Positions 1 through 64,000 of a stretch of DNA of 64,000 nt are shown here, piece after piece. Source of the stretch: Ulota crispa. Taxonomy: Eukaryota; Streptophyta; Bryopsida; Orthotrichales; Orthotrichaceae. Where the stretch lies: positions 8,556,001-8,620,000 of the forward strand of contig OY987250.1 of NCBI GenBank assembly GCA_963920765.1, read 5' to 3'. The notes below the pieces were generated by a model, which worked only from the letters and a program-made list of their open reading frames with translations, was not told the DNA's origin and ran no database searches. The number at the start of each line of letters is the position of its first letter. Positions within the stretch are counted from its first letter, which is position 1. Position numbers and translations under genes: made by a program.

Positions 1-16
1 GCATGAGTCTAGAGCA

Positions 17-261
17 ATGATTGGGGAGAACTGGCGGTTAGTGTACTGTCAGCCAATTGAAATTGCAAAAAAAAGCGATTGAAATTAAAACTAATGGATA
101 AAAAATTGGCAATTTTTCTCCCAAAATCTAATTATATAATATTATAGTGTATTTTTAGAAGTTCCATAAGAAATAACCAATTTATGCTAGTGAAAGCCCA
201 GTTGAAATTGGGAAATGTTGAATTTTAGCCAGTGGAGCTAAAATTTCTCCCCAACCCTCGG
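17..261. mobile_element. Mutator-like MITE with 9-bp target duplication
   Basis: A 245-bp stretch is bracketed by the direct repeat TCTAGAGCA (8-16 and 262-270). Its ends are loosely inverted: TTGGGGAGAA occurs near the left end, and its complement TTCTCCCCAA near the right. A 9-bp duplication is the habit of Mutator-like elements; the terminal inverted repeats are short and imperfect, so the superfamily is inferred. No coding capacity. Confidence 0.55.
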
Positions 262-295
262 TCTAGAGCAGCCTTTAAAATTAGCATTTTCATTG

Positions 296-560
296 ATTGC
301 ACAACATGCAGCCACCAATGCAAGCAGGTATGGAAAATTTGGACAAAAATGAATAAAATCAATGAAGTGTGCAAGTTCGTCCAAAAACCATACTAATATT
401 AGTATTGTTCATCCAAATTCTAGCAAACTTGGTGTAACCTTTGGGAGGGGTTTGGCAATTTCATCCACTTCTTCACCTGAAATTTCTAGTGTTAAGGTAG
501 CAAATCACTAATTGAGGTCAGATTTAGGCAAAAATTTGCCAGCTCTTTCTAGAGGTTGGC
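296..560 (+). repeat. Dispersed repeat U, copy 1
   Basis: This stretch is collinear with 60345-60605 (shared blocks around GGAAAATTTGGA, TTCATCCA, TTCTAGTGTT and GGTTTAGGC-like sequence). The two copies are diverged. No termini or coding potential were recognised. Confidence 0.5.
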
Positions 561-654
561 ACTCTTTTTGACCTCCAAATTTCATAATAATTTTAGTTTG
601 CAAATAAAATTATGCAACATTTGCAATCTCAATATTTTTTATCTTCCAACAAGG

Positions 655-870
655 GAAAAATAATTTTTGTCTCAAACTCTTTGTAGTTTGGTACAAAATC
701 ACATAAGGTTATTGGGTATGGTGCTTCCACCTTATCTTTCTCTAGGCTATAGACCATGTGAAATCTTAGTATCTATAGAGTTGTAGACACCCTTAAATGG
801 CCAAGTAATGAGTCATGAGGAGCGTTTCCGTAATTGGTTTTGGGTTTTTTGGCAAATGGCTATAACCATG
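655..870 (+). repeat. Dispersed repeat T, fragment
   Basis: It contains the T-repeat core (CATGTGAAATC, AGAGTTG, GGCCAAGTAATGAGTCATGAGG) also seen at 10500-10600, 30780-30880 and 51190-51270. The rest of 562-1332 is AT-rich DNA in which I see no gene. Confidence 0.5.
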
Positions 871-1332
871 GGAAGAAAGGAGCTATTACCGCAATATGGA
901 AGGAAAATGGCAAAAGCATGATAGATAACTAAAGGAAAATAAAAAGGTAGAATTTTGGATTTTTTTTGGAATAGAGCACAACTTGCAAACCTTAAGGAAA
1001 TTGTGGAGTTTGTTGATGACTACTTTTGGTTAATCAGTTTGTTGCCAATTGCTAACCAATCTTGGAAAATGTAAAATATTGGCAATTGCAGTGCAGAATT
1101 TTAAATGCTATAAGACAAACATTGTGTCACTAATTTGGGAATTGCACCCAATTTGCATTAGCAAGATTGCTTGTTGCGCAACATTAGTGATCTACACAAT
1201 AATAATAAAAAGCCACTTTAGTATGGGTTAGAATTGACATAAGCAATGAAAAGTTGCGGTTGCACTTGCCTTAGACTCCACGCTCTAGCTTTCCTTGCAA
1301 GTTCAAGTAAAATCCAATGGAGGTTGTTGAAG

Positions 1333-2270
1333 TTAACCCCTAAAGGACCATTGTTCATTCAAAGGGCAAATGGGATTTTGGGCATACACCTTTGAATAAG
1401 CTACTTTGTATGATTTTTTGAAACTTTTATTGAAGGTGAGGAATTTAGAGATTGACTTGGGCATCTAAATTTTTCTTCATTTTGACATTTGACAAAGAAA
1501 TTACGCAAAAATTTGTCAAAACTAGGGGAGGAGGGGCACTTTGGGCAGCCCAAAAAACTTCTTTGAAAATTGTACTTTTTAAAAATAAAAATTTGGAATT
1601 GGTTCTTTAGATTTTTTTATATGTGTGAAGCTTTGAATCATTCAACTTCAATCAATGACATGAAAGTTATGAGGAGTTTTTGTTTGCGAGCAGTTATGGA
1701 TTCTCTACTCTAAAATAAACTTTGAAGTCCTTTATTTTACTCAATTTTCAATATTTTGGAAAAAAATTAAACCAAAGGAAATTCATTGTTTATTACAACA
1801 TTATAACCATTGGGATTTTTTTTTTTCATTTTAATAATAAAATTCTTAACAATTTAGTGTTTTTACTCATTCTCTACTTCTTCTTACTTATTGTTTTTTT
1901 CCCATGTGTTGTATAGTTCCAATTGATTTGAAAATTCTCCCACATATACCTAACTTGATCTCCTACATGGAAAAATAAAGGCACAACTTTTGTAGAGCAA
2001 TTTTTTTCATGTAAGAAGGGTCAAAGGCTTCTGAAATTTACTAGCAGCAAGGAAAAAACTGTTTTTCCTTCACTTCAGATGTAAACATCTCCCTCCTCTC
2101 CATCTAGAATGACCTGATTTTTTCCCCATAAGTACCTCTTCTAGTCTAAGGCAAGACCCTATGGTTGGATTTTCAAAAAAATAACAAAAGAAACCTACTT
2201 ACTCATCTCCTAGAAGTGGTAGTTTACAATAATGTTGACAGAAAAAAGGGCTTGGTCCTTTAGGGGTTAA
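1333..2270 (+). mobile_element. TTAA-flanked non-autonomous transposon, family A copy 1
   Basis: TTAA stands at 1333-1336 and 2267-2270. Between them the element starts CCCCTAAAGGACCA and ends in its exact inverse, a perfect 14-bp terminal inverted repeat. The interior is shared with copies at 9544, 12023, 16278 and 36962. TTAA duplication plus CCCC ends is the piggyBac pattern (inference from family knowledge). The interior has only short AT-rich ORFs (for example 1722-1916) with no transposase motif, so the element would need a transposase from elsewhere. Confidence 0.85.
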
Positions 2271-3425
2271 GGTTCAACTTTAGAATTGCCAAGCATGCTT
2301 AACCTCTGCTCTTGGGGAGATCACTTAGGGGGTCCATTAAAAACCACTTGCATTAAGATTTTGGACTCCCCGTCTTATGTTCTAAAACTTAAATAGAAGA
2401 AAAAGAAAAAGACATGAGTAGATTCTCCTATTTTGAAAATTTATGTTTTGAATTGACAATATTTTTACTTGTAATTTATAATTAGTTACAAATTTTTGAC
2501 GTAAAATGATACACTATAGAGCTAAAAATAACTTTTACACCCCTATTTTATATAAGAAAAAATTGTTTAAAAATTACTCCAAAAATTCTTTAAAAAGATG
2601 CTTTATCGGAAGTTTATATTTCTTGAATACCAATGCAATGGTCATCTCAATGTGTTCTCTATAAATATTTGAGTTGAAAAACATGCCATTTTAGTTCACT
2701 TTTCAACCTTCTCTAGAAATGATTTTAATAAATTCTTTGGATTAAAGATTTTGGCAATAGAATCCTATAGTTGTGGTTAAAAAATGCTCAAAATCATAAG
2801 TTGAAATCATGGTTATTTAAAAGTAAATAGGGGGAGAAAATATCACTTCACTCACATGGTTAGTTATAGATACACTAAGTGATCTCCCCAAGCCTTTGCT
2901 ACAATTCAACCATGCAAGTGTGCATTTTATGCAGGCGCGAGTTTTGTACAATTGAACCTAAATTGCACAAAAACAAGCAATTCATTTTGTGCAGGCTTGC
3001 ATTTTGCGCAATCAAACCTAAATTGCACAATAACAAGCAATTGAGCACTAGGCTGCACAATTTTGTGCACAACAACAAGTGCACAAGTAAAGAACTTCAC
3101 AATTTGGCAATAATTACCATGAGTGAGAGGGCTAGAGGAGGCGCTTCGCCGTTGCGAGTATACAACAAAGGTCAACACCTCAATAGGTAAACCACTAAAC
3201 CAAAACTCCAATCATTCAAGAAATAAATGAATTTTAAAGGTGCAATACAAAATTTGTTTTGTTTATTTTAGTTCAAGATATTGTGGATTACAACATTTAA
3301 ATACTGACTCTTACAATGTGAATTATGTGTCCAAAATTTCAAGGAGATTTTGTTAGTACATAACTTAGTTTTAAAGAGAGTGTGAAGGATATTGCATTAC
3401 AAACATTCCACTATCAAGTTGCTAC
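2271..3425. other. No gene seen; holds a small tandem repeat
   Basis: AT-rich DNA. The only structure is two 60-bp tandem units at 2931-2990 and 2991-3050 (core CCTAAATTGCACAA). The overlapping short ORFs on both strands are by-products of that repeat. Confidence 0.6.
2931..3050. repeat. 60-bp tandem duplication
   Basis: Two adjacent 60-bp units, each starting GCAGGC and sharing AACCTAAATTGCACAA and AACAAGCAATT, with roughly ten mismatches between them. Confidence 0.75.
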
Positions 3426-3835
3426 TTAACCCTTTAAGGACCGTGGTTGATTTGGGAGGTGGGCAATCCTTTGTATGTCCATTTGGGGGAAATTTTCAAA
3501 CTCGTGAATATAGATGTCCACAACATATTTGAGTGTACAGATGGAAGTGTCTTGCAGGGTTTAGTGTTATGCATCATGAATTATGCTCACTCTTTAGTTG
3601 TTATGACCATCTTTTTGCATTTATTGGTGTAATTTCAGCCGGTACTCTTTTAGTTTTTCAACCCTCTAGTCACATGCCACCTCAAATTGGCCTGATTATT
3701 GTCCTAAACTCTTCACTTTCCAATTCCCTAGATCTGTCCCCTTTGCCATGTCATCAAATTCCGTGACATGCTCTCTACAAACTGAAAAGAGTCAAAATCG
3801 ACCATAAATAGGTGGACCGGTCCTTAAAGGGTTAA
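3426..3835. mobile_element. TTAA-flanked element, 410 bp (family Y)
   Basis: TTAA at 3426-3429 and 3832-3835. The ends are CCCTTTAAGGACCG and its exact inverse, a perfect 14-bp inverted repeat. The interior is unlike families A-C in this window. The two short overlapping ORFs inside (3447-3766) show no recognisable domain. Confidence 0.85.
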
Positions 3836-5498
3836 GAGGCAACAAATGGTCATGATTAAACTTCTAATTAGAAAAAAAAGTGAGAAGCATGCCACATTTT
3901 CATACTAATAAAAAAATCCAAATCAATGTGAAGAAATCTTGCACTATTCAAAATCTAGCACAGCTTGATGCAACTTGTATAGTTCACTTCACTGAATGAT
4001 CCATTTGGTAAAAAATGGCTAGTGGTAGGAGCTTTGTTCATTTTTGTTGGACTTTACTTCTAGAATTTTTGCATAGAGAAGTGTTTGGAAAACAATATAA
4101 ATTTTGAGACGGTCAAAGGAAAGGGAAAATTACCAAAAATCATTCTTTATTGTTTGATTGGTATGTTTCATAAGCATAGGATTAGCTCAAATGTACTAAA
4201 ATCAATTCTTTCATGATTGTGATTTGTACAATTACGTTTCAAATAATGAGTAGTGTGTAAAGATCGTTTAATTAAAACAATATGATTATTAGTGAGTATT
4301 TTACAAGAGTTTAGAATCAAGGCATGTTCTAAAGAAGCCAAATTCATCACCAATAAATTCGCGAGTCAATATCGTTGTATTGTGATCAATTTCCAAAGGA
4401 TGAAGCTTGGATTTAGTTGTTCATATTTAACAGTATATAGTTCAAGTTCATTTTTTTCCGTTGAGTACACAGTAACAAAAAGAACTTCAAAAATCTACTA
4501 AATTTTTCTTCGTATAATAATCAAAATGATCAATCCAAATTTGTAGTTATAGTGCCGAATCTCTATGAAAATTTGAAGGAAATATGAACCTCTTTCACAT
4601 CAAATACAAAACCATTGGTGTACATATTGCATATTTAACTAATTCTAGACTATATAAAATCCATAAGTCAAAATATTGAAAGGTATGCAAAATATTTATA
4701 GAATTGTGTCCTTCAAATTTGGGAGATCTCCATTTGTTTTGCAAGCAAAGTTCATAATTACATGAATAGTCCAAATATAGTTCCTAGTATATTTCTACAC
4801 ACTTTGGATCCTATGATAAATTTTTGATGTGCAAGATGGAAAATGTTTGTATTTGAGTACTTTATATATCCCAAGTTCTTTGAATTGTAAGATCTAACAT
4901 GAATTAGTCATCACAAATTTGGCCAAAACACAGACATGGCATATTTAGATAATGTTGAATTGTTCAAAATTCAAAATAATAATCCAAAACAAAAGGTTTG
5001 GAGATACATCCAATGCATTGAGATTTTTTTGGATGTTTACATATGTTATATACAAATCATTGGAGGATCCAAACAAATCATGAGGAGATTTATGCAAACA
5101 TTGTGAGATATATGTCCCTCAACATCCAAATAACTCCTACGGTTTTGTGAACATAGTTTGGAATTACATGAATAGTCCTTATGTTTGAATATGGTATATA
5201 CCAATTCAATCAATAGATTGACATTTGTACTATTTGTTTGATAACAATACCATTGACTATAGTTTGTTTGGAACCATAAAGATAATGATTATATAAATAA
5301 CACCTTAAAAAGCTTTCAAATAGGAGGAGTAAACATTGATGGTTTTTAAAGGTTTGAACTTATAGTAGAAGAATATTGAATTTCAAGAATTTAGATTTTT
5401 ATAGATTGTAAAAATAAGGAAGGGCTAAAATAATAAAAACTGTACATAATTGAACCACTGTGATTGCACAACTTTTATAGATCATACTAATTTGGACA
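3836..5498. other. AT-rich DNA, nothing recognised
   Basis: No ORF of note, no clear terminal repeats. The phrase ATTACATGAATAGTCC recurs near 4757 and 5162, which suggests old repeat debris. Confidence 0.5.
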
Positions 5499-5736
5499 TT
5501 AACCCTTAAATAACCAACCAACCATAGGACATAGTATGTATGCTGTATAACTGGCATTTGCTACCAACAAAAACTTTTAATTTGGGATCTTGATTAGCTC
5601 ATTATAACTGCATTGATTTATATTCTAACTTCTTTGTTGATCTCAAATGTAGTAAAGGTGTGGATGCATTCCAAATACAAGAGAAATACATCATATTGTA
5701 CTGTTTGTAGCCGTTAGTTGGTTGTTTAAGGGTTAA
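5499..5736 (+). mobile_element. TTAA-flanked MITE, family B copy 1 (238 bp)
   Basis: TTAA at 5499-5502 and 5733-5736. The left end CCCTTAAATAACCAACC mirrors the right end with one mismatch (CCCTTAAACAACCAAC). The body matches copies at 19986 (same orientation) and 21688 (reversed), including AACTTCTTTGTTGATCTC. Confidence 0.85.
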
Positions 5737-6228
5737 GTTAGATGTTCATTTATACTCCTTTTTGTTGTCTTCAGAACATCTTCCTCAACAATGGAGGCAA
5801 TATTATTGATATGACAACATGAATTAATTTTTTTGAGAATCTAACAAGTGTGTTGTTGAATTTGAATGATTTTAAATTCACCAAAAAAGCAAATACAATT
5901 TTCTATCAATACTCTAAGTTAGAATAAATATGTAAAATTAAGTTTGGCACAAAATAGACCATTATAGTTGTGATAACCATATTGACCAAAATAATAAATT
6001 TGATTTGCTCTAAACTCATGCCATACCATATATATATACTATTATGACCTGTATGTCCCATGGACACACTTTGGAAAATAACCCATTAAATGCAGTAAAA
6101 GATTTATCTTTTTTTAACAAACATTTCCTTGCATTAAAATATTATTTGTTTTGTACCCACAAAAAGATTTACCCACATAGTAAAAGGAATATCATTGTTT
6201 TCTCACGCATAAGAATATATATATTTTT

Positions 6229-6606
6229 TGCCTACACAAATATTTTATCCACATATTTATCCACATAGTAATCATTCAAGCAATTTTTTTATATTTTTTG
6301 TTTTTACCCAAGCAATTTTTTTACACATGCCATTTTTTACTCATGCAGTTTTTTACCCATGCAGCAAGTTTTTCCATACGCAAGTTTTTTTACCCATAAG
6401 TTTCCATTATGTTGCAACTAATACAAACTAACAAACAACCTAATCTATTACATACATGCATAAAAATAGTATGTGTTGTTTACCTACACAAATATTTTAC
6501 CCCTCAAATTTTATCCACATAGTAATTATTCACGCTAATTTTTTACATTTTTTGTTTATTACCCACGCATTTTTTTTACACATGCCATTTTTTACTTACG
6601 CTATTA
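6229..6606. repeat. Direct duplication of about 125 bp, T-rich
   Basis: 6229-6356 and 6481-6606 share CCTACACAAATATTTTA, ATCCACATAGTAAT and TTTTACACATGCCATTTT. The wider region 6130-6640 is built of loose ACCCA(T/C)GCA-plus-poly-T units. Confidence 0.65.
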
Positions 6607-6710
6607 TTTACCCATTTTTACCCTCAACTAATGCGGCTCGCAAACACCAAGTTTATTATAAAAGAAAACCCAACTCATGCAATTGGTTTTGCATTTTTAC
6701 CATCGACTTT

Positions 6711-6860
<150 letters not shown>

Positions 6861-7100
6861 TTGTGTAATCACATTATTAGTAAAAATGCATGCCATTATT
6901 CTTTTGATGATGTTAACTCTTAAACCTCAATTTTGGTATTCTTTGCTTGGGGCTTTTGGATAGTCTCTTACTAACTTTGACTTTAAAATTCTATACTAAA
7001 CATGCTTCCACAATTCACCCAACTATACATGTTTTGTTTCACAAGCATTAGCCAATGAAAAAAAAAATCGCCACTTTTGTTTGTATTTATGTAATTCTAT

Positions 7101-7240
7101 CAGGTAGGAGGTCCATAAATTGACCATCTAAGCCTACCTAACTCATCAATGGCAATCATAGATATTCAAAGAAACATGTTACGCATTCCTAAACCACAAA
7201 TGCAATTAGAACCTGGTCGGAATTTGAGCCTCCTACCTTA
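7101..7240 (+). mobile_element. MITE family S copy 1 (TAAGGTAGGAGG ends)
   Basis: About 140 bp, from AGGTAGGAGG to the inverted CCTCCTACCTTA. It aligns end to end with the reverse complement of 7527-7663 (shared TCTAAGCCTACCTA and CTCATCAAT). No clear target duplication. Confidence 0.65.
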
Positions 7241-7526
7241 CTACTTATAAAGCTTAGACAAAATTTTACTTGAATCGATTAACATATAAAGAACAAAGTC
7301 AATAACCATGTAGTCAAACTTCAAAAATTCATTGAAAACTTTATTTTTCCATTACATTTGGACAATGCTTATATATTTATGAGTTTTAGCAAAAGCATGA
7401 AAGACTTCAACTCTTTGGTGAAGATTTGAAATCACACAGATATAATGAAAAAAAAGTGAAGAGAATGAGTATCAAACATCAATCATTCTTTAAAAAACAA
7501 AAAGTTCACGCTAAATGTGTTGGTTA

Positions 7527-7663
7527 TAAGGTAGGAAGCTCAAATTCCATTTAAGCTATTACTTTCAACTCTAGGAATGGTTGACATTTGAGGTGAAATA
7601 TCTAGTACTATGATTGATGAGCTAGGTAGGCTTAGAGGGACGGTTTATGAGCCTCCTACCTTA
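7527..7663 (-). mobile_element. MITE family S copy 2, inverted
   Basis: TAAGGTAGGAAGCTC at the left, GAGCCTCCTACCTTA at the right: an inverted repeat of about 15 bp. It is the reverse-oriented sister of 7101-7240, so the two copies together form an inverted pair spaced by 286 bp. Confidence 0.65.
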
Positions 7664-9125
7664 ACGATAGAACAATATGGTATAGACCAAATCTCCACGT
7701 CATTCTAACCTCAAACAAAACCTAATCATAAGCTCATCAGCTACAAATTGCAATATTTTGGAAAAAAAAATCTCCAAAAACCTTGATAAACATGCTTTTA
7801 TTAGTATTGCTTAAGAGCAAAACTTAACCATCGCAAATGTCAAAATTAAGTCTGAAAAACAAAAGTATAGCAAACAATGCTTGGAATATCCTAGTTAGCT
7901 AACACCAATTAATCTTGTATAAAGACTTTCCATATTCCAATTACCAAATAAACAAACTAGAAATATAGAAAAATTGGAGGGTTTCAGAATTCTATAATTT
8001 CTCAACAAAAAAGATGTTTTTCACATACAACTTTTTTGCAATACAAGAAAATCCCATTTTTCACAATGATTTCTAGGATGCTTTCTTATCATACTGCATT
8101 TAGATTATTTTAACAATTAGATTGCCTTATCTTGGAAAGTTACTCATGGTTCATTGCTTGGTCACTTGGAGGAGGCTCATACAACTTTTTAGGTATTAGG
8201 ATTTCACATGGTTTACAACTTGGACGGTAGTAGTTTTTTTTTCTACAATTTTGTTGTTGCTCCTCAAATTATTTTATTGTAATAATTATCCATAAAAATT
8301 TACTGTAGGATCAGTTAGTGATTCTATAGTGTAAAGTGTCAAGAAATTAGTGTGGGCAACCTAAACGCAATATTTAGTGTAGTAAGAGAGCCCATATTCC
8401 ACTTTTTACACCTTCCAATGTGAAAAATTATTTACATTGTTTCTCATGAGTTTTGCGCAATATAAACTCGCAAGAACCTGACTCAGACAAAAAAAAACAA
8501 ATTTTATTTTATTTTATTTTCCAGAGATTCAAGACGCCCTAATACACGACTTAATAAAAACAATAACTTAATGATGTCCCGTACATACACCGTCAAGAAA
8601 GCTGTATACAGTATTTCAAAAACTGGATGAAACTCGCGGGGGGAATTATTCATAACCCCCCTTTCAAAACCGAAAAAAAGAAAAAAAAAAAAAACAGAAA
8701 AAAAAAAAAAAAAATCATGTTACTACAGGTTTTGCATGTAAACATGTGCCCTCTCGATTGTGATTGGTCCTTTAATATTTTTTGAGAGGGGTCAATTATA
8801 CGGTCCACCATACAAATGATTTTTTAATACATTGCAGCCTTTTGACTTGAGAATGTAGTCTCGATGAAGAGAAAGTACACTTGTCCTGATAGTACCTCGG
8901 ACTCTCGGACCCCTGTTTTTAAAATTAGATATTATGGTTCGGTCGAGTATTAAAATGCATATGTTTTATTTTATTTTGTCCCCATTTGAATTATTCATTT
9001 ATGAAAATCCGATTCTATGAATAAAAGTCAATGGGTAGCAAAATCAGCTTTTGGTTTTAAAAGCGAAGTTATTGATAGGAGATACTTGCTGAAGGATCAC
9101 AGCCTTTTGAGGGAAATTTTGGAAG
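7664..9125. other. AT-rich DNA with repeat debris
   Basis: No gene seen. A piece of repeat T (GGGCAACCTAAACGCAATAT) lies near 8354-8380 and a poly-A tract at 8671-8715. Confidence 0.5.
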
Positions 9126-9427
9126 TAAGGCAGGAGCCTAGGAAGCGGCTGAAACTGAATTTTGAGTAGGTGAAATTTCTTGAAATATTTTCCAGTAAAT
9201 TCTTCTTGAAAGGCCAGAAGAATTGGCATCTAACCCAAGTTATTTCACATGTTTTGAAACTTTATGGAATTAGTTATGAAAATTTGAAGTGGAAAGGTCA
9301 TAGGGCTCTAAAATGGAGCACCTCCTTAAATGTATATCATATGTACATTGTTGAAGGGCTATGAAAAACAACAAGTTTAAACATAGTATAGTTGAGAAGG
9401 TGCTCCAAATTAGAGCCTCCTACCTTA
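9126..9427. mobile_element. MITE related to family S (302 bp)
   Basis: The left end TAAGGCAGGAGCC and the right end GGAGCCTCCTACCTTA-type inverse (9412-9427, GAGCCTCCTACCTTA) match the family S termini. The interior differs from the 140-bp copies. Tentative. Confidence 0.5.
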
Positions 9428-9429
9428 TT

Positions 9430-10625
9430 GTTCACTAAATATTGCAATTAAGTTGCTCGATACTAATTTCTAGACATTTTTTACACTACATGAATATTTG
9501 TGTTGCTATAGTAATTTTTATTGAAAATTGTATTAAACAATTTTTAACCCCTAAAGGACCATTGTTCCTTCTCGGGACAAATGGGGTTTTGGGCATTCAC
9601 GTATGGCTAAACTACTTTGTGTTATTTTTTGAAACTTTTATGGAAAATGGGGAATTCAAATATCTACGTGGGCATCTAATTTTTTCTTCATTCAGACTTT
9701 TATTGAAGAAGTTATGCACAAGTTTCTGAAAAACAAGGGAGGGCGAGCAACCAAATTTCATTTTTTAAAAATAAAAATCTGAAATTGGTTCTTTAGATTT
9801 GTACATATGTAGGGAGCTTTGAATCATTCAATTTTAATTTATGAGTGAAAAGTTTTAGTTTGCTGGCAGGTATGGGACTCCCACACCTCCGTTCCTTTTG
9901 CTTTTGGTGCTTTACTTTTTTGAGCTCTTTGTGAATTTTTTTTTGTAGTTTTTTTTTTCCAAGTTGTAGTAGACTAAGATTCCTTGGTTTTCGCCATTTG
10001 GATCATAGCAATTCAAATTTCTGAATTTTACATATGTCCTCCAATTTTGCCTAGAATGTATGCAAATTTGATGGCCTTATGGCATTGCAAGATTTTACAA
10101 AGTATGATTGACACCTCCAATTCATTTGAAAATTCTCCCACACTTACCTGACTTGATCTTCTACATGGTGAAATTAAACCTCAACTTTGTTTAGAGCAAT
10201 TTTTTTGATTTTGAAGCAATCAAAGGCTTCTCAAATTTTTGGGCAGCACAGGAAAAACCTTTTATTTTCACTTTTGATGTCAATATCTCACTCTACATCT
10301 TGAATGAGCTGATTTTTTTCCCACAAGTACCTCCCATAGTCTAGGGCAAGATCTTACAGTTGGAGTTCCAAAAAAAGCTTTTTTTCTTACCTTTCTACTC
10401 ATTCCCCCAAAAATGGCAGTTTTCAATAACTTTCACAGAAAGAAGGACTTGGTCCTTTAGGGGTTAAAGGCCCTCACAACAACAATGAAGTTGAAAATAA
10501 ACACCAAGTTGTAAAAACCATGTGAAATTAAAATATCTTGTAAGTTGTACGTGCCTCCAAGTAGCCAAGTGATGAGTCATGAGGTAACTAACCAAGGTAA
10601 GGCAACCTAAAAGCAATATTTAGGT
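9430..10625 (+). repeat. Dispersed repeat T, split by a TTAA element
   Basis: 9430-9547 and 10468-10625 together align with 30634-30900 and 51035-51310 (TTTCTAGACATTTT, TTTACACTA, CAACAACA, CCTCCAAGTAGCCAAGTG, GGCAACCTAAA). Family A copy 2 sits between the halves at the T-repeat's own TTAA. Confidence 0.75.
9544..10467 (+). mobile_element. TTAA-flanked transposon, family A copy 2 (924 bp)
   Basis: TTAA at 9544-9547 and 10464-10467, perfect 14-bp ends CCCCTAAAGGACCA. The body follows copy 1 (for example TTTTTTGAAACTTTTAT). It is inserted in repeat T: the unoccupied T copy at 51134-51137 carries a single TTAA at the same point, so the target duplication is seen directly. Confidence 0.92.
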
Positions 10626-11708
10626 GTAGGGGTGATTTACCTCCTTTTGTGAACTCTAGGGAATCCTTTTTCTTTTCTTTCTCTTTCTCCCAATGATACC
10701 CGGGTTCGTCCTTTTTGTTTCTGTTTTTTTTTTTCTCCAATATCATTTTTGCACAGGCTGATTACCTTCAGATTGGAGTTTTCTAATGATTTGAACTTTT
10801 GTCTCATACAATAAAATTGCTTGTTTGGAGCATAAAATGTTGGTTAGTTGTTAAATTACTTAGTATGATTTTACTATATGAATGTCAAAGACCCTCCCAA
10901 CTTTGTAGATTGAGTTGAGATTGACGTGAAGATTTCATTGCAAAATCGGATTTGAACGAACTAAAAGAACTACTGAACGAGCTAGCCATGCGTGGCTATC
11001 GTAACATACCTCAAAATTTCTAGAAGGTCTTGGAAATATAGAGCTTTGTTTTAATTCATGAAATTATTATTTTTTTAAGTTTTAAATGGAACCAAATCTA
11101 AAATTTCATGAATTCTGCCAAGATAGTAGAGTCCTAGAGAGAAAGTCGTAGTGCCTTTAAAAAAAAATTCACTCAATCAATACTTTATCAAAATATAAAA
11201 CTAATCATATATTTGAAAAGCTTAGAAAAAGGAGCAAGTTCTTTTAAATTTTTGATGTTAATCAAATTAGAGGAAGTTTTAGAAAAAAAAAACATTTGAA
11301 AAAAATACTCAATTATAATCCAAATGCTATTAAAATCACTACAAGTTTGTCAACAATTTATTACCTATATATTCTCAATCTATTCCCAACCTACAATAGG
11401 TTTGCTTGAGTTAAGACAATTTCAAGTTCCAAAGGGTTGTTAAGAACCACAAAGATGTTGATGATGTTGATAAAAATTGATAAATATGGCATATTGGTTT
11501 GTGCAAAATTGCATTTGACATGGATTAAAAGCTTGAACTAGGAATATTCTACTTTTCAACTTTTAATTCAATTTGTCCCCCTTAGCTGGCTTTTTAAATA
11601 TGTAATCTCTTCTAAATTTGATGAAGAATTGAATGTGTGGGAGGGGTTTTAAAAAAGAGTATGACTTTTGTTTAGGGACTCTATATGCAATTCTAAGCAA
11701 ATTTCATA
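10626..11708. other. AT-rich DNA, nothing recognised
   Basis: No gene, no clear repeat boundary. Only short homopolymer and pyrimidine tracts (near 10670-10740). Confidence 0.5.
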
Positions 11709-11865
11709 CACTAGAAGAAAAATGGCAATAAACAACTAAGTAATTTAGTTGTTGTGCAGTCATTGTGACCATATGTAGTCATAGTTGTTATATGGTCACA
11801 TATGGTCACAATAACTGCACAACAACTAAACTACTTAGTTGTTTATTGCCATTTTTCTTCTAGTG
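11709..11865. mobile_element. CACTA-type fold-back MITE, 157 bp
   Basis: It starts CACTAGAAGAAAAATGGC and ends in the exact inverse (...CTTCTAGTG). The inverted arms run about 70 bp with few mismatches, so the element folds almost completely into a hairpin. It is flanked by ATA on both sides (11706-11708, 11866-11868). CACTA ends plus a 3-bp duplication are the CACTA (En/Spm) hallmark. Non-coding. Confidence 0.85.
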
Positions 11866-12022
11866 ATAATAGATCATTTCAAATTTTTGATGTTAATAGA
11901 GAATTCTAGATTCTAGTGTGATACTTTTAGTGACAAACTAACACTTGGACACCAAACGCAACACTTTTTGGTGGCAAACAAGCACCCCATACTCTACAAT
12001 AGAGAACTTCAAAATTTTGGTG

Positions 12023-12938
12023 TTAATCCATAAAGGACCAAGCAACTTTTACACCAAAAACTTTTCAAGACTGTCATTTTTAGAGCATCAATCAAATCTG
12101 AAAAAAAAACATTTTTATGCATCTGTAACCATAGGATCTTATAGTAGGATAGTTTTAGGAGATTTAAAAAAAAAATCAGAATTTTTCAACGTGTGGATTG
12201 GAAGATAGAACCTATTGAATATTTAGAAACGTCTTGTGAAAAACCAGGCAGCTACCCTTTAGAAGGTGAATTTTCTAAGGAAAGAATGCCGTGTGGGTGG
12301 TGCTTCTCTAGATTCCTTGTTCCACCTAAGTAGGGTACATGTCAAAAAAGTTTTAAATCATTTGAAATTGTATAATATATGGGGAAAAAAAAGTAAGTAA
12401 AAAGAAGTAGAGTATGACTCAAAACACTAAATTGTTAAGAATTCCATTATGGAAATGAAAAATGCCAATCCCAATGGTAATAATGTTGTAATAAACAATT
12501 TACATCCTTTAATTTTGTTTTTTTTTTAAGAAATGATGAAAATGAGTCAAATAAAGGACTTCCAAGTTTGTTTTAGAGTAGAAAATCCATACCTACCCGC
12601 AAACAAAAATTCCTCATAACTTTCATCTCATTGATCAAAATGGAATGCTTCAAAGCTTTCCACTTTCACATAAATCTCTTGAACCAATTTTGAATTTTTG
12701 TTTTTGAAAAAAAAAATTTCTAAAATCTGCATGGACTACGTGCTGAGTGAATAAAACAACATATTATGCTTTCTTATTCATAAGTCCAAATGTCATGATA
12801 TTTAGTGCATATGAAAGATAAACCTTGTTCCTGCATTCTATCAAATTGTTAGCCTAAAATATGAAAATCTCCAATCATAGGTATCTGCCCAAAATTGCTA
12901 TGTTGGTAAAATAAGGGTGTTGGTCCTTTAGGGATTAA
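12023..12938 (-). mobile_element. TTAA-flanked transposon, family A copy 3 (916 bp, reversed)
   Basis: TTAA at 12023-12026 and 12935-12938. The ends TCCATAAAGGACCAA and TCCCTAAAGGACCAA (inverse) differ by one base and have lost the first C. The body is the reverse complement of copy 1. It is inserted in the 26-bp tandem array. Confidence 0.85.
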
Positions 12939-12961
12939 TAAACAATTTCAAAATGTTGGTG

Positions 12962-13056
12962 TTAACCTTTGAACACTGGGGCTGGTCACCGTGGTTGCAC
13001 TGGCTTAGTATATATTGCAGGGAGGATTTTGATCTGCGTAGTCGTTTAAGGGTTAA
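12962..13056. mobile_element. Minimal TTAA element X, 95 bp
   Basis: TTAA at 12962-12965 and 13053-13056 enclose only 87 bp. The ends are CCTTTGAACACTG and, inverted, CCCTTAAACGACT, a weak inverted repeat. The case rests on position: it interrupts a tandem-repeat unit exactly at its TTAA, and the unit resumes afterwards. Confidence 0.75.
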
Positions 13057-13472
13057 TAGACAATTTCAATAATTTGGTGTTAATAGACAATTGCAGATTT
13101 TTGGTGACAGACAGACACCCAATGCTTTATAATACAGACTTTTTTTTTGTTGTCTTTGTTGAGCGATTTGTATATACCCTTGCCATGTGTTTTGTGGGGT
13201 TTGAATATAAGATACCAAATTTTGGTATCATTCTTTCACAATGCAATGGTATCCATTAGATGCTTTGTTCTTCTCAATAATAGATAAAATATTTAAATCC
13301 TTAATTTCATTGCAAAAAGTATATCTACACGAATATGTAGCAGTGTGGTTCTTTACTTAAGAGGTTTTTTTTTAAAGGGGGCACAAACTGAACTTTCTTT
13401 TGTTAGGTTGAGCTCAAAATAATAATTTTAACAAATAATTAAGGAAGGAGTCAATACAAAACTGAAGCTCCA

Positions 13473-14445
13473 TTAACCCCTCATCGCGTAAGGAGACAAT
13501 TTGTGTCCTCTAGAATTCCATCACTTCAATTTGAAGTGCTGTAATTTTTGCAATTATGGTTCAAATTTAATAAATTTTGTTGTCAAATTTGCATACTAGT
13601 CTTGTTTTTATGGTAGAATTTTCAAATCAATTTAAGACATAATGAGTTTGTAAAAGCCATTGAAAGTTCATGGGGTTAATTTGTGTTCACCACACTCCAT
13701 TGTGATGGTTGCAACTTTGGAGGCTTGTATATTTTTCATTGTATGTTTGTTTTCAACAAATTTTGTTGGGTTTTGTTCTCCTTAAAGTCTAGTAATTGTG
13801 GTAAAATTTTCATGTCAATCCAAGTTGTCTTGAATGTTTGCAAGCAACTCAAAATTCAAAATCCACAAATTTTTGCATTACAGTGAACTTTGGTGGCTTA
13901 TAACTTTTTTGTAAAAAGTTTATTTTTATCATTTTTATCGGAAAAGTTGCATACTAGTCTAGTTACTATGGTTAAAATTTCATATCAATCCATGTAGTTA
14001 TGAGCAAATGAGAAGCATTTTAGTAGAGGGAGGTTTAGCCATAGATATGATTTTTTGCTACTTTCTCCACTATTTTTTTACAATTCAAAACAATTTTGCA
14101 AACAAAATGAGTTTAATGATTGATTTTTTATTTCACCAATTTGTTTGAATATTGGTTTGAATCACTTTTCATTTTAAATTTTTTCATTTAAGTAGGTTTA
14201 GAGATCAACTTTCACCTCCAAAAGTGTTTTTAGGAAAAATTCAGCATTTTTTTCAACACTAAAACATTATAATCTTCCAATCTATGAGGTCAAATGACCC
14301 CAAATTTGATCCGCATCCTTTGCAACATGCACACTACAAGACCATACAGGTAATATTTTCATACTCCACTATCATTCAAACTTACAACACTTAAAGAGCA
14401 AGGATGCCTTTTAGCCTCTTTGGACCCTAGGCAATGAGGGGTTAA
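13473..14445. mobile_element. TTAA-flanked element, family N (973 bp)
   Basis: TTAA at 13473-13476 and 14442-14445. The ends are CCCCTCATCGCGTA and the inverse of TAGGCAATGAGGGG, sharing CCCCTCAT and then diverging. The interior has internal near-repeats (CTAGTCT, GTTTTTATGGT-like) around 13590, 13785 and 13950 and no coding domain. A family distinct from A-K in its interior. Confidence 0.75.
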
Positions 14446-15083
14446 CCCAAAAAAGACAAAGGAGCCTAATTTGAGGTTACTACAACTTTGAGCAAGGTTC
14501 TTATGACTTAATATTATTGAAGGTTTTTTCATGTAACTACTAGAATAGCTTATTTTCTCAATATTATTAAAGTGTACAAGTTGAAGGACATACATATTTT
14601 TCACTATTTAAAAAAAATTGTGCATATGTCCTATTTAATCCAAAGAGTATCCAAAGTCTATAAGTAATAATTGATAAACTAATTTTGTTTACAAAACAAT
14701 GGATAGTACTTGCAAAACATTGGGACGTAAATGCAAAATATGAGGAGATTTTCAAATATTCAAGGACATAGAAAGTCTATTTCATGAATAGTTCATAAAT
14801 GGTTAAATATGTCATCTACAGAAAGGGTTAGAAAATTTTGTCTTTGAAGTTTAGGCATTATAGTTATACAATCAATGGAGAAGTTCACTCTAAAACTTTA
14901 GTAGGATGTATCAAACAAGCTAAGTAAAGGATCCCATAATCATACTCATCAACTAGTAAATCAAAAGTTAGATGTTAGCCTTGCTTTATATATTAAAAAA
15001 ATTGAAGCTATTTTGGGCGGAGTGCACCATGGTATTTTAGATAATAATTAAAATAAATTGCTTTGGAGATTCACATACTTGTA
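14446..15083. other. AT-rich DNA, nothing recognised
   Basis: Short minus-strand ORFs around 14359-14755 lack any recognisable motif or codon bias. Confidence 0.5.
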
Positions 15084-15428
15084 TAAGGTAGCAACACCCG
15101 TCTTTGTGAGTGTCCCTATCAATATTGCCTAAGTTTTGAGTGCACCATCTTACTATTTAAGAACTCAAGTTTGTATTATGAGCGTATGAGCACACTAAAT
15201 ACTTCAATAGGCATTGTTTTTAGCATTGCCTACACATAACTAAACAATTACAGTAATTTTGGATTTTGAAAAATCTTTGTGAACAAATGTTTGTAATTGG
15301 AACTTTGAAATTGATGCCAACATTTTTGGTTTCCTCATGCTAAATTGACATTTTCTTTTTCAAAATTCATCAATTGATTTTCCTACCTCAAAATCCTTAG
15401 TTTCACGCTTATGGGTGTTTCTACCTTA
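15084..15428 (+). mobile_element. MITE family R copy 1 (TAAGGTAGCAACACCC ends)
   Basis: The left end TAAGGTAGCAACACCC mirrors the right end GGGTGTTTCTACCTTA with two mismatches. The body aligns, reversed, with 30902-31713 once the nested element there is removed. The target duplication was not resolved. Confidence 0.75.
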
Positions 15429-15435
15429 ATTTAAA

Positions 15436-15864
15436 AAGGAAATTGATATGTGCACACCTGGCATGGTTTTATATATGCACACCGGGAGGGGGGGGAGTAA
15501 ATTTTAGACATTCACCACCAACAACTCCAACAAGTTGAATTTGGAAAACTGGAATTCAATTTTGGATTTAGAGACCTTAATTTAGTTTAGAATTACAAAG
15601 GGGGTTACAATTAAACAACGCCTAGTGGAAAAGCTTAGCTAAGGAGCAAATTATTACTTTTACCCTTGTCTATAGAAAAAACTAAGCTTTTCCACTATGG
15701 ATTGTTTAATCGTAACCCCCTTTATGGTTCTAGACTAAATCAAAATCTCTAAATCAAAATTAGAATTCAAATTTTCCAAATTCTATTTGTTGATAGTGAA
15801 TATCTAAAACCTACCCTTGCGTGTGCATATATCAAACCCTGAGTGTGCACACATCAGTTCCCTT
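15436..15864. mobile_element. Long fold-back element P (429 bp)
   Basis: Two arms of roughly 200 bp face each other. The outer ends are AAGGAAATTGATATGTGCAC and the inverse of GTGCACACATCAGTTCCCTT; the inner pairs include AAGGGGGTTAC/GTAACCCCCTT and GAAAAGCTTAG/CTAAGCTTTTC. A related single arm lies at 50613-50812. Non-coding. Confidence 0.7.
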
Positions 15865-16277
15865 ACAAAAAAACCATCCCAAAAACAAGCAAACAATTGT
15901 AAGTCCTTGAAATCAACCCAATATTACAAATCATTTCATCCAATTAAATAAGAGCTTTGGAAATCCTCCATGACCATAAACTCTTATCATACATATGTGA
16001 TGTTACTAAAACACATCTTTGTGATGGGTCTCTTAAAAAAAACAAAAATTAAAAATATATGTAACGGTATGTTATGCCATCGTTCATATTCCTAATTTTT
16101 TTATAGTTACCCTTTTTTTTGATACGAACTAACCTTTACAAGATAAAGGATTTGTGTTCTTAACAACAAGTGTGACTGATTGAATTGCAAAACCTTAATT
16201 CAAATCCAATTGTAAATTACTCAAAGCAACAAAGTAAATTACTTAAAGTTGGACTATGCGTGAATAAAATTGGGAGT
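15865..16277. other. AT-rich DNA, nothing recognised
   Basis: No gene or repeat boundary seen. Confidence 0.5.
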
Positions 16278-17204
16278 TTAACCCCTACAGGACCGTAGTC
16301 TTTATTTAGTCAAAAGACACTCAAAACTATCATTTCTATGGCGGAGAGTAAAAAAACTTGAAAATTTGTCTTCTTGTATATCTACCCATAAGATCTTGTA
16401 CTAGACTAGTATAAGAATGTGTAAAAAAAATTCAAAAACTTTGACCGCACATATTGTAAGATGTTTACATTTAAAGTGTACAAAACAAATTTTTTTGCAC
16501 CTTGCATGATTAGATTATTTGACTTTGAACTTTTTTAACTTGAATTTTTTGCACCATGGAGCTAGTTGCAAAGTTTGGAGGTTTAAATCTTCATGGTGGA
16601 AAATTGAGTTGAGAATCTTTGGAGAAAATTTAATACAAAAAATACTTAATTTTCATTCTTCAAAAAAAAAGGTAGAAGAAGAAATGAGATTGAACAAAAA
16701 CTCAAATTGTTAATAACCCTGCAATGGATTTCAATAATCCCAATGATAAGATTTTTCTAGCAAGCAAACTTCATCACTTCTAATAAATTTTTTGAAAAAA
16801 TGTTAAACTCGCATTAAAAATTGAACTCTATAAGTCGATTCTCAAGAAGATGCAATTGCCCAAAAAACAAGATTGTTCATAACTTTCTTAGAACTAGTTC
16901 AAATGGAATGTATCAAAGCTTCATATGTAGACAAAACTATTACCTCTAAGAAGAAGTTTAAAATAAAAAAGAATCAGGTTTTTGTAAAAAAATATTTGCT
17001 GCCCAACCTCCATACATTTTTGCTTATCTAGGCATAACATATGCTTTTGGGCATAGATTGGAATACAAATTATATTCCACAAAAGCTAATGTGTTTTCTA
17101 TCTTCAAAAAAAATTCCAAAAATCAGGATAAACATTGAGGCCGTAGATTCTTGCCCAAAATCCCATTTGTCCTTCCAAATGGACAACGATCTTTTAGGGG
17201 TTAT
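16278..17204 (-). mobile_element. TTAA-flanked transposon, family A copy 4 (927 bp, reversed)
   Basis: TTAA at 16278-16281; the right target has decayed to TTAT (17201-17204). The ends are CCCCTACAGGACCGT and the inverse of ACGATCTTTTAGGGG. The body follows copy 3. The ORF at 16519-16713 lies in the AT-rich body and has no recognisable domain. Confidence 0.8.
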
Positions 17205-17480
17205 GTAGTACAAAAAGGAATACCAAAGAAAATCATGAGTATTTTATGCAAAAATATTGATGGAACTTGAGCTTAAAATTGGCTTTAGCAAAATGGGTAA
17301 CTGAAACCTTAAGTGAAGTCCCACCCTTTTTGGCGCCAAAATTTTCAAAGTGTTGCCATGTAAGCAACCACAACATGTGGGACTTGGGAATGGTGCGAAG
17401 CGTCAAGTTCCAACATTTAGCCGTTTTGCAATCAAATTCTCTTATTTCAGTGGGACAGGGATGGTAGTATGAACTGCCCT
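17205..17480 (+). mobile_element. PIF/Harbinger-like MITE D, truncated copy
   Basis: It aligns with 18620-18905 (AATATTG.TGG.ACTTGAG, CCATGTAAGCAA, CATCAAGTTCCAAC-like). The right end GTAGTATGAACTGCCCT is a decayed form of the family D terminus. The left end is missing where it abuts family A copy 4. Confidence 0.55.
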
Positions 17481-17695
17481 TGAGCATACAACAACAATCA
17501 AGAACTATAGATTTACATTGCAAACTAAAAAAATACATTAAAAAAATAAAAAAATAAAACCAAAAAGTATTTGAAACATAAATGCTATTGGTAAGCATTA
17601 GATTAGACCAAAAATGTTTTAAAAAAATGACAAAATTATTGACATTTTTAATCTTGTAGAAGAATCTTCTTTTTATTAAAAGGAAATAACAAAAC

Positions 17696-17950
17696 TTAAC
17701 CCCTAAAGGATTTTGTTGTATGGTGTATGTCCTCATGTGTTGTATATGGATGGGGTATTTGAATAACACACAAATTTCATTGGAACTCTAAATTTTAAGC
17801 AAAGTCATAAACATATTATCAGTCAAGTAAGATTTTGGAAAATTTTGACCCTTTTTTTAAAACCATTATTTAAGCACTAAATGGTCCTTGTACAAATATA
17901 GACAACACTTTTAGTAGGCAACACCTTTAGAGAACACCTTTAGAGGTTAA
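17696..17950 (+). mobile_element. TTAA-flanked MITE, family C copy 1 (255 bp)
   Basis: TTAA at 17696-17699 and 17947-17950. The left end is CCCCTAAAGGATTTTG; the right end is the inverse of CCTCTAAAGGTGTT. The body matches 20769-21015 (TGTGTTGTATA, GATGGGGTATTTG, CTTGTAC.AATA). Confidence 0.8.
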
Positions 17951-18545
17951 GAGTAATTCAAAGGGGTGAACTCGAAAATTAAAGTATACCGATAACTTGT
18001 CTTGGATGTGGTGAAGTCCACCCGCGGTATAAGCACACCTTATATGTAAAAAAAACAAAATGAAACAAAACTGATTACCGAATCCAATGAGTTTGACACC
18101 AACTCACAAATCCAATCAATTGGACAGCAGCTTTTGAATGAAATTGACACTAAGCCCGCTGCTGATTGAAACTAAAAAAAGCTTTAAAAAAAACTAAAAT
18201 ATACAAAAGAAATGTAGACCTTTGGAACTTTAAAAAAAACAAAAAAAGCAGGGGTTCATCAAGAAATGTAGAATCTCAAATCTCTCACTAGAGCTTTGAT
18301 GGGATACCACAAAACTTGGTACGACATAACCCTACTTGTCAAGCAAGGTATTTTATCATGAGCAATATTCACAAATATATGGCTAAAATTATCAAAAATT
18401 TTACCAAAAACTTTTACTATAGTTATTTGTAAAGTAAAGCAAAAAAATGTAGGAATAATATTATCATACTGTTAAAATTGGAAATTTAATATCATATTTC
18501 TCAGTGTTTTTAGCCAATTGGGTTACCCATGAAAATCAGGTATAA
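17951..18545. other. AT-rich DNA, nothing recognised
   Basis: No gene seen; A-rich runs near 18170-18245. Confidence 0.5.
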
Positions 18546-18905
18546 GGGGTGGTTCACACTACGTCCAATCTTTGTAAGTCCCACCCCCAATGCAAGACCC
18601 CATCTTCACTGGATTGTTTAAGGCAAAAAGGAGTACAAAAGAAAATTGCAAATATTATATGTAAAAATATTGGTGGGACTTGAGAGCTGAAAGTTGAGTT
18701 TAGCAAAAACAGTTGATCTAAGTCTCTAGAGTGGAGTTCCATCTTCTTTGATGCCAACTTTTTCAAATAATTCTACCATGTAAGCAAAACACATTTCATC
18801 TTGGGACTTGAGATATAGTGTGTAACATCAAGTTCCAACTTTTGATTTTACACCAATTAAATTCTCAAATTTCAATGGGACTTGAGACATAGTATGAAGT
18901 GCCCC
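18546..18905 (+). mobile_element. PIF/Harbinger-like MITE D, 360 bp
   Basis: The ends are GGGGTGGTTCACACTACG and the inverse of CATAGTATGAAGTGCCCC. The length is close to the 364-bp element at 31119 with the terminal motif GGGCGGCTTCACACTATG. The interior holds paired GGGACTTGAGA/AGTCCCAC motifs. The flanking trinucleotide has decayed. Confidence 0.65.
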
Positions 18906-19510
18906 TACAAGTGGTTGATTAGGGATGTGAAAAAAATAAGTTGGCCTCTATTAGTAAAAGAAAAGGTTGGGTATTTTTATAGCCCCCTTAAGAAATATCT
19001 TCTCCACCCTTTTGAGCTTTCTACGTATAACATCCTCCATTTCTCATTTCTAACTGGTTTTTTTCAATGCATGCACCAAGTGTTGCTTACATAATTATAT
19101 TAGAATTAGAAATTTCTAAAATCTACTTAATTGTTATTGGTTGATTCAAATTTCATTCAAATTTGTAGATTATTCATTTGGCCAAAGTTTTATTGTTTTT
19201 TGGATCTTCTGCGTTGTTGCCACCAAATATGTTAGAGCATGCTCAATGATTGCGCCATGTAGACATTACAATGGTACTAAGGAGTGGCAATTTGGGTTTA
19301 CAAAAACAATGGACCCAACAAGAACGGTAAACAATGCTTGTGGTTGGGGTGCACATCAAAAAAGAGCCCTAAAGTTGTATTTTGCAGTTTGTTGTTGTGC
19401 ACGTCTAGTGAGGCAACAAAAAATAACAAATAATGTCCTGGCAACAACTAGGCTTGCATGAGGTTGCTAATTGAGACAACAACACAAGTCCCTCAATTTG
19501 GCTAGCCTAA
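18906..19510. other. No gene recognised
   Basis: A 106-residue ORF (19141-19461) has no recognisable domain. TTAGAGCATGCTC at 19229 resembles a Tourist-type end but has no partner I can place. Confidence 0.45.
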
Positions 19511-19935
19511 GAGCATCCCCAGTCTAGCCGTAAGGAGGCATGGAAAATGCATGTACCAAGAAATAATCTGGGCTTGACTGAAAATCAGGGCTCCAATGCA
19601 ACAAGTACTTGTAATTGCATTTTTCAAGGCTCTCCATGCAAGAGCCCCCCCTTGCATATTTGCATTATTTGGAAAGTCATGAATACCACTCTAGAGTGTC
19701 CGATTCTCTAACTCTAACGCAATTCCAGGCAATTTCAGATATTTTTGACATGAATCTCCTCACATAAGCACTTAAAAAATGCATGAACAATAAACAATTG
19801 TGTTTACAATGGGTCAGAAATTTGTGTGCAGGGGCTGCTAAACTAGGAAATGCCCTTGCTCTATAATTCAACCAGAGTTAGAAACGATTTGACAAAGTTT
19901 CTTGAGCTTCTTTCCCGGCTGGATTGGGGATGCTC
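19511..19935. mobile_element. Tourist-like (PIF/Harbinger) MITE E, 425 bp
   Basis: The ends GAGCATCCCCAGTCTAGCC and the inverse of GGCTGGATTGGGGATGCTC form a 19-bp inverted repeat with two mismatches. It is flanked by TAA on both sides (19508-19510, 19936-19938). GAGCATC ends with a TAA/TTA duplication fit plant Tourist-like elements. Confidence 0.8.
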
Positions 19936-19985
19936 TAATACACTTATACCATTGAGTCCCTCCATCCCAAATTCTACACCTCAAC

Positions 19986-20219
19986 TTAACCCCTAAAGGA
20001 CTATAGGGCATAGTATATACGATGTTGTATAATCCATATTTGCTATCAGTAAGAAGTTTTAATTTGGGATCTCAAGTAGCTCATTAGAACCGCTTTGATC
20101 TATTCTCCAACTTCTTTGTTGATCTCAAAGGCAGTAGAGGTGTGGATCCATTCCAAATACAAGAAAAATACCCCGTATTGTATTGGTCGCAGCGGCACGC
20201 TGTGTTCTTTAGGAGTTAA
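19986..20219 (+). mobile_element. TTAA-flanked MITE, family B copy 2 (234 bp)
   Basis: TTAA at 19986-19989 and 20216-20219. The left end is CCCCTAAAGGACTA; the right end is the inverse of CTCCTAAAGAACA. The body is collinear with 5499-5736. Confidence 0.85.
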
Positions 20220-20290
20220 GGACCTTAGGATTTCAACGTTATAGGGTTTTTAGTGCACACATAACCAATCTTGCCACCAAGATCATTTTA

Positions 20291-21067
20291 AGGGCAACTT
20301 TACACTACAAGTTGAAGCTATTTTTATCCTTTTTGCACTTTTAATGCTATCATTTCATTGATTATTTTTTTGAAAATGGCCTCAAGGCCTTTATAACAAG
20401 AGTAAAGACTAAAATTTTAAATCATATTTTAATATTTAAAAATTAAAATCTAATACAACTCCATTTTTAGAAATTAAATCTTCCATAAATGTGAAGTCAA
20501 TTCTTGGCTTGAGGACCATTGTTAGGTTTTATTACAATTTGATTATTTGAATTAAAAACATTCTTTTGAGATAGTCAACACCATAGGATGGAATAGAAAA
20601 ATTTCAATGGTTTATAAAAACAATAATCCATTTCCTCTTAAAATTTTCAAATTTTGCTCTAGTGGCCTCAACTTTTTGGCCTGAAGGCCTTTATGCATAG
20701 GAGAATTGACCCCTATTATACTCATATTCTAATGGGCACTTAGGACTGTTGCCCTTTGGGCTGAAATTTTGGCACCTAAAGGATGTTATTGTATTGTTAC
20801 ACTCTCGTGTGTTGTATAATGATGGGGTATTTGGTTAGCACATGAAACCCATTGAAATTGTAAATTTTAAATGAAGTCACAAACATACTACCAATCACCT
20901 AGGATTTTTTGGATTTTTTTTTTACATTTGTCATAAAATCATTTTTTCATGTACTAAATGGTGCTTGTACGAATACAAGCAACACTTTTGGTATGCAACA
21001 TCCTTTAGGGGTTAAAATAGCCCCAAGTTTTCATGGCCTCGATTCCTAGTGTAAAGCCGTCCTGCCC
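20291..21067. mobile_element. PIF/Harbinger-like element W carrying a nested TTAA MITE
   Basis: The left end is AGGGCAACTTTACACTAC (after TTA, 20288-20290); the right end is the inverse of GGACGGCTTTACACTAGG, ending GCCC before TTA. Both resemble family D termini. The interior has paired AAGGCCTTTAT motifs (20387, 20686). Family C copy 2 lies inside. Confidence 0.55.
20769..21015 (+). mobile_element. TTAA-flanked MITE, family C copy 2 (about 247 bp)
   Basis: The right end CCTTTAGGGG plus TTAA (21012-21015) is intact; the left has decayed to TTGG followed by CACCTAAAGGATG. The body matches 17696-17950. It is nested in element W. Confidence 0.7.
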
Positions 21068-21687
21068 TTAGGGCATTTCAACACAAGAAATCACAGGAGA
21101 TGACAAAAGGAGGGGAGGAAAGGGGCAGTCCCAATGATAATTCCAAGGATGATTTTCTAGGCGCATTTAATTGGACCCACGGTATGTACTCCTGACACCC
21201 CCTCCCCTTATTTTTATTTGTTTCTCTTATAGTTTCCAAACATATTAAAAGCCCCCCCGCCCCAGTACTCCACCCAATCAAGGGACTCAAACTTACTACT
21301 CCCAGAATTATTACCTCATCATAGTAAAACTTGCCATAGTGTCCCAACTCCCAAGGGGACCCTTGTAGACCTTAACGGTTCATACGGCCCCTCCCCCCTC
21401 TCGCTTTTAATATTCTCTATGGGGTACCCATTTTAGTTAGGATATATCCAACACATATCAAATTTTCTTTGGGCCAAATGGCCTGACCTGACCCTGTCAG
21501 AGATATCATCTCCCACTTTGATTTGACTAATTCCTTAAGTATCCACATTAATACAAAACCTCGTTTAAAAATAAAATGTGTCTTTACTTTATACCGGTTT
21601 TGTTCAATGGTTAACTATTTAACATGTGGGGTTTAGAAATACTTTTCAAAAAGAAGTTCCTTGAGAAAGAGATTCAAGCTTTCTTGT
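21068..21687. other. No gene recognised
   Basis: Slightly GC-richer DNA with C runs (21254-21264, 21388-21400). The 89-residue minus ORF at 21078-21347 has no recognisable domain. Confidence 0.45.
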
Positions 21688-21920
21688 TTAACCCTAAAGG
21701 ACTGAGCGTGCGGTTGCGATTAGTATAATATGGGATATTTTTCTTGTATTTAAAATGGATCCACACCTTTACTACATTTGAGATCAACAAAGAAGTTGAA
21801 GAATAGATCAAAGTCATTCTAGTGAGCTACTTGAGATCCCAAATTAAAACTTCTTACTGGTATCAAACACGAATTATATAGCAGCGTATATACTATATCC
21901 TATGGTCCTTTAAAGGTTAA
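21688..21920 (-). mobile_element. TTAA-flanked MITE, family B copy 3 (233 bp, reversed)
   Basis: TTAA at 21688-21691 and 21917-21920. The left end is CCCTAAAGGACTGAG, the right end the inverse of CCTTTAAAGGACCATA. The body is the reverse complement of copies 1 and 2 (GAGATCAACAAAGAAGTTG). Confidence 0.85.
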
Positions 21921-22329
21921 ATCATTGAGCGGAAGCGGACCATTTATTAAAAAAACAGTAAGCCCCATTGAGCATGGGCCTTTGCATGCCCTTGACTTGT
22001 GTGTAGCCTTTCTTTTGCAACATTATTGATTGTGATGGTAATAATAGTGTAATTGGAATTTTGGTGAGAAAATCAAGGTTGGGATACAAGGCAAAGTAGT
22101 AGTAAAAAATCCAAGGCTCAAAGGTGGATAAATTAAGTCCAAAAGGATACTCTTTGAAGTTTAAAAAGTACCCTCGAAAGAAAAAAATCGCCTTCACAAA
22201 CCCATATTATTAGTGCTTTCTTAAATCATTCATACTTAGTATTCTTTTCAAATAAAAATTCCATTTCAACCAGTTCACTCCTTTAACTAAAAATGTCCAA
22301 GCCATACATTGCTTTCAGAAAAGTACTAA

Positions 22330-22621
22330 GATTTTATATTTTTAGGTTCTATCGATGAACACTAAGCAAAAAGAAACATCCAAAATCTAACTTCATCGAT
22401 ATAACACAAAATTCCAATGTGCTAGAATGAAACATGAAATGAACAAGATGTTTTTTGAGGGTTAAACTGAGGTAAGATTTTAATATTTTAGGTTCTATCT
22501 ATGAACACTAAGCAAAAGGAAATATCCGAAATCTAACTTCATTAATATAACACAAAATTCCCAACATGCTAAAACGAAACATGCAATGAACGAGATATAT
22601 TTTAGGAGTTAAAACGAGGTC
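22330..22621. repeat. Tandem duplication, two units of about 146 bp
   Basis: Units 22330-22475 and 22476-22621 share TTAGGTTCTATC, ATGAACACTAAGCAAAA, AATCTAACTTCAT and ATAACACAAAATTCC. It lies about 0.6 kb upstream of the long leader of the bHLH gene. Confidence 0.8.
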
Positions 22622-22935
22622 AAAAATGTAGATTTCATATTAGAATTTCATATCACTACGAAACCCAAAATCTCATGCTCAATCAAATAAGTTGCCACAC
22701 CGCTTTACTCCGATTCTACAAAATTTCGTGGATTCCACATCGTCCAACCCGGTCATTCATTCAGCTGCATTCGCAAATCTTCTACAGCCCTAGATTTCGC
22801 ACGAGACACCAAAGCCGAAGCGTCTCCCTAATTAGGGGGAGCGGGGGCCAATTAATCAGCCTATGATTAACATTTAATGAGATCGCCCTACGATCCGGTA
22901 CAAGGCCGAATTACTGAAAATCTAACTAAAAAAGG

Positions 22936-23030
22936 GAAAGCGGATGCAAGCGGATGAACTCGGATGAACTCGGCTGAAAGAGGATGAAAGTGGAATGATA
23001 ATAGATGAAATCAGAATGATGATGGATGAA
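22936..23030 (+). repeat. Degenerate GCGGATGAACT-type short tandem repeats
   Basis: Runs of 10-11-bp units (GCGGATGCAA, GCGGATGAACT, CGGATGAACT, CGGCTGAAAG, AGGATGAAAG), then looser GATGA units. They sit at the upstream edge of the GC-richer gene island, so a promoter role is possible but unproven. Confidence 0.55.
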
Positions 23031-23039
23031 CAGAGTCGC

Positions 23040-24352
23040 TCATTCGTCGGCGCGGCCATCATTCTAAATAGCCTCTAGCCTTTCCCTCTCCGAACTTCCT
23101 TTCTCGCAATGCGACATGTAGCGCTGTATGCTGCAGCAGCTCTCGACGATGCCAGAGCGCCGTTCTTCTTTGTTTGCGCCGACTACGGGATCCCTCACTT
23201 GGAGTAGCAGACTCGTGGCTTTCGAACGAGCCATTTCGGTGCCGATTTGGTCAAGTTTTGAAGCTTTCCGGTCTTGTTTTGTATCAGTAGCAAAAGTTGC
23301 AATGCGGCGTCATGGATGCAGCGATTGAGCCCGTGATTGAGTGCGTGTGTGATTCTTTACAGCATTTGGAAGCGAGGAATTCAAATGTGCGGTGTTTTGG
23401 TTTAAAACGCATGAAGTATTGACTGAAGAACGCAGTGTCAGGGTTTTAGGAGGAGTGTTTCCAATTTGGATCGTGGATGTTAGATCGATTGGTGGAGTGA
23501 AAGCGGTTCGGCGCTGAGTGTGCGAACTTCGATGTTGAGTGGAGAGTGTTTTGGAAAAGTGCGGATTAGTGAAGAAATGCGGATTAGTAGTTTGAGAACT
23601 GGATGTTTTTCGGTGCGTGAGGCGTCACTTGAGAGCCTGGAAGGGTGATGGGTTGTTGTAGAGTTCATTGATGATTAGCAGTAGCTGGAGAGCTAATTAG
23701 TGAATGATCCTCTTCTCTGGTGTCATGTGAGCGGTGCAGTGAGTGTTAAGGCCGTCTTCCAATCGCATGGGAGTGTAAAACTCATTCGGGATCGTCTAGC
23801 GAGCTCTCTCTCTTTTGTCAAATGCGCAGTGCTTTGTCTTTGCACAATCACTGCTGCTATGCCTCGTGCTGATTCAGTTGCGCTGTAGTTTTCTTGTTTC
23901 GCCTCTGAGTGACCTACTTGAGGACGTGATATTGTACCGCGCAGCCTTTTGGCTCGCTTCGTTTTTCTCGAATTGATTTCGGAGGGAGAGAGTTTGCCGA
24001 GTGCGGTGTCGACTTGCCGTGCCTTGCGCAAATGGTATCTCGCAGTTCCTCCTCTACTTTCTTCTATCCTATTCTTCTTTTCCTGAAGTTGATATCATTG
24101 TGATGTCGTGTTACTGCGCCTGTCATTATCCCCAGCGCTGGCAGGCTGAAAGGGACGGTTGATATGAGCTGTGTGCTACAGGCGCACAATTCATCCCCCT
24201 GAGAATTTGCATTGTCTGGAATCTATTATTCGCTTGTTTCGTCTTTCTTCGTTAATGATCGTTGTGGTGCGAAGAGACTTTGCAACGCTGAGCTCGTTTC
24301 TTCGGCAAGCTTTTGAACTCTCCCGATTTCGTCTGAGGTTGCGAGAGCGACA
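23040..24352 (+). promoter_or_regulatory. Probable promoter and long 5' leader of the bHLH gene
   Basis: A GC-richer island with many CpGs replaces the AT-rich background from about 22.7 kb and runs into the ORF. TCTAAATAG near 23064 is the only TATA-like string close to the CT-rich stretch 23080-23103 that could be a start region. If transcription begins there, the leader is about 1.25 kb and holds several upstream ATGs (for example 23128, 23700, 24171). A leader intron cannot be excluded. Confidence 0.4.
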
Positions 24353-25867
24353 ATGATGAGTGATATGCACCACTTGCCTAGGAGCTTCATGTCTTTGGAA
24401 ATGCCACTCTGTGAGATCGACACTGGCGATCACAGCTTCAAGGAGAGTTGGAACGCTCCTTACCCGTACCCGCAGATACCAAATCTCAGCGTCGGGGTTC
24501 CATCTATGTCATGGTCGGCGGCGGAGCCGGCTGTGCTGTCGATGGAGCAGAGTAGCGGGAAGCCTCCGTTTTCTTGGCAAGCCGAAACCTGCCTCCAGCA
24601 GTACACACACGGAGGATGCAACGCCGTGGGATCACAGATGGAGATGATCGCAGCACTAAATGCCGAAGCATACAACCCGAGCGAGCTCTCGCAAATGGTT
24701 CAATTGTACAGCTCTTTGTATCAAGATCAGTGCGGGTATTCAAACTTCGCATTCACGGACCCGGCCGCTGATCTCGTCCTTCCTACATCGAGCGAGTGCT
24801 TGCAGGTGGTGAGTTTATCCTCCGGAAGCGATAGTTTATCTACCACGGAGACCTGGTCGAGTGGCGGTTGTGCGCCCAATTACGATCAAGTTCTTATGAA
24901 TGAATCTTCTTCCGTGACTCTCGTAGGAGATAGCAACTTCCAGCCTCAGAGGCAGCAGCAGCTCGACGTTCTGAAATTAGATCAGGCCACTCCGTTGCCA
25001 CCCTTACAAGACTCATGGATTCATAATCAGTTGCAGGCCGATGTTGCTGGCAGGAGTATCAACAACTTGCACAAAGGCAATGTCACTTCATACGATGTGC
25101 TTCCAGTGTCATCGACCTCTGCTCCTACTTTCAAACGTCCGAGAACTTGGGACGAAGCTCTTCAGCAAGGGTCATCAGCTCCAGGAAATGATTCATTGCG
25201 ATATTCTCTTACCTCGAAAACGAGTCTGAAGCTCGATTGTTATCCTGTATCGAGACGTATTCCCAGCCGAGAATTAAGGACCTCAGCACCTGGTCAGGGT
25301 AATTTGTCAGCGAACCATCCCATCGCTTCAGCATTCCCGCGCCGCTTGGATCTTCAAGAAGAGGGCAGTAGGTTTTTCATCAACGGCAAGCCTGCAGCGA
25401 CTTCAGTAGAGCCTCAGAGCGTCGCCGCGAGACACAGGAGGAAGAAAATTAGCGAGAGAATTCGGGTTTTAGAGAAGCTGATTCCGGGGAGTAACAAGAT
25501 GGACACGGCGACCATGTTGGATGAAGCGATCGAGTATGTCAAGTTCCTCCAGTTGCAACTCCAGATCCTCGAGAGTGATTCCCTTGATGGCATTCCAGAA
25601 GCTGCTGCATCAACAGGGAGCCTCAGTAGCACTGCAGGTAAGAAGAAGGATCAGTCGAAACGGAAGTTCGACACAATGACAGGGGGTGATTACTCTGCAG
25701 TGCTACGGGCGACCACTAGCCCCCTCGTTCTGTCAGAGGTTCTTCAGCAGCAGCTATTCAAGCAGAAGCTTTGCTTGGTCTCCGTTCGTCAATGCTCCTC
25801 TCGCCCTCCTTCGACTCCACAGCAGCTTGTTCCAGCCCCGAGTATTTTGAGAAAGAAACAGGGCTGA
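24353..25867 (+). CDS. bHLH transcription factor, HECATE/INDEHISCENT-like
   Basis: A 504-residue intronless ORF. Residues about 355-408 form a complete bHLH domain: the basic region contains AARHRRKKISERIR, helix 1 VLEKLIPG, loop SNKMDTATM, helix 2 LDEAIEYVKFLQLQLQIL. The KMDTA-MLDEAI-YVKFL core is typical of plant subfamily VIIIb (HECATE, INDEHISCENT); Arabidopsis bHLH52/53-like proteins are the main alternative. The basic region has Gln355 and Ala359 where E-box binders carry His and Glu, as in the HEC/IND group, so canonical E-box binding is not expected from this protein alone. Expected role: nuclear, dimeric DNA-binding regulator. The N-terminal 350 residues are Ser/Gln-rich and disordered-looking; a Pro/Ser/Gln tail follows the domain. 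Start: the first ATG has A at -3; a second ATG follows immediately. GC content and codon use stand out against the surroundings. CAG/GTAAGAAG at 25634 resembles a splice donor, but the frame stays open for about 77 more codons. Confidence 0.92.
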   Translation: MMSDMHHLPRSFMSLEMPLCEIDTGDHSFKESWNAPYPYPQIPNLSVGVPSMSWSAAEPAVLSMEQSSGKPPFSWQAETCLQQYTHGGCNAVGSQMEMIAALNAEAYNPSELSQMVQLYSSLYQDQCGYSNFAFTDPAADLVLPTSSECLQVVSLSSGSDSLSTTETWSSGGCAPNYDQVLMNESSSVTLVGDSNFQPQRQQQLDVLKLDQATPLPPLQDSWIHNQLQADVAGRSINNLHKGNVTSYDVLPVSSTSAPTFKRPRTWDEALQQGSSAPGNDSLRYSLTSKTSLKLDCYPVSRRIPSRELRTSAPGQGNLSANHPIASAFPRRLDLQEEGSRFFINGKPAATSVEPQSVAARHRRKKISERIRVLEKLIPGSNKMDTATMLDEAIEYVKFLQLQLQILESDSLDGIPEAAASTGSLSSTAGKKKDQSKRKFDTMTGGDYSAVLRATTSPLVLSEVLQQQLFKQKLCLVSVRQCSSRPPSTPQQLVPAPSILRKKQG

Positions 25868-26740
25868 TGTTCATCAAATTATGTTTTTTTGTGCTCCAGT
25901 TTTGGTACTCGACCTCGACGGCTCCTTAGGATTGTACGTAGGTCAGGTATAGGCCATTGAGAACATCCTTTTTGACATGGATACAATTTTGTTTTGACAA
26001 GCGGTTTGAATCAGAGATATGCTCGTTCTTTTTGGCATTCTAGCTATATTTCATATCAAACCAGTATGGCACTTGACTGATAATTTCCGAGTTGAGACAG
26101 TGTCGCCTCTATGTATTTTGATGACGAAGTCGATTAATAGGAATTCTAGTAATTAACCATGTCTCAGGTTGAAGTTGGTGCCGGGATCCATGTCAGTAAT
26201 GCTGCTTATGATCAAGACATCAAGACATATCCTGGATCCTTTCATGAGTTCCCTCTGCCATCCTTTGACTAAAAGGCTTTGATGCAGATTTTGTAGCCAG
26301 GCAAGTAAGAAGCCTCCTCCTTTTGTTTCATGACACCGGCATGTAGTCAATACAGTTCTGGATACGGTTTCGTACGTCTTTTTGTTGTAGCTCTGTCCTT
26401 TCCAAGTATGTATGGTTGAGCAGTATTTAACGAACATCTGCTTTCATGAACACTCTAGCTTCGTATGGTGTTCTACTTTCTCATTTAACTATATCTACGG
26501 TTTCGTATATTGCAAAGAGTTATACTCAGCATCCATTGACCATATGTATCCGTTTGCAACGTGTGATTTTTTTATTTTACGGAAGTCAGATACCATGTTT
26601 CCCAACTCTAGATCAAAGTCCTGGGCTGAGCCCACTAGCTCAGCACCTGAAATTATGTCTATTTGTCAGAACGAGCAGCTTGTTTTGCTGAAATGGCACC
26701 ATCTGGTTGGACACTAGCTAGAGAATAAAGTGTCATGGCC
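25868..26740 (+). other. Probable 3' UTR and downstream region of the bHLH gene
   Basis: T-rich sequence follows the TGA stop. AATAAA at 26724-26729 is the clearest polyadenylation signal; if used, the 3' UTR is about 0.85 kb. Closer, non-canonical plant signals could also serve. Small ORFs here (26153-26717) show no domain. Confidence 0.4.
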
Positions 26741-26783
26741 TTTTGTGTTCTTGGATTGCAGAAGCAAGGTTATGCCCCCCTAC

Positions 26784-26928
26784 ACAGTAGAACCTGTTAA
26801 GCTTATACTGCATGAACTAATATCCTCTGTAAACTACTAAACGTTACCCACTTAAGCTTAGTCCCAAGCATATTAGTCCCAAGCATAAAGCATATTAATC
26901 CCATATTAATTTAGACAGGTTCTACTGT
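26784..26928. mobile_element. MITE with ACAGTAGAACCTGT ends
   Basis: ACAGTAGAACCTGT at 26784 and its exact inverse ending 26928 make a perfect 14-bp inverted repeat around 145 bp. A second inverse copy ends at 27040 because the right half is duplicated. The superfamily is not assigned. Confidence 0.65.
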
Positions 26929-27055
26929 ATTCCTCCAAGTATTGTTGCCACTACTCAACATTGCCCACTTAGTCCCAAGCATATTAGTCCCAAGCATAAA
27001 GCTTATCTGTCCCATATTAATTTATACAGGTTCTACTGTATTCCGAGGTCCAAGT
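26850..27055 (+). repeat. Direct duplication of the MITE's right half
   Basis: 26850-26945 and 26963-27055 share CTTAGTCCCAAGCATATTAG, TCCCAAGCATAAAGC, CCCATATTAATTTA and CAGGTTCTACTGTATTCC, followed by TCCAAGTATTG.TGCCA. It lies just downstream of the bHLH gene. Confidence 0.8.
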
Positions 27056-27569
27056 ATTGCTGCCATGGCAGGCTATTAATTATGCCCCCCATAATTCTCA
27101 ACAAGCAAAGGGGTCCACGGCTAAGTTGGATACAAATGGTTACTTCTCATAACTTACTTATACCTTTGCGTACACGAAGTCAATTTTGAACTTCATTCTC
27201 TCGATTTTTGTAAATTGGCAGCATTCTTTATATGCTTGATAAGTTAAAAGCTTGAATAAGAACAGTCATCTTAGATTTTCAAATTTGCACTATGAAATGA
27301 TCTTCACATGCAAGTGCCAAGTGCCAAGTAGCTTGGAATTGGCTTGTAGATAAACTATCATGTGCTTCGTGATCTTCTATGACTTGTGCTTTGAGATTGC
27401 ATGCTCAACTCTTGTAGCTATGGAATTCAATTTTTCAATGTTGTAATAAAGAATTGCTTCTAAAAAGAAAACTGCTTTAAATATATCTTCTGCACTTCAA
27501 TTTCTCTTCGAAGTTCAAACCACCACTAGGTGGAACCGAGGAAGGATGCTAAAGTTGCTAGCATACTGT

Positions 27570-27725
27570 CACTAGTAGAAAAACTGGTCCCAAATGATTA
27601 GCTCACAACAGTCTTCACTCTTCTGTGTTTACAATGACTGTGATCAAGTCATGTAATAGACTAATAGTCATTGTGAACATTTGTAGCCATGTGAGTTATT
27701 TGTTTAGGGACATTTTTCTATTAGT
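27570..27725. mobile_element. Decayed CACTA-type fold-back MITE
   Basis: CACTAGTAGAAAAACTGG at the left; at the right the inverse of ACTAATAGAAAAATGTCC. Inner arm pairs include GTGAGCT-type and AATGACTGTGA/TCATTGTGAA. The exact right end and the duplication are blurred by mutation. Confidence 0.6.
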
Positions 27726-28170
27726 ATGTAGTGATATTTGAATGTCATGGTTGTAGCTCAGTGGCACTCTTATGTCCTACAAGGATAGGTACACTTATGA
27801 ATCATGAGGCTCCACTATTTTGAAATACCTATACACATCATACACTTAACAATGATGTATTTTAGGAAGCATACCTTTTAGAGCATTACCAGCTAATTGT
27901 TACAAGGGCGCCTTTAGTTAACTTCTGGCAAAAATTGCAACTACAACTTATGAATATTGATTTTTCATTGTTTTGATTATACAAGAGGCATGATGATTAA
28001 TAGAAAATCTACTCAATTCTTTTCACTGCAATCTTAGAATCTCATATACTCTTGGTAAAGGAGAATAAGTGAAGGGCCAAAAGGTAAAGCAATAGGTCAT
28101 GCAACATTATCTTGTATTGCAAGTTCTTATTTCTCACAAATCAAAATTTAAAAACTCATCATGGGCATAT

Positions 28171-28422
28171 AACACCATATTTGTTAAATTGGAAAAAAGA
28201 GTACATTTTGGGACTTTGAGGTGATCACCTCAAACTGAGCTTGCAGCATTTTTTTGGTACATGTGCTCTCACTTGAGAGTCTTGAGGAATTTGCAAGGGA
28301 AAAAATCTTAATGGTTTAGACTAAATCTGATACCTTCAAATCTGGTTTAAAGTAACTTTTTGGGTTTAAGGTGGAATACAAAATGGTACCTCCGTTTTTC
28401 TCAATTTAACAAATATGGTGTT
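28171..28422 (+). mobile_element. MITE family O copy 1 (252 bp)
   Basis: AACACCATATTTGTTAAATT and its inverse (AATTTAACAAATATGGTGTT) form a perfect 20-bp inverted repeat. The flanks share ATAT. The body is related, reversed, to 28864-29119. Confidence 0.8.
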
Positions 28423-28863
28423 ATATTTGTTTAAACTATTTGTTTAAATCCTAAAAGTGCAAAGGAGCTGGTAGCATAAATGGTTGTCTTCCCCGACACG
28501 GCAACAACTTGACAAACTTGACGTCATAGACAAACATGAGCCCCTCCATCTGTCTAGTGGAGTCAACTTCAAAGCTGATTTTTAAATAAAGCACTTTTTG
28601 TTTTTGATCTTGTCATATTAACGTTTTATTTCATTGAAGTATCTCAATTCAATATACACTTATTAGATTCAGCATTTTGGGTCATATATAAAGTAGATTT
28701 TCAAATTATCTTAGCTGTTAAATAGGGCCTTATTAGACAAGATTGTCACTCATACTTGACAATTGTCATATGCGACATTAGATGTCAGACAGACAACACG
28801 ACCACCAAACTCCAAAATTTGTCCGACAAGACAACACTGGTAGCATATGGATCTAGAGCTTAG

Positions 28864-29119
28864 AACGCATTATTTGTTAAATTGGGAAAAATAGAGGTAC
28901 CATTTTGTATCCACCTTAAACCCAAAAAGTTATCTTAAACCAAATTCAAAGGTATCAAATTCTGTCTAAGCCATTAGGATTTTTTCCCTCGCAAAATCCT
29001 CCTCTCAGGTGAGGACACGTGGACCGATTTTAGGAGTACTCCTGAAAGTTAACTGAAACCTTCAAAAATCCCAAAGTCCCGCTTTGTAAGCAAATTTCCA
29101 AATTAACAAACAACGCGTT
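28864..29119 (-). mobile_element. MITE family O copy 2 (256 bp)
   Basis: The ends are AACGCATTATTTGTTAAATT and the inverse of AATTAACAAACAACGCGTT. It is flanked by TTAG on both sides (28860-28863, 29120-29123). The interior is the reverse complement of copy 1 (ACCATTTTGTAT, CACCTTAAACCCAAAAAGTT). The two copies lie 441 bp apart in inverted orientation. Confidence 0.75.
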
Positions 29120-29319
29120 TTAGGAGAAGATATATTATGGTCTAAAAAGATTCCAATCCAAGGTCTTCATTTTTGCAAGTAACTTTTTCCTTCTTCCATC
29201 TCTAGACACATCAATTCAAACCTTGTACAAAAATCATGAAACACACAATGGTAAAATTAACTGCATGGTTTAGGAACATACATAAAAAAGTTGCTTTCCA
29301 AATATACCTAGGTGGGCTT

Positions 29320-29381
29320 CATCCATTTCACGCAGCTCCTACATTGAAGTCATCCATTTCACGCAGCTCCTACATTGAAGT
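29320..29381. repeat. 31-bp tandem repeat, two units plus a partial third
   Basis: Exact units at 29320-29350 and 29351-29381 (core CATCCATTTCACGCAGCTCC); CATCCATTG begins a third. Confidence 0.9.
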
Positions 29382-29421
29382 CATCCATTGTCCACATGCA
29401 TCCACATTCATCCACATTAGT

Positions 29422-29439
29422 CGCACGCTCAGGGGTTAA
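29422..29439. mobile_element. Orphan right end of a TTAA element
   Basis: CGCACGCTCAGGGG followed by TTAA (29436-29439) is the right-end form of the J family. No matching left end could be found upstream. Confidence 0.4.
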
Positions 29440-30211
29440 AGGCATCGTAACATTCAAATGCGTTCTGAGATCTAGGTTTTTTCTAGATTTGAGGATTCGG
29501 TGAAAAGGGCAGTCAGAATCTACAAATGTACTAAATATGAGGCCTAGTCTCTGCACATCTGGGGGGAGGGGGGTTGACAGGCAAAGGCATTTGCATCACG
29601 AGCGAGGTACGAATGCTAATTCTTCCCCTTGTTGCCATCCAAGGGAATTTTCATTAAATTGGCCAAATTTTTTCCATTAAAACACCAAATGCTAAGTACA
29701 AGGGTACTAATCATAAATCTACGCCGGTCCTAAGTATCAAGCATAAAACGGGCAAAAGGGGCCCCTTCTCGGCCACTACCATTTGGTCATAACGCCAGTA
29801 ATTCCTTTGCTTTTCCTTGTTCAACCATTCAAGGGGAGGGAGGGGTAGAGGGGGCAGTTAATGCAGAAGGAAAGTAGGCATTCTAACTACTCATTTAATT
29901 ACGTCATATAATGATGCACCAGCCCCCCTCCCCTTCCCCGGGGGGTCCATAATCCCAGTGTAACTTCCTATTCATGCTCTCTGGGGTGCTCACCGTTGGA
30001 TTCCACCTAACAGAGATGCATCAACGGTTACCTGTTTAAAAGCGCACCGTTGATGCCCTGCTGGAGGCTTTCTCATTTAATATTGCTAAATTTTGGTGGA
30101 AAATGGCCAAAGTCTAGGACAGTTTTCGGTAATAAACTTGAAATCTGTATCTGTACTTGTGCATTTCATTTTTTCGGCAAATCGGAAACTTATTTGCCAA
30201 CTTAATTGAAG
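29440..30211. other. No gene recognised
   Basis: Mixed composition with G and C runs (29561-29572, 29833-29853, 29925-29946). No ORF of note. Confidence 0.45.
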
Positions 30212-30434
30212 TAAGGTAGAAGCGCCTAATACCAACATTGCACCTAATGGCATTACTCTCTACATAAGGTGGTCATTTCAAAACTTAAATTTAGGTTTGT
30301 CATAAATGACTTATCATTTTGGTTAAGAACAATAAGCTCTCTATGACTTTCCTAAATTTAAATTTTAGTATGACCACCATGTATAGAGAGTGAGGCCATC
30401 ATGTACACTATTGATATTGGGTGCTTCTACCTTA
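30212..30434. mobile_element. Fold-back MITE Q (223 bp, TAAGGTAGAAGC ends)
   Basis: TAAGGTAGAAGCGCC faces GGTGCTTCTACCTTA-type inverse (30420-30434). The arms continue inward (TACTCTCTACAT/TGTATAGAGAGTG, ACTTAAATTTAGG/CCTAAATTTAAA) for about 85 bp each. Its terminal octamer is shared with families R and S. Confidence 0.75.
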
Positions 30435-30633
30435 GTCCACACATGCTCAATAGATTGCTCCATGCTATTTGCTCAATATTTACACTATACTGGATATTTA
30501 TGGGCTTTAGATTGCATGGAAGGAGGCTTTGTATAAAGACAAGCTCCCGAAGGAGGTTGGAGTAAGTACCTTACCTGAAAAGAAGCAAGCCTCTTTTAAA
30601 GAATAAGAAAAAAAAGAAGGAAACAACATTGAA

Positions 30634-30900
30634 TATTGCATTCAAGTTACCCTACACTAATTTCTAGATTTTTACACTATATAAATCTTAGTTGATATTA
30701 TATCAAAAATTTTATCAACGATCATTGCAATAAAAAAATTCCTAATTGGCTTGCAACAACATGGAAGTTGTAAAAATACAAACTAGCAACATCCATGTTG
30801 TAAATCGCGTGAAATCCTAGTATCTAAAGAGTTGCATACGCCTTCAAATGGCCAAGCAATGAATCTTGAGGTAACTTTATAGGATAAAGCAACCTGATCA
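30634..30900 (+). repeat. Dispersed repeat T, copy 3
   Basis: It is collinear with 51035-51310 and the split copy at 9430-10625 (TTTCTAGATTTTTACACTAT, AGAGTTGCATACGCC, GGCCAAGCAATGAATC). Confidence 0.7.
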
Positions 30901-30901
30901 T

Positions 30902-31713
30902 TAAGGTAGCAACACCCAAAAGTGTGAAACTAAGGATTTTGGAGTAGGAAATTCAATTGATGAACTTTGAACAAAGTATTGTCAAGTGAGCAAGAGGAAA
31001 AAATGTTGGCATCAATTTCAAAGATCCAATTGCAAGCATTTGTTCCCAAAGATTTTTCAAAGTCCAAAATCACTAAAAATGTATAATTGTGTGTAGGAGA
31101 TGCTAAAACCAATGCTTAGGGCGGCTTCACACTATGACCGGCCAAGTCAAGAGGTTGTCAAATTGAGTGGCCAAACTTTGTTGAGAGGCCAATCAAATCT
31201 GCTGAAAATAGACAATAAATGCTAAAACTAACACCAATAAATGCTAAAACTGATGGCCTCTTGCCCATAGTTTAGGTCCAGCATTTTGCTAGACCCAAAC
31301 TCTTGCCCAAAGGCCATCAATCTTGGATGATAAAGTGCTGCCATGTAGGCAAATGGTGGATGACGGCCTTTGGAGTTTGGCCTCTAGTGTGAAAGCTTGA
31401 GCGGCCAGACTTTCGATTTCGTGCAATCTGATTGGTGCAAACCAACGGCATCTTAACCTTTGGCCATAGTGTGAAGCCGCCCTTATTGAAGCCTTTAGTG
31501 TGCTCATACACTCATAATACTAATTTGAGGAGTCCTTAAATAGTGAGATGGGACACTCAAAACAATCATGCCAATCACCCAAAACCATCACTTTATCACC
31601 CATAACCAATTCTTTTTATATATGTTAATCACTGACACAAACTTGTCTCATAGGCAAAGCCAATGCAGGAGGACAATGCAGGATCCTCACGGAGAGAGGT
31701 GTTGCTGCCTTAA
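30902..31713 (-). mobile_element. MITE family R copy 2, split by a PIF-like insertion
   Basis: TAAGGTAGCAACACCC at the left; the right end is the inverse of TAAGGCAGCAACACC. The body is the reverse complement of 15084-15428 with the 364-bp element at 31119-31482 inserted. Confidence 0.75.
31119..31482 (+). mobile_element. PIF/Harbinger-like MITE D, intact copy (364 bp)
   Basis: GGGCGGCTTCACACTATG and its exact inverse make an 18-bp perfect inverted repeat. TTA flanks both sides (31116-31118, 31483-31485). The empty counterpart in family R copy 1 (near 15214, read reversed) has a single TA-containing trinucleotide at the joint, which supports a 3-bp duplication. The small ORFs inside are non-coding shadows. 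Confidence 0.88.
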
Positions 31714-32295
31714 GGCAAATTAGATACAATATTTAATGTATTGTTCAAGCCACAATGACAAAGCCTCTTGTAGCGTCGTTGCTTATTAATATTGCTACCA
31801 TGTTGGTAACGTTTTGTACAAGAAAATCGACAACAAACAATCACAAATATGTAGAAAATGATGTTTTTTATTAATACTTTGAGATTGGAAAATTCAACCT
31901 ATTCAAAAACCCTAATTTTAGACCTTACGACAGACCCCACTTGTATTTACGTGTTGAAAAAGCAGTTCACTATACACCCAAGCGTGCACCTAAGTGACTT
32001 TAGTGGAGATGAAACAACCTAAATTGAAAGGTAATCCAATAAGAGTATTTGGTTTACATAGTTTGATTCCTAAATGGTCCGGTAGACGTGTTATGTTAAC
32101 AAAATTCTTTAGAAGGGCCTTTTCATTATATTTGTTTGGGTTTGATTTGGAGAGGTCTACACGTGTTTTGGAAATTAGCTAACATTTGGTGTTGGGTTTT
32201 CACAATAAAAAAATTCATGTCTTTCAAATCATATAATTTCTATGTTATGATATATTGATTACTGGGCATGTTTGTTGGTTAGACTGAGGATGCTC
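31714..32295. other. No gene recognised
   Basis: AT-rich. GAGGATGCTC before TTA at 32286-32298 is a Tourist-type right end whose left partner is not visible. Confidence 0.45.
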
Positions 32296-32349
32296 TTAGA
32301 GCACCTCTTGCCACCCTCTAATTGTGTCCTTCAATTAAAATATGTCCAT

Positions 32350-32895
32350 TTAACCCCTAAACGCCCAATTGAACATTTTTTAGATGCTACCTTTTTTGCG
32401 GGCTTCCTAAACTGAAAAATATATTTTTTGAAAGCATAAAAAACATCTTCATATAGGATAGCAAGTTTAATTTCCAACCCAATTTAGATTAGGCCAATCC
32501 CAGTTAAACTCCATGAAGGAGAATTTTTCAAAAACAAACACTTCAATACTTGCTAGTGCTACAAAATTTACTATTTTAGGAAACTAATGATATTTTCTTC
32601 TTCAAAAAGATTGCATCTTTGAAATTTTGAATATAACGTCTATTTTTAACCAATCACACCAAATTATGTATTCTATGAATAAATTTTGTAATTTTGATGA
32701 ATATTAAATGATAAAAGCTTCCAAATTCATTAAATAAGAATCCAAAACTTTTTTTGAATGTTTGACCATATGGGTAATTACTCAAGATTGTGATTCTTGT
32801 TTTCTCTTTTGAAACCACCTTCATTAAAGTTACAAAAATATCATTTTATAACGCATCTATGTTTTGCCCTTGTCCCTTGGGCGTTTAGGGGTTAG
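32350..32895 (+). mobile_element. TTAA-flanked transposon, family G copy 1 (546 bp)
   Basis: TTAA at 32350-32353; the right target has decayed to TTAG (32892-32895). The ends CCCCTAAACGCCCAA are inverted and perfect over 15 bp. The body matches 35405-35960 (reversed) and 46659-47214. Confidence 0.87.
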
Positions 32896-33089
32896 GAGGG
32901 GATGGCCACTTGTAACCTCAATAGTATAACTCACTAAATATACTTACAACCAATCACAAGTCACGGAACTTCCAAAAGCAATAAGTAAGTTATCATTTAT
33001 AATGATAACATGCTAATCCCAAGAGAAAATAGAGCTTGTAGAGGGTTTAGTGATCCCCTCAAATATGACTTATTTGAGAGGGGAAAGTA

Positions 33090-33370
33090 AAGATAGAAAC
33101 CCCATATTTGATCAATACGTGTAGAGTTGCATGTTATATGTGGAGTCACTACAAGAAATCGTGGTCAAATCTACAGAAATGTTGACAAAAGTTGTGACCT
33201 AATCTACAATATATTGTAGATTAGGTCACAGTTTTTTTCAACTTTTCTGTAGATTCCATCATGGTTTCCTTGTAATGAGTGTATCTAGACCTATGCAATG
33301 TCCAAATATACTACTCCACATATAACATATAACTCCACATTGATCAAATACGGGGTTTAGAGGTTGACAC
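33090..33370. repeat. Inverted repeat around a CACTA MITE
   Basis: GAAACCCCATATTTGATCAA (33096) and the inverse TTGATCAAATACGGGGTTTA (33342) are outer arms; TTATATGTGGAGT and ACTCCACATATAA are inner arms. The CACTA MITE at 33147-33277 lies between them. Confidence 0.65.
33147..33277. mobile_element. CACTA-type fold-back MITE, 131 bp
   Basis: CACTACAAGAAATCGTGG at the left; the right end is the inverse of CATTACAAGGAAACCATG. The arms meet at TCTACAATATATTGTAGA, so nearly the whole element pairs with itself. AGT flanks both sides (33144-33146, 33278-33280), the 3-bp duplication of CACTA elements. Confidence 0.85.
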
Positions 33371-33443
33371 ACACTAGAATTAATTGCTTATCATCCAAAA
33401 ATTAGGGGAAGGGACATTTGGAGAATGACAGAAGATGCTCTTA

Positions 33444-33787
33444 TCTCCAACCAACCCTCTTGGAGAAACCCTTCCAAATAAGGTTTCAAGGGGATGGTAG
33501 CAAAGAGTAGCAAGGCACGGCTTGCAGTTCCCTTGCAACCCGGCGTGAATTCCCCTTCAACAATGCAAGGGAGTCTACATCCCTAATTTTTTTGTTTTTG
33601 CTTCCATGTGCATATTAGGGGCCGAGAAGAGGTCTTGTATAATGCTAGAATTTGCCGTGAATGTGGCTTAACCTGGAAGGCTCCGCGCATGCACATCAAT
33701 GAGTACAACGCTATTAAAAACTTGAAACAAAAAAGCCATTACGGGTTGAACTTGTGGAGCTCATTTAGCCGGTGGCAGGAGATGCTC
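33444..33787 (+). mobile_element. Tourist-like MITE F, copy 1
   Basis: The right end is the inverse of GAGCATCTCCTGCCACC; TTA at 33441-33443 and 33788-33790. The body matches 55325-55659 (AGAATTTGCCGTGAATGTGG, GAGTACAA.GCTATT). The left end appears to have lost its first bases. Confidence 0.65.
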
Positions 33788-34011
33788 TTACACCTGCACC
33801 CTTTATACCAGCCCTCTGTAACAAAATCATTCAACGGTGGACATCCTTAGCAATTTTTGTGGAAGAGAATCTCACTCTCTTTCCTCTTTTTTTTTTTAAG
33901 GATTTTGTTCGGTGGGGACTTTTTAAATATCGATTCCTTTTTGGGTTGAGATTTTTAATTTTTTTGTTTTTAATATTTTGGGGTTGTGACTTCTTGTGTG
34001 TTAAGAGACTT

Positions 34012-34928
34012 TTAACCCTAAATGCCCAAGGGTGTTTCTCTTGTTTTCGGAAGGTAGTTTTGAAGTTTTTGAATTGTCATTGTAAGATCATTATTAAACA
34101 TCAAAATCAAATTGTAACCGTTGAATTCTGAACTTCAAGGTTTCTAAATGGTCTTACCCAAAAAGAATCTAAAATGGCCGCACGGATTTTAAGATATTTG
34201 TGATTGATTGATGATGAGTATGGAGTTTTTTGCTTTTTTTTGAGCTACCCAAAACTTCTAATGCAAATTGGCAACTTTTGGATACAAAATTGGGAGACAA
34301 CCGCTTAGGATGCTTTAGTGTTTATTGTTGTTACTTCAAAACCAATGGCCCCTCTTCCAAATCTATGACCACAATTTCACAAATGAGCTTGCAAAGTAGC
34401 TGTCAAAACGCAACCGTCTAATACAAAGAAATTTTCAATTTCAATTATTGACCAAAAATCATTATGAATGAAAGAAAAATCAATTGTGAAAGGATCCTAA
34501 TTTCTATAACAAAGACATTCCAAGTGAAATTAGTCCAAAAGCACTTTTAGATTTTGTTAGATGTCAAAATTTTAATATAAAGGCCCTTATTGCCCAAAGG
34601 AGTGCCCAAAGGAAATCTTCACCTTTTGCTCAACTTGATGCTCATCTTTTCAATGTGGCAACTTCTCATAGGCTCTATAACACAAATCATGACACTATTC
34701 ACAACACTATTCACAACACAAAATGTATGCTTGTAGTTAAGCTTCCACCAAAAACAAATGGAATAAGACATGTAGTAGGTCAAATTTGAACGATGAAGCT
34801 AACTTCAACACGCAACTTTTCCAAAAAAGAAAACCTCAAAAAAAAAATCTGTAACTTCAACAGGGTTTCAAAATTTCCTAAATTTTTTTGAACACCAAAA
34901 TCTGGTACCTTGGGCATTTAGGGGTTAA
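34012..34928. mobile_element. TTAA-flanked element, family I (917 bp)
   Basis: TTAA at 34012-34015 and 34925-34928. The ends are CCCTAAATGCCCAAGG and the inverse of CCTTGGGCATTTAGGGG, perfect over about 16 bp apart from one C. The outer right 35 bp resemble the K-family left end, so I may be a longer relative of K. Confidence 0.85.
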
Positions 34929-35404
34929 TTGAGAAAAGGGGAGCTAAAAATTGCATGGGTGGAGAATCAATGATGATTGGGTTCAAGGGGTGAGGGGGGG
35001 GGGCAATTGTAGTGATACTGTTTTAGAGCCCAAAGGTTCAGGTGTAGGGAATACCAAAACAGCCATGTAATGTTGTGGCCTGGACCACCCAAGCCTGATG
35101 GCGGGCCACCCGTGGGAGACTTTGGGGTTGCTTTGGTCTAGGCTAGTCCGAGTTGGTCCAGGCAAGGCAACTACTTTTTTTTTTTTTCTGATCACCTTGA
35201 GTCTAGTTTCATTCATTTGATGAAAATTATAATGCAGAATTGTGCTATTGGCATGGGACATGCATGGGTCACATAAGGCAACTCTTGGGGTTAGGGTCTT
35301 GGCATAAGTAAACCCCATATGTTCAGAAATGATTTTGCATGCTAATTAGTAAAAAAAGTTGTACTATTCAAAAATAGTTGATTGTGAACTCTTGATTTTT
35401 TTTG

Positions 35405-35960
35405 TTAACCCCTAAACGCCCAAGGGGTAAGGGCAAAACATAAATGCATTAAAAAAAAATACTCTTGTAACTTCAATGAAGTTTTTTCAAAAGAGAAAAC
35501 AAGAATCATGATGTTTAGCAATTGTCCATATGGTCATATATTCAAAAAAAAATTTACTCTTATTTTATGAATTTAGAAGCATTTACCATTTAATATTCAC
35601 CAAAATTACAAATTTTACTCATAGATTTCAAAATTTGGTAGGATTGGTTAAAAATAGACATTCTATCCTAAACTTAAAAAATGCTATCTTTTGAAAGGAG
35701 GGAACATCATTAGCTTCCTGTAATAGTAAATTCTACAACACTAGCAAATATTGAAGTGTTTGTCTTTGAAAAATTCTCCTTGGAGGAGTTTAACTTGAAT
35801 TGACATGATTAAAGTTAAGTTGGAAAGTAGACTTGATTTTCTATTACAAAAAAAAAGTTTTTTTGAAAAAAGTTTTTTTGAAAAAAGTTTTTTTTGTCTC
35901 GTGTAGCCCGAAAAAAAGGGCAGCTACCAAAAAATGGTCAATTGGGCGCTTAGGGGTTAA
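35405..35960 (-). mobile_element. TTAA-flanked transposon, family G copy 2 (556 bp, reversed)
   Basis: TTAA at 35405-35408 and 35957-35960. The ends are CCCCTAAACGCCCAA and the inverse of TTGGGCGCTTAGGGG. It contains a short AAAAAAGTTTTTTTG tandem stretch (35853-35896). Confidence 0.88.
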
Positions 35961-36014
35961 GATACATTGGTAGTGGTCACATGCATAGCACCTTTGCTCC
36001 TTCTCAAATTGATT

Positions 36015-36648
36015 TTAACCCCTAAATACCCTTATTAATATTTTCATGAAATGAAACAATCAACCAACATTTTTCATGAATTTCATCAAAAAAAATATAG
36101 ATGTAACTATACAAATTTAAATTTGAAATGTTAGAGATTATGTGAAAAAGGAAAACACAACAATATCACTTGTAGTTTGAAAGGTTATAATGTTTGAACA
36201 TGAGGGTGTTCAAATCGTGAAAATGACTTGAAGTCTTTCAATCCTCTTTGGACATGTCAAATCTAAAAAGTTGGTTACCAAAAGAATATGAGGCTTAAGG
36301 TCATTACACGCCTAACTTTACTTGATTTATGGCTTTGAAAATCTACTCCTACTTTTTTTTTGTGAATTTGTAATGTGAATTTTTCTACAAGCTCTAGTGG
36401 ATTTTAGGCTTGTTTTCAAGATTTTCAAACACTAAAGAACTCAAGATTGCAATGCACATCTGTGTACAAAATTGTGCATAGAGAAATCCTCAAATTTTGT
36501 TTTCCAATTTAGATTTATGATGTTAAAAAAAATTCAAAACATACTTGTATTGAATTTTTTTAATTAAAATTAGTGATTTGATAAGGTTTTATTTATCTTC
36601 AAAGTTTGTAATCACCAATATTGGATGCCTTGGGCATGTAGAGGTTAA
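36015..36648 (-). mobile_element. TTAA-flanked transposon, family H/K (634 bp, reversed)
   Basis: TTAA at 36015-36018 and 36645-36648. The ends are CCCCTAAATACCC and the inverse of TGGGCATGTAGAGG. The body is related, reversed, to the K elements (GTTGGTTACCAAAA, ACATTTAAGG-like stretches, CAAGATTGCAATG). Confidence 0.8.
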
Positions 36649-37830
36649 CCATCAGATTTGGTATCTTTGCACTTGACCAATAGTATTTTGCATTAAATCT
36701 ATTTTGAGCTAGAAGATGTGATTATCTAGGAATCAACTTGAAATTTTTGATGGTTTTACGTTATTTCTACACCTGAAACCAATTTTTTTTACATATACCT
36801 GTTACAACCCATATGTTTCATAAACGACTTTTGAGATCATTGGTTTTTTGGGGTCTTTTAGGTCCATGGGGATTAAGTGCCATGGTTATAAGCCCAAGTG
36901 CCATAAAATTCAAACTTATCTTCGTATTGTGAGCGCAGTTTTATAGTGAGTTGCTATTAATTTAACCCCTACAATTCTTTGACTTTGTTTGACTAAAAGA
37001 TCACCAAGAATGAGTTGTTCTGATATCAGCCAAAAAAAACTTCAAATGAATGTTAGTGAAATTGACAGTAGGATACTAGGATCTAGTAGTAGATTGCTTC
37101 ATGATGATGTGATAAAAAGGTAAAAAATACTTATTGCACAAATTGTGAAATTATGGGATTTTAATTAGAAATAAAATTTACTTCTGGGATTTAGGGTTTT
37201 GGGCAACTCTAATTTGGAAGGCTTTTTTGCTAATCCCACTTTTGAAAATGGTGGCCATATGTCTCCAAAATTTCATAACATTTTGAATTGAAGAACACAT
37301 ATTAGAAAATTAGAACTAAAAACTAGCTTCAAAAAATTCTATTTATAAAGTTAGTTTTTCAGCAACATTTGACTTTCACGCACAATAATCTTTTCAAAAT
37401 GTGAATGGTGAAGCTTAGCTAGCTCTAGATTAAAAAAAAAAATGCTAAAAATTGTGACTTGCACAAGTTTGATCAACATAGGGCCACTTCTAATAAAGGG
37501 GAAGTCCGGGGCAGTAAAGAAAACTATTCATGGAATGAGGTTGGGCCAATTTTGATAAAGAAATATCTTTATCTCTAACGTTTGGGAAGATCCCAAAATT
37601 TTACTTGTAATGTAAATAATGTTGCTCGTCTTGGTCTTCTCCAACAAACTTAGAGAGTTACCTTTTTTTTTCATAATTAAAAAAAAATTGAAATAGTTTG
37701 AAAACTCTTACATTGGAAAGCTACTTCTTAGGCACAGGCCCTCTAAATTTTATGGGGGAACATATTCACTACATTGTAAACGATAGCTTGCCCAAAATTT
37801 CTATGTTGCTAGAAAAATATTGTTTATTAG

Positions 37831-38297
37831 TGTCAGAGACGGATTCAAGGACCAGAACAAAGTAGGGGAGCTAGGAATCAAGACAAAAATATAGAGGAAT
37901 ACTAGAATCAAGGCTGGAGATGTACTTTAGATGATAGTGATACAAGGTAAGAACAAGACAGAAGACTAAGGCTTGAAGGCCAAAGCCTAAAGATGCAAAA
38001 TGAGTTGTCAAGATTGAGGAACCTTTGAGCCTCGACTCTTATATATACTCGAGGGTTGAGGCTTTAACCCTTCTAGAAGCTTCCAAGCTTCTAAAAGTTT
38101 CTAAGCTTCTAAAAGCTTCCAAGCTTTTAAAAGCTTTCAGTCTTCTAGAGGCTTCTAGCCTTCTAGAAGCTTCCAAGACCTTTTATCTTTCTAAAACCTT
38201 CTAATCTTCTAGATCCTTCTAATCCTCTAAAACCTTCTAGAACCTTCAAGTAGTTTCTATGTTTTATGCATTGGTCAATCCGTTCATGTCCGTGACA
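37831..38297 (-). repeat. Chromovirus 3' LTR (467 bp)
   Basis: It runs from TGTCAGAGACGG to GTGACA. It aligns with 43224-43662 throughout (CAAAGTAGGGGA, ACTAGAATCAAGGCTGGAGAT, ATGCATTGGTCAATC). It carries a TTCTAGAAGCTTCC-rich block (38071-38175) and, on the minus strand, TATATATAAG at 38038-38047. Confidence 0.9.
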
Positions 38298-38445
38298 TCA
38301 CCTATTTTTCTAGCTCCAAGATTCTTTGAGGAATTCACAATATTATTGCTCTTGATTTTTATGGATGTTGGTGATGAAATTCTTGGATCTTTAAAGGTGC
38401 ATTATTAAATTTGAAGCTGGTTTCCATATACGCTCACTAATTAGA

Positions 38446-38555
38446 TATCCGCACCAATGAATAAAATATTCAACTTGTCCTTTCCAAATTCTTAAATCTA
38501 ACACCTTCTCAATTTCATACTCTATGATACTGTTCACTTCAATAGTAGGCGGCAA
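38446..38555 (-). pseudogene. Chromodomain at the integrase C-terminus
   Basis: The minus strand reads PPTIEVNSIIEYEIEKVLDL and on through the GQVEYFIHWCGY block: the acidic start, Glu-Lys-Val-Leu-Asp and the aromatic VEYFIHW strand of chromovirus chromodomains. Such domains tether integration to marked chromatin. The frame is open across this piece only; flanking integrase is broken. Confidence 0.85.
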
Positions 38556-39194
38556 AGGTTAAACTTTTTTAAGAAAATGAGATTCTCTCTAAGTTTCTAA
38601 AAGTGAAATATGAAATTTTAAATGTATTTTCATTAATATCGGTAATTGTAGTTGATATGCAATAGCATTGATTTGTTTTTCAATAATAAATGGTCAAATC
38701 CGGTAGTAATTAAATTTGTTGCTTGAACAAGTTGTTTTGATGTTATGTTGTAGCAGCCATATTTTATCACCTACTTGAAACTTTGATTACTCTTTTCTTT
38801 TCACATCAGCAGAGTTTTTATAACATATTTGAGCTTCTTCTAAATGAGCTTATATTGTTGTATATAACTCCCTTAGATATTTTGCTAAATTTTTTGCTGC
38901 GGGACTTTCCCCTTTCTAAACTGGTAACATATCAATTTTTGGGCAAAAACCATAGTTAGCATAAAATGGAGTCTTTTGAGTTGATGCATGTTTGCTGTTG
39001 TTGTGTACAAACTCGGCAAGTGGCAGTAAAGATACCCAATTGTCCTATTGATAATTTATAATGCATCGCAAATATTGCTCTAAAACTTGATTTACGCGTT
39101 CAGTTTGTCCATCGATTTGAGGATGAAATGCTGATGAAAATTTGATTTTCACTTGCAAGTTTTCAAATAATGACTGCCAAAATTTGGAGATGAA

Positions 39195-39480
39195 CTAAGG
39201 TTCTCTGTCCAACACAATGTTTTTGGGTAATTCATGATAATAATAAATATTGTTAATAAAAAGTTTAGCTGTTTCTTTTTTTGTAATTGTCTTCTTGCGT
39301 AGAACAAAATGTACCATTCTTGAAAACCAATCAGCTATCACGCAAATAGAATCAAATTTAGTGAAAATTAATAAATTTGTAATAAAATCCATAGAAATAG
39401 ATGACCATGGTTGCTTCGGCAATAATAAAGGCTGTAAAAGTCCATACAATCGATGTCAAGGATTTTTTGAATGAAAACAA
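39195..39480 (-). pseudogene. Integrase core fragment
   Basis: After a CDTC zinc-binding remnant (near 39478) and a stop, the frame reads PWSSISMDFITNL...ICVIADWFSRMVHF, the first part of the retroviral-type integrase core with the catalytic Asp of MDFI and a second Asp in VIADWFSRM. It continues to LDREP, where the conserved Asp-Arg is kept but the frame then stops. Downstream integrase is scattered in other frames. Confidence 0.88.
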
Positions 39481-39980
39481 GTATCGCAAGATAGCACAAA
39501 GTTTTTTATGGTCTTCTACATCTGATGCTACAAAAAATCACAAAAAATGAGTTCCAACATTTTTTTGAATCCAAAATGTCAAACGGTTGGAAGATTGTGG
39601 CGTGCTTGCATGATTTGAAAGCGATATGATCCGTCAGGAATATAGAGGCACTCTTCAAAGTACAAATATTTACCTTCAATCTTGAATTTGTTAAAATCCT
39701 CTGTTGAATACTTGAAACGTTACTTGATACTAAGCATCGAGATATTTGTACCTGATGCTATTCAGATTTGATCAAAGAAACTAGATGCAACTGGAAATAA
39801 GATTTAAGTTGCTCGTAAACGAAGATATTTAGGTTTAAAAAGCGTTATCTGTTGTTGGTCGTATACTGCTTTCCCTTTTTTAGGTATAAAAATGGATCTT
39901 CTAGATAAAATATTAGATAACCCTTGTAGCGTTTTAAGTCGATGTATGATGTTAAAATTAAACCTAAATAAAGACATATT

Positions 39981-40298
39981 CTAACAGATTTGACGACGGT
40001 TTAAAATATGAGTAGACATGAAATATTTGAGGTTCTTGTGATCCGGGTATACTGTCACCTGATGTGCGGCGCCTTCAAGTAAATGACGCCATTCCTGAAA
40101 AGAGTCCATAATAGCAAGTAACTCTTTGTTATAGATTTCATGATTGATCTTTGCGGCGCTAAATTTATTTGAATGAAAAGCAATTGGATGAAGTTTTCTG
40201 TCTTCTTCTTGCTGCAATAACATTACACCCAATGCAAAATCTAAAGCATATGTCTTTATAAAAAAAGGCTTGGAAAAATCTGGATGAACCAATATCAA
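39981..40298 (-). pseudogene. RNase H domain fragment
   Basis: It reads FSKPFFIKTYALDFALGVML, then HPIAFHSNKFSAAKINHEIYNKELLAI and DHKNLKYF, the Ty3/gypsy RNase H signature. The first catalytic Asp (usual T-D-A-S) is replaced: the sequence has TYALD. Catalytically dead by that reading. Confidence 0.88.
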
Positions 40299-40527
40299 GG
40301 CTATAATAAAAGCTTTCTTTAATATTCAAAAGACCTAGTCTGCTTTTGGATTCTACTTCGACTTATCTTTGCATGTAAGCCGTATAAATGGAGTAGCAAT
40401 TTGAAAATAGTTTTTGATGAAAATTCAATAGAAATTTGCAAAACCAAGGAAACATTGAACATTGCGTATCGTCTTTGGTGTTGTCCAGTCTAATATAGCT
40501 TAATTTTTTTTGAAATCCATAGAAATG

Positions 40528-41340
40528 CTATTGTTCAAAATAATGTAATAAAAAAAATTCTACTTCAGTAGTGTGAAAAACACACTTTTCAAGTTTAGCG
40601 TATAGCCTGACATTGCAAAGCTTTTCAAGTACTAGCTTCACATGTTTTCTATATTGAATTGTATCTTTGTAATATATTAGAATGTCGTCCAAGTAACAAA
40701 TAATAAAATTGTCCAAGAAATCTTTGAATATATCATTCATGAGATGCCAAAAAATAACTGGTGCATTTATAAGTTCAAAAGGTATAATGTCATATTCAAA
40801 ATAGTCATACCTTGTTTGAAAAGCTGTCTTTCATTTGTAACTTTTTTTTATTTGTACAAGATTATAAGTTCTTTTTAGATCAATTTTTGTATAAATCTTT
40901 GCTTGTCCGACTTGATTCAAAAGTCCGCTGATTAGAGGTAATAAATATCAATTTTTGATTGTTACTTTGTTGAGATTGTGGTAGTCTATGCACATACGTA
41001 AAGATCTATCTTTCTTCTTCACAAATAGAATAGGTGCACCAGTTGGAAACTTTGAGTGTTGGATGAAGTTTTTTGCCACATTCTTGTCAAGATATTTTTT
41101 TAATGCAAAGAGCTCATTTTGTAACATATTATATATGTGACTAAAAGGTAATTGAGCATTCTTTTGAAGGTTGATTGCGCAATCATATGACCGATGCTTG
41201 GACAAAATGTCTGTATTTTTCTTTTCAAAAACGTCTTGATATTCCTTGTATTCCTCTGGAAGCAAAGTCGTTGTAGTGGTTTGTTCAGATGTTAGAATTG
41301 CATAAGCCACAAATATATTAGTATTTTTAGCAGCTTTCAT
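40528..41340 (-). pseudogene. Reverse transcriptase, two fragments
   Basis: 41340-40948 gives the N-terminal part (EYQDVFEKK, then [25 protein letters not shown]). 40740-40528 gives the catalytic part with CYLDDILIY (YLDD near 40690). FELINAP lies just before it in the same frame, upstream of its Met. Between them the frame is lost. Confidence 0.9.
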
Positions 41341-41554
41341 AAACGGTTAGACTCCAAAAAATAAAAGTTTTGACGTTTTCTGGCTAGAAAGGTCTTTGGC
41401 TCTAATCACTGATGTACACGTAGAAATTTGTTCAAGTAGAATGGTAATCCCACGATTTGCCTAATCAATTTGAAGATTAAATTTTTTGAACCATGAAAAT
41501 TTTAAAATGATAGGACTACATGGAGAACAAATTACATTGTAAATTACACGAATA

Positions 41555-41848
41555 TTATGATTTTTTGCTATCATTTAAAAGAAATTGTCTCATAGATAAC
41601 ATCGCTAGAAGATAACAATTGTTCATCAATAATTTCGACGTAAACAACTTTTGATTTTGGATAGTAGAAATTTTATGACATTTTACAAAAGATTCATCAA
41701 TGAAACAAGCTAAAGCTCTTGAATCAGTCAAGACTTGGATTTTAATATCTTTTGAATTCAAACGTATAGATATAATAAAACAAGGAGTAGGGTTTGCAGA
41801 TAGTACAAGATTTAAAGATGTTGATAATACTGCCAAATCCAGCCGCAC
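41555..41848 (-). pseudogene. Aspartic protease fragment
   Basis: The piece contains VLTDSRALACFIDESFVK, the retroviral-type protease active-site region. The usual Asp-Ser-Gly has become Asp-Ser-Arg, which would inactivate it. Confidence 0.75.
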
Positions 41849-41925
41849 GGTTCTTATTATGGTTGGATTTTGTCATTTTCCTGTCTTGTGCTTTGAAGTT
41901 GCATCGTGCGTTGTTGCTTTTTGAA

Positions 41926-42500
41926 ACAATCGTTAACTTTGTGTCCTTCTTTTTTGCAATAGAGACATAATCCTTCTTCGCGTCAGCTTTTTTTTCTTAT
42001 TCCATAAGAGGTTTGAATCAAATTCCATTAATTTGCATGTCTTTTGTTTTTGTCTGTTTGCCAACATTTGAAGCTGAAGAAGAGGCAAAGTAATTATTAT
42101 ACGATTGTGGCGTAATTCAACCCCATTTATCTTATTGCCGTTCAAATAACCAATTGTCGTATTTGACAGCTTGACTAATAGCCTTATTCAATATTATAGG
42201 GTCTAGTAATGAAAGTAATAAATTCTTCACTTCGTCCCGTAAACCATAATAGAATTGGCTTATCAAAGCTTACTCACCTCAATTCATGTTGCATATTAGT
42301 TGACGAAATTTTGAAGCGTAGATTGATGCTGAACGCTGTCTTTATTGTAAACTTTGGATTTTTGTTGTTGCAGAATGTATTTTGTCATGTTTGTCAAATG
42401 CTTCTCCAAACATGTCCAGAAATGCTTCAAAATTGTTGAGTATTGGAGAGTTTTTCTCAAAAAATAATGTAAACCAAGAAATTGCTTATCCAAATAACAA
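41926..42500 (-). pseudogene. gag remnant with CCHC zinc knuckle
   Basis: 41926-41967 on the minus strand encodes CLYCKKEGHKVNDC, a complete CX2CX4HX4C nucleic-acid-binding knuckle. Short minus frames upstream (42296-42493) probably belong to gag but lack a recognisable motif. Confidence 0.8.
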
Positions 42501-42992
42501 TATTTTCATTAATCTAATGCGAGCTGCATTTGTTGAATATTGTTGGGATTAAAAGAACGTAATAAGCCAAATTTAGTTGACAAAACCACAAAATTTAGAA
42601 TGCATGCCTTTGAATTAATCTGGAAAGCTCACTCTAGGATCTTTCCTCTTGCTAGAACTTGAAGCTTGAAGCATAAGATCTGAAAAATTATTGGCTTGAA
42701 TAATCAATATAGGTGCAGCAACAGGTTCTTGCTCTATAGATTATTGTAGTCTTGTTTCAAGGCCAGAAAGTTTTGCGTTGAGATCTTTAGTCTGCTTGAA
42801 CATCTATTGGAGCTCAATATTCATGGAAGTGATTGCAGACATGATAGCATCGAGCTTCAAATCGTTCAGCACAATTTCACCTCCTTCTGCTATAATGAAC
42901 GTGTACTAATCTGGTAACATGTTGAATAATAACCTGATTGTGAATATTTGGAAAGAGAGAAAAAAAAATGTTATATTAGCAGAGCACCGTGG

Positions 42993-43190
42993 ACTTAGAA
43001 GTGGGTAATTCAAAACTTTTAAGATACCTTGCAAATTTTAAATAGAGGGGTAATCCACGCTCTACTCAAAATCACAAAATTAGTGAGAATAGACAACACT
43101 ATCAACTTAGAAGTGGGTAATCCACAATTCCTAAAACACTTTGCAGTTTTCAAATACAGAGGTAATCTACGCTCTATTTAAAATCAGAAA
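42993..43190. repeat. Tandem duplication in the retroelement leader, about 112-bp period
   Basis: ACTTAGAAGTGGGTAAT recurs at 42993 and 43105, followed in both units by a GAGGGGTAATCCACGCTCTA-like block. It lies between the 5' LTR and gag. Confidence 0.75.
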
Positions 43191-43223
43191 ATTTTGATGA
43201 TATTGAAGGTAGTCTTGACAAAC

Positions 43224-43662
43224 TGTTATGGACAAACTCAATGACCAAAACAAAGTAGGGGAATTAGGAATCAAGACAAGAATACAGATAAATACTAGAA
43301 TCAAGGCTGGAGATATATTTCAGATGATAGTGATACAAAGCAAAAGCAAGACAGAAGGCTAAGGCTTAAAGGCCAAAGACTAAAGAGGCAAAATGAGTTG
43401 TTGAGACTGAAGAACCTCTAAGCCTTGATTCCTATATATACTCGAGGGTTGAAGCTTCAACCCTTCTAAAGGCTTCCAAGTTTCTAAACTATTAGAAGCT
43501 TCTAACCCGCTAGAAGCTTCCAATCTTCAAAAGGCTTCTAACTTTCTAAAAGCTTCCAAGATCTTTTATCTTTTTAAAACCTTCTAATCTTCTAGAACCT
43601 TTTAGAACCTTCTAATAGTTTCTATGCTCTATGCATTGGTCAATCTGTTCATGTTTGTGACA
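43224..43662 (-). repeat. Chromovirus 5' LTR (439 bp)
   Basis: TGTTATGGAC to TTTGTGACA. This is the 5' LTR because the coding remnants read leftward from it. It aligns with 37831-38297 with many substitutions and small indels. No classic tRNA-Met primer site is visible next to it. Confidence 0.88.
43431..43560 (-). promoter_or_regulatory. LTR core promoter: TATA box with heat-shock-element-like array
   Basis: On the minus strand TATATATAGG (43431-43440) is a good TATA box. Immediately upstream of it in transcription direction lie repeated GAA-nn-TTC units (GAAGCTTC at 43451, 43496 and 43513). In the 3' LTR the same block has TTCTAGAAGCTTC twice, three alternating units each, which matches the plant heat-shock-factor site. 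Function is inferred. Confidence 0.5.
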
Positions 43663-43682
43663 ATTGATTTTTTATGGCTTAA

Positions 43683-44006
43683 AAGTAGGAAAAATCATCT
43701 TATTAGAGTTATGATATTTGAGCATCTAATTACACTAATAATGATATATTGTGTTATGTTATTAATAGTGTTACTCAGTTGCACTATTACCTCAGTCACT
43801 CTAAAAGTCAAGTAGTTTACATTTAGAGTTGCCTGCTTTTTGTGTGCACCACTCTTTGTTGTCTCTTTTTCTCTAACTCTAAACCACTATTCAACCCCCC
43901 TTTCCAGTTTTGCGTTTGCATCTAAACTGTATATCTTCTTTGTCGCATTGCTCCGCTTTTGGAGGATTGTCCTCCTTCCAGTGCATGCTCTCATTTGCAT
44001 ACATTA
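43683..44006. other. No gene recognised
   Basis: AT-rich, then mixed sequence. Confidence 0.45.
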
Positions 44007-44434
44007 GAGGTAGTCACGGCACTTCGGAGAATGAAAAGAGAATAGGGATTGAGAATCGGCTGAGTGAAAATAAGAGCCAATAGAAGCTCGTTCTTTGTGT
44101 TGTAACATCCCATTTGTGTGTGATGGATAATTGAGAGTGGAGAATGGAGAATGATTTACTTAGAGAAAAGTAGCACGATCAACGATTAGAGAAGCAAAAA
44201 GAGCTAGAGTGAAAAGCGATTCATAAGCAGGGAAAATGAGCAAATCATGGTAAGAAGTTCACACACTAACTCATTCTACACTCCATTCTTCACCTCCAGA
44301 GGAGAAGAACGAAGCAGTGAGAAGTTTCACGCATGAAGCAAAATGCAAGCTTCAGCAGCCACTAACAACAAACGATGAGACAGGATTATGTTCTCATTCT
44401 CCACTTTCGGAGATGAAAGTGCCATGACTACCCC
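44007..44434. mobile_element. Inverted-repeat element V (428 bp)
   Basis: GAGGTAGTCACGGCACTT faces the inverse of GGGGTAGTCATGGCACTT: 18 bp with two mismatches. Inside both ends are GGAGAATGA-type subterminal repeats on opposite strands. The target duplication is unclear. An ORF overlapping the right end (44388-44798, 136 residues, Ser/Leu/Cys-rich) has no recognisable domain. Confidence 0.65.
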
Positions 44435-45590
44435 TATTGTCACATGCTCCAACTCCTGTACCTCTACACTCTTGTTGGACACTTTGCCTTTGCCTCTGAT
44501 TCTTGCTCTTTCCCATTGCTTTGTTGTTCTGGCCACCTGCCTTACATTGTCTAAATCTCAAAGTTTTTTGCAACAACTAATTTTTTTGTTTGGAATTTCT
44601 GTCAGTTTTCAAGTTTTAGAGATGTTCTCGTCCACTTCTCTAAGCTATAACACTTGTTCTTACTCTCTCAAAGCTCAAGGGGGAGAGGCAGACCTTCTCT
44701 TCTTTGAGCCTTGCCCTTCTTGCAATTGGCATGAAATCCAGTATTCCACTTGCACTTGCTCTATGGTCCATGTTGCACAGCCTTTGGAGATCGATTAGGG
44801 TTTTTCTAATTCACCAAATATTATTCAAAATTAAACTACAAATTCAAAGCTTAGAACAAGCATAAATTAATGGCAGTGTTTCCTTTTGCTTTGTATTTTG
44901 AAAACATAAAATGCCAATTTCCCAAAAATTAGAATGTTCATTTAACAAAGTTTTATTTTTGTATTTGCTATTAACAAAAATCAATTTTGATTCTAATTTT
45001 TTTTGCTTCTATTCTAAATAAAAATGCAATATCAATTTGTAATGAATTACATTTTTCTATTTATAAAACACCATACTTCAATATCAACTCATAAGTTTTT
45101 ATTTAGATTTTCTTATTATGATAAAATGAACCAATTTCTAACACTAAACGTAAACTTGTAAAAAATCCATACTCCCAATAATTTACAATAGTTGACAGTG
45201 TGTTAACATGTAGTGTTGGTAACATTAGTGGGATTGTTGACAATTAGTGTTGGATTTTGTAATTAGTGTTGCCAACACTACATATCATTATTAGTATAAC
45301 GGTTGGTGCTTGCTATGCTATAGATCAATGCATTCTTTTTGTATTAGTGCTTGTCGCCTAATTCTAGCTATCTATAGTCAATTAGCTGAAAATTAGAGGG
45401 AGCAGCCACAATTGGCTTGAACTTGTCAAATATGTTGCCAAACTTGCGTCATTATGCCAAAAAAAATGCACTACTACAAATTCACCAATAGAGCTATATT
45501 AGGATTTTTTATGTTAAATACAATGCAAAGTAAAAAATTTAGTAAGTCTTCAAATTGTATCTAAGTGATAATATCGCAAAGACTAGTGAC
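44435..45590. other. No gene recognised
   Basis: The first 360 bp are T/C-rich; the rest is AT-rich with no repeat boundary seen. Confidence 0.45.
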
Positions 45591-45960
45591 ACAATATTAC
45601 ACAGGTCAAGACATGATATTACATAGGTACATAGGTGCATATGTGTTATTACAAAAGGCCTTGTGATTTTTGTAGTATCATAGTATGATACTATGATACT
45701 ATGATATCATAGAGACAGGATATGTGATACAATAAAGGTCATTGCGTGATTTCCAAAGGACCTTCTGATATTTGTAGTATGACATGACAAATATTGGACG
45801 TACAAAACAACAGAGGTAGAGGTGTGATATTACATGAGTGCAAATGAATTATTACAAAGGTCACTATAATTTTGGTACTATGATATCACAAACCAGATAT
45901 GTGATATTACATAGGAGCAAGTGTGATACTCTAGAGGTCTTTGTGATTTTAATAGTATGA
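45591..45960. repeat. Degenerate GTGATATTACATAGG satellite-like stretch
   Basis: GTGATATTACAT, ATGATATTACATAGG and ACAATATTACACAGG recur with irregular spacing, plus a self-complementary ATGATACTATGATAC run (45675-45712). It resembles a diverged form of the minisatellite at 47745-50390. Confidence 0.55.
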
Positions 45961-45978
45961 TTGTCCCAAATTTAATGG

Positions 45979-46604
45979 TTAATGCCCAAGGCATCCAATA
46001 TTGGTGATTACAAACTTTGAAGATAAATAAAACCTTATCAAATCACTAATTTTAATTAAAAAAATTCAATACAAGTATGTTTTGAATTTTTTTTAACATC
46101 ATAAATCTAAATTGGAAAACAAAATTTGAGGATTTCTCTATGCACAATTTTGTACACAGATGTGCATTGCAATCTTGAGTTCTTTAGTGTTTGAAAATCT
46201 TGAAAACAAGCCTAAAATCCACTAGAGCTTGTAGAAAAATTCACATTACAAATTCACAAAAAAAAAGTAGGAGTAGATTTTCAAAGCCATAAATCAAGTA
46301 AAGTTAGGCGTGTAATGACCTTAAGCCTCATATTCTTTTGGTAACCAACTTTTTAGATTTGACATGTCCAAAGAGGATTGAAAGACTTCAAGTCATTTTC
46401 ACGATTTGAACACCCTCATGTTCAAACATTATAACCTTTCAAACTACAAGTGATATTGTTGTGTTTTCCTTTTTCACATAATCTCTAACATTTCAAATTT
46501 AAATTTGTATAGTTACATCTATATTTTTTTTGATGAAATTCATGAAAAATGTTGGTTGATTGTTTCATTTCATGAAAATATTAATAAGGGTATTTAGGGG
46601 TTAA
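45979..46604 (+). mobile_element. TTAA family H/K, right-arm copy
   Basis: Right end TATTTAGGGG plus TTAA (46601-46604). At the left, TTAA (45979-45982) runs straight into TGCCCAAGGC: the first 8 bases of the terminus present in the left arm are missing. Confidence 0.8.
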
Positions 46605-46658
46605 AATCAATTTGAGAAGGAGCAAAGGTGCTATGCATGTGACCACTACCAATGTATC

Positions 46659-47214
46659 TTAACCCCTAAGCGCCCAATTGACCATTTTTTGGTAGCTGCC
46701 CTTTTTTTCGGGCTACACGAGACAAAAAAAACTTTTTTCAAAAAAACTTTTTTCAAAAAAACTTTTTTTTTGTAATAGAAAATCAAGTCTACTTTCCAAC
46801 TTAACTTTAATCATGTCAATTCAAGTTAAACTCCTCCAAGGAGAATTTTTCAAAGACAAACACTTCAATATTTGCTAGTGTTGTAGAATTTACTATTACA
46901 GGAAGCTAATGATGTTCCCTCCTTTCAAAAGATAGCATTTTTTAAGTTTAGGATAGAATGTCTATTTTTAACCAATCCTACCAAATTTTGAAATCTATGA
47001 GTAAAATTTGTAATTTTGGTGAATATTAAATGGTAAATGCTTCTAAATTCATAAAATAAGAGTAAATTTTTTTTTGAATATATGACCATATGGACAATTG
47101 CTAAACATCATGATTCTTGTTTTCTCTTTTGAAAAAACTTCATTGAAGTTACAAGAGTATTTTTTTTTAATGCATTTATGTTTTGCCCTTACCCCTTGGG
47201 CGTTTAGGGGTTAA
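46659..47214 (+). mobile_element. TTAA family G copy 3 (556 bp)
   Basis: TTAA at 46659-46662 and 47211-47214. The ends are CCCCTAAGCGCCCAA and the inverse of TTGGGCGTTTAGGGG. Same length as the left-arm copy. Confidence 0.88.
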
Positions 47215-47744
47215 CAAAAAAAATCAAGAGTTCACAATCAACTATTTTTGAATAGTACAACTTTTTTTACTAATTAGCATGCAAAATCATTTCTGAACAT
47301 ATGGGGTTTACTTATGCCAAGACCCTAACCCCAAGAGTTGCCTTATGTGACCCATGCATGTCCCATGCCAATAGCACAATTCTGCATTATAATTTTCATC
47401 AAATGAATGAAACTAGACTCAAGGTGATCAGAAAAAAAAAAGAGTAGTTGCCTTGCCTGGACCAGCTCGAACTAGCCTAGACCAAAGCAACCCCAAAGTC
47501 TCCCACGGGTGGCCCGCCATCAGGCTTGCGTGGCCCATAGGGAAGACCAAAAAGGCCATGGAAGGACATGCCCCGGACCCTAGACCCCTGAGCCTGACCT
47601 GCTGGTTGAGGGCCGGGTTATCTGTGGGAGACTCAGGCTAGAGCCTGCCAGCTCAATTGCTCTAGCTTAGTATGCATTCATGTTTACTAAGACTAGAAAG
47701 GGTTCAAGCTCCAAGGACATATTACGTTAAAATGTGCCCTCATT

Positions 47745-48029
47745 AGTGAGTGTTCAGAGGTTATGGTGCAATACAAAAGAGGTAGGATGTGATACAAAAG
47801 AGGTTATGGTGTGATACTAAAGAGGTTATGGTGTGATATAGAAAAGGGAGGGTGTGATATTGAAGAGGTTATGGTGCAATACAAAAGAGGTAGGATGTGA
47901 TACAAAAGAGGTCATGGTGTGATACAAAAGAGGTCATGGTGTAATACAAAAGAGGTAGGGTGTGATACTAAAGAGGGAGGGTATGATATTAAACACGTGG
48001 GGTGTGATATTAAAGAGGTGGGTGTGACA
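47745..48029 (+). repeat. Minisatellite Z (GTGATAnnAAAGAGG units)
   Basis: Units of 17-22 bp such as GGTGTGATACTAAAGAGG, GTGATACAAAAGAGGT and GGTGTGATATTAAAGAGG repeat about 14 times. The ATATTAAAG form supplies a TTAA target. Confidence 0.85.
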
Positions 48030-48905
48030 TTAACCCCTAAATGCCTACGGCACCAAATTTTGGTGTCCACAATACTTTGAAATCTAATAAACCTAACGAA
48101 GTTGCAAATTGTAATAGTTAATATTTTTTAAATATTCTTTTTGAAGTCTAGTTTTAGCTTCAATAATCTGATTTTGCAAATGATTGATTACGATTTTTCT
48201 AATCAAGATTTTGTGCACATTTGTCCATTGCAATCTTGACTCCGTGTAGTGTTGAGGGCTCTTGGGAATGAGCCTTAAATACACTAGATTTTTGAGAAAA
48301 AAAATTCACATTAGAAATTCATTTGAAAAAATTGTAGAGTAGACTTTGAGAAGTCATAAATTGATTGGGGTTATGCATGTTAGGCTCTTTAACCCCTAAG
48401 CGCCCTAGGGGCCAAAATATGGCCTCTCGGTTTTGAAAAATGTCTAGGTTTGACCATTATAATCTTTTCAATTGTCCGGTGAAAGGACATGTCTTTTTTC
48501 TTGGAGCTCAAGGCCTATGTTCACTACCAATCAATACGGTCAATTTTTGTGGATCTCTTTGAATTGATAGTTTGATTGGAATGAATTCCAAAGGGTCTGG
48601 ATTTGAGTGAACTTGCACTAGGCGCTCAAGGGTTAACCTCATATTTTTTGGTAACCAACTTTTTAAATTTGACATGTGAAAAGAAGATCAAAAGCCTTCA
48701 AATTAATTTCACGGTTTTAACACACTCATGATTAAACATTATAATCTTTCAATCCATAAGAGATGTTGTTGTGATTTCTTTTCTAAGGTGATTTTAACAT
48801 GTCTAGTTTGATTATATACAGTTACCATTTAAAAAGAACTAATACAACTTATCAAAATGCTGACTTTTTGTTCAAATTAGAGCAAATTCCTAGAAACTGA
48901 GGAAC
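48030..48905 (+). mobile_element. TTAA family K copy 1, truncated, with a nested J element
   Basis: TTAA at 48030-48033, then CCCCTAAATGCCTACGGC. The body is collinear with 49378-50030 but is split by 48389-48636 and loses its right end near 48905. It sits in the minisatellite. Confidence 0.8.
48389..48636 (+). mobile_element. TTAA-flanked MITE, family J (248 bp), nested in K
   Basis: TTAA at 48389-48392 and 48633-48636. The ends are CCCCTAAGCGCCCTAG and the inverse of CTAGGCGCTCAAGGG. The related element at 61133 has a single TTAA (61487-61490) at the same point, so the insertion duplicated TTAA. Confidence 0.9.
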
Positions 48906-49254
48906 TATGGGTCAAAACGGCATGAGGAAGGAGCCCCATTGCCCCCAAATATTGGAAATCTCCCTTTGACAAAGGGCAACTGCAATCCACAAATGATCTT
49001 AGCTCTTGTGTTTGATACCACCAAGTAGGGAATACCAAAACAACCATGTAATGTTGTGGCCTGGGCCTAGGGAATACCAAAAAGGCCATGCCCCGGACCT
49101 TGGGCCCCTGAGCCTGACTTGCTGGTTGAAGGCCGGGTTCTCTGTGGGAGACTCGGGTTAGAGCCTGCCAGCTCAATTGCTCCAGCTTAGTGTGCATTCA
49201 TGTTTACTGAGACTAGAAAGGGTTCAAGCTCCAAGGACATATTATGTTAAAATG

Positions 49255-49377
49255 TGCCCTCATTAGTGAGTGTTCAGAGGTTATGGTGCAATACAAAAGA
49301 GGTAGGATGTGATACAAAAGAGGTTATGGTGTGATACTAAAGAGGGAGGGTGTGATATTAGAGAGGTGGGTGTGATA
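49255..49377 (+). repeat. Minisatellite Z, second block
   Basis: Same units as 47745-48029 (GGTTATGGTG, GTGATACTAAAGAGG, GTGATATTAGAGAGG). The preceding GC-rich block 49060-49255 also repeats 47560-47745. Confidence 0.85.
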
Positions 49378-50030
49378 TTAACCCCTAAATGCCTACGGCA
49401 CCAAATTTTGGTGTCCACAATACTTTGAAGTCCAATAAACCTAACGAAGTTGCAAATTGTAATAGTTAATATTTTTTAAATATTCTTTTTGAAGTCTAGT
49501 TTTAGCTTCAATAATCTGATTTTGCAAATGATTGATTATGATTTTTCTAATCAAGATTTTGTGCACGTTTGTCCATTGCAATCTTGACTCTGTGTAGTGT
49601 TGAGAGCTCTTGGAAATGAGCCTTAAATACACTAGATCTTGGAAAAAATTCTACACTAGAAATTCATTTTTAAAATTTGTAGAAGAGATTTTGAAAAGTT
49701 GTAAAGTGATTTGAGTTATGTATGTTATGCACTTTGACCTCATGTTATTTTGGTGACCAACTTTTTAGATTCAACAAGTGAAAAGAAGATTGAACAGCTT
49801 TAGTTGTTTTTGCAATTTTAAAACCCTCATGATTAAGCATTATAATCTTTCAATCCATACATGATATTGTTGTGTTTTCTTTTCCTATGTGCTCTCTAAC
49901 ATATCTAGTTTGAATTTTTACAATTACAATCTTGAATTTTTTGATAAAACCTATTAAAATGGTGGCTTTTTGTTCAATTTAAAGAAATTTCCTATGAGCT
50001 CAAAATAGGCCTCAGGCATTTAGGAGTTAA
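49378..50030 (+). mobile_element. TTAA-flanked transposon, family K copy 2 (653 bp)
   Basis: TTAA at 49378-49381 and 50027-50030. The ends are CCCCTAAATGCCTACGGC and the inverse of GCCTCAGGCATTTAGGAG. It is inserted in the minisatellite at GTGATA-TTAA, and the array resumes after it. Confidence 0.9.
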
Positions 50031-50390
50031 AGGGGGTGGGGTGTGATATTAAAAAGGTAGGGTGTGATATTAAAGATGTGAGTGTGATATTAAAGAGGTG
50101 GGGTGTGATATTAAAAAGGTGGGTGTGATATTAAAGAGGTGGGGTGTGATTTTAAAAAGGTGGGTGTGATATTAAAGAAGCTAATGTTACTACTAACCGT
50201 ACTACTAAATTCTCAATTACCTTTGTAATATCATATCCTAACCTCTTCAATATCACATCTCCATTCTCTGTGATATTATGGATACATACATAGTGACTTT
50301 TGTAATATCACATTTGACCTCTTTAATATCACACCCTACCTTCTTTAATACCACATCCTACCTCTTTAAAATCACAAAATTTGCTTAAAT
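50031..50390. repeat. Minisatellite Z, third block with a strand switch
   Basis: 50031-50180 carries about eight GGTGTGATATTAAA units on the plus strand. 50220-50390 carries the inverse (TAATATCACA, CCTCTTTAATATCAC). The block therefore can fold back on itself. Confidence 0.85.
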
Positions 50391-50612
50391 TAGAATTTAT
50401 AATTTAGTAGTGGGAGGAGGTTAGTGATTAGCGTGCTAGAAGAGAGTTACAAGATCACTTGATAACTTTTGTAAAATGAGGCCATAACCAGTTTGAGTAG
50501 TCAACCACCTTTGGAGGTGGGTGATAAACTTATCATACTTGATAACTGATAACTTGCAAAAGTGGTTGAGTTATGGGATGAACCCTACCTTATTCATCGG
50601 GTAGGAAATACT

Positions 50613-50812
50613 TTCACCCTTGTTTATATAAAAAGTTTAGTTTTTCTATTGGCTTTTATTCCTATGTGGTTCTAGACTTAATCTCGGTATTTAAATCCAG
50701 ATGTGAATTTAAATTTTCTAAATTCAACTTATTGATTGTAAATATACAAAATTCACCCCGCCATGGTGTGCATATATCAAACCGTGGATGGGTACATATC
50801 AATCCTCAACTT
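50613..50812. repeat. Fragment of fold-back element P
   Basis: It matches the right half of 15436-15864 (ACCCTTGT.TATA, GGTTCTAGACTTAATC, GTGTGCATATATCAAACC) in diverged form. Confidence 0.55.
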
Positions 50813-51034
50813 TTATTGAAGAATACTTGTTGCTAGTACACCTTGATAGCTTGGCATGAAAGACCTAATTTTATTATCTAATTTCCTTCCATGTTTTAGG
50901 CAATGAGTGGAGAGGTTGAAGAAAATAGTAGGAAGTTAGGTAAGTGAAATGGTAATATTATTGGTCAAAATCTGAGTTTGTTGAGTAAAAATTGGCTAAC
51001 TTTTTTTCAATGTCTTCACTGGGTGGGTATTGCA

Positions 51035-51310
51035 TTTAGGGTGCCCTACACTAGTTTCTTGACATTTTACACAATATAAACATTTACCGCTGCTACAGTT
51101 ATTTTCATCAATAATTTTTGCAATGAACATTTTTTAAAGGGCTTGACAACAACAGCAACAACATTGCAAAATAAATAAATTTCGAGCATTCAAGATGTGA
51201 ACCATGCAAAATCCAAGTATCCGGAGAGTTGCATGCACCTCCAAGTGGTCAAGTGATGATTCATGAGGTAAATTTCTAAGGCAAGGCAACCTAAATGCAA
51301 TATTCAATGT
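51035..51310 (+). repeat. Dispersed repeat T, copy 4 (unoccupied TTAA site)
   Basis: Full-length relative of 9430-10625 without the insertion. At 51134-51137 a single TTAA lies where family A copy 2 sits in the other copy (TTTTTTAAAGGGC.T.ACAAC). Confidence 0.75.
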
Positions 51311-51794
51311 AGATGTAATATAAAGTTTACATGCAACTTTGACTGCATGTACTTAAGAAGACCAATTCAAAGTGAGAAATGTTGGATTTTGCTGGTGAAG
51401 TTCAAATCTTTTGGCACACAAGGTGTAGGTGAAGAATATGTTGGCCAAAATGTGGGAGCGTGTTGTGATTGATGAGAGGAATAGGAACATGCATAATTAC
51501 AACATATAGGATAAGGGCTTCACGCAAGGGGCATTCTCACTTTTAAGTCATTGGGAACAAGGGTAAAGCTTGAATAAACAGCTAGTGCCGCAATTGTGGG
51601 ATTGCCTATGCGGGAGGCCCTTATCTTGCATAAATGTTGCTTGAAGAAAATATTGCCACTAATCCTTTTTGTTGCAAGAGTTGTGATGCTGAGAAAAAAA
51701 CCATTTTTTAGGGAGAGTTGATTCTTACCACAGCTAAGCCCTTGACATCCCTAGCAAACTCTTTCACCACAAACTTTTGTCCTAGCAATTGCAG
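51159..51794 (+). repeat. 636-bp direct repeat, copy left of the gap
   Basis: It reads as identical to 51995-52630 and stops exactly at the first N. Content: the end of repeat T plus unannotated DNA with no recognisable gene. Confidence 0.93.
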
Positions 51795-51994
51795 NNNNNN
51801 NNNNNNNNNNNNNNNNNNNNNNNNNNNNNNNNNNNNNNNNNNNNNNNNNNNNNNNNNNNNNNNNNNNNNNNNNNNNNNNNNNNNNNNNNNNNNNNNNNNN
51901 NNNNNNNNNNNNNNNNNNNNNNNNNNNNNNNNNNNNNNNNNNNNNNNNNNNNNNNNNNNNNNNNNNNNNNNNNNNNNNNNNNNNNNNNNNNNNN
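51795..51994. other. Assembly gap, 200 N
   Basis: Exactly 200 unknown bases, a conventional placeholder length. Translated frames across it are meaningless. Confidence 0.99.
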
Positions 51995-52630
51995 CAACAT
52001 TGCAAAATAAATAAATTTCGAGCATTCAAGATGTGAACCATGCAAAATCCAAGTATCCGGAGAGTTGCATGCACCTCCAAGTGGTCAAGTGATGATTCAT
52101 GAGGTAAATTTCTAAGGCAAGGCAACCTAAATGCAATATTCAATGTAGATGTAATATAAAGTTTACATGCAACTTTGACTGCATGTACTTAAGAAGACCA
52201 ATTCAAAGTGAGAAATGTTGGATTTTGCTGGTGAAGTTCAAATCTTTTGGCACACAAGGTGTAGGTGAAGAATATGTTGGCCAAAATGTGGGAGCGTGTT
52301 GTGATTGATGAGAGGAATAGGAACATGCATAATTACAACATATAGGATAAGGGCTTCACGCAAGGGGCATTCTCACTTTTAAGTCATTGGGAACAAGGGT
52401 AAAGCTTGAATAAACAGCTAGTGCCGCAATTGTGGGATTGCCTATGCGGGAGGCCCTTATCTTGCATAAATGTTGCTTGAAGAAAATATTGCCACTAATC
52501 CTTTTTGTTGCAAGAGTTGTGATGCTGAGAAAAAAACCATTTTTTAGGGAGAGTTGATTCTTACCACAGCTAAGCCCTTGACATCCCTAGCAAACTCTTT
52601 CACCACAAACTTTTGTCCTAGCAATTGCAG
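51995..52630 (+). repeat. 636-bp direct repeat, copy right of the gap
   Basis: It begins at the first base after the gap (CAACATTGCAAAATAAAT) and ends GCAATTGCAG, the same final bases as the left copy. Most simply an unmerged overlap of two contigs. Confidence 0.93.
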
Positions 52631-53322
52631 AATTTGATCAACATGATTAGAAATGTTGTTTCAATATAGTACAAATATTCTATCTTGAGGTTGTGAGGTT
52701 CTACAAGGTGAATAAAGGGTGCCAAACCTGGATGTTTTCTAGAGATTCCCACCCGATGACTAAGGTAGGGTTCATCCCATAACTCAACCACTTTTGCAAG
52801 TTATCAGTTATCAAGTATGATAAGTTTATCACCCACCTCCAAAGGTGGTTGACTACTCAAACTGGTTATGGCCTCATTTTACAAAAGTTATCAAGTGATC
52901 TTGTAACTCTCTTCTAGCACGCTAATCACTAACCTCCTCCCACTACTAAATTATAAATTCTAATTTAAGCAAATTTTGTGATTTTAAAGAGGTAGGATGT
53001 GGTATTAAAGAAGGTAGGGTGTGATATTAAAGAGGTCAAATGTGATATTACAAAAGTCACTATGTATGTATCCATAATATCACAGAGAATGGAGATGTGA
53101 TATTGAAGAGGTTAGGATATGATATTACAAAGGTAATTGAGAATTTAGTAGTACGGTTAGTAGTAACATTAGCTTCTTTAATATCACACCCACCTTTTTA
53201 AAATCACACCCCACCTCTTTAATATCACACCCACCTTTTTAATATCACACCCCACCTCTTTAATATCACACTCACATCTTTAATATCACACCCTACTTTT
53301 TTAATATCACACCCCACCCCCT

Positions 53323-53975
53323 TTAACTCCTAAATGCCTGAGGCCTATTTTGAGCTCATAGGAAATTTCTTTAAATTGAACAAAAAGCCACCATTTTAAT
53401 AGGTTTTATCAAAAAATTCAAGATTGTAATTGTAAAAATTCAAACTAGATATGTTAGAGAGCACATAGGAAAAGAAAACACAACAATATCATGTATGGAT
53501 TGAAAGATTATAATGCTTAATCATGAGGGTTTTAAAATTGCAAAAACAACTAAAGTTGTTCAATCTTCTTTTCACTTGTTGAATCTAAAAAGTTGGTCAC
53601 CAAAATAACATGAGGTCAAAGTGCATAACATACATAACTCAAATCACTTTACAACTTTTCAAAATCTCTTCTACAAATTTTAAAAATGAATTTCTAGTGT
53701 AGAATTTTTTCCAAGATCTAGTGTATTTAAGGCTCATTTCCAAGAGCTCTCAACACTACACAGAGTCAAGATTGCAATGGACAAACGTGCACAAAATCTT
53801 GATTAGAAAAATCATAATCAATCATTTGCAAAATCAGATTATTGAAGCTAAAACTAGACTTCAAAAAGAATATTTAAAAAATATTAACTATTACAATTTG
53901 CAACTTTGTTAGGTTTATTGGACTTCAAAGTATTGTGGACACCAAAATTTGGTGCCGTAGGCATTTAGGGGTTAA
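53323..53975 (-). mobile_element. TTAA family K copy 3 (653 bp, reversed; arm partner of copy 2)
   Basis: TTAA at 53323-53326 and 53972-53975. Same ends and length as 49378-50030. Near-identical apart from a few bases (AACTTTGTT here, AACGAAGTT-type there). Confidence 0.9.
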
Positions 53976-54447
53976 TATCACACCCACCTCTCTAATATCA
54001 CACCCTCCCTCTTTAGTATCACACCATAACCTCTTTTGTATCACATCCTACCTCTTTTGTATTGCACCATAACCTCTGAACACTCACTAATGAGGGCACA
54101 TTTTAACATAATATGTCCTTGGAGCTTGAACCCTTTCTAGTCTCAGTAAACATGAATGCACACTAAGCTGGAGCAATTGAGCTGGCAGGCTCTAACCCGA
54201 GTCTCCCACAGAGAACCCGGCCTTCAACCAGCAAGTCAGGCTCAGGGGCCCAAGGTCCGGGGCATGGCCTTTTTGGTATTCCCTAGGCCCAGGCCACAAC
54301 ATTACATGGTTGTTTTGGTATTCCCTACTTGGTGGTATCAAACACAAGAGCTAAGATCATTTGTGGATTGCAGTTGCCCTTTGTCAAAGGGAGATTTCCA
54401 ATATTTGGGGGCAATGGGGCTCCTTCCTCATGCCGTTTTGACCCATA

Positions 54448-55324
54448 GTTCCTCAGTTTCTAGGAATTTGCTCTAATTTGAACAAAAAGTCAGCATTTTG
54501 ATAAGTTGTATTAGTTCTTTTTAAATGGTAACTGTATATAATCAAACTAGACATGTTAAAATCACCTTAGAAAAGAAATCACAACAACATCTCTTATGGA
54601 TTGAAAGATTATAATGTTTAATCATGAGTGTGTTAAAACCGTGAAATTAATTTGAAGGCTTTTGATCTTCTTTTCACATGTCAAATTTAAAAAGTTGGTT
54701 ACCAAAAAATATGAGGTTAACCCTTGAGCGCCTAGTGCAAGTTCACTCAAATCCAGACCCTTTGGAATTCATTCCAATCAAACTATCAATTCAAAGAGAT
54801 CCACAAAAATTGACCGTATTGATTGGTAGTGAACATAGGCCTTGAGCTCCAAGAAAAAAGACATGTCCTTTCACCGGACAATTGAAAAGATTATAATGGT
54901 CAAACCTAGACATTTTTCAAAACCGAGAGGCCATATTTTGGCCCCTAGGGCGCTTAGGGGTTAAAGAGCCTAACATGCATAACCCCAATCAATTTATGAC
55001 TTCTCAAAGTCTACTCTACAATTTTTTCAAATGAATTTCTAATGTGAATTTTTTTTCTCAAAAATCTAGTGTATTTAAGGCTCATTCCCAAGAGCCCTCA
55101 ACACTACACGGAGTCAAGATTGCAATGGACAAATGTGCACAAAATCTTGATTAGAAAAATCGTAATCAATCATTTGCAAAATCAGATTATTGAAGCTAAA
55201 ACTAGACTTCAAAAAGATTTTTTCAAAAATATTAACTACTAAAAATGATCATTTTGTAAGGTTTTATTTAACTTCAAAAATTGGTTGAGGACGCATTCTG
55301 TCGTCAATGTCGTTTTGAGGTTAA
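54448..55324 (-). mobile_element. TTAA family K copy 4, truncated, with nested J
   Basis: Arm partner of 48030-48905. Its outer end differs: CGTTTTGAGG then TTAA (55321-55324), so the terminus is either a diverged K end or a recombinant. It abuts a Tourist-like element. Confidence 0.65.
54717..54964 (-). mobile_element. TTAA family J copy 2 (248 bp, reversed)
   Basis: TTAA at 54717-54720 and 54961-54964. Arm partner of 48389-48636. Confidence 0.9.
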
Positions 55325-55659
55325 ATAAGCACTTGGAAACTAGGTTTGCAAGGGACAAGAACAAGAACTAGGAGGCAAGATGTGAAGTTCTCTTGTATCT
55401 CAGCGCAAAGTCCATGCAAGAGCACGACAACAATGCGAGGGAGCCCTCCTTCCCCCTTTTTTTTTTGTATTTGCTTCCACGTGTGTGTTGGGGGCCATGA
55501 AGGGATCTTGTATAGAGCTAGAATTTGCCGTGAATGTGGCTTAGCCTGAAAGGTCTTGCATTTGCACATCGATGAGTACAATGCTATTGGAGATTTTAAA
55601 CAAAGAAGCCACTATGGATGAACCTGCAAGATTCATTTGACGGGTGACAAGAGATGCTC
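55325..55659 (+). mobile_element. Tourist-like MITE F, copy 2, left end lost
   Basis: The right end is the inverse of GAGCATCTCTTGTCACC, followed by TAA. The body matches 33444-33787. The left end is cut at the TTAA of the K element, as though the K element inserted there and the outer piece was lost. Confidence 0.6.
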
Positions 55660-56315
55660 TAAGGGGTCTATCATTCATTAACACTATTCAAAAAATGTTG
55701 TTTTGAGTTTCATTCTGAGGAGCAACAAATATTACAGGATTGAACATGAAAAAACAAAACCCTAAAAGTACATGAAAACTAGAACTACTCCACCTAAATG
55801 GTTCCCACATGATTATTCCCATTTTTGGGGTCCTATGGAACCTGCTCATTGCTTGTTTGGAGTATGGAATATGTTGTGTGAGAAAAAACAATTGCTAGAC
55901 ATGTCCTCCTACGCGTTCCACACACACATATCAAGAAAAAGCGTCTGTGTTAACTCACATTGAAGAAGATCAAAACTTTGTCACAAGAACCTGCCATGTC
56001 AAGCATTGCAATTGGGCTTTCAAAGGCTGTATGGTTGGTTGCGCAGTAAAAGCAATTTGGAAGTGAGTTTTTTAAAACAAAAACCCACCCCGCCTCCATC
56101 TTTCATGCATCCTTTCTTTCCTTCAAATGGACCTTGGGTGAAAAAAAATTAGACTTCTCACTTAGTGGAAAATGCTTGAGTTTAAGAATTACCAATTTAG
56201 GTCAGAATTTGCAAATTCTGAATTTCTGTATTTAAATTTAGTGACCCTTAATTGGTCTTTATTTTATTTTATACAAAGGCAAACTTCTGTGCTAGCCCCA
56301 AACAAAAACACATCT
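55660..56315. other. No gene recognised
   Basis: AT-rich; small ORFs at 55688-55963 without domain. Confidence 0.45.
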
Positions 56316-56553
56316 GTACTGAAGGATGTTGTCTACCACAATTGTTGGCTGTATTCATACAAGGACCATTTGATACTTGAAGAAATGACTTTATGACAAA
56401 TGCCAAAATATCTCAAAAAATCCTAGGCAACAATACGTTTGTGATTTGGCTTTAAAATTTACAATTCCAATGGGATTTATGAGTTATTCAAGTACCCCAT
56501 CTGTATACAACACATGAGAGCATACACAATTCAACAACATCCTTGAGGTGTTG
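56316..56553 (-). mobile_element. TTAA family C copy 3, decayed
   Basis: GAAGGATGTTG at the left and CAACATCCTTGAGGTG at the right recall family C ends, but both TTAA sites are gone. The body is the reverse complement of 20769-21015 (ACAAGGACCATTTGATAC, TACCCCATCTGTATACAACA). Confidence 0.6.
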
Positions 56554-56612
56554 AGAACAACACACAATTTTAACATATTACAAACTTGTTTATTGTTTCT
56601 AGGTTTTACAAT

Positions 56613-56821
56613 TATCACCATAGTTAATTGGGAAAAAGGACAAATTTTGAGATTTCTAAATTTTGCATGTTTGAGAACATTTTGGTGATTTGGAGTGAAT
56701 TTTAAGATGATTTTTTCAAGATCTTACATCAATGATGTACGATCTCAAAGGAATTATCATAAATACAAAATTCAGAAGTCCTAAAAACATATATTTTTTT
56801 CCAATTTAACAAATACTCCCT
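56613..56821. mobile_element. Possible MITE family O copy 3, decayed
   Basis: ATCACCATAGTTAATTGGG at the left and CCAATTTAACAAATAC at the right resemble the family O inverted ends. The interior differs. Confidence 0.35.
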
Positions 56822-57323
56822 TTGTCCCTCTAAAAATGTTTAAAAAGCTTCCTTGCAAAGATTTAACTGTGTTTCTAATCTTTGTGCTAGTGACACATGC
56901 ATTCTTAAATCAATATATCATCTACTAAATGTATGCAAAATCTCCAGTTCTGATGTTGTAGTTTGGACATCCAAACTCCATGTAAAAAGTACCATATTTG
57001 TGCATGTTGTGAGCTCCTCATTATTGATGACTTAAAGATTAGTAGCAACAATGGTACCTCATATGAACAAGGCCAAGCTTGCTAGGAGAGGAATGCTCTC
57101 TAATTGCTTAACTTGCCCCCATGAGATCATTGAACATGGCAAACGCTTTCTCAACATTGGAAATTAGCAAAAAGGAGCTTTTTATTGGTACAAGAAATGT
57201 GACTAAATTGAAGCTTTTTAGAGGGATAGAGGAATTATTGTGCTAATTACGGACCAACTTGGAAGTTTGTCCTAATTTTGGGTAAAATTGAACAACTAAC
57301 AAATAGGGACAATTATTTACTAC
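56822..57323. other. No gene recognised
   Basis: AT-rich; one 60-residue ORF without domain. Confidence 0.45.
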
Positions 57324-57326
57324 TTA

Positions 57327-57934
57327 GAGCATCTCTTGCAGCACGTTAAAACAACCCTTTGCGTTCAACCCGTAACAGCTTCTACGATTCAAGTCTCCAA
57401 CAGCAATATACTTGTTCATGTGCAGGAGCGGGGCCATTCAAGTTTAGCCACTTTCACATCAAATTTGAGCTTTCTCTAGGCCCCCTTCATGGTCCTTGCC
57501 AAGCATTGTTCACACACTGTTCACGTTGCAACTCCAAATGTACCCTTGCAATTTGTTGTAACACAAGTACATGCCTTCAAACTTTGCGGATTGCAAGGGA
57601 ACTTCAAGCCCTGTTGTGCTACTTGCTGCTCCTGTCCCCTCCAAACCTAGTTTCCAGGCGCTTCTTTAACCCCTAAGTGCCCCACATGCCAAAATGTGGC
57701 TTCTCCATATTTGACAATTTGTTGTCTTTGACCGTTATAATCTTTTAATCCATGCAACAAAAACTTACCAAATTTTTCATGCATATGTGGACCCTAAGCC
57801 TAGTGCAATATCAACAGCTAACTCTTGTAGATGTTGTTTTTGAACTTGTGGTGCCAAATTGTTTGCAATGAGGTCTAACACTGCACGAATTTGGTCTGGG
57901 CACTCAGGGATTAAACATGCTGCAGGAGATGCTC
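57327..57934 (-). mobile_element. Tourist-like MITE F, copy 3, split by a J element
   Basis: GAGCATCTCTTGCAGCACG at the left; at the right the inverse of GAGCATCTCCTGCAGCATG: 19 bp with two mismatches. The flanks are TTA and GTA. The body is the reverse complement of 55325-55659 (CAAACCTAGTTTCCA). The J-family element at 57666-57914 sits inside at TTAA. Confidence 0.75.
57666..57914 (+). mobile_element. TTAA-flanked MITE, family J copy 3 (249 bp), nested in F
   Basis: TTAA at 57666-57669 and 57911-57914. The ends are CCCCTAAGTGCCC and the inverse of GGGCACTCAGGGA. The length and the body (AAAAT.TGGC.TCTC, GACC.TTATAATCTTTT) match 48389-48636. Confidence 0.85.
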
Positions 57935-58651
57935 GTAGTCTTGTTAGTGAAATAAAAAGGAGCATTACAAGGGATTTGAACCCAAAAAAAGGCTGTGAAT
58001 TTGGATGTCCCCAATGTGGAAACCAGCCACTACTTGTCAGAAAAAATATTAAAAAATATATATATTAAAAAAAAGTCCAAAAAAAGTTTTTTTTTTTTTT
58101 TTTTTTTCTCAAAAAATTAATTAAATAATGACATCTGACATGATCGCTCTAATGCCATGTCATATTGCTATAGATTACCTATATGCAAATGGAAGTGTTT
58201 CCAAACTTTCCATAATTTTGGGGGAAAAGGCCCATACTTGGGTCCAAATCCCTTATAATGGCTTTCTTCCCATGAAAGGTGGACTCTGCGTTTACCAAAA
58301 GAACTCACCTCCGGACTCCGGAGTGCTTTTAGACTCTAGTGTGCGGCAGCGGCGGCATCGGGCTGCACTGCAGTGCCAGTGTGGCCCTTTTCTTCTGCAA
58401 TCGCGTCCCAGATTCGTGTAGCATTGGCCATTTGGCCATACCGCCATAAGTTAGTGGCCGCATGTTTGCGTTCCTTTCTCTGCCATGACCACTGACTGCT
58501 TCCCTTTCTATGCAATTCTCTTTGCAAAAAGGCTTCCTTTTTTGATTTTGCTGATTGTTCCCAACTGAAATCCCAACTTTTTGCCTCTTTGTTTTTACTT
58601 TTTGTTTTTTTGTTTTTTTTTTTGCTTAGGGGCCTCCGCCAGCTTAACTCT
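57935..58651. other. No gene recognised
   Basis: It holds a poly-T tract (58087-58108) and a GC-richer stretch near 58330-58470. A 191-residue minus ORF (58336-58911) runs across this and the next element, is Lys/Ala-rich and shows no domain; it is probably spurious. Confidence 0.45.
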
Positions 58652-59008
58652 TTAATCCCTAAACGTCTGCACGGACAAAAAACGTCCTTTGCCTCAAAAA
58701 AACAACTATGTATCCCAAAAAAAGACTGATTTTGATCTGATTTTTTTTCAAAAGTGATCATAAATGCGTAGTGCATCATGGAAGGCAAAAAATTACCTCT
58801 TGAAATACATTCATTTTGTTTTATAACCCAAATTGTGATACATGGTGTTAGCTCCCTAGCTGCCCTTCTTGCAATTTTCATGAGGGCACCATGCAGTATT
58901 GACTTTTTCAACTTTTTGAAGCAATACTACTGGTGCCCATGTGCAAAACATTGTAGAATGCTACAAGCAGGGCAAGCCACGGTGATCCGTCCGTCCTTTA
59001 AGGGTTAA
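58652..59008. mobile_element. TTAA-flanked element, family M (357 bp)
   Basis: TTAA at 58652-58655 and 59005-59008. The ends are TCCCTAAACGTCTGCACGG and the inverse of CCGTCCTTTAAGGG. The inverted repeat is imperfect. The interior is unlike the other families. Confidence 0.65.
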
Positions 59009-59054
59009 AGACCACACACATTTTCACAAAATCCATTAGAAATTAGGATAGTAA

Positions 59055-59450
59055 GAGCACCTCCAGCCTTGCTCGTCAGACGGCGAAGCACTAGGTATGG
59101 GCTTGCAAGGACTTGGAATCCCGGTCTAGTGCATGCTTGCCACACGTGAAATGAAGGCCGGGCTCCTCAAACTTCTCCTCCAAGACTGCAATTTCCAATG
59201 TCTTCTGTAATTCTTAGCGTGCTTGATTTTCATAGCTTTGCAAGCTGTGGCTCAATATGATTTGTTTGCTGTTCCTAAAGAGCAGAAAGGTCATCGCAAG
59301 TGCTTATTTTTATCCTGCTTTTAAGCCTTGGCATGAGTGTTTGGGGAGGAACACTAACTCTCTAGACCAAAGCTGCTCTCTTCAAAACAAAAAGCGCTCT
59401 CCAAGCCCTGCTTGGCATGCATTGTGTGACGCAAAAGGCTAGTGAAGCTC
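59055..59450. mobile_element. Tourist-like MITE (396 bp)
   Basis: GAGCACCTCCAGCC at the left, the inverse of GAGCTTCACTAGCC at the right. TAA stands on both sides (59052-59054, 59451-59453). Confidence 0.7.
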
Positions 59451-59453
59451 TAA

Positions 59454-60288
59454 ACTTGGATGTGTTGTTGAATCAAATATGGACTTGATTTCAAAAATCC
59501 AATCGTATAAATGGGAAGTACACCTTGTTTACTATAATGTATCAAAGTTTCAACTAGATCTACCACTTGAGATGAAATATTATAATAATTGAGTGAGTTG
59601 TAGATGGAAAATCTCTGGTTTTTGTGCTTGTGTGGTTTTGGATCTTACTACTTCATATAAGCTTTGTTTGAGAAGAGCCTTATATTTCTAAAATGCAGGT
59701 TTTCCCACCTTTCCAATGAGACTAGTTCCACACAAAATGGATAAGAAAAGCAATCACAAGGTGTAGCTAAGTGGACAAAAAGGGTCAAAAGTCCCACTTT
59801 ATTTGCTACCCAAAAATAATATTACAAGAAAATTGATAAATGTTATTAGAAATCCAATTGGTGAAAACAATAAAGAATTGGCCTTAAATGTAAGACAACA
59901 AATTTTTAAGATGAAAAGATAGCACCATTTTAATAGATTTTCAAACACTATAATTATACGACTACCATATAGAGAAACAATACAAGCGTATTTATTGAGC
60001 AATTTGAAAATTTATAGGACTGCACAATTGAAATTTGACATTCTTCTTGGATGTTTGCTGTATTGTACTATTGTTTTGATCCATCTTTGACCAAATATGG
60101 ATACATATTTTGAGGCCATGCCATATAAACACCATCATTTATCTACTCACATGCTTGATTTCATTGTTTTTTATTTGGTTGGATGCAAAATTCTTGTGAG
60201 CACAAGCGTTCTTCAAGACCGGTTTCCAAATTGTTGAACAATTTTACTCTATAAGCCAAAAACCACTTTCCCGAACCAAAATATGGTT
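59454..60288. other. No gene recognised
   Basis: AT-rich, no ORF with a domain, no repeat boundary seen. Confidence 0.45.
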
Positions 60289-60309
60289 CAATGGTCTCTA
60301 AAGGGTTAA
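60289..60309. mobile_element. Orphan right end of a TTAA element
   Basis: GGTCTCTAAAGGG followed by TTAA (60306-60309) has the form of a right terminus (compare 3820-3835). No left partner is visible. Confidence 0.4.
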
Positions 60310-60344
60310 CCATTGAGTATCCTAGGCAATGTATTTTTTTTGGG

Positions 60345-60605
60345 ATTTTTGTTGGCAAAGCAACATGCACCCCACCACGCAAGTAGGTAAGGAAAATTTG
60401 GATGGAGTTGGATAGAATCATTGACATCTACTTGTTCATCCATAAAATCTACTAATTTTAGTAACTTTCATCAAAACCTGGCAAATCTGTTGAAACTTGG
60501 GGAGGGTTTTAGCAAATTCATCCATTTTTTCAAAGATTTTTCTAGTGTTCAAGTCGCCAAGCTAGTTTCAAGGTAAGGTTTAGGCGAATGTTTGCCAAGA
60601 AAATT
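60345..60605 (+). repeat. Dispersed repeat U, copy 2
   Basis: Collinear with 296-560 (see that entry). It is followed directly by a decayed J element. Confidence 0.5.
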
Positions 60606-60848
60606 TACGCTGGCCCCATGACCTCAAAAATGAGGTGCTCAAAAATGAAAAAGTTCTTGTTTGACTTGTTATAATCTTTCTATTGGTATGGTCAAACCAT
60701 TAGTCTTTTCCCTATACTTTGGAGCTTGTCTCACCTACCATTGAATACGTTTAGATTTTGTAAATCTTGTTTGTGATGACAATTTGGTTGGATTGAGTGT
60801 GAGTGGGTCTAGATTTTGATGAATATGGGCTGGGCGCTCAGGGGTTAA
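60606..60848 (+). mobile_element. TTAA family J copy 4, left end decayed
   Basis: Right end GGGCGCTCAGGGG plus TTAA (60845-60848). The body follows family J (GGTTGGATTG, GGGTCTAGATTTGA-like, TTATAATCTTT). The left terminus is not recognisable near 60606. Confidence 0.6.
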
Positions 60849-61132
60849 TGATTGGAGAATTTTGTGGTCATGCAAAATTTTAACATCACAATTAAAGTAT
60901 GTCAATTGGGTCTAAGAAAGGACCCTGGTGAAAAATGACCCCCTCATTAAATTCATGTTTGGATTCAAAAACCCTCATTAAATCTATACTTGTGGGAAAG
61001 ATAAAATTGACCAACATCAACACAAGGACAAATAATTACTTTTACCATTTTTGTAGAAAAAGTTGAGATTTTTCACCCTAGCCCCCACAAATATGTATGT
61101 GCAATAAACTAGGCTCTAAGAAAAGGGATAAA
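60849..61132. other. No gene recognised
   Basis: AT-rich; ACCATTTTTGTAGAAAAAGTT near 61042 recalls fold-back element P. Confidence 0.4.
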
Positions 61133-61781
61133 TTAACCCTAAATGCCCAAGGCACCACATTTTGGTGTTGACAATACTTTGAATTTCTACAAATCTAACT
61201 AAGTTCTTATTTGAAGTAGTGAATAAATTTGAACTATTCTTTTTGAAGTCTAGTTTTAGCATCAAAAATTCAATTTTGACATTTTTTGATTATGGTTTTT
61301 CTAATCAAGATTTTGTGCGAGGGTGTCCATTGCAATTTTGACATTTTTAGTGTTGAGAGCTCTTGGAAATGAGCCTCAAATACACTAGATCTTGGAGAAA
61401 ATTTTACTCTAGAAATTCATTTAAAAAATTTGTAGAATAAATTTTGTAAAGCTATAAATTGAATGGAGTTGTGCATAATATGTTCTTTAACTTCATATTT
61501 TTTTGGTGACCAATTTTTTAGGTTTGACATAAGAAAAGAGGAATGAAAGACTTCAAGTCAATTTTAGAATTTTAACACCCTCTTGATTAAACATTATAAT
61601 CTTTCAATCCATAAGGGACATTGTTGAGTTTTCTTTACCTATGTGAACTATAACATATCTAGTTTAAATTTGTATGATTACAATTTTAAAATAACTTATT
61701 CAACCAATCAAAAATTTGGGTTTTTGTTCAACTTAAAGCAAATTTCTTGAACTCTGAAGGGTCTTGGGCATTTGGGGATTT
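61133..61781 (+). mobile_element. TTAA family K, separate copy (about 649 bp)
   Basis: TTAA at 61133-61136, then CCCTAAATGCCCAAGGC. The right end is the inverse of CTTGGGCATTTGGGG, but the right TTAA has mutated to ATTT. The body is collinear with 49378-50030. At 61487-61490 it has the unoccupied TTAA used by the J insertion in K copy 1. Confidence 0.82.
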
Positions 61782-64000
61782 GTGTGGCAAATTTTTATTT
61801 TTATTTTTTAACTTGCCCAATTTTTTTTCTTTCGGAAAGACCTAAATCTGACATATGCCAGCTGGTCTTTTATGTTTGTGAAAATCTAGCCATATGAGAA
61901 GATATTTCCGGGCCTTAGCTTTTGTACGACAAAAAGGAAGATAAAGCTATGGATTTGTGGTTAAACTATATGTAAACATGAAGATTATCATCACTACAAT
62001 GATTATGGGCACTCTTGTTGTACATACTACCTAAATCTTTGTTGTTTCTTTTTATTTCATTTCAAAATCTTCCATATTCTTGATTCCAAAATCTTTTATC
62101 CCCTTGATCTTGAAATCTTTTGTCCTCTCGGTTCTATTATCTTCTTGGTCTTTTTTTTCACTCCAACAATGTTTGTCAACTAAATTTGTCCCAAATTTTG
62201 TTCTAGTTTGAGTCTTTTGATGTTACAACAATATCTGTTGGAACCTAAAGTACCCATTTTCAATACATACTCAATAAGAATTGAACTTGACATATCCTTT
62301 CATCATATGAAAACCTAGGTTCATTTCCAACTCATCACAAAATGAGTTGATATTGACAACAAGTGGTTTATTCAAAAATTGGATAAAAGAAACTTAAGCT
62401 TTAACCACTCAAAGACCAAAAATCCTTCTTTGGCCACAAAGAAATTTTGGGCATCCAATTGTGAAAAAATCAATATGGATTCTTTTGGATTTTTATTGGA
62501 AGTCTCTCGCAAGGAGTATCTTTTTGGCGCTATTTCTTTCAAAACTATTGAACAAATATAGTAAATGGTTATAATGGAACATATAACAGCTTTTCCAAAT
62601 TGGGCTACTTGGATAGCCTAAAAAAGTAAGGTCCAATTTGTTAGAAAATGTCAACATATACTCACACACCCATGTAACATATTTCAAAGAGTTGCAACAA
62701 TAATTAGCACATGAAGCAACCTCGTGAACAAGTTTTCAGCTTTTGGGCAACATCTGAAAAATAAAAATGTCCTATTCTAAAAGCCTGTAAGTCCAAAGGT
62801 TTTATTTTATTTTATTTTCATGATTGACAGATTAGAGTTTAATTTAGGTGCTTACTATTTTAGTTTTCCAAAAAAATAAGATAACTTTGTTGCACCCTTC
62901 AAAGGGTGCACTTTGTTGGATGAAGTTGCTACACCACCGTTGCAAACAGTTTACTTCCACCATAAAAAATATGTTCAATTGGTCTATTTTTTCACATATA
63001 CTCCCGACACACTTGTGCAACATAATCCCAAGAGTTATAATGTACAAGAGCTTAACATTTGGAGCTACAAGCCCTTAAAATCCAATTTCTTCCTTTTAGC
63101 AACTCCCAAAATTAATTATTTTAACTTTGAATGCTATGGACTTGTTAAGGTAGAGAACAACGGTTTCAAAATAATTCTCTATATAAGAAATTATATGAAA
63201 CCTTGTGATCATAGAGTCAAATGCACAAAATAACACAACTAATAATTGTTGTGGGGTATTTTTCTAGGAGGTTATAGTTTGGCAGTTTAGATCTCAAAAT
63301 TGCCAACTTCTTTAAGAGTAAAATATACTCAATTCTAATGAAAGCCCAATTTTTTTTTTGTTACGTTTGTTTTATTTGGCATGAAACATTAGGATATTTT
63401 TAGTCATCTAATTAATTGAAATAAAATGATTCAATACGTAATCAATGAATTCAATTACATCAATAGAACATAAAATAAAAGCATATATTTTCACAACACA
63501 AGTTGTTTCATTTGATTCAAGACTTTAAATAGTGCAATTCTCTCCACTTTAATTTGGATGAATTTTGTCTTATTAGTGTGAAGGTGTAGCATGCCTCCCA
63601 CTAGGGAATGTTCTTTTGTGAGCGGAGATTCATGAGTTGTAAGTCTTGAGCTTGAATTTTTTATCAGAATAATAAATTCTACCTATAACCATGTGCACAA
63701 GGCCCTATCATAGTGCATTTTAAACTTTTATTTCTTGAGAAAATTAACATTTTTATAAAATTTTCATTAATTTTGAGCTCAAAATTTGATCACACTCACA
63801 TAAATCTTGGCTCACTGCTCATGGCTCACCATTTTACGCTCACAAAATAGCATTGTCTATAGCTGCTCTATCAAATCTTTCCTTGCTGATTCCAACTATA
63901 TGACAAGTAATTGGGGGCTGATTTGGCATCACCAAAGATTTTCATGAAGTTCTAATTCACCCCACAAAGGTTATTTTTTGACAAAACAACCTACATGAAG
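61782..64000. other. AT-rich DNA, no gene recognised
   Basis: Short ORFs (62379-63233) have no domain. The only structure is a small perfect hairpin GCACCCTT/AAGGGTGC near 62892-62910. Confidence 0.5.

Follow-up and report, generated by a model that had tools for sequence, protein, structure and literature searches.

The 64-kb stretch of DNA analyzed here (the window) carries a set of short elements which we interpret, with a probability of roughly nine in ten, as miniature nonautonomous derivatives of an old, diverse piggyBac population in an apparent land plant. The parents would be elements of 5.0 to 5.7 kb with CCC-type terminal inverted repeats, encoding a piggyBac transposase that combines a catalytic core with three Asp residues and a C-terminal Cys-rich finger. 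This transposase may have bound the terminal 12 to 13 bp common to many unrelated interiors, and it would then have excised the bound elements and pasted them into TTAA. The genome holds the ends, their TTAA flanks, transposase genes between such ends and, in the window, one element that arose by internal deletion.

Terminal sequences and TTAA flanks

In the window, TTAACCC occurs 23 times and GGGTTAA 20 times. A scan for pairs of 60 to 1,300 bp that have TTAA flanks and match at 10 or more of their 13 terminal bases recovered 34 inverted-repeat pairs (overlapping alternatives and duplicates counted), 16 of which had a CC start; 20 order-1 Markov sequences gave a mean of 4.35 pairs (maximum, 11) and a mean of only 0.05 CC-start pairs. 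By these counts, the set of TTAA-flanked, CCC-ended elements that had been noted in a preliminary description of this DNA is real. When the scan was relaxed to CCC-like starts (9 or more of 13 terminal bases, with a deviation allowed at one flank), it gave 21 pairs, from which 17 nonoverlapping ones were picked by hand. Since three of the 17 (46659 to 47214, 53323 to 53975, and 54717 to 54964) are copies of others within 99.6 to 99.7% inverted duplications, the window contains about 14 independent pairs, and the earlier figure of about 30 elements is an overcount unless single ends are included.

In the genome, the ends of short TTAA-inserting piggyBac remnants number in the tens of thousands. 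The sequence TTAACCCCTAA was found 34,662 times (17,299 plus 17,363), compared with 231 (115 plus 116) for its reversed control, and CCCCTAAAGGACC was found at 9,597 sites, compared with 3 for the reversed sequence. TTAA directly precedes 8,154 of these 9,597 terminal 13-mers (85%) and none of the reversed controls. Among 10 short copies that were located through interior similarity, without use of TTAA, the flanks were exactly TTAA at 18 of 20 ends and TCAA at the other 2.

Elements of the window

An abundant family is represented by a nonautonomous element at 1333 to 2270 (930 bp between TTAA), whose CCCCTAAAGGACC ends form a perfect 13-bp inverted repeat; a second copy lies at 9544 to 10467. 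This family had 9,581 first-look candidates in the genome, 40 of which were scored, and seven other copies carried TTAA at 12 of 14 ends. A second nonautonomous element, at 13473 to 14445, has ends CCCCTCATCGC and CCCCTCATTGC and belongs to a family with 320 first-look candidates (40 scored); three other copies carried TTAA at all six ends. The transposase-encoding elements L040 and L041 have similar ends, and no match between this element and either of them that was longer than the ends was found at an E value of 1e-3.

The element at 3426 to 3835 (minus strand; ends CCCTTTAAGGACC) was derived by internal deletion from a piggyBac element that encodes a transposase. Positions 3426 to 3576 correspond to the last 151 bp of element L044:995-6650 at 68% identity, and positions 3591 to 3835 correspond to its first 248 bp at 66% identity. 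By sequence comparison, the link to a transposase-encoding element extends beyond the ends at 3426 to 3835; for 13473 to 14445 it is drawn through the ends alone, and the other window elements are presumably related to such parents as well.

Those other elements vary in their preservation. TTAA-flanked elements lie at 5499 to 5736 (ends CCCTTAAATAACC and CCCTTAAACAACC), at 12023 to 12938 (diverged; ends TCCATAAAGGACC and TCCCTAAAGGACC, with TTAA at both flanks), and at 17696 to 17950 (degenerate; ends CCCCTAAAGGATT and CCTCTAAAGGTGT), and a further degenerate element at 32350 to 33367 has TTAA on its left and TTGA on its right. Positions 19986 to 21015 (ends CCCCTAAAGGA) hold either one element or a nested pair, with 19986 to 20219 as the inner member; the latter segment is 85% identical to the inverted segment at 21688 to 21920. 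Three elements have copies within the inverted duplications: 35405 to 35960 (ends CCCCTAAACGCCC and CCCCTAAGCGCCC; copy at 46659 to 47214), 48389 to 48636 (ends CCCCTAAGCGCCC and CCCTTGAGCGCCT; copy at 54717 to 54964), and 49378 to 50030 (ends CCCCTAAATGCCT and CTCCTAAATGCCT; copy at 53323 to 53975). The remaining elements are found at 36015 to 36648 (ends CCCCTAAATACCC and CCTCTACATGCCC) and 57666 to 57914 (ends CCCCTAAGTGCCC and TCCCTGAGTGCCC).

piggyBac transposase and full-length elements in the same genome

A search of the genome with PF13843, the piggyBac domain, gave 528 first-look candidates, and the 116 that were scored yielded 120 matches over the cutoff, the best with an E value of 1.3e-73; the same profile had no match in 14 control genomes. 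The transposase matched the Trichoplusia ni transposase structure 6x67 with an E value of 4e-20 (phmmer) and the piggyBat structure 9c0f with an E value of 6e-17. At the three positions which we take to be catalytic, after the T. ni triad, Asp was present at 30, 25, and 28 of 33 loci, with N, H, or E otherwise. A C-terminal Cys-rich pattern, which we devised ourselves, occurred at 15 of the 35 host loci examined, among which L019 and L041 are the same place; 3 of the 15 have an internal stop. It was also found in the relatives P0002, P0004, and P0007 and was absent from P0015 and P0016; Pfam zf-Tnp_2 matched P0002 below the cutoff (E value of 0.013) and did not match P0004. The domain match, the Asp residues, and the Cys-rich C terminus uphold the earlier assignment to piggyBac. 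A comparison of 33 loci resolved three deep transposase lineages.

The matches lie on contigs C1 to C11, ten of which are 15.8 to 41.4 Mb long, which argues against contamination as their source. The idea that the host is not a plant is likewise countered by TTTAGGG telomere-type repeats at the end of contig C1 and by a bHLH gene in the window with a below-cutoff match to the SAC51 profile, and we consider both explanations extremely improbable. The host is probably a plant and may be a moss.

The preliminary description had proposed a search for long elements with these termini in the same genome, and such elements do occur. Six copies of 5.0 to 5.7 kb with matching ends (L040, L041, L044, and three located via the accessory open reading frame [ORF] described below) encode the piggyBac transposase. 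Their flanks are exactly TTAA at 9 of 12 ends and differ by one base at the remaining 3, and one end begins with TCC instead of CCC. Among the first 30 PF13843 loci, taken with about 1.5 kb per side, an (A/G)GGGTTAA end was present downstream in only 4 and a TTAACCC(C/T) end upstream in none; when L040 and L044 were taken with longer flanks, the ends were present further out. The left end was not recognized in L042 and L043. For the families with CCCCTAA(A/G)(C/T)GCCC ends, such as those with CCCCTAAACGCCC, no transposase-encoding partner was found among the 116 of 528 PF13843 candidates scored. The abundant CCCCTAAAGGACC family also had no partner with exactly these ends, the nearest being CCCATTAAGGACC and CCCTTTAAGGACC.

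Sola3 and Kolobok elements also duplicate a TTAA target; their transposases are not known to be related to that of piggyBac. It could be argued that the window elements are of Sola or Kolobok type and that the piggyBac copies are unrelated bystanders, as TTAA alone does not discriminate these superfamilies and a partner is lacking for most window families. However, elements that have this type of end and are flanked by TTAA contain the piggyBac transposase, and the internal deletion at 3426 to 3835 contradicts this proposal for that element; we judge it very unlikely.

The scored copies are mostly broken or old. Stops occur inside 110 of the 120 PF13843 matches, and in two window families the scored genome copies (40 each), setting aside the window's own copy at 100%, share 82 to 89% identity with the window copy. 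An active or recently active transposase had been expected elsewhere in the genome. Transposases are indeed encoded there, but present or recent activity is not borne out, given these stops and the divergence of the copies.

Comparison with known elements

piggyBac is known chiefly from animals and ranks among the main tools for engineering their genomes. The elements described here share with the superfamily, as represented by T. ni piggyBac and piggyBat, the PF13843 core with three Asp residues, the C-terminal Cys-rich finger, CCC-type ends, the TTAA target, and miniature inverted-repeat (MITE) derivatives. They differ in their apparent land-plant host, in the 5.0- to 5.7-kb length of the full elements, in their very many short copies, and in comprising three deep lineages, one of them with an upstream accessory gene. 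No piggyBac from mosses was found in the literature searched. Like known plant MITEs, the window elements are short, noncoding, and present in high copy number in a plant, with inverted repeats, whereas their TTAA target and piggyBac partner set them apart. A survey published in 2025 that covered 207 plant genomes, including four bryophytes, places plant MITEs primarily in five other superfamilies, and the word piggyBac does not occur in its main text (PMC12550479); a piggyBac-derived class would extend that annotation. A land-plant population that is native and diverse and was highly successful in the past would demonstrate that piggyBac elements can flourish in the nuclei of plants, and it would supply plant-adapted transposases together with an accessory gene that has no Pfam match.

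Accessory gene upstream of the transposase

In at least one of the three lineages, an ORF of about 123 amino acids lies 1.3 to 2.7 kb upstream of the transposase on the same strand. With the query itself counted, it gave 39 matches, spread over 34 loci; 19 of these loci have a listed PF13843 match no more than 8 kb away, with the ORF upstream and on the same strand in all 19, and the chance of such a neighborhood is 0.7% per locus. A Pfam scan of 18 members gave a best E value of 0.066, with five weak families hit by one member each. An AlphaFold2 model with a mean pLDDT of 76.6 was used for a fold search.

The frame of about 123 amino acids runs to a TGA that 21 of 22 copies retain and is followed by a stretch in the +1 frame with basic KRKYVRK-type repeats. 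Codon-phase conservation changes frame at this TGA, from frame 0 before it (P = 5e-5) to frame +1 after it (P = 0.003 for columns 417 to 540; P = 0.04 for columns 417 to 480 alone). The accessory protein might be a DNA-binding protein or transposition helper, which is a guess. It is conceivable, though doubtful, that piggyBac in this plant lineage is a two-component system in which the accessory protein, a new and mostly helical domain whose tail would bind DNA, made from overlapping or frameshifted frames, is needed for or regulates transposition, and that this machinery drove the chief expansion of short TTAA elements in the genome.

The +1 coding stretch is reached through an overlapping start or a frameshift. 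We give even odds to two overlapping genes, the first running in frame 0 to the TGA and the second from an internal +1-frame ATG, located 37 alignment columns downstream, into the basic repeats. This ATG is conserved (A, T, and G in 22, 21, and 22 of 22 copies) despite variable frame 0 codons around it. Over the overlap, stops are about as few in the +1 frame (29) as in frame 0 (26), compared with 99 in the +2 frame, and after the TGA there are 30, compared with 86 and 124 in the other frames. However, stops fall below synonymous shuffles in the +1 frame (29 versus 44) and, since the same holds for the +2 frame (99 versus 122), the depletion is not specific to +1; the majority sequence lacks +1 stops, as do 37% of its synonymous shuffles. 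The second base of the +1 codons is also the least conserved over the overlap (0.61 versus 0.76 and 0.82), so that the amino acids of the second ORF are not conserved there.

Alternatively, a single protein could be made by programmed +1 frameshifting at TTT-CCN-TGA, which we consider somewhat improbable. Besides the frame change at the TGA, it is favored by the codon preceding CCN, whose wobble T is kept in 22 of 22 copies and which is TTT in 19 (judged by eye), and by the Logan protein P0018, which terminates exactly at ...VFP. On the other hand, three copies have TAT or ATT, which could not re-pair as TTT would; the conserved +1 start codon would be superfluous; the variation in CCN and TGAY is explained equally well by CpG decay as by codon wobble; and when one copy was read as a fusion, none of 704 candidates proved to be a relative at an E value of ≤0.01. 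Changes to the +1 frame are known at UGA in antizyme and at UUU C in influenza PA-X, and a +1 frameshift in the accessory gene would resemble these in occurring at a comparable site. The gene differs from them in that it sits in a transposon, with decayed copies only, and in that an overlapping start explains its data at least as well.

A piggyBac transposase within TTAA-flanked elements

The host genome holds what the preliminary description had anticipated, piggyBac transposases lying within elements that have recognised ends; six full elements have TTAA at 9 of their 12 flanks, and the other 3 flanks differ from it by one base. The element at locus L040 (763-5789; 5,027 bp) has TTAA on both sides and the ends CCCCTCATCGCC / CCCTTCATTGCC; that at L041, a different site, is 90.5% identical to it over 5,029 columns and has the flanks TTCA / TTAA, and that at L044 (995-6650; 5,656 bp) has TTAA / TCAA. 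Three more, drawn from 20 loci with an accessory open reading frame (ORF) and inspected for their ends, all have them (CCCATTAAGGACC or close, with one end starting in TCC): C6:14250317-14255832 and C7:2695941-2701412, both flanked by TTAA/TTAA, and C5:138626-144183, flanked by TCAA/TTAA. No left end was recognised in the longer stretches inspected at L042 and L043. At L044:6647-7615, a CCCCTAAAGGACC-type element seems to have landed immediately beside the right terminus of the piggyBac element, the TCAA flank being common to both.

The piggyBac transposase domain (PF13843) gave 528 first-look candidates in the host genome, of which 116 were scored, yielding 120 matches above the cut-off on contigs C1 to C11, 110 of them with internal stops; none of 14 control genomes had a match to this profile. 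An open frame at L042:3228-4655 matched Trichoplusia ni piggyBac (6x67) at an E value of 4e-20 and piggyBat (9c0f) at 6e-17. Asp occupies the first, second, and third of what we take to be the catalytic positions of piggyBac in 30, 25, and 28 of 33 loci, L042 having N at the third, and a Cys-rich finger pattern occurs in 15 of 35 loci. In the copy at L043:1891-5141, the open pieces are split by stretches with splice-like borders, possibly two introns, and the Cys-rich end lies in another frame.

All 16 relatives found at E <= 1e-5 carry PF13843 (identity, 29 to 69%). A phylogeny built from 33 host loci and 11 relatives, 44 rows in all, has three lineages of 10, 13, and 18 rows (support, 100/100, 100/99, and 100/98), the 13-row lineage comprising 8 closer relatives and 5 host copies; three relative proteins, P0015 to P0017, fell far outside all three.

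The piggyBac superfamily is already known: it has been mentioned in passing for "plants," one survey found it in all groups covered, and traces were noted earlier in a fern. No description for mosses was among the literature matches listed, and piggyBac is not named in the main text of one plant MITE survey (PMC12550479). What appears to be new is the host, the scale, and the putative accessory gene.

Short elements and their relation to the transposase

The window holds 23 TTAACCC and 20 GGGTTAA sites and 34 TTAA-flanked inverted-repeat pairs, 16 with a CC start, against means of 4.35 and 0.05 in 20 order-1 Markov sequences. A looser scan gave 21 pairs, from which 17 nonoverlapping ones were picked by hand; because 3 of the 17 are copies of others within inverted duplications (99.6 to 99.7% identity), about 14 are independent, fewer than the roughly 30 elements first proposed. 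The duplications (35081-36637 / 45982-47537 and 48115-50607 / 52746-55238), which double three elements, may be either genuine or an assembly effect. A 200-base N gap (51795-51994) separates identical 636-bp direct repeats (51159-51794 and 51995-52630), as though two contigs had been placed end to end with their shared overlap left uncollapsed.

Genome-wide, the 11-mer TTAACCCCTAA occurs 34,662 times versus 231 for its reversed pattern, and the 13-mer CCCCTAAAGGACC occurs 9,597 times versus 3. The expected TTAA flanking was borne out: TTAA directly precedes 8,154 of the 9,597 CCCCTAAAGGACC sites (85%), and in 10 copies found through interior similarity (7 of family 1333-2270 and 3 of family 13473-14445) it flanks 18 of 20 ends, the other 2 having TCAA. 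Excluding the window's own copies, family members were 82 to 89% identical to the window copy for 1333-2270 (40 scored of 9,581 first-look candidates) and 82 to 87% for 13473-14445 (40 of 320), and both families therefore look old.

Window positions 3426-3576 match the right 151 bp of the L044 element and 3591-3835 its left 248 bp; 3426-3835 also resembles the ends of the C6, C7, and C5 elements (63 to 70%). Judged by this match, 3426-3835 is an internal-deletion derivative of a transposase-encoding piggyBac element. The remaining window, 13473-14445 included, had no further match to these full elements at E 1e-3, and the likeness of 13473-14445 to L040 is confined to the ends. The TTAA flanks, the ends, the transposase, and one deletion derivative are established directly. 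We propose that, as in known piggyBac MITEs, the transposase would bind ends common to unrelated interiors, and that it would insert elements sharing those ends, the window elements among them, at TTAA, whether in the past or at present.

A putative accessory gene

In both L042 and L044, the transposase is preceded upstream by a conserved ORF. At L044:1819-2451 and at loci L066 to L085, where it lies upstream of piggyBac transposases, its TGA and an ATG in the +1 frame are both conserved, and it has a continuation in the +1 frame. With the L044 copy as query, a genome search returned 39 matches, which fall at 34 loci when the query's own is counted. Of these loci, 19 lie <8 kb from a listed PF13843 match (0.7% per locus by chance), all on the same strand and 1.28 to 2.68 kb upstream, and the other 15 may adjoin PF13843 candidates outside the scored set. 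The ORF is present in all 5 host copies of the 13-row lineage (partial in L014; L028 counted from the places of its matches), and L040 and L041, both in another lineage, have a weak relative. A Pfam scan of 18 members gave nothing above chance; the tail carries KRKYVRK-type repeats.

In an alignment of 22 copies (the 20 loci, L042, and L044; mean pairwise identity in the domain, 0.61), codon-phase conservation followed frame 0 up to the TGA (difference, 0.18; P = 5e-5) and shifted beyond that point to the +1 frame (columns 417-540: difference, 0.08, P = 0.003; columns 417-480 alone, P = 0.04; columns 540-660, P = 0.001), with P values from column permutation that ignore the relatedness of the copies. 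The TGA is conserved in 21 of 22 copies, and a Logan protein, P0018, known from its amino acid sequence alone, is 123 amino acids long and shares the end point of the frame-0 ORF. We estimate a probability of about one half that the gene consists of overlapping ORFs and prefer this, from the sequence pattern, to a single product read through a +1 frameshift, which appears possible. A +1-frame ATG 37 columns past the first ATG is kept (A, 22/22; T, 21/22; G, 22/22) although the codons next to it vary. Stops are about as few in the +1 frame (29) as in frame 0 (26), versus 99 in the +2 frame. Against dual coding, however, the second base of +1 codons is the least conserved, and stop depletion relative to synonymous shuffles is present in the +2 frame also.

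Other features

Contig C1 terminates in TTTAGGG repeats, the places listed for them all lying on C1 near its right end. The window has a long bHLH ORF (24317-25867; HLH, E 4e-7), matching the plant bHLH_SAC51 profile at E 4e-6, under that profile's cut-off. By eye, remnants on the minus strand at 39981-41346 resemble a Ty3-type reverse transcriptase. A short tandem-repeat stretch at 6710-6859 lies within two overlapping open frames.
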